Source: Flavobacteriales bacterium (GTDB lineage Bacteria > Bacteroidota > Bacteroidia > Flavobacteriales_F > PHOS-HE28). Taken from it: DNA of 64,000 nucleotides. Each line of letters starts with the position of its first letter. Within the stretch, counting starts at the first letter, position 1. The translations under genes were made by a program, and so were the position numbers. Positions 1 through 64,000 of the stretch are shown in pieces. The stretch is taken from contig JAGNSU010000011.1 in NCBI GenBank assembly GCA_017987895.1, forward strand, positions 1 through 64,000, read 5' to 3'. A model generated the notes under the pieces. That model was not told where the DNA came from. It worked only from the letters and a program-made list of their open reading frames with translations, and made no database searches.

Positions 1-16
1 GCGGACTTCGGTCCGC
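1..16 (-). terminator. Terminator hairpin behind rodA (cut by window edge)
   Basis: GCGGAC-ttcg-GTCCGC forms a perfect 6-bp stem with a TTCG/CGAA tetraloop just after the rodA stop codon on the minus strand. Any T-tract would lie outside the window, so intrinsic termination is likely but cannot be confirmed. Confidence 0.6.
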
Positions 17-25
17 CCTTCGTGT

Positions 26-1348
26 TCACCGCAGTTCCGTCAACCGTTCCGCGTCCATGCGCACCAGGATGCCGAGCAGGATGGTGAAGCCGATCAACGA
101 GCTGCCGCCGTAGCTGAAGAAGGGGAGTGGGATGCCGATCACCGGTGCGAGGCCGATGGTCATGCCCACGTTGATCATGAGGTGCAGGAAGAAGACGCAA
201 GCCACGCAATAAGCATAGATCCTGCTGAAGCGTGATCGTTGCCGGTCGCTGATCCAGATGCAACGCAGAATGAGCGCGGTGAAGAGCGCCACTACGAGGG
301 TGGTGCCGAGGAAGCCCCATTCCTCGCCCACGGTGCAGAAGATGAAATCGGTGCTCTGCATGGGCACGTACTTGTACTTGGTGAGCGTGCCTTCCAGGTA
401 GCCCTTGCCGGCGAAGCCGCCGCTGCCGATCGCCGTCTGGCTTTGCTTCACATTGTAGCCCAGGCCTTGTGGATCCTCCATCTGCCCGAGCATAACCAGG
501 ATCCGGTCTTGCTGGTGCTTGGCCAAACCGCTCACTAGGTAGTCCACGCTGCTGATGAAAGCAACGCTGCCCAGCAAGCCGAAGAGGATCAACCCATAGT
601 AGCGTTTGCGGTAGCGGCGGATGATCAAGTTGCCCACCACCCAGAAGGAGACCAGTGCGAACACCGCGATCAAGCCCATCAGAAAGTACTGGCCGCCCAC
701 GACGATGTCCGTGAACGGGATGCCGAAGGTGCTTTCCTTCAGGATCAACGCGAGTACGCTGAGCACCGCTGCCAGGATGGCGATGAGCAGGATGTTGCCC
801 GAAAGTCCTTCCCGGTAGAGCACGAGAATGAAGGCACCGGAGACGAGCGCGGTACCCGTGTCAGGTTGCAGCATGATGAGGGCGACAGGCAAAAGGATGA
901 TCGCTGTGGCCACGGTGCGCGAACGCAGATCGGCCAACGCCTTCAGTCCACTGAGGTAGCGCGTAAGGGCCAGACTGGTGGCGAACTTGGCGAACTCCGC
1001 AGGCTGGATGCCGAAGCTGCCCACACCGAACCATGCCTTCGCGCCGTTCACTTCCTTGCCCACCAGCAGTACCAGTAGTAATAGCAACATCACCGCAGCG
1101 TAGATCACCCACGCCAGGTCCCGGAAGAAGCGGCCTTGAATGAGCATCAGTCCTGCGGCAAGCACCAGACTCGCGATGATCCACACGCTTTGCTTGCCGT
1201 ACTCCATGCTCTGATCGAAGAGCCCTGGATGCGCCGGGTCGTAGGCTGCGGAATAGATGTTGGCCCATCCTGCCGCCATCAGCACCAGGTAGAGGATCAC
1301 AAGCACCGGATCGAGCCGGGCGGTGATGCGGTCGCGTTCCGTGCTCAT
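26..1348 (-). CDS. rodA: Rod shape-determining protein RodA (SEDS glycosyltransferase)
   Basis: 440 aa polytopic membrane protein of the FtsW/RodA/SpoVE (SEDS) family, which polymerises lipid II into glycan strands during side-wall elongation. About ten hydrophobic helices are seen. The conserved stretch with QTAIGSGG, GTLTKYKYVPMQSTDFIF and GEEWGFLG near residues 305-345 is the typical SEDS extracytoplasmic loop. The ATG overlaps the stop of the upstream PBP2 gene (ATGA), and it is the last gene of purH-mreB-mreC-mreD-mrdA-rodA. The partner PBP2 next door supports RodA rather than FtsW. Confidence 0.95.
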   Translation of the reverse strand: MSTERDRITARLDPVLVILYLVLMAAGWANIYSAAYDPAHPGLFDQSMEYGKQSVWIIASLVLAAGLMLIQGRFFRDLAWVIYAAVMLLLLLVLLVGKEVNGAKAWFGVGSFGIQPAEFAKFATSLALTRYLSGLKALADLRSRTVATAIILLPVALIMLQPDTGTALVSGAFILVLYREGLSGNILLIAILAAVLSVLALILKESTFGIPFTDIVVGGQYFLMGLIAVFALVSFWVVGNLIIRRYRKRYYGLILFGLLGSVAFISSVDYLVSGLAKHQQDRILVMLGQMEDPQGLGYNVKQSQTAIGSGGFAGKGYLEGTLTKYKYVPMQSTDFIFCTVGEEWGFLGTTLVVALFTALILRCIWISDRQRSRFSRIYAYCVACVFFLHLMINVGMTIGLAPVIGIPLPFFSYGGSSLIGFTILLGILVRMDAERLTELR

Positions 1349-3198
1349 CGGCGGCGACGCGGTGCTTTCGGTTTCTTGCGGTAGAACTTCTCCAGGGAGA
1401 TCAGGTCGGTCTCGAGCATCTTCTTCTCCAGGTCCGGTCGGCTGATGCTATCCGTAAGGTATTGCTCCATCAACAGGCTGGCGATCGGAGCGGCCCAGGT
1501 CCCACCGAACCCGGAGTTCTCCACGTACACCGCCATGGCGATCTTCGGATCTTCCATCGGTGCGAAGCAAACGAACACTGCGTGGTCTTGACCGTGCGGG
1601 TTCTCCGCAGTTCCGGTCTTGCCGCATACGGTGATGTTCGGGATGCGTGCTTGGCGTGCGGTGCCCCCGGGTTCGTTCACCACGCGGCGCATGCCCTCTT
1701 GGATCAGGTCGTACCAATGCGTTCCCACGCCGGTGTAATGCTGTTCGTTCCATTTGGTGAGCAGGCTATCCTGTTTCCCCACCGCGCGGACCACATGCGG
1801 ATCCCGGTACCAGCCCTTGTTCGCGAAGATGGCCGCAAGGTTCGCCATCTGCATCGGCACCACCAATACTTCCCCCTGCCCGATGCTGAGGCTGTAGATG
1901 GTGCTGAAGGCCCAACGCTTTTCGCCGTAGATCTTATCGTAGAACGCCGCGTTCGGTATGCTGCCGCCCTTCAATGCGGGCAGGTCCACTTTGGGTTTCT
2001 GGCCCAGGCCGAACGAGCGCATGCCTTCGTTCCAATGGTCCAGGTTGATGCTCGCCGCCACGAAGCGATCGGGATGGTCGCCCTGCTCCATGAGGCGCTT
2101 GAAGACCATGTAGAAGTAAGGGTTGCACGAGTATTGGATCGCGCTCACGATGTTCCCCGCGTTCGGATGGTTGTGGCATCCCACCAGGCCCTTGTTGCAA
2201 GGAAATCCCGTGTTTTGGTTGATCACTGAATCCTCCAGCGCCAGGAGCGTTTGTACCAGCTTATAGATCGACCCTGGCGGATACTGTGCTTGCAGCGCGC
2301 GATCGAAGAGCGGCTTCAGTGTGTCGCGTTGCAGGATGCCGTAGTTGGTGTTCCGCACGCGGCCCACGAGCAGTTCGGGGTCGTACCCGGGCGAGGTCAC
2401 CAAGCAGAGGATCTCGCCGGACTTGGGCTCGATGGCCACGATGCTGCCTTTCTTGCCTTGCATAAGCCGTTCCCCATACGCCTGCATCTCGGCATCGATG
2501 CTGGTATACAGGTGCTTGCCCTCGTAGGCCAGCGTATCGTAAAGGCCGTTCTTGTAGGGGCCTTGGATCTTGTTGTGTACGTCCACCACCACGTACTTCA
2601 CGCCGCGCTTGCCGCGCAGTTCGGGCTCATAGTAAGCCTCCAGACCGCCCACGCCGATCACGTCGCCGGGTTTGTAGTAAGGGTCCTGTTCCACCTTCTT
2701 CGCGTCCACCTCGTTGAGGTAACCGAGCATGTGCGCACCGATGCGACGCGGGTAGGTGCGCAGTGTGCGGCTCTGCCCATAGAACCCCGTGTACTTGTGC
2801 AGGTGGACCGCGATAGCCGCGTACTGGTCGGCCGTGATCTGCTTTTCGAACACCGAAGGCTTGTAGCTGCTGTATCGGCCGGCATCGCCCACGCGCTTCT
2901 TCACTTCGTCCACCGACACACCGATCAAGCGCGCGAAGGCGACCGTATCGAAGGGTTGTACTTCGCGCGGCACCACCATGATGTCATACACGGGGGTATT
3001 GGCCACGAGCAGCTCGCCATTGCGGTCCAATATCAATCCGCGCGCCGGGAACACGGTGATCTGCCGCTCGCTGATGTTCGCCGCCTCGGCCTTCCAGTGG
3101 CTGTCCACCACCTGCACCCAGAAGAGCCGCAGGATGAACACCGAACTGATCAGTAGCACCGCTGCGACCAGGACGTATTTGCGCTCCTCGAAGTTCAT
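1345..3198 (-). CDS. mrdA: Penicillin-binding protein 2 (elongasome transpeptidase)
   Basis: 617 aa class B PBP that crosslinks peptidoglycan together with RodA. A single N-terminal membrane anchor (about residues 8-26) precedes a PBP dimerisation domain and a transpeptidase domain. The active-site motifs are visible: SxxK in PGSIYKLVQT, SxN in SCNPYF and KTG in CGKTGTAENPHG. The start at the codon for MNFEERKYVLV was chosen because it overlaps the mreD stop (ATGA) and places the anchor at the N-terminus. A longer in-frame reading adds 46 residues without family character and runs inside mreD. Confidence 0.95.
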   Translation of the reverse strand: MNFEERKYVLVAAVLLISSVFILRLFWVQVVDSHWKAEAANISERQITVFPARGLILDRNGELLVANTPVYDIMVVPREVQPFDTVAFARLIGVSVDEVKKRVGDAGRYSSYKPSVFEKQITADQYAAIAVHLHKYTGFYGQSRTLRTYPRRIGAHMLGYLNEVDAKKVEQDPYYKPGDVIGVGGLEAYYEPELRGKRGVKYVVVDVHNKIQGPYKNGLYDTLAYEGKHLYTSIDAEMQAYGERLMQGKKGSIVAIEPKSGEILCLVTSPGYDPELLVGRVRNTNYGILQRDTLKPLFDRALQAQYPPGSIYKLVQTLLALEDSVINQNTGFPCNKGLVGCHNHPNAGNIVSAIQYSCNPYFYMVFKRLMEQGDHPDRFVAASINLDHWNEGMRSFGLGQKPKVDLPALKGGSIPNAAFYDKIYGEKRWAFSTIYSLSIGQGEVLVVPMQMANLAAIFANKGWYRDPHVVRAVGKQDSLLTKWNEQHYTGVGTHWYDLIQEGMRRVVNEPGGTARQARIPNITVCGKTGTAENPHGQDHAVFVCFAPMEDPKIAMAVYVENSGFGGTWAAPIASLLMEQYLTDSISRPDLEKKMLETDLISLEKFYRKKPKAPRRRR

Positions 3199-3719
3199 GC
3201 CCGTTCGCGCCCCGACCTGCGCGCGAGGAGTTGGACCAACAGGCAAAGCACCAAGGTGAAAACCCCGCTTGTCAGCGCCCGAAGAAAGGTAGAGAAGAAG
3301 CGATCGAAGCGGTGCAGTTCGAAGAAGAAGAGCCAAAGATGGTGCACCAGCACCAATACGCCCGCATAGGTCAGGAACCAGGAGAAGCCCATGTGCTGCG
3401 TGTCCGGGCGCATGCCGAACTCATACCCTTCGCGCGGAGCGAGAAGGCGTTGCCAGAAGGACCGCACGTACATCATCACCAGGCAGGCGGTGGTGTGCAT
3501 GCCGGCGGTGTTGTTGAACAGGTCCATCGCACCTCCCAGTAGACCGCCGATCATGAGCAACGCCCAGGCGGGCAGTTCAAAGGGCAACAACAAGAGGGCG
3601 AGCACATACAGGTAGGGGATCATCCATCCGTTGGCCACGTCCAGGTGGTCCAGGACCAGGACCTGCAGCGCCAGCAGCAACAGGACACGAAGGATGTTGG
3701 AGAGGACCGCGCCGATCAT
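3195..3719 (-). CDS. mreD: Rod shape-determining protein MreD
   Basis: 174 aa integral membrane protein with about five hydrophobic helices and little polar sequence, as expected for MreD, the small membrane partner of MreC in the elongasome. Sequence conservation of MreD is weak, so the assignment leans on size, topology and position exactly between mreC and mrdA. Both junctions are 4-nt ATGA overlaps, which implies translational coupling. Confidence 0.88.
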   Translation of the reverse strand: MIGAVLSNILRVLLLLALQVLVLDHLDVANGWMIPYLYVLALLLLPFELPAWALLMIGGLLGGAMDLFNNTAGMHTTACLVMMYVRSFWQRLLAPREGYEFGMRPDTQHMGFSWFLTYAGVLVLVHHLWLFFFELHRFDRFFSTFLRALTSGVFTLVLCLLVQLLARRSGRERA

Positions 3720-4546
3720 GGTCGCACCACTTGGGCCTCCAGGCTATCGCGTTCCATTTTGGCCAGGTCCTTCACCACATAGACCGGTCCGCTGCGTGTG
3801 AGGTCCTCGGTGAGGCGCACGGTGATCGTATGGTAGTTGCTGCTCGGGTCGTTGCGCAGTTCGGTCACCACACCGACCGGAATGCCTGGGGGGAAGATGC
3901 CATCGCCGCCGCGGGTCACCAACGTGTCACCTTGCTTCACGGGCGCATGCTTGCCGATGTCCACCACCGATGCCGTGCGGGGGTCGCTGGTGTCCCAGCT
4001 CAGCAAGCCGAAGTGCCCGGAACGCGGAAGCACCACACTGGTGTTCAGTTCAGGGTCCAGCACGCTCACCACCACGCTGAAGCGTGGACCTGCGGCGCTC
4101 ACCACGCCCACGATGCCATCCGTGCCGATCACGCCCATGTCCGGCCCGACCCCGGCCTGGGTGCCTTTATCCAGTGTAATGGTATTGCGCTGGCGGTGTG
4201 TGGTGCTGTTCACCACGCGTGCGGCGAGGATGTCGTACCGCACCTCGTGGATCGTGTCCTGGAACGCGATGAAGCGGCTGTAGACAGGGGCGTAGGAGGA
4301 TCGATCGCGGCGGCGCAGGTCCGCGTTCTCGTTGGCCAGGCGGAGGTTCACATCGCGCAGGGAGGTGTATTCCGTAATGTCGGTGCGCCAGGCGTACACC
4401 CGTCCGACCGCGGTGTTGGCGGTTCCCACCGCTTGGGCGCGGTGGTGCTCATTGCCTGCTATGGTCCAGGCGTAGGAGAGGGCCATCAACACCAGAAAGA
4501 GCAAGGTGTTGCGGATCTTGAAAAGGAAGCGGAAAAGATCGCGCAT
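3716..4546 (-). CDS. mreC: Rod shape-determining protein MreC
   Basis: 276 aa. A short cytoplasmic tail and one membrane helix (about residues 9-27) are followed by a coiled coil (about 60-85, with LRLANENADLRRRD) and the periplasmic beta domains that bind PBP2. Start taken at the codon for MRDLFRFLFKIRN, which puts the basic tail directly before the helix; an in-frame start 7 codons earlier is possible. It lies 71 nt after mreB and overlaps mreD by 4 nt. Confidence 0.92.
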   Translation of the reverse strand: MRDLFRFLFKIRNTLLFLVLMALSYAWTIAGNEHHRAQAVGTANTAVGRVYAWRTDITEYTSLRDVNLRLANENADLRRRDRSSYAPVYSRFIAFQDTIHEVRYDILAARVVNSTTHRQRNTITLDKGTQAGVGPDMGVIGTDGIVGVVSAAGPRFSVVVSVLDPELNTSVVLPRSGHFGLLSWDTSDPRTASVVDIGKHAPVKQGDTLVTRGGDGIFPPGIPVGVVTELRNDPSSNYHTITVRLTEDLTRSGPVYVVKDLAKMERDSLEAQVVRP

Positions 4547-4617
4547 GCTGTTCTCTGCTGTCCGCACACCCGCACCGCCGCATGCCGGTCCGGGCGTAAT
4601 GTGTCACGCCCCTGCCG

Positions 4618-5643
4618 TCATTCCCGCATCAGGAACTGGAACCGGTCGATGTTCTTCAACGCGATGCCCGTGCCGCGCGCTACGGCGCGCAACGGATCCT
4701 CGCTTACGTGCACCGGCAGTTTCGTCTTGATGCTGATCCGTTTGTCCAGTCCGCGCAGCAACGCACCACCGCCGGCCATGTAGATGCCGGTCTTGTAAAT
4801 GTCGGCGCTGAGTTCGGGTGGCGTGGCTTCCAACGCGCTCAGTATCGCCTCTTCGATCTTGCTGATGCTCTTGTCCAGCGCCTGCGCGATCTCCGAGTAG
4901 GTGACCGTGATCTCCTTGGGGATACCGGTCATCAGATCGCGCCCGCGCACGGCATAGTCGGGCGGCGGGTTCTCCAGTTCGGTCATCGCGGCGCCCACTT
5001 CGATCTTGATCGTTTCGGCCGTGCGCTCACCCACCAGGATGTTGTGCTGGCGGCGCATGTACTCTTCGATATCCTGCGTGAACTCATCACCCGCGACGCG
5101 GATGTTCTTGTCGCATACGATACCGCCCAGCGCGATCACCGCGATCTCCGAGGTCCCCCCGCCGATATCGATGATCATATTGCCCATGGGCTCTTCCACA
5201 TCGATCCCGATGCCGATCGCCGCGGCCATGGGTTCGTGGATCAGGTAGACCTCCTTCGCGCCCGCGTGCTCCGCACTGTCCCGCACGGCGCGCTTCTCCA
5301 CTTCGGTGATGCCGCTCGGAATGCAGATCACCATACGCAGGTTCGGGGAGAACAACTGTCGACCGGGCTTGATCATCTTGATCATCCCTTTGATCATCTC
5401 TTCGGCGGCCTGGAAGTCCGCGATCACACCATCGCGTAACGGCCGCACGGTTTTGATGTTCTCGTGCGTCTTGCCGTGCATCTGTTGGGCCTGGCGGCCG
5501 ATGGCGATGACACGCCCGGTGGTGCGGTCCACCGCCACGATGCTCGGTTCGTCCACCACCACCTTGTCATTATGGATGATCAAGGTGTTGGCCGTACCGA
5601 GGTCGATCGCGATCTCCTGGGTGAAAAAGTTGAACAAGCCCAT
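4618..5643 (-). CDS. mreB: Rod shape-determining protein MreB (bacterial actin)
   Basis: 341 aa actin-like ATPase that forms membrane-bound filaments and directs lateral wall synthesis. Seen: the phosphate-1 motif IDLGTANTLI near residues 13-22, phosphate-2 MIIDIGGGTSEIAVI, the adenosine motif YMAGGGALLRGL near the C-terminus, and HEPMAAAIGIG. Length is normal for the family. It starts 9 nt after the purH stop, so purH and the mre genes probably share a transcript. Confidence 0.97.
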   Translation of the reverse strand: MGLFNFFTQEIAIDLGTANTLIIHNDKVVVDEPSIVAVDRTTGRVIAIGRQAQQMHGKTHENIKTVRPLRDGVIADFQAAEEMIKGMIKMIKPGRQLFSPNLRMVICIPSGITEVEKRAVRDSAEHAGAKEVYLIHEPMAAAIGIGIDVEEPMGNMIIDIGGGTSEIAVIALGGIVCDKNIRVAGDEFTQDIEEYMRRQHNILVGERTAETIKIEVGAAMTELENPPPDYAVRGRDLMTGIPKEITVTYSEIAQALDKSISKIEEAILSALEATPPELSADIYKTGIYMAGGGALLRGLDKRISIKTKLPVHVSEDPLRAVARGTGIALKNIDRFQFLMRE

Positions 5644-5652
5644 GCTGATGGG

Positions 5653-7173
5653 TCAGTGTTTGAAGTGTCGGTGACCGGTGAGGACCATGGCGATACCCAG
5701 TTCGTCACATGCTGTAATGCTCTCCTGATCACGGACGCTCCCGCCAGGTTGCACTACGGCCGTGATGCCCGCTGCGGCGGCGATGGTGACGCAATCCGGG
5801 AACGGGAAGAAGGCATCGCTCGCCATCACCGCACCATGCAGGTCGAAGCCGAATTTGTGCGCCTTGGCGATGGCTTGTTCCAATGCGTCCACCCGACTGG
5901 TCTGGCCGGTGCCACTGGCGAGGAGTTGTGCATCCTTGGCCAGAACGATCGCATTGCTCTTGGTATGCTTCACCAGGATGTTCGCGAAGGTGAGGTCCTC
6001 CTGTTGCGCCGCCGAGGGGGCCTTTTTCGTGACCGTTCGCATCCCATCGGATCGCACGAGCACTTGGTCGGCTCCTTGTTCGAGCCGTCCGTTCAGGGCG
6101 GTACGCGACCTGATCGATGGGCGCTGGAAGGATCGGCGTTCCAAAATGATGCGGTTCTTCTTGTGACGAAGGACCTCCAGTGCTTCCGGGTCGAAACCGG
6201 GAGCGGAGATGATCTCGAAAAAGATGGCATCGATGGCTTCCGCAGTGGTCTTGTCGATGCGCGAGTTGGTGACCAATACACCACCGAACGCCGAGATCGG
6301 ATCGGCCGCGAGGGACGCGTTCCAAGCCTCCTTCAGCGATGGCCGCACCGCCGCTCCGCAGGCGTTGTTGTGTTTGATGATGGCGAACGCATCGCCTTTC
6401 AGCGTGTCGAGATCATCGATGAGGTCCAGCGCTGCGTCCAGGTCCAACAGGTTGTTGTAGCTGAGCTCCTTGCCGTGCAATTGCGAGAAGAGCGCATCCA
6501 GATCGCCATGGAACGCAGCGTGCTGGTGAGGGTTCTCCCCGTACCGCAGCACATGTTCATGGGCCTCCGCCCGGTTCTGGAACCAATCGCGGATGGCGCC
6601 ATCATAGCGTGCGCTCGTACCGAAGGCGAAAGCCGCGAGCGTTCTGCGTTGTGCCAGCGTTGTGGTGCCGCCGTTATCCAGGATCCGGGAAAGCTCAGGA
6701 TACTGCTGGCGGTCGGATATGATCACCACATCGGAGTGGTTCTTCGCTGCGGCACGGATCAAACTGATGCCACCGATGTCGATCTTCTCGATGATCTCGG
6801 CCTCGCTCGCGCCGCTCGATACGGTGGCCTCGAAGGGGTAAAGGTCGACCACCACAAGGTCTATGGGCGGGATGGCGTACTCTTCCAATTGCGCGACATC
6901 GCTCGCGAGGTCGCGACGTCCGAGGATGCCGCCGAAGACCTTCGGATGCAGCGTTTTCACCCGGCCACCAAGGATGCTGGGATAGCTGGTAAGGTCCTCC
7001 ACCGGAACCACGGGAACTCCCAACCCCTCAATGAACACCTGGGTGCCGCCGGTGCTGTAAAGAGTGACGCCCAGCCGATGGAGTTCATGGACAATGGGGC
7101 CGAGACCGTCCTTGTGGTAGACGGAGATCAATGCGCTCTGAATGCGCTTCTGCCCGCTCAACGTGCCCTTCAC
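5653..7173 (-). CDS. purH: Bifunctional purine biosynthesis protein PurH
   Basis: 506 aa AICAR formyltransferase/IMP cyclohydrolase catalysing the last two steps of de novo IMP synthesis. The N-terminal MGS-like IMP cyclohydrolase domain shows YSTGGTQVFIEG and GRVKTLHPKVFGG; the C-terminal transformylase domain contains KHNNACG, the catalytic Lys-His pair region. No ATG lies near the expected N-terminus. The GTG chosen (7171-7173) leaves about 13 residues before ALISVYHKDG and sits 12 nt after a promoter-like TAAACTTG. A TTG four codons further in is an alternative. Confidence 0.93.
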   Translation of the reverse strand: MKGTLSGQKRIQSALISVYHKDGLGPIVHELHRLGVTLYSTGGTQVFIEGLGVPVVPVEDLTSYPSILGGRVKTLHPKVFGGILGRRDLASDVAQLEEYAIPPIDLVVVDLYPFEATVSSGASEAEIIEKIDIGGISLIRAAAKNHSDVVIISDRQQYPELSRILDNGGTTTLAQRRTLAAFAFGTSARYDGAIRDWFQNRAEAHEHVLRYGENPHQHAAFHGDLDALFSQLHGKELSYNNLLDLDAALDLIDDLDTLKGDAFAIIKHNNACGAAVRPSLKEAWNASLAADPISAFGGVLVTNSRIDKTTAEAIDAIFFEIISAPGFDPEALEVLRHKKNRIILERRSFQRPSIRSRTALNGRLEQGADQVLVRSDGMRTVTKKAPSAAQQEDLTFANILVKHTKSNAIVLAKDAQLLASGTGQTSRVDALEQAIAKAHKFGFDLHGAVMASDAFFPFPDCVTIAAAAGITAVVQPGGSVRDQESITACDELGIAMVLTGHRHFKH

Positions 7174-7185
7174 GATCGATGGGCG

Positions 7186-7193
7186 CAAGTTTA
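7186..7193 (-). promoter_or_regulatory. Putative -7 element for purH
   Basis: On the minus strand TAAACTTG resembles the Bacteroidota sigma-A element TAnnTTTG and lies 12 nt before the GTG start of purH. Promoter activity is inferred from pattern and position only. Confidence 0.4.
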
Positions 7194-7305
7194 CGCTGCG
7201 CGGCACCCTGATCCGTGCGGTAGTGGTCCACGTTGCCCAAAGGTTACGAACAGAGTTCCCCACGTTAGGCACCGAAGCCACGGTCTTGGCTGCGGGGCAT
7301 GATCC

Positions 7306-8301
7306 TTACTGGACCGAACGATCGTAATGTGCCACAAGTCCCAGGCGCTCGCGTACACGGCGTAACGTCGCATGGGCCACCGCACGCGCCTTGTTGGCAC
7401 CCGCGCTGAGCAGTCGATCGAGTTCCGCGGGGTCGGCCAGCAGGCGTTGGAACGTATCCCTTTCTGTTCTGAAGCCGTCCAGAAGTGCTTCGAGGAGCTC
7501 CTTCTTCGCGTGCCCGTAACCATATCCGCCCGCGAGATAGTTGGCGCGCATCGTCGTCACGGCATTGGCAGGTGCGACCAAACGGAACAGTTTGAACACG
7601 TTGTCCGCTTCGGGATCTTTCGGTGACTCCAGCGGCGTGCTATCGGTCACGATGGACATGACCTGCTTCTTAACCTCCTTTTCCGGTAGGAAGGGAACTA
7701 TTGTGTTGCCGTAGCTCTTGCTCATTTTCTGCCCGTCCGTCCCGGGTACGGTCATCACTTCTTCCGCGATGCGGGCTTCGGGTGGTACGAGCACATCCCC
7801 GTGGGTGCGGTTGAAGGCGTTGGCTATGTCGCGCGTGATCTCGAGGTGCTGTCTTTGGTCCTTGCCGATCGGGACCACGTTCGCATCGTAGAGCAGAATG
7901 TCCGCTGCCATCAACACGGGGTAGTAGAACAATCCCGCGTTCACCTCGTGCAGACGTTCCTGCTTATCCTTGAAGCTATGTGCGTTGGCGAGCATCGGGT
8001 AAGGCGTTGAGCAACCCAGATACCAGGTGAGCTCGGCTACTTCGGGCACGTCGCTTTGGCGATAGAAGGTGCATCGGTCGGTATCTAGGCCGCAGGCCAC
8101 CCAAGCCGCCGCTACCGCATGGGTGTTGGCACGGAGCAGCTCGGCATCGCGGATCGTGGTGAGCGAGTGGAGGTCGGCAATGAACAGGAAGGCGTCATTG
8201 CCGGGGGTATCGCTCATTTCGATCGCTGGCCGGATCGCCCCCAGTACATTGCCCAGATGGGGGGTGCCTGTGCTCTGTATTCCAGTGAGGATGCGGGCCA
8301 T
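7306..8301 (-). CDS. trpS: Tryptophanyl-tRNA synthetase
   Basis: 331 aa class Ic aminoacyl-tRNA synthetase that charges tRNA-Trp. The HIGH-like signature is TGTPHLGNVLGA near residue 10 and the KMSKS loop is GQKMSKSYGN near 195. LADIL-type residues and the C-terminal helical domain are present at normal length. The start at MARILTGIQ matches the family; an upstream in-frame extension would cover the promoter region. The gene is monocistronic, 132 nt upstream of the purH start on the same strand. Confidence 0.96.
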   Translation of the reverse strand: MARILTGIQSTGTPHLGNVLGAIRPAIEMSDTPGNDAFLFIADLHSLTTIRDAELLRANTHAVAAAWVACGLDTDRCTFYRQSDVPEVAELTWYLGCSTPYPMLANAHSFKDKQERLHEVNAGLFYYPVLMAADILLYDANVVPIGKDQRQHLEITRDIANAFNRTHGDVLVPPEARIAEEVMTVPGTDGQKMSKSYGNTIVPFLPEKEVKKQVMSIVTDSTPLESPKDPEADNVFKLFRLVAPANAVTTMRANYLAGGYGYGHAKKELLEALLDGFRTERDTFQRLLADPAELDRLLSAGANKARAVAHATLRRVRERLGLVAHYDRSVQ

Positions 8302-8317
8302 GGCTTCGAGGAAGGGC

Positions 8318-8327
8318 GGCGAAGTTA
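8318..8327 (-). promoter_or_regulatory. Putative promoter element of trpS
   Basis: Minus-strand TAACTTCGCC fits the local TAnnTTYG pattern and lies 16 nt before the trpS ATG. It sits next to the oppositely oriented plsC element, so the two promoters are back-to-back within about 25 bp. Confidence 0.5.
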
Positions 8328-8333
8328 GGCGGT

Positions 8334-8341
8334 TAGCTTTG
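8334..8341 (+). promoter_or_regulatory. Putative -7 element of plsC-gatC
   Basis: TAGCTTTG is a full match to TAnnTTTG and is followed by GCGG, as in several other promoters in this window. The plsC ATG is 19 nt downstream. Confidence 0.55.
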
Positions 8342-8360
8342 CGGCCCTTTGTCAAATGGA

Positions 8361-9173
8361 ATGAGCGAACATGTGCACCACGAACGGCCCGCCATCCGCG
8401 ATGGTGAGGGTCGGCGGGTGCCGCTCTTCCGGTGGCTTTTCGCCCCGTTGCGCTTCGTCTACAAGGTGTGGTTCGCGCTCATGTTCTGGTCATCACTGCT
8501 CGTGCTCTACGTGCCTTTCAAGATCCTGCTCGGGAGGGAGCGGCGCTATCGCACCGCCTTTCGCCTGAAACGCGCCTGGGCCTTCTTCCTGCAATGGGCG
8601 GCACTGCTGCCACAGCGGGTCACTTGGAAAGGTCACCTGCCCGATCCGCCGTACGTAGTGGTGAGCAATCACAGCAGCTACCTCGACATTGTGCAGATGT
8701 TCAACCTGGTCCCCGACTATTTCCTCATGATGGGGAAGTACGAGCTCCAGCGTTGGCCTTTGTTCCGCATCTTCTTCAAGCGGATGGATATAGCCGTGAA
8801 CCGGGGCAGCCGGGTCGAGGCCGCCAAGGCCTTTCGACGGGCCGCTGCGGCCATCGATCGTGGGGCCTGTGTGGTCCTCTTTCCCGAGGGTACCATTCCG
8901 TTGACCGTGCCGCGCATGAAGCACTTCAAGGATGGGGCCCTGCGCCTGGCCATTGAAAAGCAGGTGCCCATCGTGCCGGTCACGTTCCTCAACCATTGGC
9001 GCCTGTTCGGGGATCCTGAAGACCTCTTGAGCCGCGGGCACCCCGGGGTCGCCAGGGCCGTGGTGCATCCGGCCGTGGAGACCAAGGGTCTTACGGACGC
9101 CGATCTGGTAGTTTTGCGCCATCGTCTTTTCGACCTGATCGAAGCCCCCCTGCTGGAACATGAAGCTGGATGA
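8361..9173 (+). CDS. plsC: 1-acyl-sn-glycerol-3-phosphate acyltransferase
   Basis: 270 aa membrane acyltransferase that adds the second acyl chain to make phosphatidic acid. The N-terminal hydrophobic segment is around residues 25-55. The HxxxxD catalytic block is seen in VVSNHSSYLDIV (about 98-108), and the substrate-binding FPEGTI motif near 175. The ATG was preferred over a TTG 12 nt upstream, which lies too close to the promoter. The 3' end overlaps gatC by 14 nt. Confidence 0.9.
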   Translation: MSEHVHHERPAIRDGEGRRVPLFRWLFAPLRFVYKVWFALMFWSSLLVLYVPFKILLGRERRYRTAFRLKRAWAFFLQWAALLPQRVTWKGHLPDPPYVVVSNHSSYLDIVQMFNLVPDYFLMMGKYELQRWPLFRIFFKRMDIAVNRGSRVEAAKAFRRAAAAIDRGACVVLFPEGTIPLTVPRMKHFKDGALRLAIEKQVPIVPVTFLNHWRLFGDPEDLLSRGHPGVARAVVHPAVETKGLTDADLVVLRHRLFDLIEAPLLEHEAG

Positions 9174-9456
9174 TGCCACACTGGACCGCATCGCTGAACT
9201 CGCACGGCTCGACTTCAGCGACCCCGCCCGACGCGCGGCCATGTTGAAGGATATGGAGCGGGTGCTGGCCTTCGTGGAGAAGCTGAACGAAGTGGATACC
9301 TCGGGCGTGGAACCGTTGGTCTTCATGACCGAGGAAGAGAACGTGCTACGCGAGGACCACGCGGTCCTATCAATAAGCAAACAGGACGCGCTGCGGAACG
9401 CTTCCGTGAAGGACAGCGATTACTTCAAGGTTCCGCGGGTCGTGGACAAGCGCTGA
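9160..9456 (+). CDS. gatC: Glutamyl/aspartyl-tRNA amidotransferase subunit C
   Basis: 98 aa GatC, the small belt-like subunit of the GatCAB amidotransferase that converts Glu-tRNA(Gln) or Asp-tRNA(Asn). Typical features are DRIAELARLDFS near the N-terminus, the central EKLNEVDTSGVEPL and the C-terminal DYFKVPRVVD. It overlaps plsC by 14 nt, implying co-expression. gatA and gatB are not in the window, which is common because gat genes are often unlinked. Confidence 0.95.
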   Translation: MKLDDATLDRIAELARLDFSDPARRAAMLKDMERVLAFVEKLNEVDTSGVEPLVFMTEEENVLREDHAVLSISKQDALRNASVKDSDYFKVPRVVDKR

Positions 9457-9546
9457 ACTTGCGCGTGCCGGGGGCGCCCGAACTTTCCTGACAGGTCGCC
9501 GTAGGAATCCGGCGCGAGCCTTTTTCCACGCGCTCGTTTTCTTCGC

Positions 9547-9554
9547 GAACTTTG
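9547..9554 (+). promoter_or_regulatory. Putative -7 element of the cupin/JmjC-like gene
   Basis: GAACTTTG resembles TAnnTTTG with one mismatch, 27 nt before the proposed ATG. Confidence 0.35.
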
Positions 9555-9581
9555 ATGCGCCCCGCCCGGCGGACCAATCGT

Positions 9582-10460
9582 ATGCACATGAACAACGGTA
9601 ACGTTCTGCGCGTGGATCGCCACGCCACCATCAGCCACAAAGAGTTGCTCAACGAGTATGTGAACAACAACAAGCCCGTGATCATCATGGACGCGGCGAA
9701 ACAATGGCCGGCTGTGGGCAAGTGGACCCCTGAGTTCTTCAAAAAGAACTATCCCAAAGTCTCCAGGGAAGTGCGCGGTGAGGTCATCCCGCTCGCCGAG
9801 CAGATCGACCGTGTTCTGGCCTCTACCCCGGAACGGCCAGCACCCTATCCGTACAATCTCGAGGTGGAGGACTATTTCCCCGACCTCATGAAGGACCTGG
9901 AACCGCAATTGTTGTTCGGTAAGATGGACCGTGGCGCTTCTCCCTTGATGCCCAAGATCCTGCTGCACGGGACCCCGATCCACGAAGTGTTCTTCGGCGG
10001 GAACGGCTCCTCCTTCCCCTTTGTGCATTATGATGCACTGTTCCTCCACACCCAGATCACCCAGATCTATGGGGATAAGGACTTCGTGCTCTACCATCCG
10101 AACGATACGCAATACCTCTACCCACGTTCGGACAACGAGAAATTCTCGCAGGTGACCAATGTGTTCGAACCGGACCTGGTGAAATTCCCTTTGTTCGCCA
10201 AGGCCACGCCCTACTTCGAAACCTTGCGCCAGGGGGAGACCATCTTCTTCCCCTGCGGTTGGTGGCACACCACCGTGACCCATGCACCGAGCATCACCTA
10301 TGGCCGCGTGGTCCTCAATTCCCTGAACTACGACCGCTATCTGGACGACAAGTACAAGCGCTGGATGGGCACAGGACACAGTAAATTGAAGGCGAACGCG
10401 GCGTATGCGGTCGGCAAGATGGTGGGCGGTATGATGTCCACCATGGAAGCCTTCCGCTGA
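9582..10460 (+). CDS. Cupin_8/JmjC-like 2-oxoglutarate-Fe(II) dioxygenase
   Basis: 292 aa. The fold is recognisable from a cupin_8 arrangement: an N-terminal half with [18 protein letters not shown], then the Fe(II)-binding HxD pair in [12 protein letters not shown] (about residue 147) and the distal His in [11 protein letters not shown] (about 228). Members hydroxylate protein or small-molecule substrates using 2-oxoglutarate and O2; the substrate cannot be read from the sequence. No signal peptide is seen. ATGs at 9582 and 9588 are both plausible starts. The gene appears monocistronic between gatC and kbl. Confidence 0.8.
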
Positions 10461-10554
10461 TCGGTCGGGAGCAAGTCTGTGGTTCGGAACGGCGGCTTTG
10501 GGCGCCGGGCCTTTCCTTCGCACCGATAGCGATAGCCCCTGGCTTGGTGCCATG

Positions 10555-10562
10555 TACCTTGG
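10555..10562 (+). promoter_or_regulatory. Putative -7 element of kbl
   Basis: TACCTTGG lies 19 nt before the kbl ATG and fits the TAnnTTYG-like pattern with one deviation. Confidence 0.35.
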
Positions 10563-10581
10563 CCGTCCCGACCCTCTGCTC

Positions 10582-11775
10582 ATGTACGGAAGTCTTCAAA
10601 CCCACCTTCGAAAGGAACTGGACGCTATTGAACAAGCCGGGCTTTTCAAGCGCGAACGTGTGATCACCAGCGACCAAGGGGCCGAGATCACCGTGCAGGG
10701 ACGGCGGGTCCTGAACTTTTGCGCGAACAACTACTTGGGTCTCAGTTCGAACCCGGAGGTGGTGAAGGCGGCCCATGAAGCCTTGGATACCCGGGGCTTT
10801 GGCCTATCCTCTGTACGCTTCATCTGTGGCACCCAGGACATCCACAAGGAGTTGGAGGCCAGGCTTGCGGAATTCCATGGTACGGAGGATACCATCCTCT
10901 ATGCGGCGTGCTTCGATGCGAACGGGGGCGTGTTCGAACCGTTGTTCGGTGAGGAGGATGCCATCATCAGCGACGCGCTGAACCACGCGAGCATCATTGA
11001 TGGGGTCCGGTTGTGCAAGGCGGCCCGATACCGCTATGCGAACAACGAAATGGGCGACCTGGAAGCGCAGCTGAAAGCCGCCGCGGAGAAGAAGCACAGG
11101 TTCAAGATCATTGTCACCGACGGGGTGTTCAGTATGGACGGTATCGTCGCCGACCTGAAAGGGGTCTGCGATCTGGCCGATAAGTACGGTGCCTTGGTCA
11201 TGGTGGACGAATGCCATGCCGCTGGCTTTATTGGTCGCACAGGCCGCGGCAGTGTGGAGCATTGTGGTGTGACAGGCCGAGTGGACATCATAACGGGCAC
11301 TTTGGGGAAGGCCCTCGGGGGCGCCATGGGCGGCTATACGACGGGTCGCAAGGAGATCATCGACATGCTTCGCCAACGAAGCCGTCCCTATCTTTTCAGC
11401 AATTCCCTGGCCCCGTCCATCGTGGGCGCCTCCATCCGGGTGCTCCAGATCCTCACAGCGAGCACAGCGCTGCGCGACACCTTGGAGGCCAACGTGGTGC
11501 GCTTCCGCAGCGGCATAGAAGCCCTTGGCTTCACTACGGTCGGCGCGGGCGCCGCCATTGTGCCGGTCATGCTCGGGGACGCGAAACTCAGCCAAGTGAT
11601 GGCCGATAAGTTGTTGGAGGAAGGCATCTATGTGATCGGGTTCTTCTACCCGGTTGTTCCCCAGGGCAAAGCGCGGATCCGGGTACAACTGAGCGCGGGC
11701 CACACGCCCGAGCAGATCGATAGCGCGCTGGCAGCGTTCGCGAAGATCGGCCGGGAGTTGGGCGTCATTGCCTGA
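10582..11775 (+). CDS. kbl: Glycine C-acetyltransferase (2-amino-3-ketobutyrate CoA ligase)
   Basis: 397 aa PLP-dependent enzyme of the alpha-oxoamine synthase family. Kbl splits 2-amino-3-ketobutyrate with CoA into glycine and acetyl-CoA in threonine breakdown. Seen: the N-terminal [13 protein letters not shown] typical of Kbl, [10 protein letters not shown], the Asp of the cofactor pocket in VDECHAAGF, and the PLP lysine in [15 protein letters not shown]. The start was placed at MYGSL; upstream in-frame sequence runs through the promoter. No threonine dehydrogenase gene is adjacent. A serine palmitoyltransferase-like paralogue is less likely given this N-terminus. Confidence 0.9.
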
Positions 11776-11811
11776 CGGTCAAGGTGGTAGACGGCCACTG
11801 TCCGGATCTTC

Positions 11812-11819
11812 TATCTTCT
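11812..11819 (+). promoter_or_regulatory. Putative -7 element of the beta-propeller/di-heme gene
   Basis: TATCTTCT, 47 nt before the ATG, resembles the TAnnTTYG elements seen elsewhere in the window. Confidence 0.35.
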
Positions 11820-11866
11820 CGCCCTCTTTCGGGACCTGCTTGAATACGGACCAACACTACCCCACC

Positions 11867-14800
11867 ATGAGGATCACTACCCGCCGCACGCGCAACCTCC
11901 TCACCTTTTCGCTCATCGCCGGTGTCGTCCTGATCTCGGCGTTCCAGACGTTCGAGTTGCCCAACGTGGGTTCGGCCGTGCCGACAAGCACCTTCACGAA
12001 TTTCGAGTCCCCCCATGTGCATCCGCTGGACATGACCCCGAACGGTCAACTGCTCCTTGCGGTCAACACCGCCAACAACACCCTTGAGGTGTTCCAGCTC
12101 GGTGGGCCGATGATGCTCAATGTCGCCAGCATCCCGGTCGGGTTGGACCCGGTCACCGTACGGGTGCGGAGCAACACCGAAGCCTGGGTGGTGAACCAAG
12201 TGAGCGATGAGATCAGCGTGGTGGACCTTACCCAGAATCTGGTGGTGCGCAGCATTGCCACGGAGGACGAGCCTGCGGACGTGGTCTTCGCCGGTTCGCC
12301 GCAGAAGGCTTTTGTTTCCTGTGCGGGACGTGAGAGCGTGCAGGTGTTCGATCTCGTGTCATACACGCTTAGTTCCGAAGTGTTGCTGAAAGGGGAACAG
12401 CCGCGCGCTTTGGCCGTCAGCCCCAGTGGCACCACGGTCTATTGCGCGTTCTTCGAAAGCGGAAATGCGACCACCGTTCTGAACGGGAACAACTTCTTCA
12501 ACTTCCAGCACGGCACCTTCGGCAATGGGAACCCGAAGCGCGGTGTCTGTTCGCCTCAAGGCGGATGCACCTTCATCCCCAACGATGTGACCAATCCAGC
12601 CGGGCCTTACGGCGGGGCGGTCGACCCGGTCGCGGGCATCATACCCAATGCGGGCACCGGCTTCAACCCGCCGTTCAATACGAGCAACCCGCCCACCCCG
12701 GAGACCAAAAGCATCATCGTGCGGAAGAACGCGGCCGGACAATGGTTCGATGACAACGGTGGCAACTGGACGAACATGGTCTCGGGGAGCGCTGCGAATA
12801 AGGCCCGGATGACCGGTTGGGACATGCCCGATCGCGATGTGGCCGTGATCGACGCCAACGCCCCGAGCACTGCCGGCACCACCTACCAAACACGTCTGGG
12901 GAACATCCTTATGGCGATGGCCGTCCAGCCCGGTACGGGCCAGGTGACGGTAGTGGGAACGGACGCCACCAACGAGATCCGGTTCGAGCCTGTGCTCAAC
13001 GGCAAGTTCCTCCGGGTGAACTTGTCCCGGTTCACCACTGTGGGTGGTGCGAACACCATCACCGACCTCAACCCGCATATCAACTACGCCAATAGCGCAT
13101 TGCCCATCGCCCAGCGGATCAAAAGCATCGGTGATCCGCGCGCGATCGTGTGGAAGGCCGATGGCAGCAAGGCGTACATCGCCGGTATGGGATCGAACAA
13201 CCTTATCGCCATCGACGGTGCGGGAACACGGCTGGGTAGCGGGCCCATTCCTGTGGGAGAAGGACCCACAGGGATCGTGATCGATGGGGTGCGGAACAAA
13301 CTCTACGTCCTCAACAAGTTCGAAGGCTCGGTGAGCACCGTGGACATGGTCACCGACCAGGAAGAGGCCCGGGCGAACTTCTTTGATCCCACACCCATGG
13401 TCATCAAAGCCGGCCGGAAGCACTTGTACAACACCCATCTGGGCAGCGGGAACGGACACATCTCATGCGGATCCTGCCACGTGGATGGTCGTTGGGACCG
13501 CTTGGGTTGGGATCTCGGGGACCCGAGCGGCGCGATGAACACGGTGAGCGGTAAGTCGTTCCACCCCTTGAAAGGTGTGAAGACCACCCAATTCCTCATC
13601 GACATCATCAACCGTGGCCGAGGGAACCTGCACTGGCGGGGTGACAAGGAGGGATTCGAGGATTTCGCCGGGGCATTCACGCATCTTCAAGGGCTGTCCG
13701 CACCAAAGCCACTGGATGAGATGCAGGAGTTCGAGGATTTCCTGGCCGCCACGTGGTATGTGCCCAATCCCTACCGGGTGTACAAGCCGGACTCGCAATC
13801 TTCCACCTCTCGGCTGAACCCCAACCGCGTACGCGGCACGGGCACCACTTTCCAGAGCATTCCGCCAGCGGTCAATCTCTTTGTGGCAGTGAACCAGAAC
13901 TGCGCACATTGCCACAACGCCCAAACCGGCCGCGGGGAACTGATGGGCAATGGGAACGTGGCGGGGACCGGGCCCGGTACCCACGTCGATTTCACGTTCA
14001 ACCGCAACATGTCCTCGGACCTTCGGAGCAGCTATCGGAAGAACGGCTTCTTCTATAACACGACGGAGTGCAATTCGGGCTTTGGCCTGATGAGCGAAGG
14101 GGTGATGGAGACCTGGTTCAACACGAGCGGGGTGGGCGGTGGTGGAGAGGCGAACGGCTATTTCGGTGACTACGAACCGGAGATTCTCTCCTGGTCAGGA
14201 GGTATTGACGCTCAAAACTGTGCGGCCTGTTTCACTTTCCCTCTGGCGAGCTCGGTGGTGCAGGATGCCGCACCGGGCGTGGGTCTGCGACAGACCTTCA
14301 ACGGTGCTTCCATTGGAAGCGTCACCCAGTTGAACGTGATGAAGGATCTGGTGGACACCCGTTCCGCTGAGTACGGTATGATCGTGAAGGGCAAGTACGG
14401 CGGCGAGATGCGCGGCTTCTATTACATGGGTAGCAACCTGTACCAGAGCGATATCTCCGGCCAGACCGTGACACACACGCAACTGCTCACCTCGGCCCAA
14501 GGCAGCGGTGGTCCGCTGAGTTGGACCCTGGTTCACCCCAGCACGCGGGTCCGTGCCGGAGTGGATGCGGATAACGACGCGATCCTGGACCATGACGACC
14601 TACAGGCGAAAGTGAACGTGCGCGCGAACATGGAGGGCGCGTATGTGGGAACGGCCATGCGCAGCACCCTGCGCGACAATAGCCTGCTACCAGCCACCGA
14701 TCCCTACGGGCAAGGTGCGCAGGTCGACCCGGATGTGCTTCAATACCAAGGGTTGGCCGCTCCAGTGGATTGGGCGCTTGTGGAACTGCGGAACAATGCT

Positions 14801-15310
14801 ACACCGACCCTGGTGGAGGCATCCAGAGCGGTGTTGGTGCAGCGTTCCGGCAATTTGATGATGCCAGCGGGGGAACAGACCATCACCTTCCCGACCGTTC
14901 CTGCGGGTAACTACCACGTCGTGGTGCGCCATCGCAACCACCTCGGGGTCATGACGTTCCAGCCTGCCGCCTTGGGCAGTCCTGGTGCCCTCGTCGACTT
15001 TACCAAACCAGCCACAGCCACCTGGGGCACCGATGCTCAGAAGAACGTAGCCGGGGTGATGGTGATGTGGGCGGGAGATGTGTCGGGGAACGGCATCATC
15101 AAGTACGCCGGTGGCGGCAACGACCGTGATCCGATCCTGGTGCGGATCGGTGGAACAGTGCCTACCACTACCGTTCCGGGCTACCATCCGGAGGATGTGA
15201 ACCTGGACGGTGTGGTGAAGTATGCGGGCTCCAGCAACGACCGCGACCCCATTCTTGTGAACATCGGCGGCAGTGTGCCAACAGCCGTCAAGACCCAGCA
15301 AGTGCCCTAG
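11867..15310 (+). CDS. Large secreted YVTN beta-propeller/di-heme cytochrome protein with dockerin-like tail
   Basis: 1147 aa. An N-terminal hydrophobic export segment (about residues 10-25) is followed by YVTN-type propeller repeats (PLDMTPNGQLLLAVNTANN; SKAYIAGMGSNNLIAID). Two CxxCH heme sites follow, CGSCH near 534 and CAHCH near 679, with the HWRGD-type stretch typical of propeller-linked di-heme cytochromes. The C-terminus has two copies of an Asp-rich element with KYAG and NDRDPIL (about 1070 and 1117), which look like calcium-binding dockerin-type repeats. No standard T9SS end is seen. Likely envelope or surface protein; function unknown. It could accept electrons from the cytochrome locus, but is not linked to it. 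Confidence 0.7.
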   Translation: MRITTRRTRNLLTFSLIAGVVLISAFQTFELPNVGSAVPTSTFTNFESPHVHPLDMTPNGQLLLAVNTANNTLEVFQLGGPMMLNVASIPVGLDPVTVRVRSNTEAWVVNQVSDEISVVDLTQNLVVRSIATEDEPADVVFAGSPQKAFVSCAGRESVQVFDLVSYTLSSEVLLKGEQPRALAVSPSGTTVYCAFFESGNATTVLNGNNFFNFQHGTFGNGNPKRGVCSPQGGCTFIPNDVTNPAGPYGGAVDPVAGIIPNAGTGFNPPFNTSNPPTPETKSIIVRKNAAGQWFDDNGGNWTNMVSGSAANKARMTGWDMPDRDVAVIDANAPSTAGTTYQTRLGNILMAMAVQPGTGQVTVVGTDATNEIRFEPVLNGKFLRVNLSRFTTVGGANTITDLNPHINYANSALPIAQRIKSIGDPRAIVWKADGSKAYIAGMGSNNLIAIDGAGTRLGSGPIPVGEGPTGIVIDGVRNKLYVLNKFEGSVSTVDMVTDQEEARANFFDPTPMVIKAGRKHLYNTHLGSGNGHISCGSCHVDGRWDRLGWDLGDPSGAMNTVSGKSFHPLKGVKTTQFLIDIINRGRGNLHWRGDKEGFEDFAGAFTHLQGLSAPKPLDEMQEFEDFLAATWYVPNPYRVYKPDSQSSTSRLNPNRVRGTGTTFQSIPPAVNLFVAVNQNCAHCHNAQTGRGELMGNGNVAGTGPGTHVDFTFNRNMSSDLRSSYRKNGFFYNTTECNSGFGLMSEGVMETWFNTSGVGGGGEANGYFGDYEPEILSWSGGIDAQNCAACFTFPLASSVVQDAAPGVGLRQTFNGASIGSVTQLNVMKDLVDTRSAEYGMIVKGKYGGEMRGFYYMGSNLYQSDISGQTVTHTQLLTSAQGSGGPLSWTLVHPSTRVRAGVDADNDAILDHDDLQAKVNVRANMEGAYVGTAMRSTLRDNSLLPATDPYGQGAQVDPDVLQYQGLAAPVDWALVELRNNATPTLVEASRAVLVQRSGNLMMPAGEQTITFPTVPAGNYHVVVRHRNHLGVMTFQPAALGSPGALVDFTKPATATWGTDAQKNVAGVMVMWAGDVSGNGIIKYAGGGNDRDPILVRIGGTVPTTTVPGYHPEDVNLDGVVKYAGSSNDRDPILVNIGGSVPTAVKTQQVP

Positions 15311-15331
15311 CGGAACTCAAGGCGAATGGAA

Positions 15332-15362
15332 CAGCCCTATCCATACACCATGGGTAGGGCTG
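15332..15362 (+). terminator. Strong hairpin behind the beta-propeller gene
   Basis: CAGCCCTATCCAT pairs with ATGGGTAGGGCTG (13 bp, one wobble) around a 5-nt loop, 22 nt after the stop codon. There is no T-tract, so it may act as an RNA 3'-end stabiliser or a factor-dependent terminator. Confidence 0.45.
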
Positions 15363-15442
15363 CTCGCTATGTTGACCACAATGGGTGAAAGGTCTCGTGG
15401 CAACTTCCTTTTTCCGCTGTTTGGCCGATCCAGGAAAGGATC

Positions 15443-15450
15443 TAACTTCG
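15443..15450 (+). promoter_or_regulatory. Putative -7 element of rplM-rpsI
   Basis: TAACTTCG followed by CG, about 65 nt upstream of the rplM ATG. It is the only TAnnTTYG match noticed in the gap, so it probably drives the ribosomal protein genes with a leader of about 60 nt. Confidence 0.5.
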
Positions 15451-15515
15451 CGCCCCCTTCCCAGGGAAGGTCACAATCCCCACGAACCGTGGCATCGACA
15501 TCGCATACCACCACC

Positions 15516-15944
15516 ATGGCCAACAAGGCCACCGTCACCAAGGAATGGCTCCTTGTGGACGCTGAGAACGAGACCCTCGGACGTTTGGCGAGCAAATTGG
15601 CCATCCTCGTGCGCGGCAAGCACAAGCCCACCTTCACCGCCCATGTGGATACCGGTGATCACGTGGTGGTGATCAACGCTGATAAAGTGCGTCTCAGCGG
15701 AGCCAAAATGGCCGACAAGATCTACCAGCGTTACAGCCTCTATCCCGGAGGACAGACCCGCGAGGTGGCCGAGAACCTGCACCGCCGCAAGCCCACCGCC
15801 CTGGTGGAACTCGCCGTGCGCGGCATGTTGCCGAAGACCCGTCTGGGCCGCGCCCAATTCAACAATCTCCATGCGGTGGCCGGTACCGAGCACAAGCACA
15901 GTGCCCAAAGCCCCCGCCCCATCGATCTGAACAGCATCAAGTAA
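15516..15944 (+). CDS. rplM: 50S ribosomal protein L13
   Basis: 142 aa ribosomal protein L13. Family features are [19 protein letters not shown] at the N-terminus, [16 protein letters not shown], and the C-terminal [15 protein letters not shown]. The start at [11 protein letters not shown] is standard for the family; a much longer in-frame reading is only intergenic sequence. It is followed 4 nt later by rpsI, the usual L13-S9 pair. Confidence 0.97.
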
Positions 15945-15948
15945 GCAG

Positions 15949-16335
15949 ATGGACGCTATCACCACCATCGGTCGTCGTAAGACCTCCATCGCACGTGTGA
16001 TCCTCATGGAGGGTACCGGCGAGATCTCCGTGAACGGCGTGCCGGGCACCGAGTACTTCCCCATCATCCTGCAGCAGTTCAAATTGAACCAGCCCTTCAA
16101 GCTCACCGATACCGTCGGCAAGTACGATGTGCAGGCGCGTGTGGACGGTGGTGGCATCACCGGCCAGGCCGATGCGCTGCGTTTGGGTATCGCCCGCGCG
16201 CTCGTCGAGGTGGATGCGGAGAACAAACCGAAGCTCAAGGCCGAGAACCTCATGACCCGGGACCCCCGTGCCGTGGAGCGCAAGAAGTTCGGTCGCAAGA
16301 AAGCGCGCAAGCGTTACCAGTTCAGCAAGCGTTAA
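15949..16335 (+). CDS. rpsI: 30S ribosomal protein S9
   Basis: 128 aa S9. [10 protein letters not shown] lies at the N-terminus, [19 protein letters not shown] in the middle, and the tail ends in the universally conserved basic [11 protein letters not shown], whose last residues reach the P-site tRNA. It starts 4 nt after rplM. Confidence 0.97.
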
Positions 16336-16449
16336 GGTCCCTGCGCTTGTTCAGGATCCAATCCTGGAGGACTCATCCCTATCCAATGGGATGGCTACCC
16401 TCAGGATGCCTGTAAAAGGGGAAAGGAAAGTGAACCAAACAAGAGGATA

Positions 16450-17244
16450 ATGGCCCGTACCGAATTCAAGCAGTTGTTGGACGCTGGCGTCCACTTCGGC
16501 CACTTGCGCCGCAAGTGGAACCCGAACATGGCCCCTTACATCTTCACCGAGAAGAAGGGCATCCACATCATCGACCTGAACAAGACCGTGGTTAAGCTCG
16601 ATGAGGCCGCCGACGCCCTCAAGAGCATCGCCCGCAGCGGCAAGAAGGTGCTCTTCGTGGCCACCAAGAAGCAAGCTAAGGATATCGTCACCGAGAAGGT
16701 GAAGGCCACCGGCATGCCCTACGTCACCGAGCGTTGGAGCGGAGGTATGCTCACCAATTTCGGCACCATCCGCCGCGCCATCAAGAAGATGGCCATGATC
16801 GACCGGATGAAGACCGACGGCACCTTCGAGAACATGAGCAAGCGCGAACGCCTCCAAGTGATGCGCCAGCGTGAGAAGATGGAGAAGAACCTGGGGTCCA
16901 TCGCGGACCTCACCCGTCAGCCTTCCGCCCTCTTCATCGTGGATATCGTGAAGGAGCATATCGCGGTCGCCGAGGCCCGCAAGCTCAACATCCCCGTGTT
17001 CGCCATGGTGGATACGAACAGCGATCCCAACCTGGTGGATTTCCCCATCCCCGCCAACGATGATGCCACCAAGAGCATCGAGTTGATCGTGGACGTGGCC
17101 ATTGCCGCCATCATGGAAGGTCTGGAGGAGCGCAAGAACGATAAGGACCGCATGCCGGAAGGCGAAGTGGCCGAAGGCGAAGACGGCGAGGAATCCGACG
17201 AGGTGGCCGTTGAAGGTGCGAGCACGGAGGAAGCCGCTAGCTGA
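16450..17244 (+). CDS. rpsB: 30S ribosomal protein S2
   Basis: 264 aa S2. The N-terminus LLDAGVHFGHLRRKWNPNM and the stretch YVTERWSGGMLTNFGTI are diagnostic. A C-terminal tail of about 30 residues is very acidic and rich in Gly/Glu, which is a common lineage-specific extension. An AAGAGGATA sequence just before the ATG may act as ribosome-binding site. The 113-nt gap after rpsI contains a CATCCC/GGGATG hairpin. Confidence 0.97.
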   Translation: MARTEFKQLLDAGVHFGHLRRKWNPNMAPYIFTEKKGIHIIDLNKTVVKLDEAADALKSIARSGKKVLFVATKKQAKDIVTEKVKATGMPYVTERWSGGMLTNFGTIRRAIKKMAMIDRMKTDGTFENMSKRERLQVMRQREKMEKNLGSIADLTRQPSALFIVDIVKEHIAVAEARKLNIPVFAMVDTNSDPNLVDFPIPANDDATKSIELIVDVAIAAIMEGLEERKNDKDRMPEGEVAEGEDGEESDEVAVEGASTEEAAS

Positions 17245-17280
17245 ACGATCCATACCAACCTACCGCAAGTGAGCACGACC

Positions 17281-18111
17281 ATGGCCATCACCGCCGCCGA
17301 TGTGAACAAACTGCGCCAGATGACCGGCGCAGGTATGATGGATTGCAAGCAAGCCCTCACCGAAGCCAATGGCGACTTCGATGCCGCCATCGATGTGCTT
17401 CGCAAGAAGGGCCAGAAAGTGGCCGCCAAGCGTGCCGACCGCGACGCCAACGAAGGACAGGTGATCGCCAAGACCACCGCCGATGGTACCCGTGGCGTGT
17501 TGATCTGCCTGAACTGCGAGACCGATTTCGTGGCCAAGAACAGCGACTTCGCTGCAGTGGCCGATCGCATGGCCCAGATCGCCTTGGATAAGGGTGCCGC
17601 TAGCATCGACGCCCTGAAGGCTCTGGCCTACGATAGCAATGGTTTGACCGTGGCCGAGAAACTGATCGAGCAGACCGGCGTGATCGGCGAGAAGATCGAC
17701 ATCAGCGCCTGCCAAGAGGTGAAAGCCGCCTTCGTCTACGCCTACAACCACCCCGGCAACAAAGTCGCCAGCATCGTGGGGTTGAACAAAGCCGGTTTCC
17801 TGGATGCCGCCAAGGACGCCGCCATGCAAGTGGCCGCCATGGCCCCGGTGGCCGTGGACAAGGAGCGCGTGCCGCAAAGCGTGATCGACAAGGAGATCGA
17901 GATCGGCAAGGAGCTCGCCATTCAGGAGGGTAAGCCCGCCGACATGGCCGAGAAGATCGCCGTGGGCCGATTGAACAAGTTCTTCAAAGAAAGTACCCTC
18001 CTCGCGCAAGAGTTCATCAAGGACAACAAGCTCACCGTGGAGCAGTACTTGAAGAGCGTGGACAAGGACCTCACCGTCACTGACTTCAAACGCCACTCGC
18101 TCACCATCTGA
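17281..18111 (+). CDS. tsf: Elongation factor Ts
   Basis: 276 aa guanine nucleotide exchange factor for EF-Tu. The N-terminal UBA-like domain carries RQMTGAGMMDCKQALTEANGD, and the core contains CLNCETDFVAKN. The ATG giving MAITAADVNK was preferred over a GTG four codons upstream. It forms the classic rpsB-tsf pair and is closed by a strong intrinsic terminator. Confidence 0.97.
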   Translation: MAITAADVNKLRQMTGAGMMDCKQALTEANGDFDAAIDVLRKKGQKVAAKRADRDANEGQVIAKTTADGTRGVLICLNCETDFVAKNSDFAAVADRMAQIALDKGAASIDALKALAYDSNGLTVAEKLIEQTGVIGEKIDISACQEVKAAFVYAYNHPGNKVASIVGLNKAGFLDAAKDAAMQVAAMAPVAVDKERVPQSVIDKEIEIGKELAIQEGKPADMAEKIAVGRLNKFFKESTLLAQEFIKDNKLTVEQYLKSVDKDLTVTDFKRHSLTI

Positions 18112-18133
18112 TGGGCGTGCATATCGCATAGAC

Positions 18134-18164
18134 AAGGGAGGCTTCGGCCTCCCTTCTTTTTTGT
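18134..18164 (+). terminator. Intrinsic terminator of rpsB-tsf
   Basis: AAGGGAGGC-TTCG-GCCTCCCTT forms a perfect 9-bp stem with a TTCG loop, followed by a CTTTTTTG tract. It lies 22 nt after the tsf stop. Confidence 0.92.
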
Positions 18165-18188
18165 TGTTTTGACCGAACCCAGCATCTG

Positions 18189-18914
18189 ATGACCAACGGC
18201 AAGCCTCGCACCTTCAAACGCATCCTGCTCAAGCTTTCCGGCGAGAGCCTGATGGGCGACCAGGACTATGGGATCGACACCAAACGCCTGGACCAGTATG
18301 CCGAGGAGATCGTGGCGGTCGCCCAGAGCGGTGTGGAGGTGGCCGTGGTGATCGGCGGTGGGAACATATACAGAGGCATGCAAGCCGCAGGCACGGCGAT
18401 CGATCGTGTACAGGGCGATCACATGGGCATGCTGGCCACCATGATCAATAGCCTGGCCATGCAGAGCGCGCTGGAGGCCAAGGGGCACAAGACGCGGTTG
18501 CTGAGCGCCATCAAGATGGAACAGATCGCCGAGCCTTTCATCCGCCGCCGTGCTGTGCGTCACTTGGAGAAAGGCCGGATCGTGATCTTCGGCGCCGGTA
18601 CCGGCAACCCCTACTTCACTACGGATACGGCCGCCAGCCTGCGCGCCATCGAGATCGAAGCCGATGTGATCCTGAAAGGCACCCGCGTGGACGGCATTTA
18701 CACCGCCGATCCCGAAAAAGACAAGACCGCCACGAAGTACGATCGCATCAACTTCGAAGAGGTCTACGCCAAGGGCCTGAACGTGATGGACCTCACCGCG
18801 TTCACGCTCTGCAAGGAGAACAAGCTGCCGATCATCGTGTTCGACATGAACAAGCCCGGCAATCTGCGCAAAGTGGTGACCGGTGAGCCGCTGGGTACCC
18901 TAGTAGAGTTCTAG
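18189..18914 (+). CDS. pyrH: Uridylate kinase
   Basis: 241 aa UMP kinase of the amino acid kinase fold, which converts UMP to UDP and is essential for pyrimidine nucleotide supply. [10 protein letters not shown] is at the N-terminus, [10 protein letters not shown] forms the nucleotide site, and the [13 protein letters not shown] loop is typical. It lies between tsf and frr, the conserved order rpsB-tsf-pyrH-frr. It follows the tsf terminator, so it must have its own promoter or depend on readthrough. Confidence 0.97.
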
Positions 18915-18959
18915 CGCACTATCCCGTTCTCGCTTATCCGCTCTTTAGTGGTAGTGCGC
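18914..18959 (+). repeat. Inverted repeat between pyrH and frr
   Basis: GCGCACTA (18914-18921) and TAGTGCGC (18952-18959) are perfect complements separated by 30 nt. They begin on the last base of the pyrH stop codon and end just before the frr promoter-like element. The structure could end pyrH transcripts or regulate frr. Confidence 0.5.
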
Positions 18960-18967
18960 CGCTTAGA

Positions 18968-18975
18968 TACCTTCG
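18968..18975 (+). promoter_or_regulatory. Putative -7 element of frr
   Basis: TACCTTCG, 19 nt before the frr ATG, identical to the elements before sucA (31178) and the small protein gene at 40118. Confidence 0.5.
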
Positions 18976-18994
18976 TGGCCCACAACGAATTGCC

Positions 18995-19555
18995 ATGAGC
19001 GACGTCACTACCGAGATCAAGACCGCCGAAGACCTGATGAGCAAGGCGGTCGACCATTTGGAGCATGAACTGACCAAGGTGCGCGCCGGCGCGGCGAACC
19101 CGGGGATGCTCGAAACCGTGCGTGTGGACTACTACGGCTCCATGGTACCGCTTTCGCAAGTGGCCTCGGTGAACACCGGTGATGCGCGTACACTCTTTGT
19201 AAAGCCCTGGGAGAAGAAGCTGATCGAGGCGATCGAGAAGGCCATCCTCGGCGCCAACCTCGGTTTCAACCCGAGCAACAATGGCGAGAGCGTGATCATC
19301 CACGTGCCCATGCTCACCGAGGAACGCCGCAAAGATCTCGTGAAGAGCGCGCACAAGGAGGCCGAACACGCGCGTGTGAGCATCCGCAGCATTCGCCAGA
19401 AGGCGATGGAGGCGATCAAGGCCGCCAAGAAGACCGGCCTGCCGGAGGACCATGCGAAGGGCCTTGAAGCCGATGTCGAAAAGCTCACCGCCACTTACAA
19501 CAAGAAGGTGGAGGAGCATATCGGGCGGAAGGAGAAGGACATTATGAAGGTCTGA
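18995..19555 (+). CDS. frr: Ribosome recycling factor
   Basis: 186 aa RRF, which with EF-G splits post-termination ribosomes. The N-terminal helix with HELTKVRAGAANPGMLETVRVDYYGS and the C-terminal domain with EERRKDLVKSAHKEAEHARVSIR are characteristic (each shown in part of the three-helix bundle). Normal length. It ends 3 nt before the start of the unrelated 425-aa gene. Confidence 0.97.
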   Translation: MSDVTTEIKTAEDLMSKAVDHLEHELTKVRAGAANPGMLETVRVDYYGSMVPLSQVASVNTGDARTLFVKPWEKKLIEAIEKAILGANLGFNPSNNGESVIIHVPMLTEERRKDLVKSAHKEAEHARVSIRSIRQKAMEAIKAAKKTGLPEDHAKGLEADVEKLTATYNKKVEEHIGRKEKDIMKV

Positions 19556-19558
19556 GTA

Positions 19559-20836
19559 TTGGGCAAAGGACTACGTGAACGATTCCATAGCTCTGTCCGT
19601 CGAGGGACTGGAGAGGCGGTCCTTCTGCTCAAACATCACCCACGGCTCAAGGCGGATGACGTCATAGTCAGCGCGTGTTTACATAACCACGCCTGGGATC
19701 CGCAGTGTGAAGGATCAAGGGCGGAGTATGCGATGCTGTTGGTTCAACACAGTGGTCGACCAGATAAGATCGCCGAGCGGGTCATTCGACGCTTGCGCCG
19801 TTCGCGTGCTGAAAGTTCTTGGGATACCGCACACCTACTACGCGTTTGCGGGCTACTGAACAGACTCGGTTTGGTGGAGGCTAGATCCGCCGTATTCGAC
19901 TTCTATCGTGGGTTTCACGATGTAGTACAGGCTCACGGTGAGCCCGACGAACTGGTCGAGTTCTTCGGTGAGGAAGGGCTGTTGGTTGCGGCCAGCACTA
20001 TCGGAAGCTCTTTGAACAAACACCGTGACATATGGGTGGATGACAGGTTGCTCGAGCTATTCAGTGAACGATATCCGGCGACCGATCCTGAGGCACTATT
20101 GTCTACTTATGCCCGACGGGACAGGGCGATCGCGGCGTATCTGAAAAGGGTCCGGAAATCACGGACACGGAGAAATGAGCGCTTTGAAATGCCCGTTCGA
20201 GACCTGACCTACTACCGCGCACTCATCGATACCGGGAAGCGGGTAGGACCTATTGGCACTCGGGCGAAACTTGGCAAAGAGGTGTTAGATGGACTATTTG
20301 CTGACTTCCGTGACGAAGCGGACAGTGCCAGATCTGTGCGCCTCGCTCGCCTCCTTCAGTACCACAGGATCAGCGGGGGCAAGGAGAAATTGCTTGTACT
20401 GGCTAAGCGCGAAGGAGTTCCAGAGCTTCGTGCGATGTGCAGGGCACTGAGCCATTTTAAGGATGACCGGATCCGAGAAATGGCTATGAAGGGGGTCAAG
20501 TCGGATAGGCACGTTCCGATATGGCTTGAGTTGTTGACGAAGAACTACAAGCACGGTGATGCCAATCTCATCGTGGGCTTGTTGAACAAATGCCGCACCT
20601 CAGATAGGATACATCAATTTGTATATCCCATAAAGAAGATCTACCGGAGCAGTTTGTCGGCCGAATGTCAGCGACCGCTTGAACTCCTCTATGAGCGAAC
20701 GAATTGTGGTATCTGCCGTGAGGGTTTGGTTCGGCTGCTCCGGCGATCGAAGTGCCTGAGCGAGCTTATTTGCTCCGAGCTGCGCTACGACAGCTATGAG
20801 GAGACGAGGAAGTTGGGCTTACGACTCAACAAATAG
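19559..20836 (+). CDS. Hypothetical 425-aa helical-repeat-like protein
   Basis: No family recognised with confidence. The protein appears mostly alpha-helical, rich in Arg, Leu and Glu, with short helix pairs suggestive of HEAT-like repeats, and has no signal peptide or membrane helix. An N-terminal stretch with ACLHNHAWDPQCEGSRAEY stands out as a possible family signature. The best start is TTG, 3 nt after frr, so translation may be coupled; no good ATG lies before residue 59. Codon use is visibly less GC-rich than in frr or pyrH, which suggests acquisition by transfer. It converges with the radical SAM gene with 4 nt between stops. Confidence 0.65.
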   Translation: MGKGLRERFHSSVRRGTGEAVLLLKHHPRLKADDVIVSACLHNHAWDPQCEGSRAEYAMLLVQHSGRPDKIAERVIRRLRRSRAESSWDTAHLLRVCGLLNRLGLVEARSAVFDFYRGFHDVVQAHGEPDELVEFFGEEGLLVAASTIGSSLNKHRDIWVDDRLLELFSERYPATDPEALLSTYARRDRAIAAYLKRVRKSRTRRNERFEMPVRDLTYYRALIDTGKRVGPIGTRAKLGKEVLDGLFADFRDEADSARSVRLARLLQYHRISGGKEKLLVLAKREGVPELRAMCRALSHFKDDRIREMAMKGVKSDRHVPIWLELLTKNYKHGDANLIVGLLNKCRTSDRIHQFVYPIKKIYRSSLSAECQRPLELLYERTNCGICREGLVRLLRRSKCLSELICSELRYDSYEETRKLGLRLNK

Positions 20837-20840
20837 GCGC

Positions 20841-21863
20841 CTATGCCCATACGGGGCTTCCCTCGCTGCAGTTCCTACACATCTCAATACTGCTGCGTGA
20901 GCGGAACAAGGTCTGCCTGAACTCATCGTAGGCCTCGCTCTGCCAGATCTCGCGGAAGGTCTGCGTGCGCAGGTCGCCCAGGACGTAATGCGCGTCCTTG
21001 TCGAAACAGCAGGGCACTACGCGCCCGTCCCAAGTGACCACGCAGCTGTGCCACATCTTCCAGCAGCGATCGTCCAAGGCGTTCTTCACCTCCCACACGC
21101 CATTGGGGTTCCGCCGGTAGCGCGCGTACTTGTCCTGCGTGGGGATCAGGGGGTGATCGTCCTTCGGATCGTAGATCTGCGCGGTCTTCAACCAGAGGTC
21201 ATCCACGCCGATACGCTTGGCCAGGGCACGTGCTTCGGGGATCTGATGTTCGTTGGGCCGCACCACCAGGAATTGGAACACCACGTGCGGTGTGCGGCTC
21301 TTGAGTTTCCGTTTCCACTTCACGACCCGCTCAGCGCCCTCGATCACCTTGCTCAACGTGCCCTCGATGCGGTACTGTGAATAGGTGTCCTGGTCGGTGC
21401 CGTCCAGGGAGATGATCAGGCGGGACAACCCGCTTCGTACTGTGGCTTCGGCCTTGGCTTCGTCCAGAAAATGCGCGTTGGTGCTCGTGGCGGTATAGAT
21501 GCCCTTGCCATGCGCGTAGCGCACCATGTCCAGGAACCCGGGATTGATGTAGGGTTCGCCCTGGAAGTAGAAGGTGAGTGCCCAGAGGTCCGGGGCCAGT
21601 TCATCGATCACCCGGGTGAAGAGGTCCTGTTTCAAATTGCCCGTGGGGCGCGTGAAGCTTCGTAAGCCACTTGGACATTCGGGGCAGCGCAGGTTGCACG
21701 CGGTGGTAGGTTCGATACTGATGCTGACCGGCAGCCCGCGCATCCGGGGCACACGTGTACGGCTCGCCTCTCGGAAACTGCTCCATACGTGCCATGCGTT
21801 GCGCGCACGGCGTCGATCCAACGTCCGGGCCCATTCCACCCCATCACGCAGCGGTGCGAGCAT
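20841..21863 (-). CDS. Radical SAM/SPASM domain protein
   Basis: 340 aa. The radical SAM CxxxCxxC motif is seen in CNLRCPEC (about residues 56-63), binding the SAM-cleaving 4Fe-4S cluster. The C-terminal SPASM-type region has cysteines in CWKMWHSC, VVPCCFDKD and MCRNCSEG, fitting an auxiliary FeS cluster. Related enzymes modify peptides or sugars, but the substrate is not evident here and no precursor peptide gene was seen nearby. ATG at 21861-21863 was preferred to the overlapping GTG one codon upstream. It is divergent from the DUF5686 gene. Confidence 0.82.
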   Translation of the reverse strand: MLAPLRDGVEWARTLDRRRARNAWHVWSSFREASRTRVPRMRGLPVSISIEPTTACNLRCPECPSGLRSFTRPTGNLKQDLFTRVIDELAPDLWALTFYFQGEPYINPGFLDMVRYAHGKGIYTATSTNAHFLDEAKAEATVRSGLSRLIISLDGTDQDTYSQYRIEGTLSKVIEGAERVVKWKRKLKSRTPHVVFQFLVVRPNEHQIPEARALAKRIGVDDLWLKTAQIYDPKDDHPLIPTQDKYARYRRNPNGVWEVKNALDDRCWKMWHSCVVTWDGRVVPCCFDKDAHYVLGDLRTQTFREIWQSEAYDEFRQTLFRSRSSIEMCRNCSEGSPVWA

Positions 21864-21869
21864 CACGCC

Positions 21870-21877
21870 GCAAGGTA
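21870..21877 (-). promoter_or_regulatory. Putative -7 element of the radical SAM gene
   Basis: Minus-strand TACCTTGC lies 6 nt before the ATG, implying a near-leaderless mRNA. Confidence 0.4.
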
Positions 21878-21897
21878 GCCCGCCTCATTGCGGCAGT

Positions 21898-21905
21898 TAC
21901 ATTTC
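21898..21905 (+). promoter_or_regulatory. Putative -7 element of the DUF5686 gene
   Basis: TACATTTC, 16 nt before the ATG, back-to-back with the radical SAM element about 20 nt away. Confidence 0.4.
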
Positions 21906-21921
21906 CGTCCGCATCCGTTCT

Positions 21922-24357
21922 ATGGGCGGAGCGCTCAACTCTGTGCGACGCTTACTCCTGTTGCTTTCCAGCGGCCTCGCGCTTTCCGCATCGCAAGGCC
22001 AGGTGCAGGTATCGGGTATTGTGCGCGATGCGCGGAGCGGAACACCGATCGCCTTCGCCAATCTGCTTGCCGAGGGCGAACGTGTAGGGGCTTCGTCGGA
22101 TATCGATGGACGCTTCATCATGATGGTGTCTGCGTTCCCAGCCGTTGTCCGCGTGAGTTGTGTCGGCTACGTTCCCGCACGATCGGTCTGGGAGGGTCCA
22201 GGTCCCTTCGAGGTCGTCTTGGCGCCGAGCATGGAACAACTCTCGCCGGTGGACATCAACCCCGAAGAGAACCCGGCGCACAGGATCATCGAAAAGGCGA
22301 CCGCCAACCGCCGCATGAACGACGGCATGGGGCACCATGCTCACCGGTACCGGGCCTACAGCAAAACGATCTTCACCCTTGCGGTGGACAGCGCCCTTTT
22401 GAACGACACCGCGCGGATCGCAGCGCTGCCGGAACAAGACCGTGATGCGGTGCGCTTCGCCGTCCGCCAGCACATTTTGCTCATGGAAAGCGCCACGCGC
22501 TGCACCAGCGATCCGCCCAGGCGGCGCACCGAGGAGGTGCTCGCCATGCGCGTGAGCGGGTTGGAGGATCCCTCATTGCTCGCGCTCGCGGCCTCCAGCC
22601 GAAGCTGGTCGATCTATGATGCGGAGATCGCGCTCAACGAACGCCGCTTTCCCGGCCCGCTCGCACCGGGAAGCACCAAGCGCTACTTCTTTCTGATCGC
22701 TGACACGCTGTATGCGGAAGGGGACACGGTGTTCGTGCTGCGTTTCCGGCCCCGCACCGGCCAACCTTTCGATGGCCTGCAAGGCCAACTCGCCATCCAT
22801 TCCGCGAGCTATGCGGTGCAGCATGTGGTGGCTGAACCGGTGGAACAGCGGGCCAGCTTGGGCATGCGCATGCGGCAGCTCCATCAACGCGTGGGTGATA
22901 CCTGGTTCCCCGTGCAGGTGGAGAACACGCTCTATCTGGACCTGCTCCAGATGGAGAGCTACAAGCTGATGGGTCTAGCGCGTATGGACCTTTCGGACAT
23001 CGAGACCGATGTGGTGCTCACGGCGCGCGAACTGCATGGCACCGACCTCGTGGCCGATCACATGGTGACCCGTGCCACCCAGGCCTACTGGGACAGCTTG
23101 CGTTCCGTACCCTTGGACAGCAAGGACCGCTTGACGTACCGCACTATCGACAGCCTTGGCCGGGCTGAAGGACTGGACCGTACGCTGAAGGTGTTGGATG
23201 CGCTGGCGCGCGGTGCGATCCCCTACGGCCCGGTCGAATTCCCGCTGGACCGGATCGTGCGCTACAATGGGTACGAAGGTTTCCGGTTGGGCTTGGGCAT
23301 CCGCACCAACGAACGTTTGAGCCGCAGGCTCCAGGTGGGGGGCTATGGTGCCTATGGGACCATGGACAGGGCAACGAAGTACGGCGGGGAGTTGACCGTT
23401 CGCCCCTGGCCCTCCCGCGATGCGGAATTGCGTGTGAACTATGCGAACGATGTGGCCGAGACCGGGGGTTGGGCTTTCGCTTCGCCACGGTCGTTCCTTT
23501 CCGAGGAGAGCTATCGCCTGCTGTATGTAACGCGCATGGATGCGGTGGAACGCTACGCGGCGGAGGCTGGGATCCGGATCTTCCGGGACCTGAAATTCTG
23601 GCTTGGCACCGAGCGCGCTCTGCGCGTGGACAGGACCGGGTACAGCTACGCTGAGGTCCCTGCGGAAGGGGTGGTCCTTCATCGCAGCAGTTACTTGACC
23701 GGAGCCGTCATCTTCGGGCTGCGCTATTCTTTTGGGGAGCGGGGTGCGCGGCTACCGGGCCGCTATGTGGTCACAGACCCGGGAGGGCCGGTGGTGCAGC
23801 TAACAGCATGGCGCGCGTTGAACGGGCTTTGGGAAGGGGAGTGGGATAGCTGGCGCGTGGTGGCACAGGCGGAACACACCTTCCGTCACGGTATGAAGGC
23901 CCTTACACTGCGGGTGGTCGGTGCCATGGCCGATCCCCAGGCGCCCGCCCCGTTCCTCTTCAACCTGCACGGTACGTATGAGCGGGACCTTTCCGTGGCC
24001 ACGCCGTTCGCTTTCGAGACGATGCGTCCCAACGAGTTCGTCGCCGACCGTTCCATTATGGCGCATGTACGTCTCGGTCTCGGGCCGGTGCTTTGGCGCA
24101 GCAAGTACTCCCGCCCCGCGCTCATGCTCATTGGCAGCGCGGCGATAGGGGATCTGGACCATCCCGAGCGGCATGTGGGCTGGGATATCACTACGCCGAA
24201 GCTGGGTTTCTACGAAGCTGCTGCCCAACTGAACAACCTTCTACGCAGCGGTATCGCGGGTCTTGGCCTTTTGGTGGCTTACAGGTTGGGGCCCTACACT
24301 TTCGGCGCGTTCGAGGACGATGTAGCCGCCAAGATCTCCCTGTCCTTGAGCCTTTGA
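21922..24357 (+). CDS. DUF5686 family protein with carboxypeptidase-regulatory-like domain
   Basis: 811 aa envelope protein. A signal peptide (about residues 1-27, ending in SASQGQ) is followed by a carboxypeptidase D regulatory-like beta domain (VSGIVRDARSGTPIAFANL). The long remainder has the DUF5686 pattern, with ENPAHRIIEKATANR after the first domain and a C-terminal half of alternating beta strands that probably forms an outer-membrane barrel (ending KISLSLSL). The family is confined largely to Bacteroidota and is related in layout to TonB-dependent receptors, but its role is not established. It is followed by a terminator hairpin. Confidence 0.82.
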   Translation: MGGALNSVRRLLLLLSSGLALSASQGQVQVSGIVRDARSGTPIAFANLLAEGERVGASSDIDGRFIMMVSAFPAVVRVSCVGYVPARSVWEGPGPFEVVLAPSMEQLSPVDINPEENPAHRIIEKATANRRMNDGMGHHAHRYRAYSKTIFTLAVDSALLNDTARIAALPEQDRDAVRFAVRQHILLMESATRCTSDPPRRRTEEVLAMRVSGLEDPSLLALAASSRSWSIYDAEIALNERRFPGPLAPGSTKRYFFLIADTLYAEGDTVFVLRFRPRTGQPFDGLQGQLAIHSASYAVQHVVAEPVEQRASLGMRMRQLHQRVGDTWFPVQVENTLYLDLLQMESYKLMGLARMDLSDIETDVVLTARELHGTDLVADHMVTRATQAYWDSLRSVPLDSKDRLTYRTIDSLGRAEGLDRTLKVLDALARGAIPYGPVEFPLDRIVRYNGYEGFRLGLGIRTNERLSRRLQVGGYGAYGTMDRATKYGGELTVRPWPSRDAELRVNYANDVAETGGWAFASPRSFLSEESYRLLYVTRMDAVERYAAEAGIRIFRDLKFWLGTERALRVDRTGYSYAEVPAEGVVLHRSSYLTGAVIFGLRYSFGERGARLPGRYVVTDPGGPVVQLTAWRALNGLWEGEWDSWRVVAQAEHTFRHGMKALTLRVVGAMADPQAPAPFLFNLHGTYERDLSVATPFAFETMRPNEFVADRSIMAHVRLGLGPVLWRSKYSRPALMLIGSAAIGDLDHPERHVGWDITTPKLGFYEAAAQLNNLLRSGIAGLGLLVAYRLGPYTFGAFEDDVAAKISLSLSL

Positions 24358-24388
24358 CCTCGCTTCCGGACCTCCGCCGTGGATCTCG

Positions 24389-24396
24389 TTCCTTTG
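24389..24396 (+). promoter_or_regulatory. Putative -7 element upstream of the RND exporter operon
   Basis: TTCCTTTG matches TAnnTTTG at all but one defined position. It lies upstream of the terminator-like hairpin at 24405, so a transcript from here would start with that hairpin. Confidence 0.35.
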
Positions 24397-24404
24397 TACG
24401 GATA

Positions 24405-24431
24405 GGCCCCGGCACGGTCCGGGGCCTTTTT
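24405..24431 (+). terminator. Intrinsic terminator (or leader hairpin) between DUF5686 and RND genes
   Basis: GGCCCCGG-cacggt-CCGGGGCC forms a perfect 8-bp GC stem followed by TTTTTG. The T-tract ends 11 nt before the next ATG, so the hairpin is both a plausible terminator of the DUF5686 gene and part of the immediate leader of the exporter gene. Confidence 0.85.
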
Positions 24432-24441
24432 GTCCGATAGC

Positions 24442-26877
24442 ATGTGGGCTTGGCTGGCCAGTAGGATCCTCCGCAATCGTGTCGCCGTTCTGGTGGCTGT
24501 TGGTTTGCTCACCGTTTGGTCGGCGTGGGAGGCCACCCATATCGGCATGGAGTACAAGCATGGCGGCCTGCTCCCCAAGTCGGATAGTGCGTACGTCGAG
24601 TACGGCCGTTTTCTCACCAATTTCAGCGAGGACGGCAATGTGCTGGTGATCGGCACCCAGGGTCCCCAGCTCTACACGCCGGCCGCCTTCACCGCCTGGC
24701 GCCAATTGGGCGATGACCTCAAGGCCATCGACGGCATCGATTCGGTCTTCAGTGAGGCGCATCTGTTCGAACTGGTCCGCGACGACAGTTTGATGCGTTT
24801 CCGGGTGGCACCGGTGGTGAAAGAAATGCCCAAGGACCAGGGGGCCATGGATTCCTTGCTGGTCCGGATCCGTGCACTACCCTTCTATCGGGGCCTGCTC
24901 TACAACGACAGCACCCAGGCCAGCCTGATGATGGTGTTCGTGAACGCGGCGCGGTTCAACAGCGCGGAACGCGGTGATGTGGTGGACCGCGTGGCCGACC
25001 GTGCAAAGCGCTTTGAGACGGAGCAGGGCCTTGCCGTCCATCTCAGCGGACTTCCCTACATCCGCGTGCGCACCACCGGTATGGTGCAGGCCGAGATGCC
25101 CGTGTTCATGGTTATGAGCATGAGCGTTTGTGCCCTGCTGTTGCTCCTGTTCTTCCGCAGTTGGCGCGTGATGATGATCTGCATGGCCGTAGTGGCCATC
25201 AGCGTGGTGTGGAGCTTCGGCGCCATGGGCTTCATGGGCTACCACGTCACCATCCTCATGAGCGTGATCGCCCCGCTGGTGATCGTGACCGGCGTGCCCA
25301 ACTGCGTGTTCCTAATCAACGCGTACCACTACGAGTATGTGCGCCACGGCAACAAGGTGAAGGCGTTGCAACGCGTCATCAGCCGCATCGGTGCGGCCGC
25401 TTTCCTCACCAACGCCACCACGGCGGTCGGTTTCACCACGTTCTGCTTCACCTACAGCCGCACGCTCCAGGAATTCGGGTTGATCGCCACTTACGGCATC
25501 ATGGTGCTATGGGCCCTCAGCATGCTGCTGATCCCCGTGATCCTGAGCTACATGCCCGCGCCCATCCCACGTCACCTCCTGCATTTGGAGCGGCGCTGGC
25601 TGGACCGCGCGGTGGAGTGGATCGTGCGCACCGTACGCGATCGTCGCCCCCTGATCTACGCCGTGACCACCCTTGTGTTCGTCGTGTCCCTCTTCGGCAT
25701 GCTACGCTTGCGCGATGAGAGCCGCATTGTGGACGACCTGCCCAAGGACGATCCCGTGCTCACGGACCTCCGCTTCTTCGAAAGGAACTTCAAAGGCGTG
25801 ATGCCCCTGGAGATCGTCATTGACACGAAGAAGAAGAACGGCGTGTTCCGCGATGCGACACTGAAGCGCATCGACGAGCTCAGTGATTCGCTCGCGACCT
25901 ACCCTGAGTTCTCCCGTCCGCTCAGCATCGCCGATGCGGTCAAGTTCACGCGCCAGGCGTTCTATGGCGGCGATCCGGCGATGTACGGCCTGCTCACTTC
26001 CACGGACAAGACCTTCATCGCTCCGTACGTGGAGAACCTCGGCTCCAAACAAAGCGTGGCCAAGGCCTTCGTGGACAGCAGCCGCTCCACCACCCGCATG
26101 ACCGTGCAGATGGCGGATGTGGGCACGCAAAGGATGGAGGTCCTGCTCGCCGAACTGCGGGTGCAAGTGGACAGCATCTTCGAGCCGGACAAGTACGATG
26201 TCACCATGACCGGCACCAGTGTGGTCTTCCTCAAAGGCAGCGGCTATTTGGTGAGCAACCTCGTGATCAGCCTCTTCTGGGCCGTGGTGCTCATCGTCGG
26301 CATGATGGCCTTGCTCTTCAACTCGCTGCGCATCCTGGTGGTCTCGCTCATCCCCAACCTCATCCCGCTCGTGGTCACGGCGGGTCTCATGGGCTTCTTG
26401 CACATCCCCATCAAGCCCAGCACCATCCTCGTATTCGGCATCGCGCTGGGCATCGCGGTGGATAACGCCATCCACTTTCTCGCCCGTTACCGGCTGGAAC
26501 TGCGACTTACCGGGAACGACCTGAAGCGTAGCGTGGACCTTGCCACACGCGAAGTGAGCGTGGGAATCATCTACACTAGCGTGGTCCTCCTCGCCGGCTT
26601 CAGCATGTTCGCCTTCTCACATTTCGGGGGTATCCAAGCGCTCGGGGTACTCACCACCCTTACGTTGCTCGTGGCCATGTTCACCAATTTGCTGGTGCTG
26701 CCGTCGCTCTTGATCTCGTTCAACAAGTCGCTCATGACCAAAGCCTTCCAGGAGCCGTTGCTCGACATCCTCGATGAGGAGGAGGACATCGACCTGATGG
26801 AACTGAAGTTGGAGCCCAGCGCACGCACTCCACGGCCGACCCCCGATCCCCCCACCGCACACGACGACGACGAATGA
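24442..26877 (+). CDS. RND/MMPL family transporter
   Basis: 811 aa with the duplicated RND layout: TM1 (about 14-32), a periplasmic domain, a cluster of five or six helices (about 215-370), then TM7 (about 400-420), a second periplasmic domain and a second helix cluster (about 605-755). [19 protein letters not shown] in the second half carries the intramembrane Asp typical of proton-coupled MMPL/HAE3 exporters. An acidic, Pro-rich tail follows. Cargo is unknown; lipid or hopanoid-like substrates are usual for this clade. ATG preferred over a TTG four codons earlier. Overlaps rfbA by ATGA. Confidence 0.85.
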
Positions 26878-27743
26878 AAGGCATCATCCTGGCCGGTGGT
26901 TCCGGCACGCGGTTGCACCCGTTGACGCTGGCCGTGAGCAAACAGCTCATGCCCGTGTACGACAAGCCGATGATCTACTACCCGCTGAGCACTCTGATGG
27001 CCGCGGGCATACGCGAGGTGCTCATCATCAGTACGCCCCATGATCTGCCCAGCTTCCGCAAGCTGCTCGGCGATGGCCACCACCTCGGTTGTTCCTTCTC
27101 TTATGCGGAGCAACAAGTTCCCAATGGGCTCGCACAAGCCTTCGTGATCGGCCGCGAGTTCGTGGGCGGGGACAGCGTGGCCTTGATCCTCGGCGACAAC
27201 ATTTTCCACGGTAGCGGGCTCGGCACCAAGCTCATGGACCACTCCCATGTGGAAGGCGGCCTGGTGTTCGCCTACCGCGTGAGCGATCCCGAGCGGTACG
27301 GTGTGGTGGAGTTCGATGATCACTTCAACGCGAAGAGCATCGAGGAGAAACCGGCGAAGCCCAAGAGCAATTTCGCCGTGCCGGGGCTGTACTTCTATGA
27401 CAACAGCGTGCTGGATATCGCTGCGCAGCTGAAGCCCAGCGCGCGTGGGGAATACGAGATCACGGACGTGAACCGCGAATACCTGCGTCAGGGCCGCTTG
27501 AAAGTGAACGTTTTGGACCGGGGTACCGCCTGGCTCGATACCGGGACCTTCGAAAGTCTGATGCAAGCCGGACAGTACGTACAGGTGATCGAGGAGCGGC
27601 AGGGTCGCCGCATCGGCTGTATCGAAGAGGTGGCCTTCCGCCGCGGTTTCATCGATGCGGCACGGTTGAAGGTCATCGCGGAACCGTTGCGCAAGAGCGG
27701 CTACGGGGAGTATCTCATCGCCGTGGCCGAAGGCCGTGCTTGA
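26874..27743 (+). CDS. rfbA: Glucose-1-phosphate thymidylyltransferase
   Basis: 289 aa nucleotidyltransferase that makes dTDP-glucose, the first step to dTDP-rhamnose for surface glycans. The N-terminal signature [20 protein letters not shown] and the catalytic-site segments [29 protein letters not shown] and [13 protein letters not shown] are all present. Overlaps the RND gene by 4 nt and is followed 3 nt later by a polyprenyl synthase. No rfbB/C/D is adjacent, so the rest of the pathway lies elsewhere. Confidence 0.95.
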
Positions 27744-27746
27744 TCG

Positions 27747-28715
27747 ATGGCCGCGCGTACCATCACATCCGCCGACGTTCTTCGTGTGCGCTTCGAGAAA
27801 CACGCGGAGGTTTGGATCGCCGCGCTTCCGTCGCTGGCCTTGTACGCGCCCATGGCCTACCTCATGCGCCTTCCGGCGAAGCGGGTCCGGCCCGTGGCGG
27901 TGCTCATGGGCTGCGAACTCTTCGGGGGCGAGGTGGAGCGTGCGCTGGACGAGGCGCTCGGAATCGAGCTCTTCCACAACTTCACGTTGATGCACGATGA
28001 CATCATGGACCATGCCCCGCTCCGGCGCGGGCAGCCAACGGTGCATGCGAAGTGGGATGTGAACACCGCCATCCTCAGTGGCGACGCGATGTTGGTGAAG
28101 GCCTATCAGCTCATGGGCCGCCATCCCAAGGTACTCGCCCTGTTCAGCCAACACGCGCTAGGCGTCTGTGAGGGCCAACAGTTGGATATGGAGTTCGAAA
28201 CGCGCCACGATGTGGGCACGGACGAATACCTGGAGATGATCCGCTTGAAGACCGCTGTGTTGTTGCGTTGTGCTCTGCAGACAGGCGCGCTTGTGGCGGG
28301 TGCTTCGGAAGAACAAGCGGCTCGGCTAGGCACCTTCGGCGAAGAACTAGGACTCGCCTTCCAGTTGCGTGATGATCTCCTCGATGCCTTCGGTGATCCT
28401 AAGAAGGTGGGCAAGCAGCAAGGCGGTGATCTGCGTGCCGGGAAGAAGACCTGGATCTTGATCCGTGCGTTGGCATTGAGCGATGCCGTCGGCGGATCCG
28501 AGTTGCGCGACGAGCTGGGCCGCCCATCCTCCGAACGCGATGTGCCACGCATGCTGGGCGTGCTGCATGAACTCGATCTGCCCGCGCTCGCTGCGGACGA
28601 GGTGGACCGCCATCATCAGAACGCGGTGGCTGCACTTGATGAGGTCGCGGTATCGGATGATCGGAAAGAAGCGTTGCGTGCGCTGGCGGCCTCACTCTTG
28701 CAACGGGCGAGCTAG
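27747..28715 (+). CDS. Polyprenyl (geranylgeranyl/farnesyl-type) diphosphate synthase
   Basis: 322 aa trans-prenyltransferase. The first Asp-rich motif is DDIMD in LMHDDIMDHAPLRRGQPTVH (about residue 87) and the second DDLLD in FQLRDDLLDAFGDPKKVGKQQGG (about 210). KRVRP near 50 binds the diphosphate. Residues just before the first motif set chain length, but product length cannot be read reliably. Tight spacing behind the RND exporter and rfbA suggests one transcript. Its stop codon overlaps the stop of the convergent SDR gene in the palindrome CTAG. Confidence 0.9.
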   Translation: MAARTITSADVLRVRFEKHAEVWIAALPSLALYAPMAYLMRLPAKRVRPVAVLMGCELFGGEVERALDEALGIELFHNFTLMHDDIMDHAPLRRGQPTVHAKWDVNTAILSGDAMLVKAYQLMGRHPKVLALFSQHALGVCEGQQLDMEFETRHDVGTDEYLEMIRLKTAVLLRCALQTGALVAGASEEQAARLGTFGEELGLAFQLRDDLLDAFGDPKKVGKQQGGDLRAGKKTWILIRALALSDAVGGSELRDELGRPSSERDVPRMLGVLHELDLPALAADEVDRHHQNAVAALDEVAVSDDRKEALRALAASLLQRAS

Positions 28716-29626
28716 GCGCGTTCGGGAACGAACAAGTTTCGCAAGGCCCCTTCGAGCGTTGTATGTGTGAACTGCGTTCCCTTCGCTAGAAGTCTCGCGT
28801 TGCTCACCCGGCTTCCCTCCAACAGCAGGCCCGCGCGTTCACCCAGGATCAGGCGCATTACGAAGGCGGGCACGGCGGGTAGGAAGAACGGTTTCCGCAT
28901 CACCTTCGCCAGCGTGCGCATGAAGGTCCGTTGGTCCGGCTGTTCATCCGCCGCTATGTTGTAGGCCCCGGCCATGCGCTCATCGCCGATCGCCTGCTCA
29001 TATACGCTCAACAGATCGTCGATATGGATCCAGGGGACCCATTGCTTCCCACTCCCCAGCGGTGACGCCAGCCCCCATCGTGCCAGCAGTGACAGGGGCG
29101 TCAGTGCCCCACCCCCGCGCGCAAGTACGATCGGCGTGCGCAGTTTCACCACGCGCGTTACAGGACGCCAAGCATCGACGCCTTCTTCCCATGCGGCACT
29201 GATCCGAGCGATCGTATCCTGGCCCGGTGGATCATCCTCGCTGAAGATCCGCTCGGAGGTGATCGCACCGTAGTAGCCGATACCCGCTGCGCTGATGAAA
29301 CTTTTCGGCATGTGACCCGTGGCCTGGGCGATGCGCAACAACAACTGGGCACTATCCGCTCGGCTCGCGATCAACTCCTTCACCCGGGTCATCGACCAAC
29401 GCCGATCGACGATCGGTGCGCCGGCGAGATGCACGATGTGATCCACGCCATGCAAGGCGCCTTCGTCCATGGTGTTGGCCGCGACATCCCAAAGGAAGGT
29501 CCGCACATCCTTTCGGCCGCCGAGCTTGCGGCTCAACCAACGCACGTCATGTCCGGTCGCTAACAACCTACCTGTAAGCCGCTGACCAATGAGCCCGCTG
29601 CCGCCGGTGATCAGGATCGTCGCCAT
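28712..29626 (-). CDS. TIGR01777-type epimerase/SDR family protein
   Basis: 304 aa extended short-chain dehydrogenase/reductase. The NAD(P)-binding glycine motif is ITGGSGLIGQRL at residues 5-16. HLAGAPIVDRRW and the C-terminal domain with QPDQRTFMRTLAKVMRKPFFLPAVPA and GERAGLLLEGSRV (each given partly) are typical of the TIGR01777 group (SDR39U1-like), whose substrate is unknown. The ATG chosen lies 3 nt after a promoter-like element, giving a practically leaderless mRNA. An upstream TTG two codons earlier overlaps that element. Confidence 0.85.
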   Translation of the reverse strand: MATILITGGSGLIGQRLTGRLLATGHDVRWLSRKLGGRKDVRTFLWDVAANTMDEGALHGVDHIVHLAGAPIVDRRWSMTRVKELIASRADSAQLLLRIAQATGHMPKSFISAAGIGYYGAITSERIFSEDDPPGQDTIARISAAWEEGVDAWRPVTRVVKLRTPIVLARGGGALTPLSLLARWGLASPLGSGKQWVPWIHIDDLLSVYEQAIGDERMAGAYNIAADEQPDQRTFMRTLAKVMRKPFFLPAVPAFVMRLILGERAGLLLEGSRVSNARLLAKGTQFTHTTLEGALRNLFVPERA

Positions 29627-29629
29627 GCG

Positions 29630-29637
29630 CAAAGGTC
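29630..29637 (-). promoter_or_regulatory. Putative -7 element of the SDR gene (leaderless)
   Basis: Minus-strand GACCTTTG is followed by CGC and then ATG, leaving only 3 nt between element and start codon. Confidence 0.45.
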
Positions 29638-29709
29638 AGTGCCTAAGGATCCGTGGGGGCAGTTCATTAACAGGACATTGACAGGCCGGGAGGTACCTTG
29701 TGGAACGCG

Positions 29710-29733
29710 AAAGGGCGCCAGGAGGCGCCCTTT
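29710..29733 (-). terminator. Terminator hairpin of the 292-aa secreted protein gene
   Basis: AAAGGGCGCC and GGCGCCCTTT form a perfect 10-bp stem with a 4-nt loop, 19 nt past the stop at 29752. The A/T edges of the stem provide a short T run; no longer tract follows. Confidence 0.7.
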
Positions 29734-29751
29734 CAATGCGTCAAGGAACGC

Positions 29752-30630
29752 TCAACGCGCGCGCTCGATCGTCTTCAGATCCTCGTCGATGATACCTTCC
29801 TTCTTGCCAAAGATGGCCGCCTCATCGCGCAGGTACATCAATTCACCCGTGCTGGCGTTGAAGACACGCTTGAAGCTGTGCTTGTTCTTATGGTCGCCGG
29901 TAAGCAGCACATCGCATACACCGACACCGGGTTCTCCTTTGATCGCGGCGGCGTTCAGTTGCATCAGGTCCATCAATTGCACTTTGTGCGTGTAGTTCGC
30001 TTTCACGGTGGCTTCATCCGGTACGCTCTTGTCGAGCTGCTCTTTGGCGATCCACAGGTCCAGGTCATCGCGCAGCAGGCGCTGGCGGCCTTGGTACATG
30101 CGGTCCGCGGTCGCGCGGTCGAGCACCTTGCCGGTGCTCACCTGCTTCAAATAGTCCTGCACGTTCTTCACATAGATGTTCAGGAAGCCAGTGGTGCCCT
30201 TGGTGGCCATTTGCGCGGGATCGATCTGGATGTAGGCGAGGTCCTGCGCATTGGGCAGGTTCACCACGGCGTTGTCCGTGACCTCCAGCACTTCCCCCTT
30301 CTTCTGCTTCCATCCCTGCATCAGCGTGAGGAAGGTGCCCGTGTATTTCTCCGGGTCGCTGCGCAGGGTCTTCACCAGGTAGGTCTTGTCCGGCGCGATG
30401 GGCTGCGTGGCCAGATTGTTCACCGTGATGAAGTCGAAGGACTTGGTGAATTTCCAGTGCGCCTTGATGGCGTCCATGATCGCCCGGTTGTAGGGGCTGT
30501 CACCGGCGTCGAGCACGACCAGCGTTGTCGTGGTCTGTGCGTTCTTCACGGTGTTCGCATCGAACGTGCCGTATTGGGCCACTGCGGTCAGGCTAAGTGG
30601 AAGAAGGCAGGAGAGGAGGAGGGAACGCAT
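29752..30630 (-). CDS. Secreted protein of unknown function
   Basis: 292 aa with a clear signal peptide (MRSLLLSCLLPLSLTAVAQ). The remainder is soluble-looking, with no cysteine cluster and no membrane helix. A VVLDAGDSPYNRAIMDAIKAHWKFT segment near the N-terminus and repeated mentions of a small domain around KTYLVKTL do not match a family that I recognise. No T9SS tail is present, so a periplasmic location is most likely. Monocistronic, divergent from the 121-aa gene and followed by a hairpin terminator. Confidence 0.75.
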   Translation of the reverse strand: MRSLLLSCLLPLSLTAVAQYGTFDANTVKNAQTTTTLVVLDAGDSPYNRAIMDAIKAHWKFTKSFDFITVNNLATQPIAPDKTYLVKTLRSDPEKYTGTFLTLMQGWKQKKGEVLEVTDNAVVNLPNAQDLAYIQIDPAQMATKGTTGFLNIYVKNVQDYLKQVSTGKVLDRATADRMYQGRQRLLRDDLDLWIAKEQLDKSVPDEATVKANYTHKVQLMDLMQLNAAAIKGEPGVGVCDVLLTGDHKNKHSFKRVFNASTGELMYLRDEAAIFGKKEGIIDEDLKTIERAR

Positions 30631-30702
30631 GTTCGGATACCGGATGTTTTTGGATCTTTAACGGTGGCGGCGCGTCGGCGAAAATAGTGCCACGTCCGGT
30701 CC

Positions 30703-30710
30703 CACCTTTG
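30703..30710 (+). promoter_or_regulatory. Putative -7 element of the 121-aa gene
   Basis: CACCTTTG followed by CGCG lies 17 nt before the ATG; one mismatch to TAnnTTTG. Confidence 0.4.
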
Positions 30711-30727
30711 CGCGACTTCTTCACAAC

Positions 30728-31093
30728 ATGGATAGCGGCCTGATGGTGCAAGGTGATGGCGAGGTGCGGCGCTACTTGGACCGCGCCGAGATATTGCGCG
30801 ACACCGTAGAGCAGCTCCGGAAAGACCTCGCCCTGAGCCCTGCCGAGTTCGCCAGCCCGGAAGTGGGCGATGCCGCCTTCGAGCAGCTCCGAGCCGGGGT
30901 GCTCGGCCATTTGGAAACATGGCAGGTGCGGCTCCCCGCGGCTTTCGCAAGGGCGGTCAACCGGGTGGACCTCACGGAACGTATGGTGGATGAGGCCATG
31001 GCCCGGGGTGGCTTGAGGGAACTGGCCGGGGTAATGGTGCAACGCTGCCTGTTGAAAGTGCTGCTGCGGAAGCGGTTCGCGGGGAAGGGATAG
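30728..31093 (+). CDS. Small alpha-helical hypothetical protein
   Basis: 121 aa, cytosolic, predicted almost entirely helical from its Leu/Arg/Glu/Ala pattern, without recognisable motifs. It starts at MDSGLMVQGDGEV; an internal ATG five codons later is an alternative. A promoter-like element directly upstream and a separate one before sucA suggest a single-gene transcript. No function can be given. Confidence 0.6.
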   Translation: MDSGLMVQGDGEVRRYLDRAEILRDTVEQLRKDLALSPAEFASPEVGDAAFEQLRAGVLGHLETWQVRLPAAFARAVNRVDLTERMVDEAMARGGLRELAGVMVQRCLLKVLLRKRFAGKG

Positions 31094-31177
31094 CATGCCC
31101 TTCACCGGCACGGCGGTTAGTCGTTGGCTGTGCATTTCTCCGCGCCTCCGGGCCTCCGTGTAAGCTACCCGGCCTTC

Positions 31178-31185
31178 TACCTTCG
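31178..31185 (+). promoter_or_regulatory. Putative -7 element of sucAB
   Basis: TACCTTCG followed by CACC, ending 9 nt before the sucA ATG. The mRNA leader would be only a few nucleotides. Confidence 0.5.
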
Positions 31186-31194
31186 CACCTACGA

Positions 31195-33966
31195 ATGGAC
31201 AAGTATTCCTACCTGAGCAACGTCGATAGCGCCTGGCTCGACGATCTGCACCAGCAATACCAGAAGGACCCATCAAGCGTCGAGACCGGATGGGCCCGCT
31301 TCTTCGAAGGATTTGAGTTCGCCCGGTCTTTGGAAGGCGATACGCTCCTGAGCGCTTCACCCACAGCGCCCGCGCCCGGCAGTAATGATCGCTTCGAGAA
31401 GGAGTTCCGGGTGCTTGAACTGATCAATGCCTATCGCACGCGCGGCCACCTGTTCACCAAGACCAATCCGGTGCGTGATCGCCGCCAGTATACGCCGAAC
31501 ATGGCGCTGGAGAACTTCCAGCTCAGCGATGCCGACCTCGACACCGTCTTCACGGCCGGGAACGAAGTGGGCATCGGGCCGGCGAAGCTGCGCGACCTCG
31601 TGGCACTGCTCGACCAGACCTATTGCCAGAGCATCGGCGTGGAGTTCAAGTACATCCGCAAGCCGGAGAAGATCGCGTGGCTGCAAGAGCGGATGGAAGG
31701 CACGCGCAACACCCCGGAGTTCAGCATCGACCAGAAGAAGGAGATCCTGGAGAAGCTCAACGAGGCGGTGGTCTTCGAGCGCTTTCTCGGCAAGAAGTTC
31801 ATCGGCGCCAAACGCTTCAGCATCGAAGGCGCCGAGGCTTTGATCCCAGCCCTCGACACGGTGATCGAGCATGGCGCGGAGCTCGGTATCACGGAGTACG
31901 TGATCGGCATGGCGCACCGAGGACGCTTGAACGTGCTCGCCAACACCTTGCGCAAGAGCTACGACCAGATCTTCAGCGAGTTCGAAGGCAAGGACTATGA
32001 GGATGCACTGGTGGAGGGTGACGTGAAGTACCACATGGGCTACAGCAGCCTGATAAAGACGAACACCGGCAAGGAAGTGCGCCTCACATTGGCGCCCAAC
32101 CCCAGTCATTTGGAAACCGTCGGTCCGGTGATGCAAGGCATCTCGCGCGCCATCATCGAGCACGACGACAACTTCGCCAAAGGCATCACCGCGCCGATCC
32201 TCATCCACGGTGATGCCGCCGTTGCTGGCCAGGGCGTCGTGTACGAAGTGGTGCAAATGGCCGGGCTGAAAGCCTACGAGGTCGGCGGCACCATCCACAT
32301 CGTGGTGAACAACCAGGTGGGCTTCACCACCAACTACATCGACGCGCGCACGAGCACCTACTGCACCGATGTGGCGAAGACGACGCTCTGCCCTGTCTTC
32401 CATGTGAACGGCGATGACGCCGAGGCCGTGGCGTACACCGTGAAGCTGGCGATGGACTACCGCCAGAAGTTCGGGCAGGATGTATGGGTGGACATCCTCT
32501 GCTACCGCAAGCACGGCCACAATGAGGGCGATGAGCCCAAGTTCACCCAACCCGTTCTTTACAAGGCCATCGCCGCGCACCCCGATCCGCGTGAGATCTA
32601 CACCCAGAAGCTCATCGATAGCGGAGTTGCTGAGGCCCGCGAAATGGCGCAGGAGATGGAGCGGTCCTTCACGGAGATGCTCGACGCACGCCTGACCGAA
32701 GCGAAACAGGTGCGTGTCGGGAAGATCACCAACTTCCTGGATGAGCGTTGGAAGGGATTCAAGCGCGCGGAGGAGAAGGACTTCGCGAAGTCACCACCGA
32801 CCGGTGTGAAGAAAGGAACGCTGCTGATGATCGGCGAGAAGCTCACCGTTGTGCCGGAAGGCAGGCGCTTCTTCAGCAAACTGGAGAAGATCCTCGCCGA
32901 TCGTGCGAAGATGCTGGCCGAGGACCGTCTCGATTGGAGCATGGGCGAACTGCTCGCCTACGGGTCATTGCTCGTTGAAGGCCACCCCGTGAGGTTCACC
33001 GGCCAGGACGTGGAGCGCGGCACCTTCTCGCATCGCCACGCCGTGGTAAAGGTCGAGGACAGCGAGGAGGAGTTCATCCACCTGAAGCACATCCAAGAGG
33101 GGCAAGCGTTGTTGCAGATCTACAACTCACTGCTGAGCGAATACGCGGTGTTGGGCTTCGAGTACGGCTACGCGCTCACCAACCCGCAAACGCTCACTAT
33201 CTGGGAGGCCCAGTTCGGCGATTTCGTCAACGGCGCGCAGATCGTCCTCGATCAATACCTGTGCTGCGCCGAGGAGAAGTGGAATACGCAGAACGGCATC
33301 GTGCTTTTGTTGCCGCACGGCTACGAAGGACAAGGCGCCGAGCACAGCAGCGCGCGGATGGAACGTTTCCTCCAGAGCTGCGCGGACGGCAACATGGTCG
33401 TGGTGAACTGTACCACGCCCGCGAACTTCTTCCATGCCCTGCGCCGCCAACTGAAGTGGAACTTCCGCAAGCCGATGGTGGTCTTTACCCCCAAGAGCCT
33501 ACTGCGCCACCCGAAGTGCGTGAGCAAATTGGACGACCTCGCAACGGGCTGCTTCCAGGAACTCATTGATGATCCTGGTGCGGACGCTAGCAAGGTCAAG
33601 ATTGTCATTTTCACGCAAGGCAAGGTCCACTACGAACTTGCCGAACACCGTGAGAAGAACAACATCACCGACACTGCGCTCGTGCGTATCGAGCAATTGC
33701 ATCCGCTCCCTGCTGACCAGATGCGTGCGGTGATCAAGAAGTACACGAAGGCCGAACGTTACCTCTGGGTGCAGGAGGAGCCGCTCAACATGGGCGCATG
33801 GAGCTACATGGCGCTCAACTTCACCGAGGTGCACTGGGAAGTGATCGCACGACCCGCGAGCGGCGCACCCGCCACCGGCAGCAGCAAGCGCAGCGCGAAC
33901 CAGCAGATCGCGATCATCGAGAAGGCGTTCAGCAAGTCCACCACCACGGTGAAGGCGAAAGCCTGA
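31195..33966 (+). CDS. sucA: 2-oxoglutarate dehydrogenase E1 component
   Basis: 923 aa thiamine-diphosphate-dependent E1 of the 2-oxoglutarate dehydrogenase complex in the TCA cycle. The N-terminal [20 protein letters not shown] recruits other subunits. [14 protein letters not shown], the ThDP/Mg site from [14 protein letters not shown] to [11 protein letters not shown], and the C-terminal transketolase-like half with [20 protein letters not shown] are all as expected. Full length for the family. sucB follows 32 nt after the stop. Confidence 0.97.
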
Positions 33967-33998
33967 CAATTGACAACGAACAACTGACAACCGAGTCC

Positions 33999-35228
33999 AT
34001 GGCCACAGTCGATATCAAGGTTCCCAGTCCCGGTGAGAGCATCAGCGAAGTGCGCATTGCGCGCTGGCTCGTGAAGGACGGTGATGTGGTGAGCAAGGAC
34101 CAGGTGCTGGGTGAGATCGACAGCGACAAGGCGACCTTGGAGCTGAGCGCCGAAGCTGAAGGCAAGGTGCAACTGCTCGCCAAGGAGGACCAGACCGTGA
34201 ACGTGGGTGATGTGGTGGTGAAGATCGATACGAGCTTTAAGGCCGAGGCGAAGCCCAAGGGGCAGGAGCAGGTGCAGGAGGCAAGAAAGGCCGCTCCGAG
34301 CGTTGCCCCTGCTCCTGCCCCTTCGTCAGTGGCGCACGCGACCCCGGTCGCCAAAGCGATGCTCGACGACAAAGGCGTAAGCGCCGACAAGGTGAAGGGC
34401 AGTGGACCCAACGGCCGTATCACCAAGAGCGATGTGGCAGCATACGTATCGGGTGGTGTGAAAGCCGATGCGGTCGCCATGAACGGCTGGGGCGGAAAGC
34501 GCGACCAGAGCCGGACCAAGATGAGCACGCTGCGCAAGAAGGTGGCCGAGCGCCTCGTCGCGGTGAAGAACCAGACCGCCATGCTCACCACCTTCAACGA
34601 GGTGGACATGAGCGCCGTGATGGCCCTGCGCGACAAGTACAAGGACAAGTTCAAGGAGACGCACGGCGTGGGCCTGGGCTTCATGAGCTTTTTCACCAAG
34701 GCCGTGACCGAAGCATTGCGCCTCTTCCCGCAGGTGAACGCGCACATCGACGGCGAGGAGATGATCATGCACGACTACGCGGATATCGGCATCGCCGTCA
34801 GCTCGCCGAAGGGACTGATGGTCCCCGTGCTGCGCAATGCGGAGAAAATGACGCTCGCAGAGATCGAAGCAGGTATCAAGACCCTCGCGGTGAAAGCGCG
34901 CGATGGCAAGCTCAGCATCGACGAGATGACCGGTGGCACCTTCACCATCACCAACGGTGGTGTCTTCGGTAGCATGCTCAGCACGCCCATTCTCAATCCA
35001 CCACAGAGCGCCATCCTCGGCATGCACAACATCGTGGAGCGGCCCGTTGCTGTGAACGGCCAGGTCGTCATCCGCCCCATCATGTACGTGGCCCTCAGCT
35101 ACGACCACCGCATCATCGACGGCAAGGAGAGCGTGAGCTTCCTGATGGCCGTGAAGCAGATGATCGAGGACCCGAACAAGATGGTCTTTGGCAACAAGGA
35201 GCCGGGGGAGGTGCTCCTTGGTTTGTGA
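33999..35228 (+). CDS. sucB: Dihydrolipoamide succinyltransferase (2-oxoglutarate dehydrogenase E2)
   Basis: 409 aa E2 core. The lipoyl domain (residues 1-75) carries the lipoylated Lys in [11 protein letters not shown]. An Ala/Pro linker leads to the peripheral-subunit-binding domain ([14 protein letters not shown] ... [11 protein letters not shown]), and the C-terminal catalytic domain ends with [16 protein letters not shown], containing the catalytic HRxxDG. The start [14 protein letters not shown] is standard. Its final 100 nt are repeated downstream at 35834 and partly at 39871, which is unusual (see findings). Confidence 0.97.
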
Positions 35229-35230
35229 CG

Positions 35231-35238
35231 TAGTTTTG
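35231..35238 (+). promoter_or_regulatory. Putative -7 element of the DUF4160-DUF2442 pair
   Basis: TAGTTTTG is a full TAnnTTTG match, 2 nt after the sucB stop and 8 nt before the DUF4160 ATG. The pair therefore seems to carry its own promoter. Confidence 0.5.
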
Positions 35239-35246
35239 GAAAGGTC

Positions 35247-35486
35247 ATGCCGACCGTCCTTGTCACACATGGGTTCCGTTTCAAGTTCTATAGCAACGAG
35301 AACAACGAACTACCCCATGTGCATGTGGTCAAGGGCACGGCTGAGGCGAAGTGGTGGCTGGATCCGGAACTGGAGGAGGAGTTCAGCGTCGGGTTCAAGG
35401 TGCAGGAGTTGCGCATGATCCGTACGCTATTGAAGCAACATCGCGATGAGTTACTCGAAGCCTGGGAAGAACACTTCAGCGAATAA
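35247..35486 (+). CDS. DUF4160 domain protein
   Basis: 79 aa. The N-terminal pattern FRFKFYSNENNELPHVHVVKG, with the PHVHV core, is characteristic of DUF4160, followed by WWLDPELEEEFSVGF and a C-terminal helix. These small proteins are usually encoded next to DUF2442 proteins, as here (41-nt overlap). The pair has been discussed as toxin-antitoxin-like, but activity is not established. The gene lies between sucB and a duplicated sucB tail. Confidence 0.75.
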   Translation: MPTVLVTHGFRFKFYSNENNELPHVHVVKGTAEAKWWLDPELEEEFSVGFKVQELRMIRTLLKQHRDELLEAWEEHFSE

Positions 35487-35835
35487 GCTGGCCAACAAGC
35501 GGCCCAGCGACCCGATCGACCTGCTTATCCATGAGCGGGGTCTCCGGATCAGGGATGTCTACATCGACCGCTCACTGGACCTGATGCTGCTCGTCCTGAA
35601 CAACGGTCAGGTCGTCCGCTCGTCGATCAGCGGTCACAAACTCTTGCGTGACGCTACTCAGAAACAACTGGAGGGTTGGCAGCTCATCGCTGGAGGAACA
35701 GGTGTCAACTGGCCCAAGCTCGATGAGGACCTGTCCTTGCGGGGGTTCATCCACTCTTCGCTGATGGACCAGGCGGTGAAGAACCTGGCGATGCCCACGA
35801 GGACGCCCGGAAAAACCAAACAGGTCGCCAAGTGA
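35446..35835 (+). CDS. DUF2442 domain protein
   Basis: 129 aa by the longest ATG reading; DUF2442 proteins are often 80-100 aa, so translation may start later. The family core is IRDVYIDRSLDLMLLVLNNGQVV and the C-terminal WPKLDEDLSLRGF. It overlaps the DUF4160 gene by 41 nt in another frame. The TGA stop overlaps the first bases of a duplicated sucB 3' fragment, so its end seems to have been set by the recombination that created that fragment. Confidence 0.7.
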   Translation: MSYSKPGKNTSANKLANKRPSDPIDLLIHERGLRIRDVYIDRSLDLMLLVLNNGQVVRSSISGHKLLRDATQKQLEGWQLIAGGTGVNWPKLDEDLSLRGFIHSSLMDQAVKNLAMPTRTPGKTKQVAK

Positions 35836-35933
35836 GCGTGAGCTTCCTTCTGGCCGTGAAGCAGATGATCGAGGACCCCAGCAAGATGGTCTTCGGCAAC
35901 AAGGACCCTTGGGAGGTGTTGTTGGGGTTGTAG
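35834..35933 (+). pseudogene. Duplicated 3' end of sucB (copy 2)
   Basis: About 100 nt nearly identical to the end of sucB (35129-35228). In frame it reads [18 protein letters not shown] and continues to VLLGL plus a TAG stop, so it would be a legitimate E2 C-terminus, but it lacks the rest of the gene and any start. It differs from the resident tail at scattered bases, many of them silent, so it is diverged rather than a fresh copy. It begins on the stop codon of DUF2442. Confidence 0.85.
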
Positions 35934-35971
35934 GTCTTGACGTCCTGGCTTCATAGCGTGGTTCCGTGGAT

Positions 35972-36652
35972 ATGAAGATTCCCAACCCATACGAGTACTA
36001 TCCTCGAATGCACAGAGGTGGCGATGCTCCAATTGAAGTGATTGGCACTGAAGCGTATGTGCGATGCAATCGAGCGCTCGAGGGACTACTTCAAGATTTG
36101 TTGGAGGTATTTCGCGTCGTGGAGCCATCGTCGGTATCATCTGCTGCCTATGGCCCGGCGCTACAGAAGCTCATCTTCGCGGCATGCTCTGAGTTCGAAG
36201 CCCAGTGTGGCGGAATTTTGCGTGCGAATGGTTATCCAGATACTGGGCGATGGACAACACAGGACTACTTCGAGTTGAATGAGGCCCTGGGTTTGCAGGA
36301 ATATGGGCTATGCCTAGCACAATATGCAGCATATCCAGAGATCCGGCCATTCCAGAATTGGACGACGCCAGGAACTACGGCGTCGCTCGCGTGGTTTGAT
36401 GTGTACAACAAGCTCAAACATCGGAACGAAGAGTGCTATCACCTTGGTTCAATAGAGGTCGCGGTTGAAGCCTGCGCTGCTGTTCTGGTCATGTGCCAAG
36501 CGCAATTCGGGTGGAGTATTTTCCATGAACAAGGAAGGATTGGCCAGCGGGTTTTTCGCATGACATCGGCGTACAGCCACTCCTCTCATGAGCAATACCA
36601 GTTCGTTGATGGAAGAGCTGGGCAATGGGTGCCTGTGGAATACTTCAAGTGA
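35972..36652 (+). CDS. HEPN-like hypothetical protein
   Basis: 226 aa, soluble, mostly helical. The segment AWFDVYNKLKHRNEECYHLG near residue 155 has the YNxxKH-type pattern seen in uncharacterised HEPN-like proteins, but the RxxxxH nuclease motif of true HEPN RNases is not obvious. The gene is clearly more AT-rich than its surroundings, with different codon use, pointing to recent transfer. ATG at 35972 was preferred to a GTG two codons earlier. It lies directly behind the second sucB tail. Confidence 0.6.
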   Translation: MKIPNPYEYYPRMHRGGDAPIEVIGTEAYVRCNRALEGLLQDLLEVFRVVEPSSVSSAAYGPALQKLIFAACSEFEAQCGGILRANGYPDTGRWTTQDYFELNEALGLQEYGLCLAQYAAYPEIRPFQNWTTPGTTASLAWFDVYNKLKHRNEECYHLGSIEVAVEACAAVLVMCQAQFGWSIFHEQGRIGQRVFRMTSAYSHSSHEQYQFVDGRAGQWVPVEYFK

Positions 36653-36666
36653 CTTGCGGGCATAGG

Positions 36667-36674
36667 TATCTTCG
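36667..36674 (+). promoter_or_regulatory. Putative -7 element of the 62-aa membrane protein
   Basis: TATCTTCG ends 4 nt before an ATG, the same near-leaderless arrangement as at sucA and 40118. Confidence 0.4.
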
Positions 36675-36678
36675 ATCA

Positions 36679-36867
36679 ATGGAAGTACTCGGTTTGGAGA
36701 TTATTATCCGATACTTTCGGTATCTTGGGGCGATGTTTCTCTCGTTGGTCACCCGGAGGAGTGCGAACCAATGGTTGGATCATGCCAGCATGTATGGAAT
36801 CGCTTTTGTAGGTATGGCCGTCACTGCCCTGTTCATCTCAATGATGGCATGGGCTTCCGGCTGGTAG
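36679..36867 (+). CDS. Small putative membrane protein
   Basis: 62 aa starting at MEVLGLEIIIRYF. One clear hydrophobic helix near the C-terminus (about residues 40-60) and an amphipathic N-terminal stretch are seen; no homology recognised. Support for a real gene comes from the promoter-like element directly upstream and AT-rich codon use shared with the preceding HEPN-like gene. It may belong with that gene as a two-gene accessory module. Confidence 0.4.
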   Translation: MEVLGLEIIIRYFRYLGAMFLSLVTRRSANQWLDHASMYGIAFVGMAVTALFISMMAWASGW

Positions 36868-36903
36868 AAGCCGTTGACACGCAGTGTCACGCCTCGTAGT
36901 CCC

Positions 36904-36952
36904 TGAAAGATCACCTTTCAAGTCCCCCCAGGGTCACCTGAAAGGGACCCTG
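36904..36952. repeat. Two consecutive hairpins in the gap before the ferritin-VIT1 gene
   Basis: TGAAAG/CTTTCA (36904-36920) and CAGGGTC/GACCCTG (36929-36952) form two small stem-loops. They lie between the convergent 62-aa gene and ferritin-VIT1 gene and could end transcription from either side, although no clear T-tract follows. Confidence 0.4.
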
Positions 36953-36961
36953 CGGAACGGA

Positions 36962-37000
36962 TCACTTCAAACTGATCGGCACATTGATCTTCATCGGCAC
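36962..37000 (-). pseudogene. Duplicated 3' end of a tonB-like gene
   Basis: On the minus strand this reads VPMKINVPISLK plus TGA, nearly the same as the end of the TonB-family gene at 57539-57937 (37 of 39 nt identical). No upstream part of such a gene is present: the fragment begins 4 nt behind the stop codon of the ferritin-VIT1 gene and reads in the same direction. Confidence 0.8.
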
Positions 37001-37004
37001 ATGA

Positions 37005-38129
37005 TCACCCCGAGACGCTTACGCCGACCAACTTCCCGATGCCGAATGTGACCGCCGCAGCGGCAAGGCCGAACAAGACCTGTCGCATACCGGAGAACCA
37101 GACACCGCGACCGGTGAATAGCGTGATGGCACTGCCGATGATGAACAATCCGGCCGCGCTCAATCCCACGCTGATGAGGATGGCCGGCATGCCACCCGTG
37201 AAGAAGAAGGGGATCACCGGAAGGATGGCACCCACCGCGAAGAGGAAGAAGGACGTGATGGCCGCTTCCCACGCCGAGCCCTTCAACTCCTCGGCATTGA
37301 TGCCCAACTCTTCCTTCACCAACAACGCGTGCGCCTTGCCTTTGTCCGCGAGCGCCTCGCTGGCCAGCCGTTCGGACTCCGCTTCGGAAATGCCCTTCGC
37401 CATGAAGATCAGTACAAGTTCCTTGCGCTCTCCTTCAGGGTTCGTTTCCAGCTCGGTCATCTCCAGCGCCATCTGTCGTTCGTAGAGTTCCTGCGAGCTC
37501 TTCACGCTGATCCATTCACCGAGCGCCATGCTCAGCGCGCCAGCGAGCAATCCGGCGAGGCCTGCCAACAACACGCCCTGATCACCGTCGGTGGCACCGG
37601 CAACACCCATCACCAGGCTCATGTTGCTCACCAGTCCGTCGTTGGCGCCGAGCACGGCAGCGCGCAGGGCGTTGCCCCCCACGGTCTTGTGCTTGCCTTC
37701 TATGCGGCCGAGCTCCTCTCCACCCATGCCGCGCTTGTTCGCCATCAGCGACTGCAGGATCAGCACGTGGTTGCGCTCGCCACCGCTCAAGGGGGTTCCG
37801 CTCTTGCGTTTCAACGATACGGTGGCCGACGCAAGACCCTTCTCCACGTCCATGAGTTGGGCGATCACATGCCCGTACCCCATCCGCTTGCCGATGCGGT
37901 CGAGCATGCGGGCACGCCAGGAGGGGCCGGGTATTTCGTTCAGCTTCCCGTCCGCCTTCAATTGCGCGAAGGCATGTTCGGCATGGCCGCGTTCAATGGC
38001 GGCCATCTCGCGGAAGAGCTTCGCCACTTGGCCGTCCTCCTCATGTGCAGCGATGCGATCATAGAGGAAGGCCGCGTCCACCTCAGTGCGGAGACTTTCG
38101 ACGCGTAGGCGGAGCGGTGGCGTGGACAT
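37005..38129 (-). CDS. Ferritin-like/VIT1 (CCC1) fusion membrane iron protein
   Basis: 374 aa. The N-terminal half (about residues 15-140) is a rubrerythrin/ferritin-like helical domain with spaced iron-ligand candidates (EVDAAFLYDRIAAHEE ... EMAAIERGHAEHA). The C-terminal half is a VIT1/CCC1 transporter domain with LGANDGLVSNMSLVMGVAGA and five hydrophobic helices. Such fusions (MbfA type) export or detoxify Fe(II)/Mn(II) across the inner membrane. Start at MSTPPLRLRVESL; an earlier GTG would add 20 residues. Context between HEPN-like and cytochrome genes suggests an iron link to the cytochrome locus. Confidence 0.85.
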   Translation of the reverse strand: MSTPPLRLRVESLRTEVDAAFLYDRIAAHEEDGQVAKLFREMAAIERGHAEHAFAQLKADGKLNEIPGPSWRARMLDRIGKRMGYGHVIAQLMDVEKGLASATVSLKRKSGTPLSGGERNHVLILQSLMANKRGMGGEELGRIEGKHKTVGGNALRAAVLGANDGLVSNMSLVMGVAGATDGDQGVLLAGLAGLLAGALSMALGEWISVKSSQELYERQMALEMTELETNPEGERKELVLIFMAKGISEAESERLASEALADKGKAHALLVKEELGINAEELKGSAWEAAITSFFLFAVGAILPVIPFFFTGGMPAILISVGLSAAGLFIIGSAITLFTGRGVWFSGMRQVLFGLAAAAVTFGIGKLVGVSVSG

Positions 38130-38261
38130 ACGCACAAGGTCGGGAGGAATGTGCGGATCTCTGGTAGCGTGCCCATTCGAATTCGGCACTGACGATCGTC
38201 ACTACTTGACCCGCGTTGAGCACCTACTTTGACCGGCTGGTCAATATTCAAAGGAGTGAAA

Positions 38262-38828
38262 GTGCCGTTGTTCATCAAGCATGTTCTCCCGTTCGCTGCG
38301 ATGTACGCGATGATGGTCGCGGCCGCGATCCTATTGGATCGCGGGCTGCACGCCGTTGGGTTGGACCATGTGGGGCGTTACCTGGGGCCGGTGGGTACGG
38401 TGCTCATCGTGCTGTCCTTCGTGTATTCGTTGCGCAAGCGGAAGATCATTCCCTCCGGTTCACCCAAGACCTACCTCAGGGTGCATGAGTATCTCGCTTG
38501 GGCCGGCTCGGTGATGATCCTTGTGCATGCCGGCATCCATTTCAACGCCCGCCTTCCCTGGCTGGCCACCTATATGCTACTTATCAGTGTGGCGAGCGGG
38601 CTTGTGGGCAAATACCTCCTGAAGAGCGCCGGTCATTCTTTGGAAGAACGACGACAGGAATTGATCGCGAGCGGATCCACCACCCCTGAAGTGGACAAGG
38701 AGCTCTTCTTCGATTCGGTGACGGTGAACGCCATGAAGCAATGGCGTGTGGTACACCTGCCCATCGCGTTCACGCTGGGCTTCCTTACCCTCTTGCACGT
38801 GATCACCGTCCTCATGTTCGGCAAATGA
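38262..38828 (+). CDS. Membrane b-type cytochrome-like protein (partner of the 12-heme cytochrome)
   Basis: 188 aa, four to five membrane helices. Histidines in or near helices (HEYLAWAG, LVHAGIHFNA, VVHLPIAF, LLHVITV) look like bis-His heme b ligands. The C-terminal VHLP(I/F)A block is shared with the 286-aa protein at 40820, so the two are distant paralogues. Start at GTG because AAGGAG lies 5 nt upstream; a TTG 11 codons earlier overlaps a TACTTTG element. It overlaps the 12-heme gene by ATGA. Inferred role: passing electrons between the quinone pool and the periplasmic cytochrome. Confidence 0.7.
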   Translation: MPLFIKHVLPFAAMYAMMVAAAILLDRGLHAVGLDHVGRYLGPVGTVLIVLSFVYSLRKRKIIPSGSPKTYLRVHEYLAWAGSVMILVHAGIHFNARLPWLATYMLLISVASGLVGKYLLKSAGHSLEERRQELIASGSTTPEVDKELFFDSVTVNAMKQWRVVHLPIAFTLGFLTLLHVITVLMFGK

Positions 38829-39841
38829 AGAAGGTGATCATCCTTGCCTTGATCGGGTCGTTCATCGGGCTGGTGTACCTGTTCCCGCACAGCATGCTCG
38901 AGCCCGGGGAACTGGTGGAAGGACACCAGAAGACCGGCGACGATTGCTTCTCCTGCCATCAACCCTTCGGTGGACTGCCCAATGCCAAGTGCATCGTCTG
39001 TCACACCGTAGCCGAGATCGGGATCGATACGCTGCTGAACGCGAGACCGACGCTTTTCCATGAGGCGCTCAACGATATGGAGTGCGTGGAATGCCATAGC
39101 GAGCACATAGGGCGGAACGCGGACCTGACCATGAGCGGCTTCGAGCACGCACTGGTCCCAGTAGCGATCGTGGAGGATTGCAACCGGTGCCATGCGAAAC
39201 CAACGGACGAACTGCACACGCCGCTGCCCAACAAATGCGCGGCCTGCCATGATACGCAGGGCTGGAAACCCGCGCGCGAGTTCGACCATTCCTTGCTGTC
39301 GGCAGCGAGTAAGAGCGATTGTGCGAGTTGCCACCAGCGCCCCACCGATACGCTACATGAACGCATGAAGGGCAACTGTGCCAGCTGCCACTCGACCACC
39401 GCATGGAAGCCCGCCACCTTCGAGCATGCCGTATTGTCCGCTGCGGAGAAGGACCATTGCGCAACCTGCCACCAACCGCCCAAGGATGCTTTCCACCAAG
39501 GGGCCAAGGACAATTGCGCCAGTTGCCATGGCACGAACGCATGGTCGCCTTCCACGTTCGATCACTCGGCGTACTTCCGATTGGATGGCGACCACAACGC
39601 GAAGTGCGCCACGTGCCACCAAGTCAACAACTACAGCAGCTACACCTGCTACGGTTGCCACGAGCATACACCGGGCAATATCATCGGCGAGCACCAGGAA
39701 GAGGGGATCACGAACATCACCGACTGCGTGCGATGCCACCGCAGCGGTGATGAGGATGACATCCGCATGGATGGACGGTCCGGAAGCGAAGGCGGGGAAG
39801 GTTCGCGCAAGGGCCGTGACCGTGAAGGGGAGGACGATTGA
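38825..39841 (+). CDS. 12-heme c-type cytochrome
   Basis: 338 aa. The N-terminal helix (MKKVIILALIGSFIGLVYLF) is a signal peptide or membrane anchor. Twelve CxxCH heme-binding motifs follow, from CFSCH near residue 39 to CVRCH near 308, many in units of the form CASCHxTxAWKPxxFEH. Extra His residues (FDH, FEH) probably supply distal ligands. The tail after the last heme is highly charged (Asp, Glu, Arg, Gly) and unlike the core. It is translationally coupled to the b-type cytochrome gene. Inferred periplasmic electron carrier. Confidence 0.93.
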   Translation: MKKVIILALIGSFIGLVYLFPHSMLEPGELVEGHQKTGDDCFSCHQPFGGLPNAKCIVCHTVAEIGIDTLLNARPTLFHEALNDMECVECHSEHIGRNADLTMSGFEHALVPVAIVEDCNRCHAKPTDELHTPLPNKCAACHDTQGWKPAREFDHSLLSAASKSDCASCHQRPTDTLHERMKGNCASCHSTTAWKPATFEHAVLSAAEKDHCATCHQPPKDAFHQGAKDNCASCHGTNAWSPSTFDHSAYFRLDGDHNAKCATCHQVNNYSSYTCYGCHEHTPGNIIGEHQEEGITNITDCVRCHRSGDEDDIRMDGRSGSEGGEGSRKGRDREGEDD

Positions 39842-39870
39842 ACCGTGCCCCTGACCTGACGGGCTTCCCG

Positions 39871-39945
39871 ACGGCCGTGAAGCAGATGATCGAGGACCCC
39901 AGCAAGATGGTCTTCGGCGACATGGTGCCGGGGGATTGCAGTTCA
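39871..39945 (+). pseudogene. Duplicated 3' end of sucB (copy 3, degraded)
   Basis: The first ~48 nt match the sucB tail ([15 protein letters not shown] in frame), then similarity decays and the stop is lost. It shares with copy 2 (35834) the variants CCCCAGCAAG and TTCGG, and both are followed by GTAGGTCTTG, so copies 2 and 3 are closer to each other than to the real sucB end. It starts 29 nt behind the stop of the 12-heme gene. Confidence 0.75.
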
Positions 39946-40023
39946 GGTCGTAGGTCTTGGGTGGTTCTCTGCTGCTCGGAGGCATCGGGCAGCCCCTGTG
40001 GCCTTCCGGGGATCACGTGTTCA

Positions 40024-40044
40024 GGAACCGATCCGTCCGGTTCC
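40024..40044 (+). terminator. Hairpin in the gap behind the 12-heme gene
   Basis: GGAACCG-atccgtc-CGGTTCC forms a perfect 7-bp stem. No T-tract follows, so termination is uncertain. Confidence 0.35.
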
Positions 40045-40101
40045 GTCGAAGGGAAATCCCGTTCGGGGGATATTGTCATGGAACTGCCATGGCTTGCTTC
40101 C

Positions 40102-40109
40102 TACCTTCG
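40102..40109 (+). promoter_or_regulatory. Putative -7 element of the small FHPPKSIG protein
   Basis: TACCTTCG ends 8 nt before the ATG at 40118, the same spacing class as sucA. Confidence 0.5.
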
Positions 40110-40117
40110 AGGCCGGT

Positions 40118-40504
40118 ATGAAGAACTTCGCGGCTTACCTCCTCATTCTCCATGTGCTGTTGAGCACTTGGGCGCCGGGCGGGCTTGCGGAGGTGGCACG
40201 CCTTCCTTCCCTACAGAGCCATTACGCGGAGCACTTCCGGGAAAGCGGTGGCACCATGGGGTGGGGTGAGTTCCTGAAACTCCACTTCGCGGACCCGGAA
40301 CATGAGCGCCAGGATGCGGACAGGCACAGTGCCTTGCCCTTCCATGGTCCCTCCATGGCCATGCACATGTTCCTGCCGCCGGCAGCATCGGCCAGTGCGG
40401 TACCCGCCGTGCTGACCCCCCACGTCCGTCCCGGGACCCTAGCGGCCGAAGTGGGCGAGTGGCCTGGGCGATCGGTATTCCATCCGCCCAAATCGATCGG
40501 TTGA
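40118..40504 (+). CDS. Small secreted protein with LPFHG and C-terminal FHPPKSIG (copy A)
   Basis: 128 aa. Signal peptide about residues 1-22; mature part LPSLQSHYAEHFRE, then FLKLHFADPEHERQDADRH, LPFHG, and the end SVFHPPKSIG. It is homologous along its length to the 129-aa protein at 54969 on the opposite strand. His/Asp/Glu richness suggests metal binding. From memory (unverified), similar small LPF-type proteins in Bacteroidota lie near heavy-metal efflux genes. Function unknown; the position at the left edge of the main cytochrome operon suggests a role linked to metals or heme. Confidence 0.75.
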   Translation: MKNFAAYLLILHVLLSTWAPGGLAEVARLPSLQSHYAEHFRESGGTMGWGEFLKLHFADPEHERQDADRHSALPFHGPSMAMHMFLPPAASASAVPAVLTPHVRPGTLAAEVGEWPGRSVFHPPKSIG

Positions 40505-40819
40505 GGCGCGTGGGCAGGAACCCCCTGCTGCGCGGACAAGAGCCACTGCTTCTCGGCGGGTTCTTGAACAGTCGTCAACCGTCAATTCCAGTTCATGCGG
40601 ACCCTTGGGGCCATAGTCTTCAACATCATCTTGCTGCAACGCTGGTCCATGGCGATCATTCCGGTGTACTCGGCGAATATCTGCGATCCGGCGCCATGAG
40701 AGGTCGGACCTTCCCCCATATCCCGGCGTATGATCTTCATTGTGCGGGCCGCATCGGATGCATGTGCATCGTAGCGTCGTATTGGGAACGACTGAACCTA
40801 CCGGCTTGACAGGACATTC
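40505..40819 (+). other. 315-nt gap between copy A and the main cytochrome operon
   Basis: No convincing gene. A 34-codon reading starting MRTLGAIVFNIILLQRWSMA (ATG near 40596) has a hydrophobic start but no recognisable family or continuation. Antisense readings are composition artefacts. The operon promoter must lie here or upstream, but no good TAnnTTYG element was identified. Confidence 0.4.
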
Positions 40820-41680
40820 ATGACGCGGACCACCCATACCATCTTCATCGGGACCATGTCGGCCATCGTCGTCGTGGTAACGGCCTACCTCACCTATGTC
40901 GGCTGGTCGTACTACCAGCTCCCGCTCGAGGAGCGTTTCTACCACCCGCAACATAACTGGTTCAAGCCGAGCGGCGCCTACGGCCATGGCATCGGTATCC
41001 TCGGCACCTTTCTCATCCTCTTCGGGGTGGTGATCTACATCGCGCGCAAACGGTACAACTTCATGACGAAGCAGCTCCGGTTGAAGTACCTGCTGGAGTT
41101 CCACATCTTCCTATGCACATTGGGGCCGATCCTCATCCTCTTCCACACCGCCTTCAAATTCGGCGGACTGGTCTCAGTGGCGTTCTGGAGCATGGTGGCC
41201 GTGGTGGCCAGCGGCGTGATCGGGCGCTTCATCTACATCCAGATACCGCGCACCGTGGAGGGTCGCGAACTCAGCCTGAACGAAGTGAAGGGTATGCGGT
41301 CGCAACTGGTAGAGAACCTGAAGCAGAGCGTGGGATTGGACGAACAGTTGATCCCCTTGATCGTCGGGACCACGGGCGGCGATGGTGCTGCCGCCAAGGG
41401 GAGGTCGTTCATCGCCCGGTACCTCGATGAACGCAAGGCCGTCGGCGTGATCCGATCATCACTGAAAGCGAAGAACATGGCGCGCGAGGAGCAGGCATCG
41501 GTCATCCGCATGGTGAAGGAGGAATTCGCACTGTCGCACCGCATCGGTCGATTGCTGACCATGCAGAAACTGTTCAAGTACTGGCATGTGGCGCACCTGC
41601 CATTCGCGTTGATCATGCTGATCGTGCTCATCATTCACGTGGCCGTCACGTTGTCCTTCGGATACAAGTGGATCTTCTGA
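40820..41680 (+). CDS. Membrane b-type cytochrome-like protein (first gene of main operon)
   Basis: 286 aa. Membrane helices at about 10-30, 55-75, 95-115, 118-135 and 255-280. Histidines at EFHIFLC, LILFHTAFKF, WHVAHLPFA and LIIHVAV are placed like heme b ligands. A large soluble loop (about 140-250) lies between helices four and five. The C-terminal block resembles the protein at 38262. The stop overlaps the ATG of the next gene (TGATG). Inferred as the inner-membrane entry point, exchanging electrons between quinone or the FeS-flavoprotein and the multiheme cytochromes. Confidence 0.7.
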   Translation: MTRTTHTIFIGTMSAIVVVVTAYLTYVGWSYYQLPLEERFYHPQHNWFKPSGAYGHGIGILGTFLILFGVVIYIARKRYNFMTKQLRLKYLLEFHIFLCTLGPILILFHTAFKFGGLVSVAFWSMVAVVASGVIGRFIYIQIPRTVEGRELSLNEVKGMRSQLVENLKQSVGLDEQLIPLIVGTTGGDGAAAKGRSFIARYLDERKAVGVIRSSLKAKNMAREEQASVIRMVKEEFALSHRIGRLLTMQKLFKYWHVAHLPFALIMLIVLIIHVAVTLSFGYKWIF

Positions 41681-43011
41681 TGGAAGTGCTGATCGAACAA
41701 ATAGCGATCTACGGTTCGGTGCTCCTGCTCTGCGGGCTCACCATCTTCTTCTACATGCGCAGCCTCAAGAAGAAGTCCGCGATCGTGGAGAAGAAAGTGG
41801 CGAAGGCCAAGGAGGAAGGCATGTTCGAGCCGGTGTCGCTGCATCCGTACATCGATCTGAGCACCTGCATCGGGAGCGCCGCCTGCGTGGCCGACTGTCC
41901 GGAAAAGGACATCCTCGGCATCGTGGACGGCAAGGCCACGGTGATCCTCGCCAGCAATTGCGTGGGGCATGGAGCGTGTTTCCATGCGTGCCCCGTGCAG
42001 GCCATCTCCTTGCGCATCGGCACCGAGACGCGCGGTATAGACCTGCCGCACGTCGATCAGACCTTCGAGACCAACATCAAAGGGATCTACATCGCCGGGG
42101 AGCTTGGCGGCATGGGCTTGATCAGGAACGGTGTGGAACAGGGCAAGCAGGCCATGGAGAACATCGCGAGCGCCAGGAAGCCCAAAGCCGACGGTGTACT
42201 CGATGTAGTGATCATCGGCGCAGGACCGGCGGGCATTTCCGCCACGTTGGAAGCGAAGAAGCAAGGATTGACCAGCGCCACGTTGGAGCAGGATTCGCTC
42301 GGCGGCACCGTGTACACGTTCCCACGCTCCAAGCTCGTGATGACCTCACCGATGGACCTGCCCTTGTACGGCAAGGTGAAGTTGTTCGACACCACGAAGG
42401 ATGAACTGCTCCAGCTCTGGCGGAAGGTGATCAGCGAGCACAAGATCGAGATCACCGAGAACACGAAAGTGGATGCCATCGTGCCGCAGAAGGACGGGAC
42501 GTTCAAGCTGTCGACCAACGTGGGCAAGGACTACATCTGCAACAATGTTCTGTTGGCCATCGGCCGCCGTGGAACACCAAGAAAATTGGGCATACCCGGC
42601 GAAGAGTCGACCAAGGTGGCCTACCGGTTATTGGAACCCGAGAACATCTCCGGCAAGAAGGTGATCGTGGTGGGAGGCGGTGATGCCGGTGTGGAATCGG
42701 CCATGCTGCTGATGAACGACAACGAAGTCCTCTTGGTCAATCGCAACGAGAATTTCGCGGGCATCAAACCCAAGAACCGCGAAGCTGTGACCGCCGCGAT
42801 CGATGCGGGGAAGATGAAAGCCGTGTACAAAGCCAACTTGGTATCCATAGCACCGGAGTCCGTGTTGTGCAAAGTGGGTGAAGACACGCAGCAACTGCCG
42901 AACGACCTCGTGTACATTTTCGCTGGTGGTGAACTCCCTACCGGCTTCTTGCAGAAGGCCGGCATTGAGATCACAAAACGGTTCGGACATATCGTGAAGA
43001 AGCACACGTGA
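41680..43011 (+). CDS. Membrane-anchored ferredoxin/FAD pyridine-nucleotide oxidoreductase
   Basis: 443 aa. One N-terminal helix (about 8-26) anchors a ferredoxin-like domain with two cysteine groups, C63-C69-C73 and C94-C100-C104. The second Cys of each CxxCxxCxxxCP motif is replaced (Ser66, His97). A thioredoxin-reductase-like module follows: FAD motif GAGPAG at 180-185 and NAD(P) motif GGGDAG at 332-337. Predicted to transfer electrons between NAD(P)H, FAD, FeS and the membrane cytochrome. Tightly coupled to its neighbours (TGATG upstream, GTGA downstream). No redox-active CxxC disulfide typical of thioredoxin reductase is seen. Confidence 0.85.
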   Translation: MEVLIEQIAIYGSVLLLCGLTIFFYMRSLKKKSAIVEKKVAKAKEEGMFEPVSLHPYIDLSTCIGSAACVADCPEKDILGIVDGKATVILASNCVGHGACFHACPVQAISLRIGTETRGIDLPHVDQTFETNIKGIYIAGELGGMGLIRNGVEQGKQAMENIASARKPKADGVLDVVIIGAGPAGISATLEAKKQGLTSATLEQDSLGGTVYTFPRSKLVMTSPMDLPLYGKVKLFDTTKDELLQLWRKVISEHKIEITENTKVDAIVPQKDGTFKLSTNVGKDYICNNVLLAIGRRGTPRKLGIPGEESTKVAYRLLEPENISGKKVIVVGGGDAGVESAMLLMNDNEVLLVNRNENFAGIKPKNREAVTAAIDAGKMKAVYKANLVSIAPESVLCKVGEDTQQLPNDLVYIFAGGELPTGFLQKAGIEITKRFGHIVKKHT

Positions 43012-44630
43012 GATCCCTCGCGACATACCTGTTCGTTGTGCTATCGCTGGTGGCGATGACAAGTCGCGCGCAATTGTCGCCGGGGGATCTGACCACCGCG
43101 CATGCCAACCTGGAGGGCATGAGCAACTGCACGCAGTGCCACGATCTCGGCAACAAGGTGACGAACGCCAAGTGCCTGGAGTGCCATAAGGAGATCAAGT
43201 CGCTCATCACGCAGAAAAAGGGCTACCACGCAAGCAAGGACGTGAAGGCGAAGGATTGCTTCACCTGCCACAGCGAGCACCATGGACGGAAGTTCGAGAT
43301 GGTGCGCTTCGATGAGAAGACGTTCGATCACGGGTTGACGGGCTATGCTCTCACCGGCGCCCACAAACCCGTTGACTGTCGCGAATGCCACCTGCCGGAC
43401 AACATCGCTGACAAGGAGTTGAAGAAGCGGGACAAGACCTTCCTAGGCCTGGACCAGAAGTGCCTTTCCTGTCACGACGACTTCCACGAGAGCACGATGG
43501 ACAAGGATTGCCTGAAGTGCCATAGCATGACGGCATGGAAGCCGGCCAGCGTGTTCGATCACGACAAGACCGACTTCCCCCTCAAGGGAAAGCACGTCCC
43601 AGTGGATTGCAAGGAATGTCACGCCATCACCACCAAGAACGGCAAGCAGTTCCAAGCGTTCGGCGATGTGCCCCACACGGATTGCAAGGCGTGCCACGAT
43701 GATCCGCACAACGCGCACTTCAGCAACGCTTGCGCCCAGTGCCACACGGAGAACGCCTTCTCGACCTTCGCAGGGAAGGACCGCTTCGACCACAACACCA
43801 CGCCGTTCAAGTTGAACGGCAAGCACAAGACCACCGATTGCTTTGAATGCCACAAACGCACCAGCGATCCGCTCACGGTCTTCCAGGACCGGGCCGGGGT
43901 GGCCATGAACCAATGCGTAACGTGCCACAAGGACCAGCACGACGGGAAGTTCGGCACGGACTGCGCGAAGTGCCACCAGGAGAAAGGCTGGGTCGCCGTG
44001 AAGTCGATGGACTTCTTCGATCACAGTGTCACCGACTTCCCATTGCAGGGAAAGCACGTTGACGTGGATTGCAAGAAGTGTCACAAAGGGCGGTACACCG
44101 ATCCGATCGTTTTCGTGGCGTGCAATAGTTGCCATGCTGACTTCCACAAAGGCGAGTTCGCGGAGAACGGCGTATCGCCGGATTGCGTGGAATGCCACTT
44201 CCTCACCGATGGGTTCGAGGTGAGCATGTATTCCTTGGAGCAGCACGCCACATCGAAATTCCCGCTGGACGGGGCGCACGTGGCCACACCCTGCTCCGAA
44301 TGCCATTTGAACGAGAAGTGGAAGAAAGGTGCCGAGAAGTCGACCGGAGAGAAGTGGAAATTCCGCGAACTGGCAATGGCCTGCGCTGATTGCCACGACA
44401 ACGTGCACGGGGAAGAGTTCGCACAGGCAGGTGTTACGGATTGCAAGCGTTGCCACGTTACCGGCGACTGGTTCCCCAGCTTGTTCGATCATACCAGGAC
44501 GGCTTTTCCGCTGGAAGGTGAACACAAGACCGTGGATTGCCGGGAGTGCCACAAGAACCCTGCGGAGGGCGATGAGAAATTGGGGTCGTTCAAGATCGCG
44601 AAGTACCAATGCATAGACTGCCACAAATAG
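43008..44630 (+). CDS. 20-heme c-type cytochrome
   Basis: 540 aa. Signal peptide (about 1-22, ending SRAQ) and then 20 CxxCH motifs, from CTQCH near residue 41 to CIDCH at the extreme C-terminus. Many hemes occur in units with FDH...FPLxGxHxxVDCxxCH, where the two extra His are likely distal ligands. No lipobox and no T9SS tail, so a periplasmic location is most likely. Starts with GTG overlapping the oxidoreductase stop (GTGA). The last codons overlap the next cytochrome gene by 22 nt. Confidence 0.94.
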   Translation: MRSLATYLFVVLSLVAMTSRAQLSPGDLTTAHANLEGMSNCTQCHDLGNKVTNAKCLECHKEIKSLITQKKGYHASKDVKAKDCFTCHSEHHGRKFEMVRFDEKTFDHGLTGYALTGAHKPVDCRECHLPDNIADKELKKRDKTFLGLDQKCLSCHDDFHESTMDKDCLKCHSMTAWKPASVFDHDKTDFPLKGKHVPVDCKECHAITTKNGKQFQAFGDVPHTDCKACHDDPHNAHFSNACAQCHTENAFSTFAGKDRFDHNTTPFKLNGKHKTTDCFECHKRTSDPLTVFQDRAGVAMNQCVTCHKDQHDGKFGTDCAKCHQEKGWVAVKSMDFFDHSVTDFPLQGKHVDVDCKKCHKGRYTDPIVFVACNSCHADFHKGEFAENGVSPDCVECHFLTDGFEVSMYSLEQHATSKFPLDGAHVATPCSECHLNEKWKKGAEKSTGEKWKFRELAMACADCHDNVHGEEFAQAGVTDCKRCHVTGDWFPSLFDHTRTAFPLEGEHKTVDCRECHKNPAEGDEKLGSFKIAKYQCIDCHK

Positions 44631-47332
44631 GGGCCCTCCTGCTGGTAGCTGTGCGGTTGAACGCGCAGTCGCCGCACGGCGAAGCCATGAAAATGGATTG
44701 CGCCCAGTGCCATGTACCGGCGGATTGGACGAGCATTTCGGACAGCATTCCGTTCGACCATGATCTGACGCGCTATCCGCTCGCTGGCACTCACGCACAG
44801 GTGGATTGCAAGGCGTGCCACACAACGCTCGTCTTCGATGAGGCTCCCGACCAGTGCAGTGCCTGCCACACCGATATGCACGGCATGACCGTTGGCGATG
44901 ATTGTGCACGCTGCCACACACCCCGGAATTGGTTGGTCGATGCGATCCCTGAGCTGCATGAGGAGAACGGGTTCCCCTTGATCGGTGCGCATGGCAATTT
45001 GAGCTGCGTGGACTGCCACACCTCGGAGACCGCGTTGCGCTTCGACCGAATTGGCAATGACTGTATCAGTTGCCATGCGGATGATTTCCGGGCCACCCGG
45101 CATCCGGACCACATCATGGCCGGATTTTCGGACGATTGCATCCAGTGCCATGATCCGTTGGGCTCTGGTTGGAACACGGAGATCGTCGATCACGACTTCT
45201 TCCCTCTCATTTTAGGGCACGCCATTTCCGACTGCGACCAGTGCCACACGGGAGGTTCTTTCTCCACCGCCTCGCCGGAGTGCATCAGTTGCCACCAGAG
45301 CGACTTCTCAGGCACCGCCAACCCGGATCATACGGTTGCGGGATTCTCAACGGACTGCGCCACGTGCCATACTATAAGCCCAGGATGGACACCCGTGACC
45401 TATGATCACAGTGGCTATCCATTGATCGGTGCGCACGCGTTGGTGCAGGATTGTGACCAATGCCACAACGGCAATTACAACAACACGCCGAACACCTGCG
45501 AGGGCTGCCACCTGGCGGACTACAACGGCAGTGTCAACCCCAACCACGCCGCTGCTGGCTTTTCCACGGATTGCGCGCAATGCCATGACGAGACGGCGTG
45601 GTCGCCGTCCGGCTATGATCACAACGGCTACCCACTGGTCGGGGCGCATACCACCGCAAGTTGCGATCAATGCCACAACGGCAATTACAACAACACGCCG
45701 AACACCTGCGAGGGCTGCCACCTGGCGGACTACAACGGCAGTGTTAACCCCAACCACGCCGCTGCTGGCTTTTCCACGGATTGCGCGCAATGCCATGACG
45801 AGACGGCGTGGTCGCCGGCCGGTTATGATCACAACGATTATCCGTTGGTCGGGGCGCATGCCACCGTAAGCTGCGATCAATGCCACAACGGCAATTACAA
45901 CAACACGCCGAACACCTGCGAGGGCTGCCACCTGGCGGACTACAATGGCACCACCGCCCCGAACCACACTTCGGCACAGTTCACCACGGACTGCACGCAA
46001 TGCCACGACGAAGCGGCGTGGTCGCCGTCCTCATACGATCATGCGACCACGGGTTTCCCACTTACCGGCGGCCATGCCGGCGTTGACTGCGCGCAATGCC
46101 ACTCCAACGGTTACCAGGGTACACCGACCAACTGTGATGCCTGCCACATGCCGGACTACAATGGCACCACCAACCCGAACCATGCGGCGGCCCAGTTCCC
46201 TACGGATTGCACGATCTGTCACGATGAGACCGCCTGGGGGAACTCGACCTTTGATCATGGCACGACCAGCTTCCCGTTGACCGGGGGCCACTCCGGCGTT
46301 GCCTGCACGCAATGCCATTCCAATGGGTACCTGGGTACACCGACCAACTGTGATGCCTGCCACATGCCGGACTACAATGGCACCACCGACCCGAACCATG
46401 CGGCGGCCCAGTTCCCCTCGGATTGTACGCAATGCCACGATGAGACAGCTTGGTCCCCGTCGAGCTATGACCACAACGGCTACCCGCTGATCGGGTCGCA
46501 CGCCACGGTCAGTTGCGACCAATGTCACAATGGCAACTACAACAACACACCGAGCACATGCGACGGATGTCACATGCCGGACTATAACGGGACGACCAAC
46601 CCGGACCATGCCGCAGCTCAGTTCCCTATGGATTGTGCGCTATGCCACGATGAGACGGCCTGGAACAATTCGACCTTCGATCATAGTACGACCGATTTTC
46701 CCCTGACTGGTGGCCATGCAGGCGTCAACTGCATCGCCTGCCATTCCAATGGCTATCAGGGTACACCGACCAACTGCGATGCCTGCCATATGCCGGATTA
46801 CAATGGCACCACCAACCCGGACCATGCCGCTGCCCAGTTCCCCACCGACTGTGCGCAGTGCCACAATGAAACTTCCTGGACCCCTTCTACGTTCGATCAT
46901 AGCGCGACGGGCTTTGCGCTGACCGGAGGGCATGCGGGCGCGAGTTGTCTCCAGTGCCATTCCAACGGCTATCAAGGCACGCCGACGGATTGTGATGCGT
47001 GCCACATGGCGGATTTCAACGCCACCATCAACCCGGACCACCAGGCAGCCCAGTTCCCCACGGATTGCGCCCAGTGCCACAGTGTATCGGCATGGTCGCC
47101 TTCCACGTTCGATCACGACGGGATGTACTTCCCGATCTATAGTGGAACGCACAACGGGGAGTGGAACACGTGCGTTGAATGCCACACCGACCCGAACGAC
47201 TATAGTGTGTTCAGTTGCATCGATTGCCATGAGCACGACGACCAAGCCCAGGTCGACAATGATCATAGCGGGGAGAACGGGTATTCGTACAACAGTGCCG
47301 CCTGCTTCAATTGCCATCCCAATGGGAACTGA
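44609..47332 (+). CDS. 37-heme c-type cytochrome with tandem three-heme units
   Basis: 907 aa with 37 CxxCH motifs. A short signal peptide ends near NAQ and the mature start is QSPHGEAM. Ten hemes lie in the N-terminal domain (to about residue 264). Eight tandem units of about 71 aa follow, each with three CxxCH and three further His in (Y/F)DH, G(A/G)H and NP(N/D)H. A closing three-heme domain ends with CFNCHPNGN. The equal number of CxxCH and extra His suggests bis-His hemes throughout. Likely a long periplasmic or extracellular electron wire. Paralogous to the next gene in both terminal domains. Confidence 0.95.
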   Translation: MHRLPQIGALLLVAVRLNAQSPHGEAMKMDCAQCHVPADWTSISDSIPFDHDLTRYPLAGTHAQVDCKACHTTLVFDEAPDQCSACHTDMHGMTVGDDCARCHTPRNWLVDAIPELHEENGFPLIGAHGNLSCVDCHTSETALRFDRIGNDCISCHADDFRATRHPDHIMAGFSDDCIQCHDPLGSGWNTEIVDHDFFPLILGHAISDCDQCHTGGSFSTASPECISCHQSDFSGTANPDHTVAGFSTDCATCHTISPGWTPVTYDHSGYPLIGAHALVQDCDQCHNGNYNNTPNTCEGCHLADYNGSVNPNHAAAGFSTDCAQCHDETAWSPSGYDHNGYPLVGAHTTASCDQCHNGNYNNTPNTCEGCHLADYNGSVNPNHAAAGFSTDCAQCHDETAWSPAGYDHNDYPLVGAHATVSCDQCHNGNYNNTPNTCEGCHLADYNGTTAPNHTSAQFTTDCTQCHDEAAWSPSSYDHATTGFPLTGGHAGVDCAQCHSNGYQGTPTNCDACHMPDYNGTTNPNHAAAQFPTDCTICHDETAWGNSTFDHGTTSFPLTGGHSGVACTQCHSNGYLGTPTNCDACHMPDYNGTTDPNHAAAQFPSDCTQCHDETAWSPSSYDHNGYPLIGSHATVSCDQCHNGNYNNTPSTCDGCHMPDYNGTTNPDHAAAQFPMDCALCHDETAWNNSTFDHSTTDFPLTGGHAGVNCIACHSNGYQGTPTNCDACHMPDYNGTTNPDHAAAQFPTDCAQCHNETSWTPSTFDHSATGFALTGGHAGASCLQCHSNGYQGTPTDCDACHMADFNATINPDHQAAQFPTDCAQCHSVSAWSPSTFDHDGMYFPIYSGTHNGEWNTCVECHTDPNDYSVFSCIDCHEHDDQAQVDNDHSGENGYSYNSAACFNCHPNGN
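45401..47107 (+). repeat. Tandem array of eight ~210-216-nt units coding three-heme modules
   Basis: Each unit starts at a TAT/TTC-GAT-CAC triplet series. Units 1 and 2 are almost identical over about 147 nt (45461 and 45671, exact period 210, a single C/T difference there), and unit 3 continues the identity for about 75 nt from 45881. Later units are more diverged. The pattern indicates repeated in-frame duplication, the latest being recent or homogenised by gene conversion. Confidence 0.95.
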
Positions 47333-48830
47333 GCGTACAGCGTGGATCCGCAGAAAGGCCATGGGACCATGGTCACGAGGCATCCTCGTAGCGTTCTTTC
47401 CGGCCTTCGGGATGGTCCCGATCCATGTCCAGGCGCAATCGCCCCACGGTGAGGCGATGAAGATCGATTGTGCCGCATGCCACGTACCTGAAAGTTGGAG
47501 CGCCATGCGCGACTCGCTGGCGTTCGACCATGGGCAGACCCATTTTCCATTGATAGGCGTCCATGACCAGGTGGACTGTAGGTCCTGCCACGCTTCATTG
47601 GTCTTCAGTGAGGCCCCGCCGAACGATTGCATTTCGTGCCACACGGATGTGCATAGTATGTCCGTGGGTGACGATTGTGCCCGGTGCCATACGCCGGTGA
47701 GCTGGCTGGTCGACGACATACCTGAATTGCACGAGCAGAACGGATTCGCATTGGTCGGGGTGCATAGCAACCTGAGCTGCGTGGATTGTCACATTTCCGA
47801 CAACAACAACACGTTCAACAGGGTTGGCAATGATTGCATCAATTGCCACCAAGCGGATTACCTCGCCACCAAGAGCCCTGATCATATGTTGTCGGGATTC
47901 TCCGCGAACTGCGTGGAGTGCCATGATCCATTGGGCTTCGGCTGGGCGACGGATCTCGTTGACCACGACTTCTTTCCGCTCACCCTGGGGCACGACATCG
48001 GTGATTGCGCGCGCTGCCATACCACCGGCGATCTCTCGGGCGCATCGCCCGAATGCGTGAGCTGCCATCAGCAGGATTACAACAGCACAACGAACCCGAA
48101 CCACGCGGCTTCCGGATTCTCCACCGATTGCGCCTCCTGCCATACGACCGATCCGGGGTGGACACCCGCGACGTTCGATCACGATGCACAGTTCTTCCCC
48201 ATCTACAGCGGATCGCACAATGGCCAATGGAGCGCATGCACGGACTGCCACACGAACCCCAATGACTTCTCGGTGTTCTCATGTACCGGATGCCACGTGA
48301 ACCCCCAGACCGACGGCGACCACAATGGCATGCCCGGTTATGTCTATGAGAGCAATGCCTGCCTGGCCTGCCACCCGAACGGGGATGCCTTCGGCTTTGA
48401 CCACAACACCACCGATTTCCCCCTCCAAGGGGGTCACGTCGGCGTTAACTGCACCGAGTGCCACGCGAATGGCTATGCGGGCACGCCCACCAACTGCGAC
48501 GCGTGCCACATGGACGATTACAACGGCACCACCAACCCGAACCATAGCGGCGCCCAGTTCCCCACGGATTGCGCTCAATGCCACAATGAAACCGCGTGGA
48601 CCCCGGCCAACTTCGATCACGACAACCAGTACTTCCCGATCTATAGCGGGAACCACAACGGCGAATGGAACACCTGTTCTAGTTGCCACACCAACAGCAA
48701 CGACTACAGTGTCTTCAGCTGCATTATCTGCCACGACGACGAGGCACAATTAGCCGACGATCACAGCGGTGAGAACGGATACGCGTTCAACAGCAATGCA
48801 TGCTTCTCATGCCATCCCAACGGGAACTAG
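47322..48830 (+). CDS. 19-heme c-type cytochrome, short paralogue of the 37-heme protein
   Basis: 502 aa by the ATG at 47322 (11-nt overlap with the previous gene); an ATG at 47361 is also plausible and gives a tidier signal peptide. The mature start QSPHGEAMKIDCAACH and the first ten hemes align with the 37-heme protein, and the ending CFSCHPNGN is the same, but only one three-heme repeat unit (about 375-440) separates two copies of the FPIYSGxHNGxW closing-type domain. Total 19 CxxCH. No lipobox. It presumably works in the same chain. Confidence 0.93.
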   Translation: MGTERTAWIRRKAMGPWSRGILVAFFPAFGMVPIHVQAQSPHGEAMKIDCAACHVPESWSAMRDSLAFDHGQTHFPLIGVHDQVDCRSCHASLVFSEAPPNDCISCHTDVHSMSVGDDCARCHTPVSWLVDDIPELHEQNGFALVGVHSNLSCVDCHISDNNNTFNRVGNDCINCHQADYLATKSPDHMLSGFSANCVECHDPLGFGWATDLVDHDFFPLTLGHDIGDCARCHTTGDLSGASPECVSCHQQDYNSTTNPNHAASGFSTDCASCHTTDPGWTPATFDHDAQFFPIYSGSHNGQWSACTDCHTNPNDFSVFSCTGCHVNPQTDGDHNGMPGYVYESNACLACHPNGDAFGFDHNTTDFPLQGGHVGVNCTECHANGYAGTPTNCDACHMDDYNGTTNPNHSGAQFPTDCAQCHNETAWTPANFDHDNQYFPIYSGNHNGEWNTCSSCHTNSNDYSVFSCIICHDDEAQLADDHSGENGYAFNSNACFSCHPNGN

Positions 48831-48832
48831 CG

Positions 48833-50431
48833 ATGGCTATGCGAACGCTCACGCTTTGGTCCCTTCTCCTGGTCGTATCCGGTTGCTTCGGGCAGGACGC
48901 GCTGCAGGGTGAGGTCACCTTCATCACGGCGAACAATGTGTATGTCAACTTCGGAACTACGGCCGCCATCGCGATCGGGGATACCCTTCACGTGGTGAAG
49001 GGTACAGAGGTCAGTCCCTGCTTGGTGGTGACCACCAAGTCCACCACCTCATGCCTCTGTACCGTCGTTGCGGGGTGCAAGGTCCAGAAGAACGACAAGG
49101 TCGTGCTTAGGACCCCGCATCCCGTTGCGCCGCCTTCGGGTCGGTCGACCGGAAAGGATGAGAAAGGTCCCGCCGCCGAGAAGGTCCGTGACAATGGCGA
49201 ACGTTATCGAGGCCGGCTTTCGGCGACGAGCTATAGTACGATCCCATCGGCGAGGGAGAACGATCACCGGGTGATGTATCGCCTTTCGGCCAATGCGGAC
49301 CGGATCGGCGGCTCCAAGTTCTCCGCCGAGACCTACTTGAACTACCGGCAGTTGTTCCCGGCGGGGGAGAGCAAGTATCCGCAGCGCACGGAGTTCTTCA
49401 ACGTGTATAGCTTGGCGGTGAACTATGCCCCGGACTCCACTTTCTCGATCACGCTCGGGAGGAGGGTCAATAACAGCGCATCATCCTTGGGGGCCATTGA
49501 TGGATTGCAGGTGGAGAAGCACTTCGGCGGTTTCTTCACGGGCGTGATCGCCGGGTCCCGGCCTGATATCATCGACTATGGCTTGAACGTCGGCCTGCTT
49601 GAATACGGGGGCTATCTGGGATATGCCAGGAGCGCGGAGAAGTTGGATACGCGAACGACATTGGGGCTTTTGCAGCAGACCAATGCGGGACCGGTCGATA
49701 GGAGGTACGCCTACTTTCAGCATAGCTCCACGTTCGGGAACGACCTCAACATCTTCGGTTCCTTTGAGCTCGATCTCTACGGTTTGGTGGATGGTGCACC
49801 TACCACCAGGGCCCGGCTGACCAACTTCTATCTCTCCTCCCGCTATCGGTTCGGAAAGCGGGTCGATCTCTTCGCTTCCTATGATGCCCGGAGGCGTATC
49901 GTTTACTACGAAACCTATCGGAGCGATATTGAGATGCTGCTGGACGATGATGACGCGATGCAAGGTGCCCGCTTGCGGTTGAACGTGCGTCCGATCAAGG
50001 ATATCAGTTTGAGCGCGAGCTACAGCAAGCGGTTCGAAAGTGATGGAGGGAACAGGTCCGACAATATCAACGGCTACATCACCTTTTCCAAGGTCCCTGC
50101 CATTGGTGGGCGCTGGTCTGTGCAGGTGAACCGGAACACATCGAGCTATGTGAGGAGCGATGTACTATCCGTGCGGCATTCGCGGATGCTCGTCAAGAAG
50201 CGGATGAACGCGAGCGTATATTTCCGTATGGCGAACTACAGGTACTCCACCCTCCTTGATGTGGAGGGGGTTCCCATGGAACGGCACCAGAAGTTCTATG
50301 GCGTCGATCTCTCCTACAACATCCTGCCCAAGTTGGTTTTCAGTGTGTTGGGCGAACTCTCGACCATGGGCGATGAACAGAACTACAGAGTGAACGTGAG
50401 CATCACAAAACGTTTCGACAGTAAGAGATAG
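48833..50431 (+). CDS. Outer-membrane beta-barrel protein of the cytochrome operon
   Basis: 532 aa. Signal sequence ends near VVSGCFGQ; the VSGC could be a lipobox, otherwise normal cleavage. A small N-terminal domain (about 25-100) with SPCLVVT and SCLCTVVAGC contains four cysteines and looks SH3/OB-like. From about 125 to the end, alternating Tyr/Arg/Ser-rich strands (for example YRLSANADRI, FSITLGRRVNN, KRVDLFASYDARR, NYRVNVSITKRF) indicate a barrel. By analogy with porin-cytochrome systems it may hold a cytochrome across the outer membrane; no direct similarity to MtrB is apparent. Starts 2 nt after the 19-heme gene. Confidence 0.75.
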   Translation: MAMRTLTLWSLLLVVSGCFGQDALQGEVTFITANNVYVNFGTTAAIAIGDTLHVVKGTEVSPCLVVTTKSTTSCLCTVVAGCKVQKNDKVVLRTPHPVAPPSGRSTGKDEKGPAAEKVRDNGERYRGRLSATSYSTIPSARENDHRVMYRLSANADRIGGSKFSAETYLNYRQLFPAGESKYPQRTEFFNVYSLAVNYAPDSTFSITLGRRVNNSASSLGAIDGLQVEKHFGGFFTGVIAGSRPDIIDYGLNVGLLEYGGYLGYARSAEKLDTRTTLGLLQQTNAGPVDRRYAYFQHSSTFGNDLNIFGSFELDLYGLVDGAPTTRARLTNFYLSSRYRFGKRVDLFASYDARRRIVYYETYRSDIEMLLDDDDAMQGARLRLNVRPIKDISLSASYSKRFESDGGNRSDNINGYITFSKVPAIGGRWSVQVNRNTSSYVRSDVLSVRHSRMLVKKRMNASVYFRMANYRYSTLLDVEGVPMERHQKFYGVDLSYNILPKLVFSVLGELSTMGDEQNYRVNVSITKRFDSKR

Positions 50432-50432
50432 G

Positions 50433-51215
50433 ATGATGAACAAGAAGATCGGATACATGTATGCATCGATCATCTGTGGGGTCATGGTGACCGCATGCGA
50501 TGATGGTCCCAAGACCATTGCCTCGGAAAAGTCCAATGAGGGCACTACCGGGGTCTTCTCCGGAAATGCGGAGGATGCGCCCCAAGGGGCCGCTATGACC
50601 GGCGCAGGGGTGGGGGCGGACGTGCACTCGATCACCGCGCTCGAAGTGCTTCCAACGACGAAGTACGTTTACGTGCGTGTGAAGGAGGGCGATGAGGAGT
50701 TCTGGATCGCGTCCACCAAACAGGAGGTCGTGGTGGGCAGAACCTACTTCTACCGTGGCGGACTTCTGAAGACCGATTTTCAGAGCAAGGAGTACAACAG
50801 AACGTTCGAGAAACTGTATTTGATCTCGCAGCTCGTTCCTTCCGACCATGGCAGCCAAGGTTCGGGTATGCCACCATCCGCGCCGTTCACTCCTACCCAG
50901 CAGGAGCCGGCATCGCCGATCATCGGCGAAGGATCCGTGAAGATCTCCGAACTATTGGCGGACCCGAAAAGGTTCGCCGGAAAGTCCGTTCAGGTCAGTG
51001 GCACCTGCACCAAGGTGAACCCGAACATCATGGGTCGTAATTGGGTCCATTTGAACGATGGCACCACCAAGGACCAAGACCTTGTCGTTACCACGGACGT
51101 GCTGATCCCGGAGGGCCATGCCGTAACCATGGTGGGCACCGTGGCGCTGGACAAGGACTTTGGCGCGGGGTATCAGTACGGTATCCTCTTGGAAGGCGGT
51201 ACGCTGGTGAAGTAG
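50433..51215 (+). CDS. Lipoprotein with two small beta domains, last gene of cytochrome operon
   Basis: 260 aa. Lipobox VTAC near residue 22 marks a lipoprotein. The first domain (about 65-135: ALEVLPTTKYVYVRVKEG ... EEFWIASTKQEVVVG) recalls GW/SH3-like domains seen beside cytochrome genes. The second (about 168-258: SVKISELLADPKRFAGKSV, VSGTCTKVNPNIMGRNWVHL) resembles an OB-fold domain. No heme motif. Starts 1 nt after the barrel gene stop. Possibly an assembly or accessory factor for the conduit at the membrane surface. Confidence 0.75.
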   Translation: MMNKKIGYMYASIICGVMVTACDDGPKTIASEKSNEGTTGVFSGNAEDAPQGAAMTGAGVGADVHSITALEVLPTTKYVYVRVKEGDEEFWIASTKQEVVVGRTYFYRGGLLKTDFQSKEYNRTFEKLYLISQLVPSDHGSQGSGMPPSAPFTPTQQEPASPIIGEGSVKISELLADPKRFAGKSVQVSGTCTKVNPNIMGRNWVHLNDGTTKDQDLVVTTDVLIPEGHAVTMVGTVALDKDFGAGYQYGILLEGGTLVK

Positions 51216-51235
51216 GCGCTGGTACCGGGCATCGA

Positions 51236-54200
51236 CTAGGAGAACAAGCGGAACGCCCGCTTCCGCACAAAGGCGATCAGACCAATGATCACCAGCACCA
51301 TGACCCCGATGTACACCCATTGCGGTACCGGCACTGGATCGCCGGCGGCATAGGAGTGGAGACCTGAGAGGTAGTAGTTCACCCCGTAGTAGGTCATGAT
51401 CACGGTGGCTAACCCGAAGAGCGAGGCCACATTGTAGGCGTACAGGCCCTGCAGCTTCGGGATGAGCCGCATGTGCAGGATGAACGCATAGACCAGGATG
51501 GTGACCAAGGCCCAGGTCTCCTTCGCATCCCAACCCCAGTAGCGTCCCCAGGATTCGTTGGCCCACACCCCACCGAGGTAGGTGCCGATGCTGATCATGA
51601 ACAAGCCCCCGATCAAGGTCATCTCACTGAGGTAGGACATTTCCTTCACGACCTTGTGGATGCGTTTCTCGTTGTGTTTCGAGAGGAAGATCATCAGGAT
51701 GAGGTTGATCAAGCCGATCACCGCGCCCAGCATGAGGAAGCCGTAGCTCCCCGCTTCCAATGAGACGTGGATGGTCAACCAATAGGAACGCAACACCGGG
51801 ACCAACGGGGTGATCTCCGGGTCCAGGTAGCTCAACATGGCCACGAGCAGCACCGTTGCCGCAAGGATCATGGTCGCTGCGGATCCGCCAAAGGACTTCC
51901 GAGTGAACAGGATACCCGCCAGCACTGTGGTCCAGGCGATGTAGATCATCGACTCATAGCCATTGCTCCACGGTGCACGTTCGGAGACGTACCAACGCAG
52001 GCCAAGACCGATCGTGTGCAGGAAGAACCCGAACAGCAGGAGCACGAGCAGCACTTTCTGGACCTTCCGCAGGTCAACGGCGGGTTTGAAGACCGAAAAG
52101 AACATCAGGAAAAGGAAGGCCACACCCAGGGAGGTGTAGAACAAGGCCAACCGGTTGAAGACGTTCAGTTCGTTCAGGAAGATCTCCGCTCCGATCCGCG
52201 CAGTGCTGGGGACCACGGCCGCACCTTGCTCCTTTTGGTAAGCACTGAGTTCGTTCAGCAGCTTATCAGGAAGTGCATAGTTGCCGGTGGACATGGCCTC
52301 CCGCAACGCATGGACGTATGTGGAGAAGAACCGGTCCGCAACGGGGTCGTTACCATGTTCGTGACCGTCCGATCGCGCACCGACCCAGGTATTGTTGGGG
52401 TCACCCGGCACCGGTATGATCTTGAGCATTCCGCCCCCCAGCACCATGTTCATGATGTTCAAGCGTTCATCCACTTTCATCAGGTCCTTCTCGTAGACCC
52501 CGCGATCGATGGGTTGCATCGCGTTGACCCTGCTGACCTCATCGCGAAGCACGTAGTCGCCGTTCGAATCGAAGAAGTCCTCGTACGCGGCCAGTGGGCC
52601 CGGGACCCCCAACTGCTCGTGTATCTTCTGGTGTTCACCCAGCTTGATCATCGGGACCGCGATCCAGTCCTTGCTACTTGCCAACATCCCCAGGACCACC
52701 TGGTCGGCGGACAGGTCGTTGATGCGCTCCTTGCGGTACACCTTGCGCATCACCTCGCGGGTCAGTGTGTGCATCGGTTTCATTCGCCCTCGATGGTCCT
52801 GGACCACGATCCTGCTGAAACGTTCGGCATGCGCGGCGGCCACGATGTTCAGGTTGTTACGCTGATCGATCACCTTTTGCGCCTGGGCCAGCGTGGGTGC
52901 CGAGAGCAGGGCCAGCACCAACACCGGCACCGTGGTCGTCCTCCTCATCATTTCGATGTTCTCCGAAAGCTTGTGGAACCGGCTCTTCTTGCTCAAGAGG
53001 GACATGATCATGCCGATGGTCAGCAGGATGTAGCCGATGTAAGAGATCCAGGTCCCCCAGAAGTCGTGGTTCACGCTCAGATATGTCCCAAGCTCATCCT
53101 GGTCGAAGGAGGACTGGAAGAAACGATAGCCATCGTGGTCCAGAACGTTGTTCATGAAGATGCGGTGGTCCTCCTTCACGTCCGATCGCTCATCTATCAA
53201 CTGTACCTCACTGGCGTAGGATGTGGCGCTGTTGGTGCCAGGGTAGCGCTCCATGATGAAGTCATAGAGCTTCAGGGAGAAGGGGAGGGGAATGTCCTTG
53301 GCTCCATAGGATATGGCCACGTCCATGTCATCCGCATGCGCGACCGCGGGTCTGCCGGCCATGCCCTTCTGTCCATAGACCATCAGTTCCTGCGCGGTGC
53401 CATTCACCTTCACCACCATCCGAAGTGCGGTCAGGCTTTCGTTCTTCACCTTGGGACCTTCGGATCCGAGTTTGACGACGGCTTGTTCCTTGAAGTCTCC
53501 GAAGACAAATCCATTGGTCCCGTCGTTGTACATGGAGCGAAGCCGCAACGGATGATAGGCTTCTCGTGGATACAATGTGTCCGTGGTCTGCGTGGCCATC
53601 ACGGTCTGTACCAATGCCCTATCCGACTTGATAAGAAGGGAATCGTTCCGGTAGGCGATGTTCACGGCCTCCGGCAGCAGCGTTTCTGTGAAGTTGAAGA
53701 GCACGTTGCGGTACCGCCTGGTCTCTCCGGCGCTGACATAGTATTCCTCCCGACCGCCCATGCCCGCGAACACCACCTTGATGGTCGGCTTGCCGTTCGG
53801 AGCCTCCTCCAATAGCTGCTTGGGGTTCGGTATGAACTCCTCTACCGCAGCCTCGATCAGGTCATTGCCGATGAGATATGAACCCCTCCAATCGTTGTTC
53901 CCCAACGTCGAAAAAAGAACGGGTTCATCGAAATGATAGACCTGCTCGCCCTGCCGCACTTGAAAAAGCAAATAGGTCTCCGCCGAAAGGAAACTGTTCG
54001 ACGATCCGTTCTCCCGGATATGCATGATGCCCTCGTAGCCGAAGTACCGTGTAACGCCCGCGCCGATCAGGATCACGATCATGGCCAGGTGGAACGTGAG
54101 CAAGGCCCACTTCCGCTGCCGCACCATCTTGAACCGCACCATGTTCACCATGATGGTGATGGCGAAAAGGACGAGCAGGAGCGAGAACCACGAGGACTTA

Positions 54201-54397
54201 TAGATGACGTGCTGTGCCGAGCTGGTGCCGAAGTCGTTCTCCACGAACGTGCCTACGCCGATCGAGGCAGCGAACAATAGGATGTACATCCCCGCAGCGC
54301 GGGTGGTGAACATTGGCGCGAGAACTTTCTGCACACCGGTTCGGAGGGTGATGAGCATTTTCTTCGTTCGGGATGAGGTTGCCATGGATCGTGTCAT
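51236..54397 (-). CDS. ccsBA: Cytochrome c biogenesis protein CcsBA (ResB-CcsA fusion)
   Basis: 1053 aa System II heme exporter and ligase that attaches heme to CxxCH outside the inner membrane. The N-terminal CcsB/ResB part has helices at about 35-110 (AGMYILLFAASIGVGTFVE; LLTFHLAMIVILIGAG) and a large periplasmic domain. The CcsA part near the C-terminus has the WWD heme-handling motif WGRYWGWDAKETWAL flanked by conserved His (LTIHVSLEAGSYG, ILHMRLIPK). Convergent to the cytochrome operon with 20 nt between stops. Without this protein the 88 CxxCH sites could not be loaded. Confidence 0.93.
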   Translation of the reverse strand: MTRSMATSSRTKKMLITLRTGVQKVLAPMFTTRAAGMYILLFAASIGVGTFVENDFGTSSAQHVIYKSSWFSLLLVLFAITIMVNMVRFKMVRQRKWALLTFHLAMIVILIGAGVTRYFGYEGIMHIRENGSSNSFLSAETYLLFQVRQGEQVYHFDEPVLFSTLGNNDWRGSYLIGNDLIEAAVEEFIPNPKQLLEEAPNGKPTIKVVFAGMGGREEYYVSAGETRRYRNVLFNFTETLLPEAVNIAYRNDSLLIKSDRALVQTVMATQTTDTLYPREAYHPLRLRSMYNDGTNGFVFGDFKEQAVVKLGSEGPKVKNESLTALRMVVKVNGTAQELMVYGQKGMAGRPAVAHADDMDVAISYGAKDIPLPFSLKLYDFIMERYPGTNSATSYASEVQLIDERSDVKEDHRIFMNNVLDHDGYRFFQSSFDQDELGTYLSVNHDFWGTWISYIGYILLTIGMIMSLLSKKSRFHKLSENIEMMRRTTTVPVLVLALLSAPTLAQAQKVIDQRNNLNIVAAAHAERFSRIVVQDHRGRMKPMHTLTREVMRKVYRKERINDLSADQVVLGMLASSKDWIAVPMIKLGEHQKIHEQLGVPGPLAAYEDFFDSNGDYVLRDEVSRVNAMQPIDRGVYEKDLMKVDERLNIMNMVLGGGMLKIIPVPGDPNNTWVGARSDGHEHGNDPVADRFFSTYVHALREAMSTGNYALPDKLLNELSAYQKEQGAAVVPSTARIGAEIFLNELNVFNRLALFYTSLGVAFLFLMFFSVFKPAVDLRKVQKVLLVLLLFGFFLHTIGLGLRWYVSERAPWSNGYESMIYIAWTTVLAGILFTRKSFGGSAATMILAATVLLVAMLSYLDPEITPLVPVLRSYWLTIHVSLEAGSYGFLMLGAVIGLINLILMIFLSKHNEKRIHKVVKEMSYLSEMTLIGGLFMISIGTYLGGVWANESWGRYWGWDAKETWALVTILVYAFILHMRLIPKLQGLYAYNVASLFGLATVIMTYYGVNYYLSGLHSYAAGDPVPVPQWVYIGVMVLVIIGLIAFVRKRAFRLFS

Positions 54398-54539
54398 AGG
54401 GGTGTTCGGCTCGACCGTCGATGGGCTTGTACTTCTTTGGAACTGTTCGTTGCGTCGTTGCTACTGCGGATCATGCCTGGTCCGGAACTCCCCATCCGGA
54501 TACGAAGTTGCGCTGGTTCCATCGTTGGACCCTCACGAT

Positions 54540-54835
54540 CTTCCGGAACACCAAAGCTGATCATGGTTCGCACCATGCGCATGCCGGTAGGTAAGGGCAT
54601 TGTTCCGTTGGTCAATGGCCGCAACATCCTGGTTTTCGCATCGATCGTCCTCCGTTGCTTCATCGTGCCATCGCCGCACGCCCCCAGAGCCGGTTCGGGC
54701 GGGTATGTGAACGCACCATCGGGGTCTGTCCGTCGGATCCTGGAGTATCGGATCGTTCGGGAGGGGACAGGGTCGCGGTAGGTGTACGACATTTTCTGGC
54801 CGGGTAGCGGTGTGGGGAACAAGGGTATCCAGACC
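54540..54835 (-). pseudogene. Possible relic of a T9SS-type secreted protein
   Basis: The 571-nt gap 54398-54968 has no intact recognisable gene. On the minus strand the translation MSYTYRDPVPSRTIRYSRIR followed by RTDPDGAFTYPP matches the fibronectin-like YRDP...YRIRQTDxDGAFTYS pattern common before T9SS tails, here with unusual substitutions and followed by sequence with no family character in any frame. Interpreted as a decayed C-terminal remnant. Confidence 0.35.
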
Positions 54836-54968
54836 GCTCTGAGCGCGTGCAAGGATGGAACCAAGGATGAAGTAGCCATGGGAACGACCGAAGTGAATTG
54901 AACGGGACACGACCGTCGCACGTACGCCAGAGCGACGGATCATCACGGTGCGGCCGCACCGCGATCGA

Positions 54969-55358
54969 TCATCCGATCGACTTCGGCGGGTGGAATACGC
55001 TGCGCGATGCCCACTGGCCCACGCAGTCATCCTTCGAGGAAGCAGGACCCACGCGTAGCAAACCCCCAAGCATAGGACCGGGCAACGCAAGGGAATGACC
55101 GGTGAATAACGGAGAATGTCCGCTCGCGCCATGGAACGGCAGCTTCGCATGTTGGGCGGGTTCGCTCGCTTCGTGCCCGGGGTCGCAGTAGTGCAGAAGA
55201 ACGAACTCGACCACGGTCAACTTCCCGTCAGCACGCTGTTGATGTTCCGTGTAATGCTCCTGAAGCGCAGGCGCCCTGAAGACCTCTATCAGCCCGGCCG
55301 ATGCAAAGGCCATCAGAAAGACGTGGGCCGCGAATAGCGAGGCGGTGAGACTGCGCAC
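54969..55358 (-). CDS. Small secreted protein with LPFHG and C-terminal FHPPKSIG (copy B)
   Basis: 129 aa from a GTG start. The start was chosen because the first 32 residues (RSLTASLFAAHVFLMAFASA ...) align without gaps to copy A at 40118, and because a TAGATTCG element ends 3 nt upstream. Same layout: signal peptide, APALQEHYTEH, FVLLHYCDPGHEASEP, LPFHG, then the end SVFHPPKSIG. Opposite strand to copy A, so the pair brackets the main cytochrome operon and ccsBA. Function unknown, possibly metal related. Confidence 0.7.
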   Translation of the reverse strand: MRSLTASLFAAHVFLMAFASAGLIEVFRAPALQEHYTEHQQRADGKLTVVEFVLLHYCDPGHEASEPAQHAKLPFHGASGHSPLFTGHSLALPGPMLGGLLRVGPASSKDDCVGQWASRSVFHPPKSIG

Positions 55359-55361
55359 ATG

Positions 55362-55369
55362 CGAATCTA
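55362..55369 (-). promoter_or_regulatory. Putative -7 element of copy B (leaderless)
   Basis: Minus-strand TAGATTCG, then CAT, then the GTG start. With usual -7 to +1 spacing, transcription would begin at about the start codon itself. Confidence 0.5.
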
Positions 55370-55570
55370 GACAAGTGCAGGAGGGTGGCGCACAAAGGCT
55401 CGACGAAAGGATGGTCAGCTTCGACGGACCGATCCCGGGTCGTGACCGTGGCTGGCGCAATGATCTCGATGCCTTTTCTCTTGTGGAACGAGCGCCTTCA
55501 CGTTCTGGCGCACCGACCGCCATTCATTGTGGCTGGCTTTGGGTACGTAGGAACTTGCGCTATGCAAGGA

Positions 55571-57403
55571 CTACCGCGAAACGATCAACCGCCTGGTGAG
55601 CGTGCCGCTCTCGGAGACCCCTACCACCAGGTAGATGCCGGTGGGCAAATGGCTCACGTCGATCACCGCACCGTTGGCCGTGGCTGTGATAGGTGCGCCG
55701 ATCTGTTGGCCCCGATCGTTTAGCAGGCGGATACCATTCTGCACCCCCTTGCTTCGGAAGACCACGTTCACAAGGTCCTGGGCGGGGACCGGGTAGACGA
55801 GCAGTTCCTCCCGCGCCCGGCCGATATGAACGCTTACCACATCGCTCAGGGTGGAGTGGCCGTCGTGGTCGGTCTGTTGAAGGCGGTAGTAGTTAAGACC
55901 GGCTCGGGGCTGCGGGTCCAGCGCGCTGTATTCGAGCATAGTGAGGCTCGTGCCAGCGCCAGGTAACGTGGTTACATCGATCCAGTCGCTGCCTTCGGTG
56001 CTGCGCTGCACGGTGAAATGGTCGTTGTTCTGCTCTGAGGCGGTGGCCCAGGAGAGATGAACGGTCCGATCTTCCCGCGCGTCGGCCTCGAAATGCAAGA
56101 GTTCAACTGGCAATGAGGTCTGAAGCAGGTTGATGGTGCCCAGGGTGAACCGCCGATTGTTCACCAGCGCGTTCACACCGGCGAAACGGTAGAGGTTGCC
56201 ACCGACCGAGCTCGCCGCGATCGCCACGGGCGCATCATCGCCGAAGACACCATTGTTGTTCAGGTCCACCAGCAGCCGCAGATCGCTCGCGGTCACAGGG
56301 CCCTGACCCGTGAGGTCGAAGGTGATGCTCACGTTGCCCACATCCACGGCGCCCCCGGCGGCGTTCACCTCGTTCACGCGCCATACCCGGTGCCAGCGGC
56401 CTTGCAGGCCGGCAGGAAAGTCGGTGCTCCCGATGGCGTGCAGCGCGGCATTGTCATGGCCCCAAAGGAGGAACTCGTTGTTCCCGAGACCGGTCGCATT
56501 GTTGATCTGCACCACCCCTCCGCGTGAATCGGTTTGTTGGTTGGTGAGGCCGGTGCGACCGATCCCCGCCATTTCGTGATCATAGTCACCGTTCGCGGGA
56601 TCGTCCTGCACATAGATGTTGTTGGCGCTCAACGGTAGGGCATACTTGGCACTGAGGTAGTTGTTGACGATGATGCGCTGGGTGGAGTTCACCGGGCTGT
56701 CGTAGATGATCACTTCGGCCAGATCGCCGTCCATGTTCCAGCCGCTGGTTCCCTGCACATTACCGAGATACAGCGGGTTCGCGTTGTTGGCGGGGAGCTG
56801 CAGCAGGCTCGCATCGGAATAGATAGTGGTGCCTGCTTTGTATGCGGTGCGTGAAGGGAAGAGGAAGAAGATCACCGTGTTGGTGTACTCCAGCAAGCTG
56901 AAGGACGAGCTCGTGGTACCGACCGGCGCGGCGGGCGAGGAGAGCAGGTTGAGGATATCGAAGATGGGCATGAGCATGGCCCCATCGTTCGGGCTCCAGA
57001 GGGCATAGTTCGGCTGCGTGCTGGTTCCCTTGGCCAGCCAGGCGTTGTTGCTCTTCGCGGTGTTCTCCGCGCTCACGAAGAAGATGTCCCACTGGTTCAT
57101 ATCGAGCGAGCCAGCGTCGGGTATGCGCATCTCATCGTCCACCCCGTCGAAGGAGATCATGGGATGGCCGTTCAGCGCCGAACCCACCCACGTGGGTCGC
57201 GCGGCCACCGAGGGGCTCGCGGCGTTGTTGCCGTTCCCGCTGCGGTCGGTCCAGTTGGTCACCGATGTGCCGGCCACGGTCACGCTGTTATCGGCGCTCA
57301 GCCAGAGCACGTTGTTGGCGCTGGTGCCCACCCCGCCCGGACCCGTTTGGGCCAGGGCTCCGGGCCCTATGCAGAGCGCGGCGATGAGCGGTAGGTAGCG
57401 CAT
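55571..57403 (-). CDS. T9SS-secreted LamG-like surface protein
   Basis: 610 aa. Signal peptide about 1-19 (ALCIGPGALAQ). NVLWLSADNSVTV, WTDRSGNGNNA and MISFDGVDDEMRI are typical of a concanavalin-like LamG/pentraxin domain. A middle domain with GNNEFLLWGHDNAAL follows, then a fibronectin-like LPVELLHFEADAREDRTVHL segment with NYYRLQQTDHDG. The C-terminal ~75 residues (LLVYPVPAQDLVNVVF ... LPTGIYLVVG ... LTRRLIVSR) are a type A T9SS sorting domain. ATG chosen over an upstream TTG. Probably a surface adhesin or binding protein. Confidence 0.85.
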   Translation of the reverse strand: MRYLPLIAALCIGPGALAQTGPGGVGTSANNVLWLSADNSVTVAGTSVTNWTDRSGNGNNAASPSVAARPTWVGSALNGHPMISFDGVDDEMRIPDAGSLDMNQWDIFFVSAENTAKSNNAWLAKGTSTQPNYALWSPNDGAMLMPIFDILNLLSSPAAPVGTTSSSFSLLEYTNTVIFFLFPSRTAYKAGTTIYSDASLLQLPANNANPLYLGNVQGTSGWNMDGDLAEVIIYDSPVNSTQRIIVNNYLSAKYALPLSANNIYVQDDPANGDYDHEMAGIGRTGLTNQQTDSRGGVVQINNATGLGNNEFLLWGHDNAALHAIGSTDFPAGLQGRWHRVWRVNEVNAAGGAVDVGNVSITFDLTGQGPVTASDLRLLVDLNNNGVFGDDAPVAIAASSVGGNLYRFAGVNALVNNRRFTLGTINLLQTSLPVELLHFEADAREDRTVHLSWATASEQNNDHFTVQRSTEGSDWIDVTTLPGAGTSLTMLEYSALDPQPRAGLNYYRLQQTDHDGHSTLSDVVSVHIGRAREELLVYPVPAQDLVNVVFRSKGVQNGIRLLNDRGQQIGAPITATANGAVIDVSHLPTGIYLVVGVSESGTLTRRLIVSR

Positions 57404-57538
57404 AGGTCCAATGAGTAGCCGCTTCAACGCAGGGGGCGGCCCCGGGGTTCCGAAAGGGGAAGGTGCCTTGAGCGCGGAAGGATCGGAGCCGGTGCTACGC
57501 CCAGAGCCCGGCCAGGAACGAATGGAGGCTGGCGTTGC

Positions 57539-57937
57539 TCACTTCAATGTGATCGGCACATTGATCTTCATCGGCACCGGCCGTCCATCCATCGTGGCCG
57601 GTTCGAAACGCAGCAGCTTGCGCGTCATCTCGATCGCGGCCGTGTCCACATCGGCGCGCACGCCCTTGAGGATCGTTGGATCCGTCGTGTGGCCCAGCGT
57701 ATCCACGGTGAACTGCACGAGGATCTTGCCCTGCACCCCTTCCTTCCGCGCGGCCTTCGGGAATTTGTACGTGTAGGCCACATCGCGCAGCAGGCCTTCT
57801 TCGCCGGAGGGATAATAGGCGGCCTGGTTGATGTGCATCACATTGTCGGGCGTGTACACGGTATCCACCCGACCGCTTTGCGCGAACGTTGCTGCGCTCA
57901 CGAACATTCCAAGCGCTACTATAAAGACCTTGTGCAT
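57539..57937 (-). CDS. TonB C-terminal domain family protein
   Basis: 132 aa. Signal peptide MHKVFIVALGMFVSAATFAQ replaces the usual cytoplasmic/membrane part of TonB, so this is a small periplasmic TonB-CTD protein rather than an energy-transducing TonB. Core: YKFPKAARKEGVQGKILVQF, VDTLGHTTDPTILKGV, LLRFEPATMDGRPVPM. A near copy of its last 39 nt occurs at 36962-37000. The promoter element at 57961 lies inside the 3' part of the GNAT reading frame region upstream. Confidence 0.85.
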   Translation of the reverse strand: MHKVFIVALGMFVSAATFAQSGRVDTVYTPDNVMHINQAAYYPSGEEGLLRDVAYTYKFPKAARKEGVQGKILVQFTVDTLGHTTDPTILKGVRADVDTAAIEMTRKLLRFEPATMDGRPVPMKINVPITLK

Positions 57938-57960
57938 GTGACGAAGCAATGGCGGTACCT

Positions 57961-57968
57961 CGAAAGTA
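57961..57968 (-). promoter_or_regulatory. Putative -7 element of the TonB-family gene
   Basis: Minus-strand TACTTTCG lies 23 nt before the ATG, in the short gap behind the GNAT gene. Confidence 0.5.
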
Positions 57969-57989
57969 GGATGCGGTGGCCGACCCGGA

Positions 57990-58529
57990 TCATTTCGTTG
58001 CGTCGAACCGCACCCGGAACACCAACACCTCCTCGCCACGGAGCATGCCCCGTTTCTCGAAGGTCATTCCGTTGCGCTTCGCCACCGCCTGGCTGTTGGT
58101 GTTCTCCGGATCGATGAGCGAGATGACCGAGGACGCCAGTTGATGCTCCCGTGCGAATTCCTTGCAGGCGATCGCCGCCTCTGTCGCATAGCCACGGCCC
58201 CAGGCCGAGGGCAACAAGTGGTAACCGATCTCGAGCTCGGGCAGGCCGTCAACTTCCTGCACCAGCAAGCCTACAAAGCCGATGGGTCCTCCCGTGGCGC
58301 GATCGCTGATCACGTTCAGGCAGGAGCCGTCGCGGGTGATGCGGTCCAACGAGCGCTGGATGAAGAAGGCGCAGTCCGCCTCACTGCCCACGGTGAAGGG
58401 CATGAAGCGGATCGCTTCCGCATCGGTGATGTACTCCATCCACCAACTGCGGTCGTCCATGGTCGGCCTACGGAAGAGCAGGCGATCGGTGGCGAGGCCT
58501 TCGAGCGATGGGATGGGGAGGCGGAGCAT
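57990..58529 (-). CDS. GNAT family N-acetyltransferase (RimJ/RimL type)
   Basis: 179 aa. The fold is recognised from LATDRLLFRRPTMDDRSWW at the N-terminus, IGFVGLLVQEVDGLPELEIGYHLLP, and the acetyl-CoA binding stretch SAWGRGYATEAAIACKEFA (about 108-126), followed by IDPENTNSQAVAKRNGM. The RimJ/L subgroup acetylates N-termini or small amines, but the substrate here is unknown. A promoter-like element ends 4 nt before the ATG. Confidence 0.9.
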   Translation of the reverse strand: MLRLPIPSLEGLATDRLLFRRPTMDDRSWWMEYITDAEAIRFMPFTVGSEADCAFFIQRSLDRITRDGSCLNVISDRATGGPIGFVGLLVQEVDGLPELEIGYHLLPSAWGRGYATEAAIACKEFAREHQLASSVISLIDPENTNSQAVAKRNGMTFEKRGMLRGEEVLVFRVRFDATK

Positions 58530-58533
58530 GCGG

Positions 58534-58541
58534 CAAATGTG
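58534..58541 (-). promoter_or_regulatory. Putative -7 element of the GNAT gene (near leaderless)
   Basis: Minus-strand CACATTTG followed by CCGC and ATG; 4 nt separate the element from the start codon. Confidence 0.4.
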
Positions 58542-58571
58542 GGCAATGGGTCTTCAAGGATGGTAGGGGCC

Positions 58572-58646
58572 GGATCACGGGCAGCCGGACCAACCACGCA
58601 ACGCAAGGCGGCAGGCTGCGTCTTCCCGGTGCCGCTCCCGTGATCC
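58572..58646 (+). repeat. Nested inverted repeat upstream of a T9SS protein gene
   Basis: GGATCACGGG (58572-58581) and CCCGTGATCC (58637-58646) are perfect 10-bp complements; inside them GCAGCC (58581-58586) and GGCTGC (58614-58619) can also pair. The structure ends 4 nt before the ATG at 58651, so if transcribed it would fold in the immediate 5' leader. Confidence 0.6.
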
Positions 58647-58650
58647 CCGC

Positions 58651-60597
58651 ATGCGCATGCGTTCCCTATCCCTCTTTTCCTTCTTCGGGCTGACGGCTCT
58701 TCTGCCTGTGCACGGGCAGAGCACCTTCATGCGGATGTACAATGAAGGGTACGAGGGCCGCTCGGTGCGCGAGGTAGGAGGCAATGCCTACGTGGTCGCG
58801 GGGGGCACCGATCTCCATACCAACTGGCACTGGCACATGCGGTCGCCCATCGCCAGCACCCATGTGCATTTGTTCAAGACCGATGCCTCGGGTCTGTTGC
58901 TGTGGGAGAAGATCTTCCGCCAACCGGGCGAACGCACCATCGCCACCTGGATGGAGCCCACCGCCGACGGCGGTCACATCATCACCGGCCAAAGTGACCA
59001 CGATGTGGTATGGCCACCGGACAGCAACAATGTGATCCTGCTCAAGACGGATGGCGCTGGCAATTTGCAGTGGAGCTGGTCCTTCGATACCGGCAAGGAC
59101 GAGATAGCGAATTGCGTGCGCCCCACTAGCGATGGCGGTTACATCATCTCTGGCTTCCATGATGCGGTCCCCACGAGCTATGCAGGGACCACGCGCGTTC
59201 TGCTCATCAAAACGGACGCGCTGGGCGCGGTCGTTTGGTCGCAGAAATACGAACTCGGTATCCGCGACATCATCACCGGTGAGCCGTTCACCTATGTGGT
59301 GCGCCCGCTCGCCGATGGCGGCTTCGCGATCGTGGGCACCGCCGTGGGCACGCTCGCGCTGGGTGTCTATGTGATCCGCACCGACGCGCTCGGCGGTGTG
59401 ACCTGGGCCAAGGTGTACTACCATGACCCGAGCGTGCTGCGCCATTCCACCGGACTGGATATCCTGGAAAGCGCGACGGGCGAATTGATCGTGGCCGGTT
59501 CGATGGATAAGACCCAGCCGATGGAGACCAACTACCCCTACGTGATGCGGTTGGGCGCGGATGGAACACTGGCCGATGCCCGGTTCTACGAGACAGCCCC
59601 CTTGCTCTTCTTCCAAAGCGGCTTTTCGTCCGTGATCCAGACCATCGACGGTGGGTTCTTCTTCACCGGCATGGGCGGCTACGGCGAATTCGGTGACCAG
59701 ATGCAATTGCTGAAGACCAGCGCCGATCTCACCACGCAGTGGAGCCGCGTGTACACCTGGGACGGGGTGGCGACCATGGGCTCGCGATCGGGGCGGCCTA
59801 CCAGCGATGGGGGCTATGTGTTCACCGGCAAACGACAGATGGCAGGCACCGTGCTGATGAAGTCCGATGGCGTAGGCCTGATCCCGTGCAAGGTCCCGAA
59901 CGTGTTGGTGGAACGCCTGCCCAGCGTGCTGACGCTGGATGTGACGCCCGCGTCCGTACCCGGCATTGTAGCAACGCCCACGATCCTCTTAACCACATCC
60001 CCGCTCGTAGACCTCGCCGAGATCTGCCCGGAGAGTTTCCCGCTGCCCGTGGAACTGGTCTCCTTCACCGCCACAGCACTGCCGGAAGGATCGGTAGAGA
60101 TGCGATGGTTAACAGCCTCCGAGACCGACAACGACCACTTCGTGATCGAAAGAAGCGCCGATGCGATCGCATTCACCGCGGTGGCCCGGGTGGATGGCGC
60201 GGGGAATTCGCAGACTTCGTTGCACTACGCGCATACCGATCACGATCCCTTGCTTGTAGAGATCTCTTACTACCGCTTGGTGCAGGTGGATCACGATGGC
60301 GCCGAGACGCCTTCGGACATCGTGGCCGTGGTGCTCGACCGTTCCGCGTTGGCCGTCGTAAGCACCCGTGCCGAGCCCGCCGCCAACACCATCCACGTGC
60401 AGGTGCGCAACGACCGCGAAGAAGCGTTGTACTTCACGTTGCGCGATATGATGGGCCGGATCGTGGAGCAGGGCGCATGCACCGCCGCCGATGGCGTTCG
60501 GCCCATCGAACTGCGGGCTGGGCATCTTCGCGCCGGGATGTACTCTTTTTCCGTGACCAATGGCATGCGCGTAGCGGTCGCTCGTGTGGTCTATTGA
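58651..60597 (+). CDS. T9SS-secreted beta-propeller-like protein
   Basis: 648 aa. Signal peptide about 1-22 (LTALLPVHGQ). Repeats of the form EPTADGGHIITGQ, RPTSDGGYIISGF and RPLADGGFAIVGT, each followed by KTDxxGxxxW, make a propeller of about seven blades. A fibronectin-like LPVELVSFTATALPEGSVEM segment and a C-terminal sorting-type domain (LRDMMGRIVEQGA ... LRAGMYSFSV) follow. Likely a surface-exposed protein of unknown ligand. Starts 4 nt behind the nested inverted repeat. Confidence 0.82.
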   Translation: MRMRSLSLFSFFGLTALLPVHGQSTFMRMYNEGYEGRSVREVGGNAYVVAGGTDLHTNWHWHMRSPIASTHVHLFKTDASGLLLWEKIFRQPGERTIATWMEPTADGGHIITGQSDHDVVWPPDSNNVILLKTDGAGNLQWSWSFDTGKDEIANCVRPTSDGGYIISGFHDAVPTSYAGTTRVLLIKTDALGAVVWSQKYELGIRDIITGEPFTYVVRPLADGGFAIVGTAVGTLALGVYVIRTDALGGVTWAKVYYHDPSVLRHSTGLDILESATGELIVAGSMDKTQPMETNYPYVMRLGADGTLADARFYETAPLLFFQSGFSSVIQTIDGGFFFTGMGGYGEFGDQMQLLKTSADLTTQWSRVYTWDGVATMGSRSGRPTSDGGYVFTGKRQMAGTVLMKSDGVGLIPCKVPNVLVERLPSVLTLDVTPASVPGIVATPTILLTTSPLVDLAEICPESFPLPVELVSFTATALPEGSVEMRWLTASETDNDHFVIERSADAIAFTAVARVDGAGNSQTSLHYAHTDHDPLLVEISYYRLVQVDHDGAETPSDIVAVVLDRSALAVVSTRAEPAANTIHVQVRNDREEALYFTLRDMMGRIVEQGACTAADGVRPIELRAGHLRAGMYSFSVTNGMRVAVARVVY

Positions 60598-60672
60598 TCG
60601 ATCACACCGGCCCGCCCATCGGGTTGGAGCGTTCGATCGCTGCGTCGATCATAACGAGCCGCCATGGCTACG

Positions 60673-62169
60673 CTAGCGCGTGATGAACACCTTGCCCGTG
60701 GATCGCATGGATCCATGGTCGACGCGTACGAGGTATGGCGCCGCCGCAAGCCCCTGTGTATTCAGTTGCGCGGTGCCGTCCGCGGCCGCAGCGCTCGAAC
60801 GCCTCACGGTATTTCCGCGGATATCGAAGAGCTCGATGGTCACCATGCCCAGCACCATGTGCGGTAGCTGAACAATGACCCGATCGGAACCCGGGTCGTA
60901 CCTCACCGTGAACGCTGGTGCATCCTGCTGTGCGATGGCTTGGCCGCCGCACACTTGTGTAGCGGTCACAGTGATGGGCTGGCTGTCGATGGCGTAAGGG
61001 GTTGTGGTCACCGTGACGTCCACCACGCTGAAGCTTCCGGGGAACTGGGTCGTGAAGTTCTGAACTTCAGGTATCACATAGCTGTTCATGCAGCCGGAAG
61101 GAGGTTCGTCCGTGGCGATGCGGTTCCAAAGGCACAACGGTTGTAAGGTCTGAAAGATGATCGACCAAATGCTGTCACCGGTGGCTGGAGCGATCGTACC
61201 CGCAAGCGCGTTCGTGGGAAAGCTGGCCGTCCAATTTGTGTTGCCAGCGGTGTCGATGCGAATGAACTGGATATCGAGATCATCCCCCGGCTGAACGACC
61301 GCTCCATCGTACATCGCTACCATCCCATCGATCCCTGGAAGGATATTAAAGTCCGGCAGAGGATCGTAAGAACGATGCCAGAGAGGCTGTCCCGCGGGAT
61401 CGAGCCGCGATACCACCATGTCGTCCGGCCCGCCCGCCGCGGTGGTGCGTGCATAGACGGCCATGAGGCCGCTGTCCGGTAATTGCACTACGTGCTCGAC
61501 CTGCCAACATCCCTGGCCGGGATCGATCGTCCAATACCATTCTGCATTGCCACTATTGTCCATGCGGGCTATCGCCGGGGTGCAATCACTTTTGCTCATT
61601 AAGAGCAAGCCATCCGGCGTCATGGGCATCACCCAACGGGTCGGCGCGGTACCTGGCACGATCGGGTGTTTCGCCCACAGCACGGCGCCGTCGTCATCGA
61701 ATTTGATCACCACATCCGCCGTATCGAGCCCAAAGCCGCGCATGTGCAGGATGTTGGCCCCAGCGGTGGTGCGCGTGACCACGGGATAACCTATAGGTCC
61801 GACCGCGGCGTCCACCACTTCCGCCCAAAGCACAGCCCCCAGCGCATCCAGGCATACGATGATCGGTCCGCTTGATGAGCTCATCCCCATGAGCAAGGTT
61901 CCGCTTCCGGTCTCCACTATGTTCCGGACATACCCCAACCCTAAACCGTAGTCGCCAATGGTCCTGGCCCATAGCACGTCACCGCTGCTGTTCACCCGCA
62001 CCAGGTTATGCGGAGGGTCGAATTCGGAGTAGAGCAGGTGATCGCCGTTCGCAAGGTTGAGCACGCGGTTCAGTGGAACGTCATAACCCCTGCCTACGCC
62101 TTGCGCAAGTGCCGGGGCGGAGACGGCAAGCGCCATAGAGATCGTGATGCTCGTGAATACCCTGGACAT
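60673..62169 (-). CDS. T9SS-secreted beta-propeller-like protein
   Basis: 498 aa. Signal peptide about 1-23 (MSRVFTSITISMALAVSAPALAQ). Propeller-like repeats of the type NSSGDVLWARTIG, LDALGAVLWAEVV, FDDDGAVLWAKHP, MDNSGNAEWYWTI and DTAGNTNWTASF. The C-terminal ~75 residues (VRYDPGSDRVIVQLP ... LFDIRGNTVRRS ... YLVRVDHGSMRSTGKVFITR, shown in parts) form a T9SS sorting-type domain. Convergent with the 648-aa gene and divergent from the 516-aa gene. Function unknown. Confidence 0.82.
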   Translation of the reverse strand: MSRVFTSITISMALAVSAPALAQGVGRGYDVPLNRVLNLANGDHLLYSEFDPPHNLVRVNSSGDVLWARTIGDYGLGLGYVRNIVETGSGTLLMGMSSSSGPIIVCLDALGAVLWAEVVDAAVGPIGYPVVTRTTAGANILHMRGFGLDTADVVIKFDDDGAVLWAKHPIVPGTAPTRWVMPMTPDGLLLMSKSDCTPAIARMDNSGNAEWYWTIDPGQGCWQVEHVVQLPDSGLMAVYARTTAAGGPDDMVVSRLDPAGQPLWHRSYDPLPDFNILPGIDGMVAMYDGAVVQPGDDLDIQFIRIDTAGNTNWTASFPTNALAGTIAPATGDSIWSIIFQTLQPLCLWNRIATDEPPSGCMNSYVIPEVQNFTTQFPGSFSVVDVTVTTTPYAIDSQPITVTATQVCGGQAIAQQDAPAFTVRYDPGSDRVIVQLPHMVLGMVTIELFDIRGNTVRRSSAAAADGTAQLNTQGLAAAPYLVRVDHGSMRSTGKVFITR

Positions 62170-62276
62170 GGCTCGCTGCTTCAGTGTGAATGTAGACGAA
62201 CGGCTGTGCGAGCGGTGGCCGCTTCCAGCGCAATGTGCTTTCGGCAACGAAGCCGATCTTGCACCGTCTTGTACCC

Positions 62277-63827
62277 ATGATATCATCTCTACGCCGCTTC
62301 GCCAGCATCCTTGCATCGCTTGTCGCCGCGACCGGTGCCTTCGCGCAAACGCCTTTCGCCCTCGCCTACAACAACCAGGATTCGTGGAGCGTATGGGCGG
62401 TGAGTACCAAAGTACGCGAGGCGCAGAACGGGGACTTGGTCCTGGTGTCGCCGGTGCTGTACGATACTGTGGAGCAGGAGATCCATGTGCTGCGTAGCAC
62501 GGCCAGCGGCGATCTCCTTTCGGCGGTAGCCTTCCGCACGGAGCAGCACACCGTGTTGCTGGACCTGCTGGAGCTGAACGATGGCAGCTTCGTCGCGGTC
62601 GGCTCGCAGGACAGCCGGGGGGTTGTGCTCCACATGGACAGCCAGGGCCAATTGATCCATGCGCGCCAGTACGTGCATGGCCTCAACGGCTTCTTCACCG
62701 CCGTGTGGCAGGGCTCGGACAGTACGCTCATCCTCGTCGGCGACTACCGCCTCAGCGGCAACAGCGATCTGCTCATCGCGCGCGTGCAGGTGGATGGCCC
62801 CGTGCTTGCCGTGAAGCGGGTGCGCGTGGGCCAGCGTGATGCGAGCTCCTTCACCGCTGCACGGTTGGCCGACGGCGGCACCATGCTCGCCGGTTGGTCC
62901 CAGGATAGCTTGAACGGTCTCCTTGTGCCCGGCCGACACATCGCCTTGGTACGTCTCGACGCCGCCAACCAACCGATCGGCGGCGGGCGACTGCTCTGCC
63001 CCGACCATGCCATGCCCGTGCGCGGCATCCACGAACTGCCCAGTGGCGATCTGCTCCTGGCCGGTCAGTATGCGATCGACAATGGCACGCGCTTCCCCAT
63101 GCTGGCCCGGATCAGCGCGACCGCCCAGCCCGTCTGGTGCCGTGGCGTGCCGTTGATGGGGGACGGGCAATTCGCCAACATGGCGCCGCTGGGCACTGGG
63201 GCCGTGGTGCTGCGTGGCGGCTATGGTTCCGGTGAAGGGGTCACCATCGCGGATACCAACGCCACATTGCTCTATGCCGGTACCTTCCTGGGGGCTGACC
63301 TTATCACGGAGGTCAAAGGCAGCAGCGTGGGTGATGTGCTCATCGCCCATTCGCCTTCGCTCGGCGCGGGCCGGGCGTTCGGCCTGGCGCGCGGCACGCC
63401 CACGGGCGATCTAGGCTGCTTCTCCTCCGCCGTGATCCCACCGCTCCAGGACTTCACGCTCTCGTACGCCCCCGACTATGTGGTCACGCCCAGCGCCGTG
63501 ACGCCCCTGGATGTCACCGCGCTCTTCTATCCGGTCACGGTGCCCTTGCAGGACTACGTGGCCTGCATCAGCACGGCGGTGGAGGAACCGGCCACCAAGA
63601 GAGATCTCCTGCTCGTCCCCGTGCCGGTGCGCGACGTGGCACAGCTCACCGGCCAGGCGATCGAAAGCGTGCTGATCACCGATGCGCTCGGGCGCGTGGT
63701 GTTCTCCCAACAACTGGCGAGCGTCCCGCAATGCACATTGCAGCTCGGCCATCTGGTGCACGGCGTGTACCACTTGCATGTGCGCGCCGGTGGGCGAGGG
63801 GAGGTGTTGCGGTTTGTGAAGGAGTAG
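62277..63827 (+). CDS. T9SS-secreted beta-propeller-like protein
   Basis: 516 aa. Signal peptide about 1-24 (ILASLVAATGAFAQ). Repeats such as LELNDGSFVAVGSQDS, ARLADGGTMLAGWSQD and HELPSGDLLLAGQYA point to a propeller. A Cys-containing linker (LGCFSSAVIPPLQDF) precedes a C-terminal sorting-type domain (LLVPVPVRDVAQLTG ... LITDALGRVVFS ... LVHGVYHLHV). Overall architecture matches the 498-aa divergent neighbour, with which it shares the ~107-nt intergenic region. Confidence 0.82.
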   Translation: MISSLRRFASILASLVAATGAFAQTPFALAYNNQDSWSVWAVSTKVREAQNGDLVLVSPVLYDTVEQEIHVLRSTASGDLLSAVAFRTEQHTVLLDLLELNDGSFVAVGSQDSRGVVLHMDSQGQLIHARQYVHGLNGFFTAVWQGSDSTLILVGDYRLSGNSDLLIARVQVDGPVLAVKRVRVGQRDASSFTAARLADGGTMLAGWSQDSLNGLLVPGRHIALVRLDAANQPIGGGRLLCPDHAMPVRGIHELPSGDLLLAGQYAIDNGTRFPMLARISATAQPVWCRGVPLMGDGQFANMAPLGTGAVVLRGGYGSGEGVTIADTNATLLYAGTFLGADLITEVKGSSVGDVLIAHSPSLGAGRAFGLARGTPTGDLGCFSSAVIPPLQDFTLSYAPDYVVTPSAVTPLDVTALFYPVTVPLQDYVACISTAVEEPATKRDLLLVPVPVRDVAQLTGQAIESVLITDALGRVVFSQQLASVPQCTLQLGHLVHGVYHLHVRAGGRGEVLRFVKE

Positions 63828-63838
63828 GCTGAAGGCCT

Positions 63839-63869
63839 AGCACACGAGCGGGACGCTCGAGCGAGTGCT
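63839..63869. terminator. Hairpin between convergent genes
   Basis: CGAGCG-gga-CGCTCG is a perfect 6-bp stem inside a looser outer pair AGCAC/GTGCT. It lies between the 516-aa gene and the convergent partial gene at the right edge. Confidence 0.45.
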
Positions 63870-63876
63870 GGGTTGT

Positions 63877-64000
63877 TTACTCGATTGACTTGGACCAAGC
63901 TGTTAACATTTCTTCAATGCTAAGTTGTTTTTTCACTTCGTCATGTGCTGGCTCAACGAGCAGGATGTTTTTCGTAATGCAACCGTGGATTGATATAGCT
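63877..64000 (-). CDS. C-terminal end of a gene running off the right edge
   Basis: The minus strand has a 40-codon open frame ending in TAA: residues include TKNILLVEPAHDEVKKQLSI and end WSKSIE. The gene is cut by the window, so its family cannot be named. The helical, Lys/Glu-rich tail and clearly higher AT content differ from the T9SS genes next to it, suggesting the edge of another accessory island. Confidence 0.45.
   Translation of the reverse strand, partial: AISIHGCITKNILLVEPAHDEVKKQLSIEEMLTAWSKSIE

Follow-up and report, generated by a model that had tools for sequence, protein, structure and literature searches.

Do the multiheme cytochromes, membrane proteins, flavoprotein and predicted beta-barrel encoded side by side in a Flavobacteriales genome form one route for electrons across the cell envelope and, if so, from what parts is it built and in which direction would it run? 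The genes lie at 38262-54397 of the window, the whole stretch of 64,000 nucleotides analyzed here (contig JAGNSU010000011.1, positions 1 to 64,000 of the forward strand). The initial annotation proposed an 88-heme trans-envelope conduit, including a run of eight closely packed genes and unlike MtrCAB, that could respire minerals, humics, or partner cells or take in electrons. We find that a conduit made of non-Mtr parts is well supported, but neither the unity of the 88 hemes nor the number of genes holds. Coordinates below are on the + strand unless stated otherwise.

Heme motifs and gene order of the locus

The window contains 88 CxxCH motifs distributed over four cytochromes as 12 + 20 + 37 + 19, the same numbers as counted before, and none of its other open reading frames of at least 90 amino acids has more than two. 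The four proteins have no cysteine outside these motifs, and their non-motif histidines slightly outnumber the hemes (15 for 12, 23 for 20, 40 for 37, and 21 for 19), as expected for bis-His hemes of the c3/c7 type, a family assignment that agrees with Pfam. The other components that had been named are also present: two His-rich membrane proteins, an FeS/FAD oxidoreductase (Pyr_redox plus Fer4), a barrel, a lipoprotein, and CcsBA (ResB plus Cytochrom_C_asm).

The core operon (40820-51215) comprises seven genes rather than eight, encoding a membrane protein that we call memB, the FeS/FAD reductase, cytochromes of 20, 37, and 19 hemes, the barrel, and the lipoprotein. Its genes are tightly packed as described; neighbors overlap by 1, 4, or 22 nt or lie 2 or 1 nt apart, but one gap of 28 nt breaks the claimed pattern of overlaps or 1- to 2-nt spacing throughout. 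The CcsBA gene adjoins the operon on the opposite strand in convergent orientation.

The 12-heme pair as a separate module

The second membrane protein, cytb1 (38262-38828), is a short paralogue of memB (BLASTP E value, 6e-7) with histidine pairs at 75/89 and 165/179, spaced by 14 residues as in memB. Its gene overlaps by 4 nt that of the 12-heme c3/c7-type cytochrome (38822-39841), and the pair ends about 1 kb short of memB. In the two closest relatives of the locus, L001 and L002, whose memB proteins are 84% and 75% identical to that of the window, memB follows odhA-odhB (2-oxoglutarate dehydrogenase) either immediately or after a single small gene. In the window, 5.6 kb separates odhB from memB and holds a VIT/rubrerythrin gene, cytb1, and the 12-heme gene. 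The native 3' end of odhB (35122-35226), a member of a repeat family (D1), marks the boundary of this block, and partial copies of it lie at 35834-35931 (87% identical) and 39863-39935 (89% identical); a genome-wide search gave a single weak further match. Since partial copies of odhB surround the block and both closest relatives lack it, the block looks inserted.

No cytb1 was found in the 80 memB loci surveyed. A cytb1 gene paired with a cytochrome of 10 to 14 hemes is present again in L111-L114, with an 8-heme version in L115; in four other genomes such pairs lie away from any conduit operon, and in L111 the pair adjoins one. A functional tie between the module and the conduit is possible, but it is not ancestral, and the synteny rejects 12 + 20 + 37 + 19 as a single ancestral set. 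Thus, the 88 hemes divide by gene order into two units, a conserved core and an associated 12-heme module, and the conserved conduit in this genome has 76 hemes.

Conservation of the core operon

A scan with memB recovered 244 relatives, of which 80 were kept as loci, and a survey of these neighborhoods in Bacteroidota shows the genes staying together as a set. Most of the loci, from Flavobacteriaceae, Saprospiraceae, Cyclobacteriaceae, and others, repeat the core order. Among loci with enough flanking DNA, the FeS/FAD gene adjoins memB in 78 of 79, a multiheme gene comes next in all 66, and the long cytochrome and the barrel follow in 46 of 47 and 33 of 37, respectively; three of the four loci lacking the barrel have a 62- to 69-heme gene near the end of the available sequence. 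In distant versions, memB, the 20-heme cytochrome, the long cytochrome, and mostly the barrel are kept, and the FeS/FAD gene comes last. The CcsBA gene is a looser companion, found close to the operon, in either orientation, at 25 of the 80 loci.

Cytochromes of the core: a nearly constant, probable connector and a variable ladder

The first cytochrome of the core (43008-44630; 20 CxxCH motifs and 23 other histidines) is probably a periplasmic connector. It is nearly constant in size across the loci, with 23 hemes in 57 and 20 hemes in 16 of the 73 complete copies. The second (44609-47332) is built as a ladder of 37 hemes, mostly in three-heme units of 70 to 72 amino acids with motif spacings of 15-25-30/32, and three of its stretches match the nanowire_3heme model (TIGR04257) at 30 bits, below the cutoff of 40. 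The 19-heme cytochrome (47361-48830, with its start placed at the ATG that precedes the signal peptide) is its tandem paralogue (52% identity; E value, 3e-155).

In other loci, the long cytochrome has from 13 to 85 hemes. Its heme number is 3n+1 in 57 of 60 complete copies, and its length increases by 24.6 amino acids per heme in these copies (r = 0.998). Such regularity suggests a fixed connector joined to a ladder that would evolve by gain and loss of whole three-heme rungs. The N termini of the 20-, 37-, and 19-heme cytochromes are signal-peptide-like, and most relatives follow the same pattern, with ordinary signal-peptide-like N termini on cytochromes and barrels and a lipobox on the lipoproteins. 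Since the cytochromes themselves carry neither a lipobox nor a recognized surface-export signal, their exposure on the cell surface is unproven.

The inner-membrane end: memB and a pyridine-nucleotide reductase

The memB gene (40820-41680) encodes a predicted five-helix inner-membrane protein (AlphaFold2 model; pLDDT, 83) without CxxCH. Two of its helices each carry a pair of histidines 14 residues apart (95/109 and 259/273), and both pairs are invariant in 60 conduit sequences and in homologues only 22 to 26% identical. This pattern fits two b hemes, one near each face of the membrane, and memB is accordingly predicted to be a di-heme b protein. Both memB and cytb1 show the arrangement of ferric reductases and NADPH oxidases (two helices, each with two histidines about 14 apart), yet cytb1 reaches only 18 bits against the Ferric_reduct cutoff of 28, and memB has no match to that family. 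Nor does memB belong to any Pfam or NCBIfam family; a sequence search of the PDB found no relative of memB or of the barrel, and a Foldseek structure search with memB gave no significant match. Loops rich in Lys and Arg place residues 75-90 and 134-260 of memB in the cytoplasm, so the long loop and the reductase domain would face that side.

The adjacent gene (41680-43011) encodes the FeS/FAD pyridine-nucleotide oxidoreductase (Pfam Pyr_redox_3, 9.8e-38; Fer4_10, 9.6e-11). An N-terminal membrane segment followed by lysines precedes two 4Fe-4S motifs and a domain of the YpdA/ferredoxin-NADP reductase type, and YpdA and ferredoxin-NADP reductase are also its relatives in the PDB. Going by domain type alone, we infer that the enzyme uses NAD(P)H.

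The main argument for this donor comes from memB homologues outside the conduit. A tblastn search against plasmids detected memB-like proteins in Sphingobium, Acetobacter, Variovorax, Spirosoma, and Alteromonas. Five loci were inspected, and in each the memB-like gene sits between a reductase gene and a small gene; the reductase has FAD_binding_6, NAD_binding_1, and Fer2 domains in the three loci scanned, and the small gene encodes a c3-type cytochrome wherever it was annotated or scanned. These triads lie within copper-resistance regions or next to a NiFe hydrogenase. Like the conduit, they place a homologous membrane protein with the identical invariant histidines between a reductase and a c3-type cytochrome. 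They differ in that the flavoprotein belongs to another family and no barrel or long cytochrome is adjacent, both on the copper-resistance plasmids and at the NiFe hydrogenase of Alteromonas macleodii. Because two unrelated reductases are thus paired with homologous membrane proteins and c3-type cytochromes, proteins of the memB type appear to pass electrons from NAD(P)H to the periplasm, a flow that the core operon would extend to the cell surface.

The outer-membrane end: barrel, lipoprotein, and CcsBA

The barrel (48833-50431) has no relative in Pfam or NCBIfam. Its AlphaFold2 model (mean pLDDT, 84.2; 35 sequences in the alignment) has 22 strands and a small N-terminal beta domain, and Foldseek matches it to outer-membrane barrels, including PapC (E value, 4.5e-11), MOMP, AlgE, and OprD-type proteins. 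Model and matches agree in predicting an outer-membrane protein, and neither points to another location. A barrel of 22 strands may be narrow for an enclosed cytochrome. The lipoprotein (50433-51215) has the lipobox VTAC, a weak GW-like domain, and a conserved C-terminal domain with the motif NPNIMxRNW; its orthologue in Emticicia is annotated as a GW dipeptide domain protein. The CcsBA-type fused cytochrome c maturation protein (51236-54397, - strand) combines ResB and CcsA by Pfam and scores 175 bits against the TIGR03144 cutoff of 187.6.

Comparison with known conduits

As had been noted, no component resembles MtrA, MtrB, or MtrC: Pfam and NCBIfam give no match above cutoff. MtrB_PioB (PF11854) matches neither the barrel nor any other protein of the genome, the MtrA/DmsE family (TIGR03508) reaches 25 to 65 bits against a cutoff of 192.2 in the four cytochromes, and the OmcA/MtrC family (TIGR03507) reaches 15.9 bits against 209.3 in the 20-heme protein only. 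Models of respiratory complexes fare no better, with at most 45 bits for HmcA (cutoff, 400), 24 for QrcA (180), 21 for TmcA (114), and 23 for NrfH (134), and Dms matches lie far below cutoff. On these profile scores we reject orthology to Mtr, Nrf, Hmc, Qrc, Tmc, and Ext, and none of the nitrogen or sulfur respiration models searched matches the set above its cutoff.

Nevertheless, the locus shares the general features of porin-cytochrome systems, in which a barrel of the outer membrane is encoded alongside multiheme c cytochromes destined for export. It has these in common with MtrCAB of Shewanella and with MtoAB/PioAB, and electron transfer across the outer membrane is presumed in each case. 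It differs from MtrCAB in its cytochromes of 20/23 and 13 to 85 hemes and in an inner-membrane end that would be b-type and flavoprotein linked, where MtrCAB has CymA. The Pcc system of Geobacter (OmbB-OmaB-OmcB) likewise encodes a barrel, a periplasmic cytochrome, and a further cytochrome in one cluster. Pcc has 8 hemes in the periplasmic and 12 in the outer-membrane cytochrome (PMC4245776), in contrast to 20/23 hemes and 13 to 85 hemes under the 3n+1 rule here, and the present operon also brings its own inner-membrane module, so that heme counts and gene content set the two apart. Mtr and Pcc are themselves mutually unrelated and convergent (PMC4245776), and OmbB-like Pcc systems have been reported from Ignavibacteria (PMC7399161). 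We judge the conduit to be a variant of the porin-cytochrome kind in its working, although it fails the sequence tests for Mtr. At the inner membrane, the role that memB would have, feeding periplasmic cytochromes, falls elsewhere to CymA, CbcL, and ImcH, which belong to the c-type multiheme quinol oxidases (PMC6295460); memB, by contrast, lacks CxxCH and family matches and is partnered by a pyridine-nucleotide flavoprotein.

Two reports on Bacteroidota touch on parts of this system. In activated sludge, cytochromes with more than 100 heme motifs were described, the largest dominated by Saprospiraceae, and roles in extracellular electron transfer or as capacitors were proposed (PMC11495043). 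These giants probably include members of the long-cytochrome family; the main text gives counts and suggested roles, and the operon, barrel, and entry module were not seen in it. PMC8258643 describes Bacteroidetes_1, an uncharacterized cluster that encodes six multiheme cytochromes together with a single barrel and comes from an organism enriched on a bioanode. By that description alone, it resembles the present locus in being a Bacteroidetes multiheme cluster with one barrel; it differs in its six multiheme cytochromes, and an FeS/FAD gene goes unmentioned in that description. In the open-access literature searched, we found no description of the operon, the entry module, or the three-heme step rule.

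A proposed route for electrons and its alternatives

The barrel model, the signal-peptide-like cytochromes, the di-heme pattern of memB, and the conservation of the genes as a unit together support reading the operon as a conduit. With moderate confidence, we propose that it encodes a full trans-envelope route from NAD(P)H to extracellular or cell-surface acceptors, used when oxygen is short. The membrane-anchored FeS/FAD enzyme would draw electrons from NAD(P)H on the cytoplasmic side and pass them through its two 4Fe-4S clusters to memB, whose two b hemes would be stacked across the inner membrane. The next carrier would be the 20/23-heme periplasmic cytochrome, followed by the long ladder cytochromes (here of 37 and 19 hemes); these would extend to or through the outer membrane, aided by the 22-strand barrel. 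The lipoprotein may assemble or anchor the complex, and CcsBA would attach the hemes. The likely role would be to discharge reducing power to acceptors at or beyond the cell surface when oxygen is scarce. Sequences and models show the components with their order and conservation, the barrel fold, the histidine pattern, and the periodicity of three hemes; the donor, the outward direction, the passage through the barrel, and the acceptor are the parts of this scheme that we infer.

More tentatively, and as a possibility that we do not favor over its contrary, this may be a further, independently assembled kind of outer-membrane conduit that draws directly on cytoplasmic NAD(P)H and not on the quinone pool. 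Its outer wire would be a single polypeptide growing in three-heme steps from 13 to 85 hemes, and it would be spread across the phylum, including aerobes, and carried on a plasmid.

The giant cytochromes could instead store electrons, serving as a periplasmic or surface capacitor for switches between oxic and anoxic conditions, with the barrel as a minor or assembly part. A range of 13 to 85 hemes in an otherwise constant operon is what a tuned capacity would produce, oxygen oxidases are frequent in carriers, and such a role has been suggested for the Saprospiraceae giants (PMC11495043). However, a capacitor needs no barrel, yet 33 of 37 operons have one, and a fixed 20/23-heme connector followed by a barrel resembles a route; we consider storage as the main function unlikely.

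Also unlikely, and next in rank, is a wire that carries electrons into the cell, with Fe(II), minerals, or partner cells as the source and NAD(P)+ or the respiratory chain as the destination. Conduits are able to work in both directions (PMC8258643), most carriers have oxidases that could use such electrons, and the iron-related VIT/rubrerythrin gene adjoins the 12-heme module. That gene, however, sits in the inserted block outside the operon, a flavoprotein of the NAD(P)H type would be a poor entry for high-potential electrons, and the triads of copper-resistance loci are more simply read as exporting reducing power to the periplasm. The entry module favors outward flow.

The same triads, being on copper-resistance plasmids, raise the prospect that the conduit serves resistance rather than respiration, by reducing or otherwise handling copper or other metals on the cell surface. 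An RND efflux pump is indeed the commonest conserved neighbor in the 80 loci, but it occurs in just 7 of the 58 to 65 with upstream DNA, at a distance of 0.8 to 8 kb, which we judge too weak to assign a function. Moreover, the operon has no metal-binding or multicopper oxidase gene, and the plasmid triads lack its cytochromes and barrel, so we regard a metal-stress reductase as improbable.

Distribution, physiology, and cultured carriers

In a sample of 296 high-quality genomes of the Bacteroidota phylum, 29 carry memB, 2 of 73 in the class of the window and 27 of 223 in other classes. NrfA is far commoner among carriers than among noncarriers across the phylum (20 of 29 versus 25 of 267), as would follow if the cytochromes served a periplasmic nitrogen or sulfur reductase such as NrfA, but we think this very improbable, given that lineage confounds the association, which in the genomes listed for families f17 and f35 looks weak, that the genome of the window has no NrfA match, and that Nrf, Hmc, Qrc, and Dms scores are far below cutoff. 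For the first of these reasons, we do not use the NrfA excess as evidence of coupling. FixO is found in 25 of the 29 carriers (four of them by weak or partial matches only) and NosZ in 13, and neither is significantly associated with memB.

Cultured isolates with memB include members of Yeosuana, Aureitalea, Maribacter, Arenibacter, Luteirhabdus, and Flagellimonas, and metagenome-assembled genomes of Saprospiraceae and Cyclobacteriaceae also carry it. The named isolates are mostly described as aerobes, and the genome of the window has a cbb3 oxidase and a NosZ domain; the need for a mineral acceptor is therefore not evident, and a redox outlet under oxygen limitation fits better than obligate mineral respiration.

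If the proposed conduit is real, extracellular electron transfer would be widespread and mostly overlooked in Bacteroidota, at the frequency of memB in this sample, and would extend to marine and wastewater lineages usually taken as aerobic degraders. It would also provide electrons with an entry that avoids the quinone pool and would make the long cytochromes a naturally occurring set of heme wires graded by length. Direct tests are possible in cultured carriers, among them strains of Yeosuana, Maribacter, and Arenibacter and Emticicia oligotrophica DSM 17448. The latter carries the full set on plasmid pEMTOL02, where the annotation goes no further than CcsA, hypothetical, NAD(P)-binding, cytochrome c3 family, and GW-domain proteins.

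Genomic context of the proposed conduit operon

Between positions 35122 and 39952 of the window, the 3' end of odhB is present three times, once as the native gene end and twice as partial copies, and these copies flank inserted segments of 0.7 and 4 kb that separate odhB from the conduit operon. The pattern would fit repeated integration at the end of odhB. Within the inserted block, divergent from cytb1, the short memB paralogue, lies a VIT-family gene with a rubrerythrin-like N-terminus (37005-38189), whose product is probably an iron or manganese exporter. The cluster is flanked on one side and the other by two related small proteins ending in SVFHPPKSIG (40118-40504 and 54969-55523). Relatives of these proteins are found immediately upstream of memB at L001, the closest relative of the window locus, and at L041; the L001 copy has no Pfam family.

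Related loci and plasmid settings

A complete conduit operon is carried by plasmid pEMTOL02 of Emticicia oligotrophica DSM 17448 (L126), where it adjoins an ECF-type sigma factor gene and lies beside a second redox cluster encoding a Rieske protein, a DUF5777 barrel, YceI, and a c-type cytochrome. A triad of flavoprotein, memB-like membrane protein, and c3 cytochrome recurs at five loci (L124, L125, L127, L128, and L129), on copper-resistance plasmids and adjoining the NiFe hydrogenase of Alteromonas macleodii. To our knowledge this triad is undescribed, and its memB-like protein has no Pfam family.

In the phylum sample, NrfA is much commoner in genomes with memB (20 of 29) than in those without it (25 of 267), a comparison confounded by lineage. 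Seven loci (L012, L015, L017, L025, L026, L044, and L074) carry an RND efflux gene upstream of memB at a distance of 0.8-8 kb, in most of them on the opposite strand. A second barrel paralogue is encoded on the opposite strand just past the lipoprotein gene at L008 (8947-13227).

Further cytochromes

The genome from which the window derives has one more cytochrome c7-like match elsewhere (L081; contig C150, 81535-81684), within a 471-aa open frame. The largest complete multiheme cytochrome found in this analysis is a single polypeptide of 2140 aa with 85 CxxCH motifs, encoded in a Bacteroidetes MAG (L056, 14014-20436).

Follow-up and report, generated by a model that had tools for sequence, protein, structure and literature searches.

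How can a multiheme cytochrome gain or lose dozens of hemes while remaining in the same gene context, and what would such a protein do with its changing length? The question is raised by a stretch of 64,000 nucleotides from a Flavobacteriales bacterium (the window), in which the forward-strand open reading frame 44609–47332 encodes a protein of 907 amino acids, here called B, with 37 CxxCH motifs and, judged by eye, a signal-like N-terminus. Bacteroidota cytochromes with over 100 motifs, called undescribed by the source, are on record, with the high-heme forms most prevalent among Saprospiraceae (PMC11495043), and cytochromes of Burkholderiales and Chloroflexi vary in heme number by gain and loss in pairs or multiples, a variation that the same work terms largely unexplored (PMC7399161). 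Both the giant cytochromes of Saprospiraceae and a changing number of hemes in other families have been published before; the rule of 10 + 3n hemes, the fixed caps and the operon described below were not found in the literature searched, which consisted mostly of papers outside subscription.

The motifs of B are arranged as a six-heme N-terminal cap, nine regular triheme units and a four-heme C-terminal cap. The N-cap (44699–45136, + strand, CxxCH 1–6) runs to the first unit with spacings of 36, 16, 16, 34, 19 and 25, a pattern shared with the homologues and constant among them except for insertions in the first gap and for 22 instead of 16 in two loci (L037 and L038). The array follows at 45137–47065 (+, CxxCH 7–33) and takes up roughly seven-tenths of the chain. 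Its spacings are 32, 16, 25, then 32, 15, 25, and then seven times (30 or 32), 15, 25; its units measure 70–73 aa when counted from the first heme of one to the first heme of the next. The C-cap (47066–47332, +, CxxCH 34–37) has the spacing 35, 15, 29, alike in most homologues, and ends in CHPNGN. From residue 250 onward the spacing 30/32, 15, 25 recurs in units of 70 or 72 aa, and at the DNA level Tandem Repeats Finder reports periods of 210 and 216 bp with 89% and 71% matches. The preliminary description of this DNA had drawn eight tandem units at 45401–47107. They are present, and three extra histidine motifs, (Y/F)DH, G(A/G/S)H and (N/D/A)P(N/D)H, occur in all eight, but the array is longer than was drawn: the unit starting at residue 177 (32, 16, 25) also fits, so nine regular units are counted, flanked by constant caps. 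With 2 Lys against 107 Asp and Glu, the chain is acidic and Lys-poor.

The caps and the array acquire their meaning from the relatives of B. A genome-wide scan yielded 39 loci, mostly in Bacteroidota (among them Saprospiraceae, Flavobacteriaceae and Cyclobacteriaceae); others belong, by the titles of their records, to Ignavibacterium, Neomarinimicrobiota, Eisenbacteria and Thermoanaerobaculia; nine stretches from genomes of the genus and class were added, two weak loci without the N-cap signature (L059 and L060) were set aside, and fragments that duplicate the same places (L001–L021 and L064–L087) were kept out of the counts. The N-cap spacing signature was found in 40 open reading frames, and exclusion of the five cut by contig ends left 35 complete ones. 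In every one of these 35 the heme count equals 10 + 3n, with n from 0 to 20, and the values met are 10, 13, 16, 19, 22, 25, 28, 31, 34, 37, 46, 58, 61, 67 and 70. In the window, B has n = 9 and a paralogue, C, has n = 3 (19 = 10 + 3 × 3), and the ten-heme form of locus L090, with spacings of 38, 16, 16, 34, 19, 25, 37, 15 and 28, consists of both caps and zero units. The agreement is not expressed as a probability of (1/3)^35, since the genes are related and that figure needs independence, and for the 37-heme proteins of L037 and L038 the fit may be coincidence, as their later spacing is irregular. Short-read assembly can collapse whole units, so that n may be underestimated in metagenome-assembled genomes; such a collapse leaves the modulo-3 rule intact.

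Within the genus of the window, B was found in 3 of 45 genomes, the barrel and FAD/FeS genes described below being present in the same three, and among 395 genomes sampled across the class the N-terminal part of B was recovered at E ≤ 1e-20 in 8. In the two neighbouring species of the genus, B has 46 hemes (G014) and 40 or more (G040). In G040, two contigs each end inside the array, and the lower bound is the sum of the 33 hemes of the right-hand fragment, whose first heme is the second of its unit, the one heme missing from that unit and the six of the N-cap. A 19-heme form occurs in Luteirhabdus pelagi A3-108 (L043), a named strain whose genome is available. Since nature offers the series 10, 13, 16 and so on up to 70 in one gene context, electron-transfer rate, capacity and reach could be measured against length on natural proteins.

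The extra histidines keep to the unit pattern as well. A set of 372 units, from the window and its relatives, was picked on spacing alone, the histidines being ignored; each of the 372 has at least two His in the gap between the first and second CxxCH (C1–C2) and at least one between the third and the first of the next unit (C3–C1′), and 322 show the exact pattern 2/0/1 across the three gaps. This pattern is far from chance. In the alignment of single units (A4) three non-CxxCH His are invariant per unit and Met appears in no invariant or nearly invariant column; A4 holds 54 of 75 listed single units (from 123 non-redundant of 336), at least one non-unit (48318) having been left out. In the four-unit alignment A2 the invariant columns are partly a product of selection: of 63 segments aligned at first (from 68 non-redundant of 83), 12 misregistered rows were dropped to leave 51. 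Over the 35 complete proteins the number of non-CxxCH His rises with the number of hemes with a slope of 1.04 (r 0.988), and the length amounts to 24.9 aa per heme, MtrA being quoted at 25.1 (PMC7399161). The idea that every heme has a candidate distal ligand from within its unit thus extends well beyond the window, and an all-bis-His module is well supported by the presence of at least three extra His in the same two gaps of all 372 units; given a one-to-one supply, every heme would probably be bis-His. The proposed self-contained module also held up, as triheme units act as undivided blocks, 35 of 35 reading frames following the rule with about one extra His per heme. The unit borders, by contrast with those drawn earlier, are likely shifted, since in the c7 register, with spacing and ligand numbering taken from PpcA, NP(N/D)H falls ahead of heme 1 of the next CxxCH; this histidine may serve its own unit or the following one.

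The fold family of B is a known one, as matches to Pfam and to solved c7/c3 chains attest. Its units fall in the Pfam families Cytochrome_C7 (seven stretches, E 5e-44) and Cytochrom_c3_2, and the class III (c7/c3) profiles gave 148.4 bits for PF14522 (cut-off 24.8) and 93.3 for PF14537 (cut-off 25). A profile of a single unit, compared with solved chains, had among the best 60 of 106 matches the sixteen-heme 1z1n (E 1.1e-8), 3ov0 (GSU1996; 8.6e-7) and the nonaheme 1duw (4.6e-5), PpcA-type c7 reaching no better than E about 0.06. The corresponding four-unit profile matched 1z1n, presumably HmcA, at 7.5e-12 and 6r2q_A, whose record name is cystathionine beta-synthase and which we take to be MtrA, at 3.7e-7. 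An AlphaFold2 prediction of four units from 51 segments gave a weak model (pLDDT 71.9, pTM 0.40), on which no conclusion here relies and for which Foldseek, and VIA-align against three chains, returned no match. Judged from these profiles, the units of B are related to c7/c3 cytochromes, with a spacing and putative ligands of their own kind.

How the number of units came to vary can be read in part from the units themselves. For eight of the nine B units of the window the closest match among the 372 lies in the same gene, as it does for 182 of the 372 across all genes, and B units of equal length share 70–86% of their DNA sequence (48–52% for the unit at residue 250; the unit at residue 177 lay outside this comparison). 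This likeness within genes, together with the high DNA identity, points to many arrays having expanded within their lineages. Several relatives have a spacing pattern that recurs every two or three units, which is consistent with arrays growing as one to three units were duplicated at a time.

B does not stand alone. The conserved cluster begins at 40820–41680 (+) with a membrane cytochrome b-like protein (286 aa), in which five His are invariant in 30 of 30 homologues and for which searches of Pfam and NCBIfam found no family. It is followed at 41668–43011 (+) by an FAD/NAD(P)-binding oxidoreductase of 447 aa that carries a hydrophobic helix at its N-terminus and two Fe-S motifs (Pfam Pyr_redox_3 and Fer4_10), its YpdA/TrxR-like and RnfB-like matches falling under their cut-offs. 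Both Fe-S motifs lack the usual second Cys: in the first, most homologues have Ser or Thr at this position and two from Neomarinimicrobiota have Cys, and in the second an invariant His takes its place (31/31), which suggests unusual Fe-S clusters. Between G040 and the window this protein is 97% identical (41668–43011 and L063), the cytochrome b 75% and the barrel 56–57%, an unevenness that suggests a mosaic or a horizontal exchange of the cassette. Next comes A (43008–44630, +), a c7/c3-type cytochrome with 20 CxxCH, matching Pfam Cytochrome_C7 and again with a signal-like N-terminus by eye. Its middle spacing is 25, 16, 36 as against 32, 15, 25 in B, so that one operon holds two triheme designs. 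A further c3/c7-type cytochrome with 12 CxxCH lies upstream of the cluster, at 38741–39841; it was not seen to belong to the conserved gene set.

Downstream of B lies C (47361–48830, +), a paralogue of 489 aa with a signal-like N-terminus by eye and 63% identity to the N-terminal part of B, followed by a predicted outer-membrane beta-barrel with a small N-terminal beta domain (48800–50431, +; the start may be 48839). The AlphaFold2 model of the barrel (pLDDT 85.5) shows some 22 long strands between residues 135 and 542 and resembles porins and TonB-dependent receptors, with Z up to 19.2 and an rmsd of 4.7 over 281 residues, so that the modelled fold is that of an outer-membrane protein. MtrB was not seen among the 50 fold matches listed, and the barrel family (39 members) gave no convincing Pfam family and no sequence match to any PDB chain. 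In L090 the ten-heme, caps-only B sits beside a second barrel of its own (the pair at 1988–4600), and a 34-heme B is found on the same contig. The barrel of the window is followed by a lipoprotein-like protein of 260 aa (50433–51215, +) with a Cys after the signal helix common to the homologues; Pfam and NCBIfam searches found no family for it, and its C-terminal part looks OB-fold-like by eye. On the opposite strand, a CcsBA-type cytochrome c maturation protein (ResB plus CcsA; 51236–54397, −; Pfam Cytochrom_C_asm and ResB) closes the neighbourhood; it is found near the cluster in many relatives. Of the 30 loci that show where the first B-type gene starts, 29 keep the upstream order cytochrome b, FAD/FeS, A, B, with one more B-type gene standing between FAD/FeS and A in L040; L027 has no A. 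Where the end of B is visible, the barrel is the next recognised gene, directly or past another B-type gene, in 41 of 44 loci; the other three are L029, L040 (where A follows) and L051.

With the gene set at hand, the meaning of length could be considered. The preliminary description had suggested that unit number sets the length of the chain, like a molecular ruler across the periplasm; as a ruler, the count would match the gap separating the two membranes. Self-contained modules and a chain length proportional to their number would suit such a device, but within this one operon B spans 10 to 70 hemes, with 37, 46 and at least 40 within one genus, whereas the 30 complete copies of A divide into 14 with 20 hemes and 16 with 23. 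A ruler is therefore very unlikely, since B varies sevenfold next to a constant A, and it is A, if anything, that has a fixed length. The raw ranges of 33 locus pairs reveal no trade-off between the two lengths (A of 20 hemes with B of 13–46, A of 23 with B of 10–70).

The arrangement is best accounted for, with some confidence, by B being an exported modular heme wire held between fixed caps, conducting outward and extended at the surface, with electron storage as a by-product. Electrons from NAD(P)H or another cytoplasmic donor would pass through the FAD/Fe-S protein and the cytochrome b to A, a periplasmic carrier of constant size (20 or 23 hemes) feeding B, and from B to the outside, with the outer-membrane barrel as the putative route across the outer membrane. 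The constant N-cap would be the likely docking end for A, the barrel or both, and the repeat array a length-free extension that reaches past the membrane or adds charge capacity. Because each module brings three c-type hemes and three candidate distal His, modules could be gained or lost whole by tandem duplication with the chain unbroken. The hemes would be stacked continuously, the limit for electron tunnelling being about 14 Å.

The periplasm is 20–30 nm wide. At the spacing of MtrA, which covers 80 Å with 10 hemes (PMC7198977), a straight B would measure about 8 nm with 10 hemes, 32 nm with 37 and 61 nm with 70. These lengths bear on a serious rival, an electron-storage capacitor in which B stays in the periplasm, more units hold more electrons and length has no spatial meaning. 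Storage has been proposed for the periplasmic c7 polymers GSU1996 and GSU2210 (PMC10138318) and a capacitor role for the giant Saprospiraceae cytochromes (PMC11495043), and storage tolerates free variation in unit number beside fixed partners equally well as reach does. It would not need the near-constant downstream outer-membrane barrel, however, and a straight 70-heme form exceeds the width of the periplasm, so that storage as the main function is judged rather improbable. The outward wire might alternatively be narrowed to a single-chain extracellular wire of about 8 to 61 nm whose reach is set by unit recombination, no polymerisation being involved; this is a tentative proposal, more doubtful than probable, in which recombination between near-identical units moves whole triheme segments and so gives wires of differing length from one conserved operon. 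Polymerisation itself, with copies of B stacking end to end in the manner of OmcS, OmcE and OmcZ, had also been raised; a linear heme-dense chain whose constant caps could act as end-to-end interfaces would lend itself to it, but the Geobacter filament subunits have 4–8 hemes (PMC10138318), and the names OmcS, OmcE and OmcZ were not seen among the solved chains listed for the four-unit profile or among the best 60 of 106 for the single-unit profile, which leaves a filament subunit unlikely.

As an exported modular wire, B invites comparison with several known systems. The Geobacter c7 “nanowire” cytochromes GSU1996 (12 hemes) and GSU2210 (27 hemes) likewise carry tandem triheme domains on one chain, of about 70–80 aa, a size into which the nine units of B fall. 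GSU1996, with hemes 3–5 Å apart (PMC10138318), has one His-Met heme per domain, whereas the units of B have three candidate His each and no conserved Met; B further differs in its 30/32, 15, 25 spacing, its fixed caps, its acidic Lys-poor chain and its operon with a barrel. Membership of B in the GSU1996 nanowire family was considered and rejected, the His-Met ligand being unmatched and the score against the NCBIfam triheme model TIGR04257 (nanowire_3heme), 30.0 bits, lying below the cut-off of 40. The porin-cytochrome conduits MtrCAB and Pcc share with the present cluster a barrel beside exported multiheme cytochromes and a similar heme density; here the barrel partner is supported by its model and fold matches, and the cytochromes of exported type are A, B and C. 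Unlike those conduits, the present cluster has one cytochrome of variable length and includes the FAD/FeS, cytochrome b and CcsBA genes. Closer in layout are the Burkholderiales porin clusters with 24-heme and 49-heme cytochromes, in which a near-constant smaller and a variable larger cytochrome are followed by a porin (PMC7399161). Insertions and deletions of CxxCH domains are common to these clusters and to B, and their porin is OmbB-like (PMC7399161); the likeness is one of layout. Finally, the giant cytochromes of Saprospiraceae in activated sludge, termed undescribed in a work whose consulted passages mention neither a unit structure nor a count rule nor an operon, resemble B in their hosts, their very high heme counts and the suggested role in extracellular electron transfer or as capacitors (PMC11495043); the likeness is by host and heme count, and for these proteins of Saprospiraceae and relatives the cluster described here provides a concrete candidate operon.
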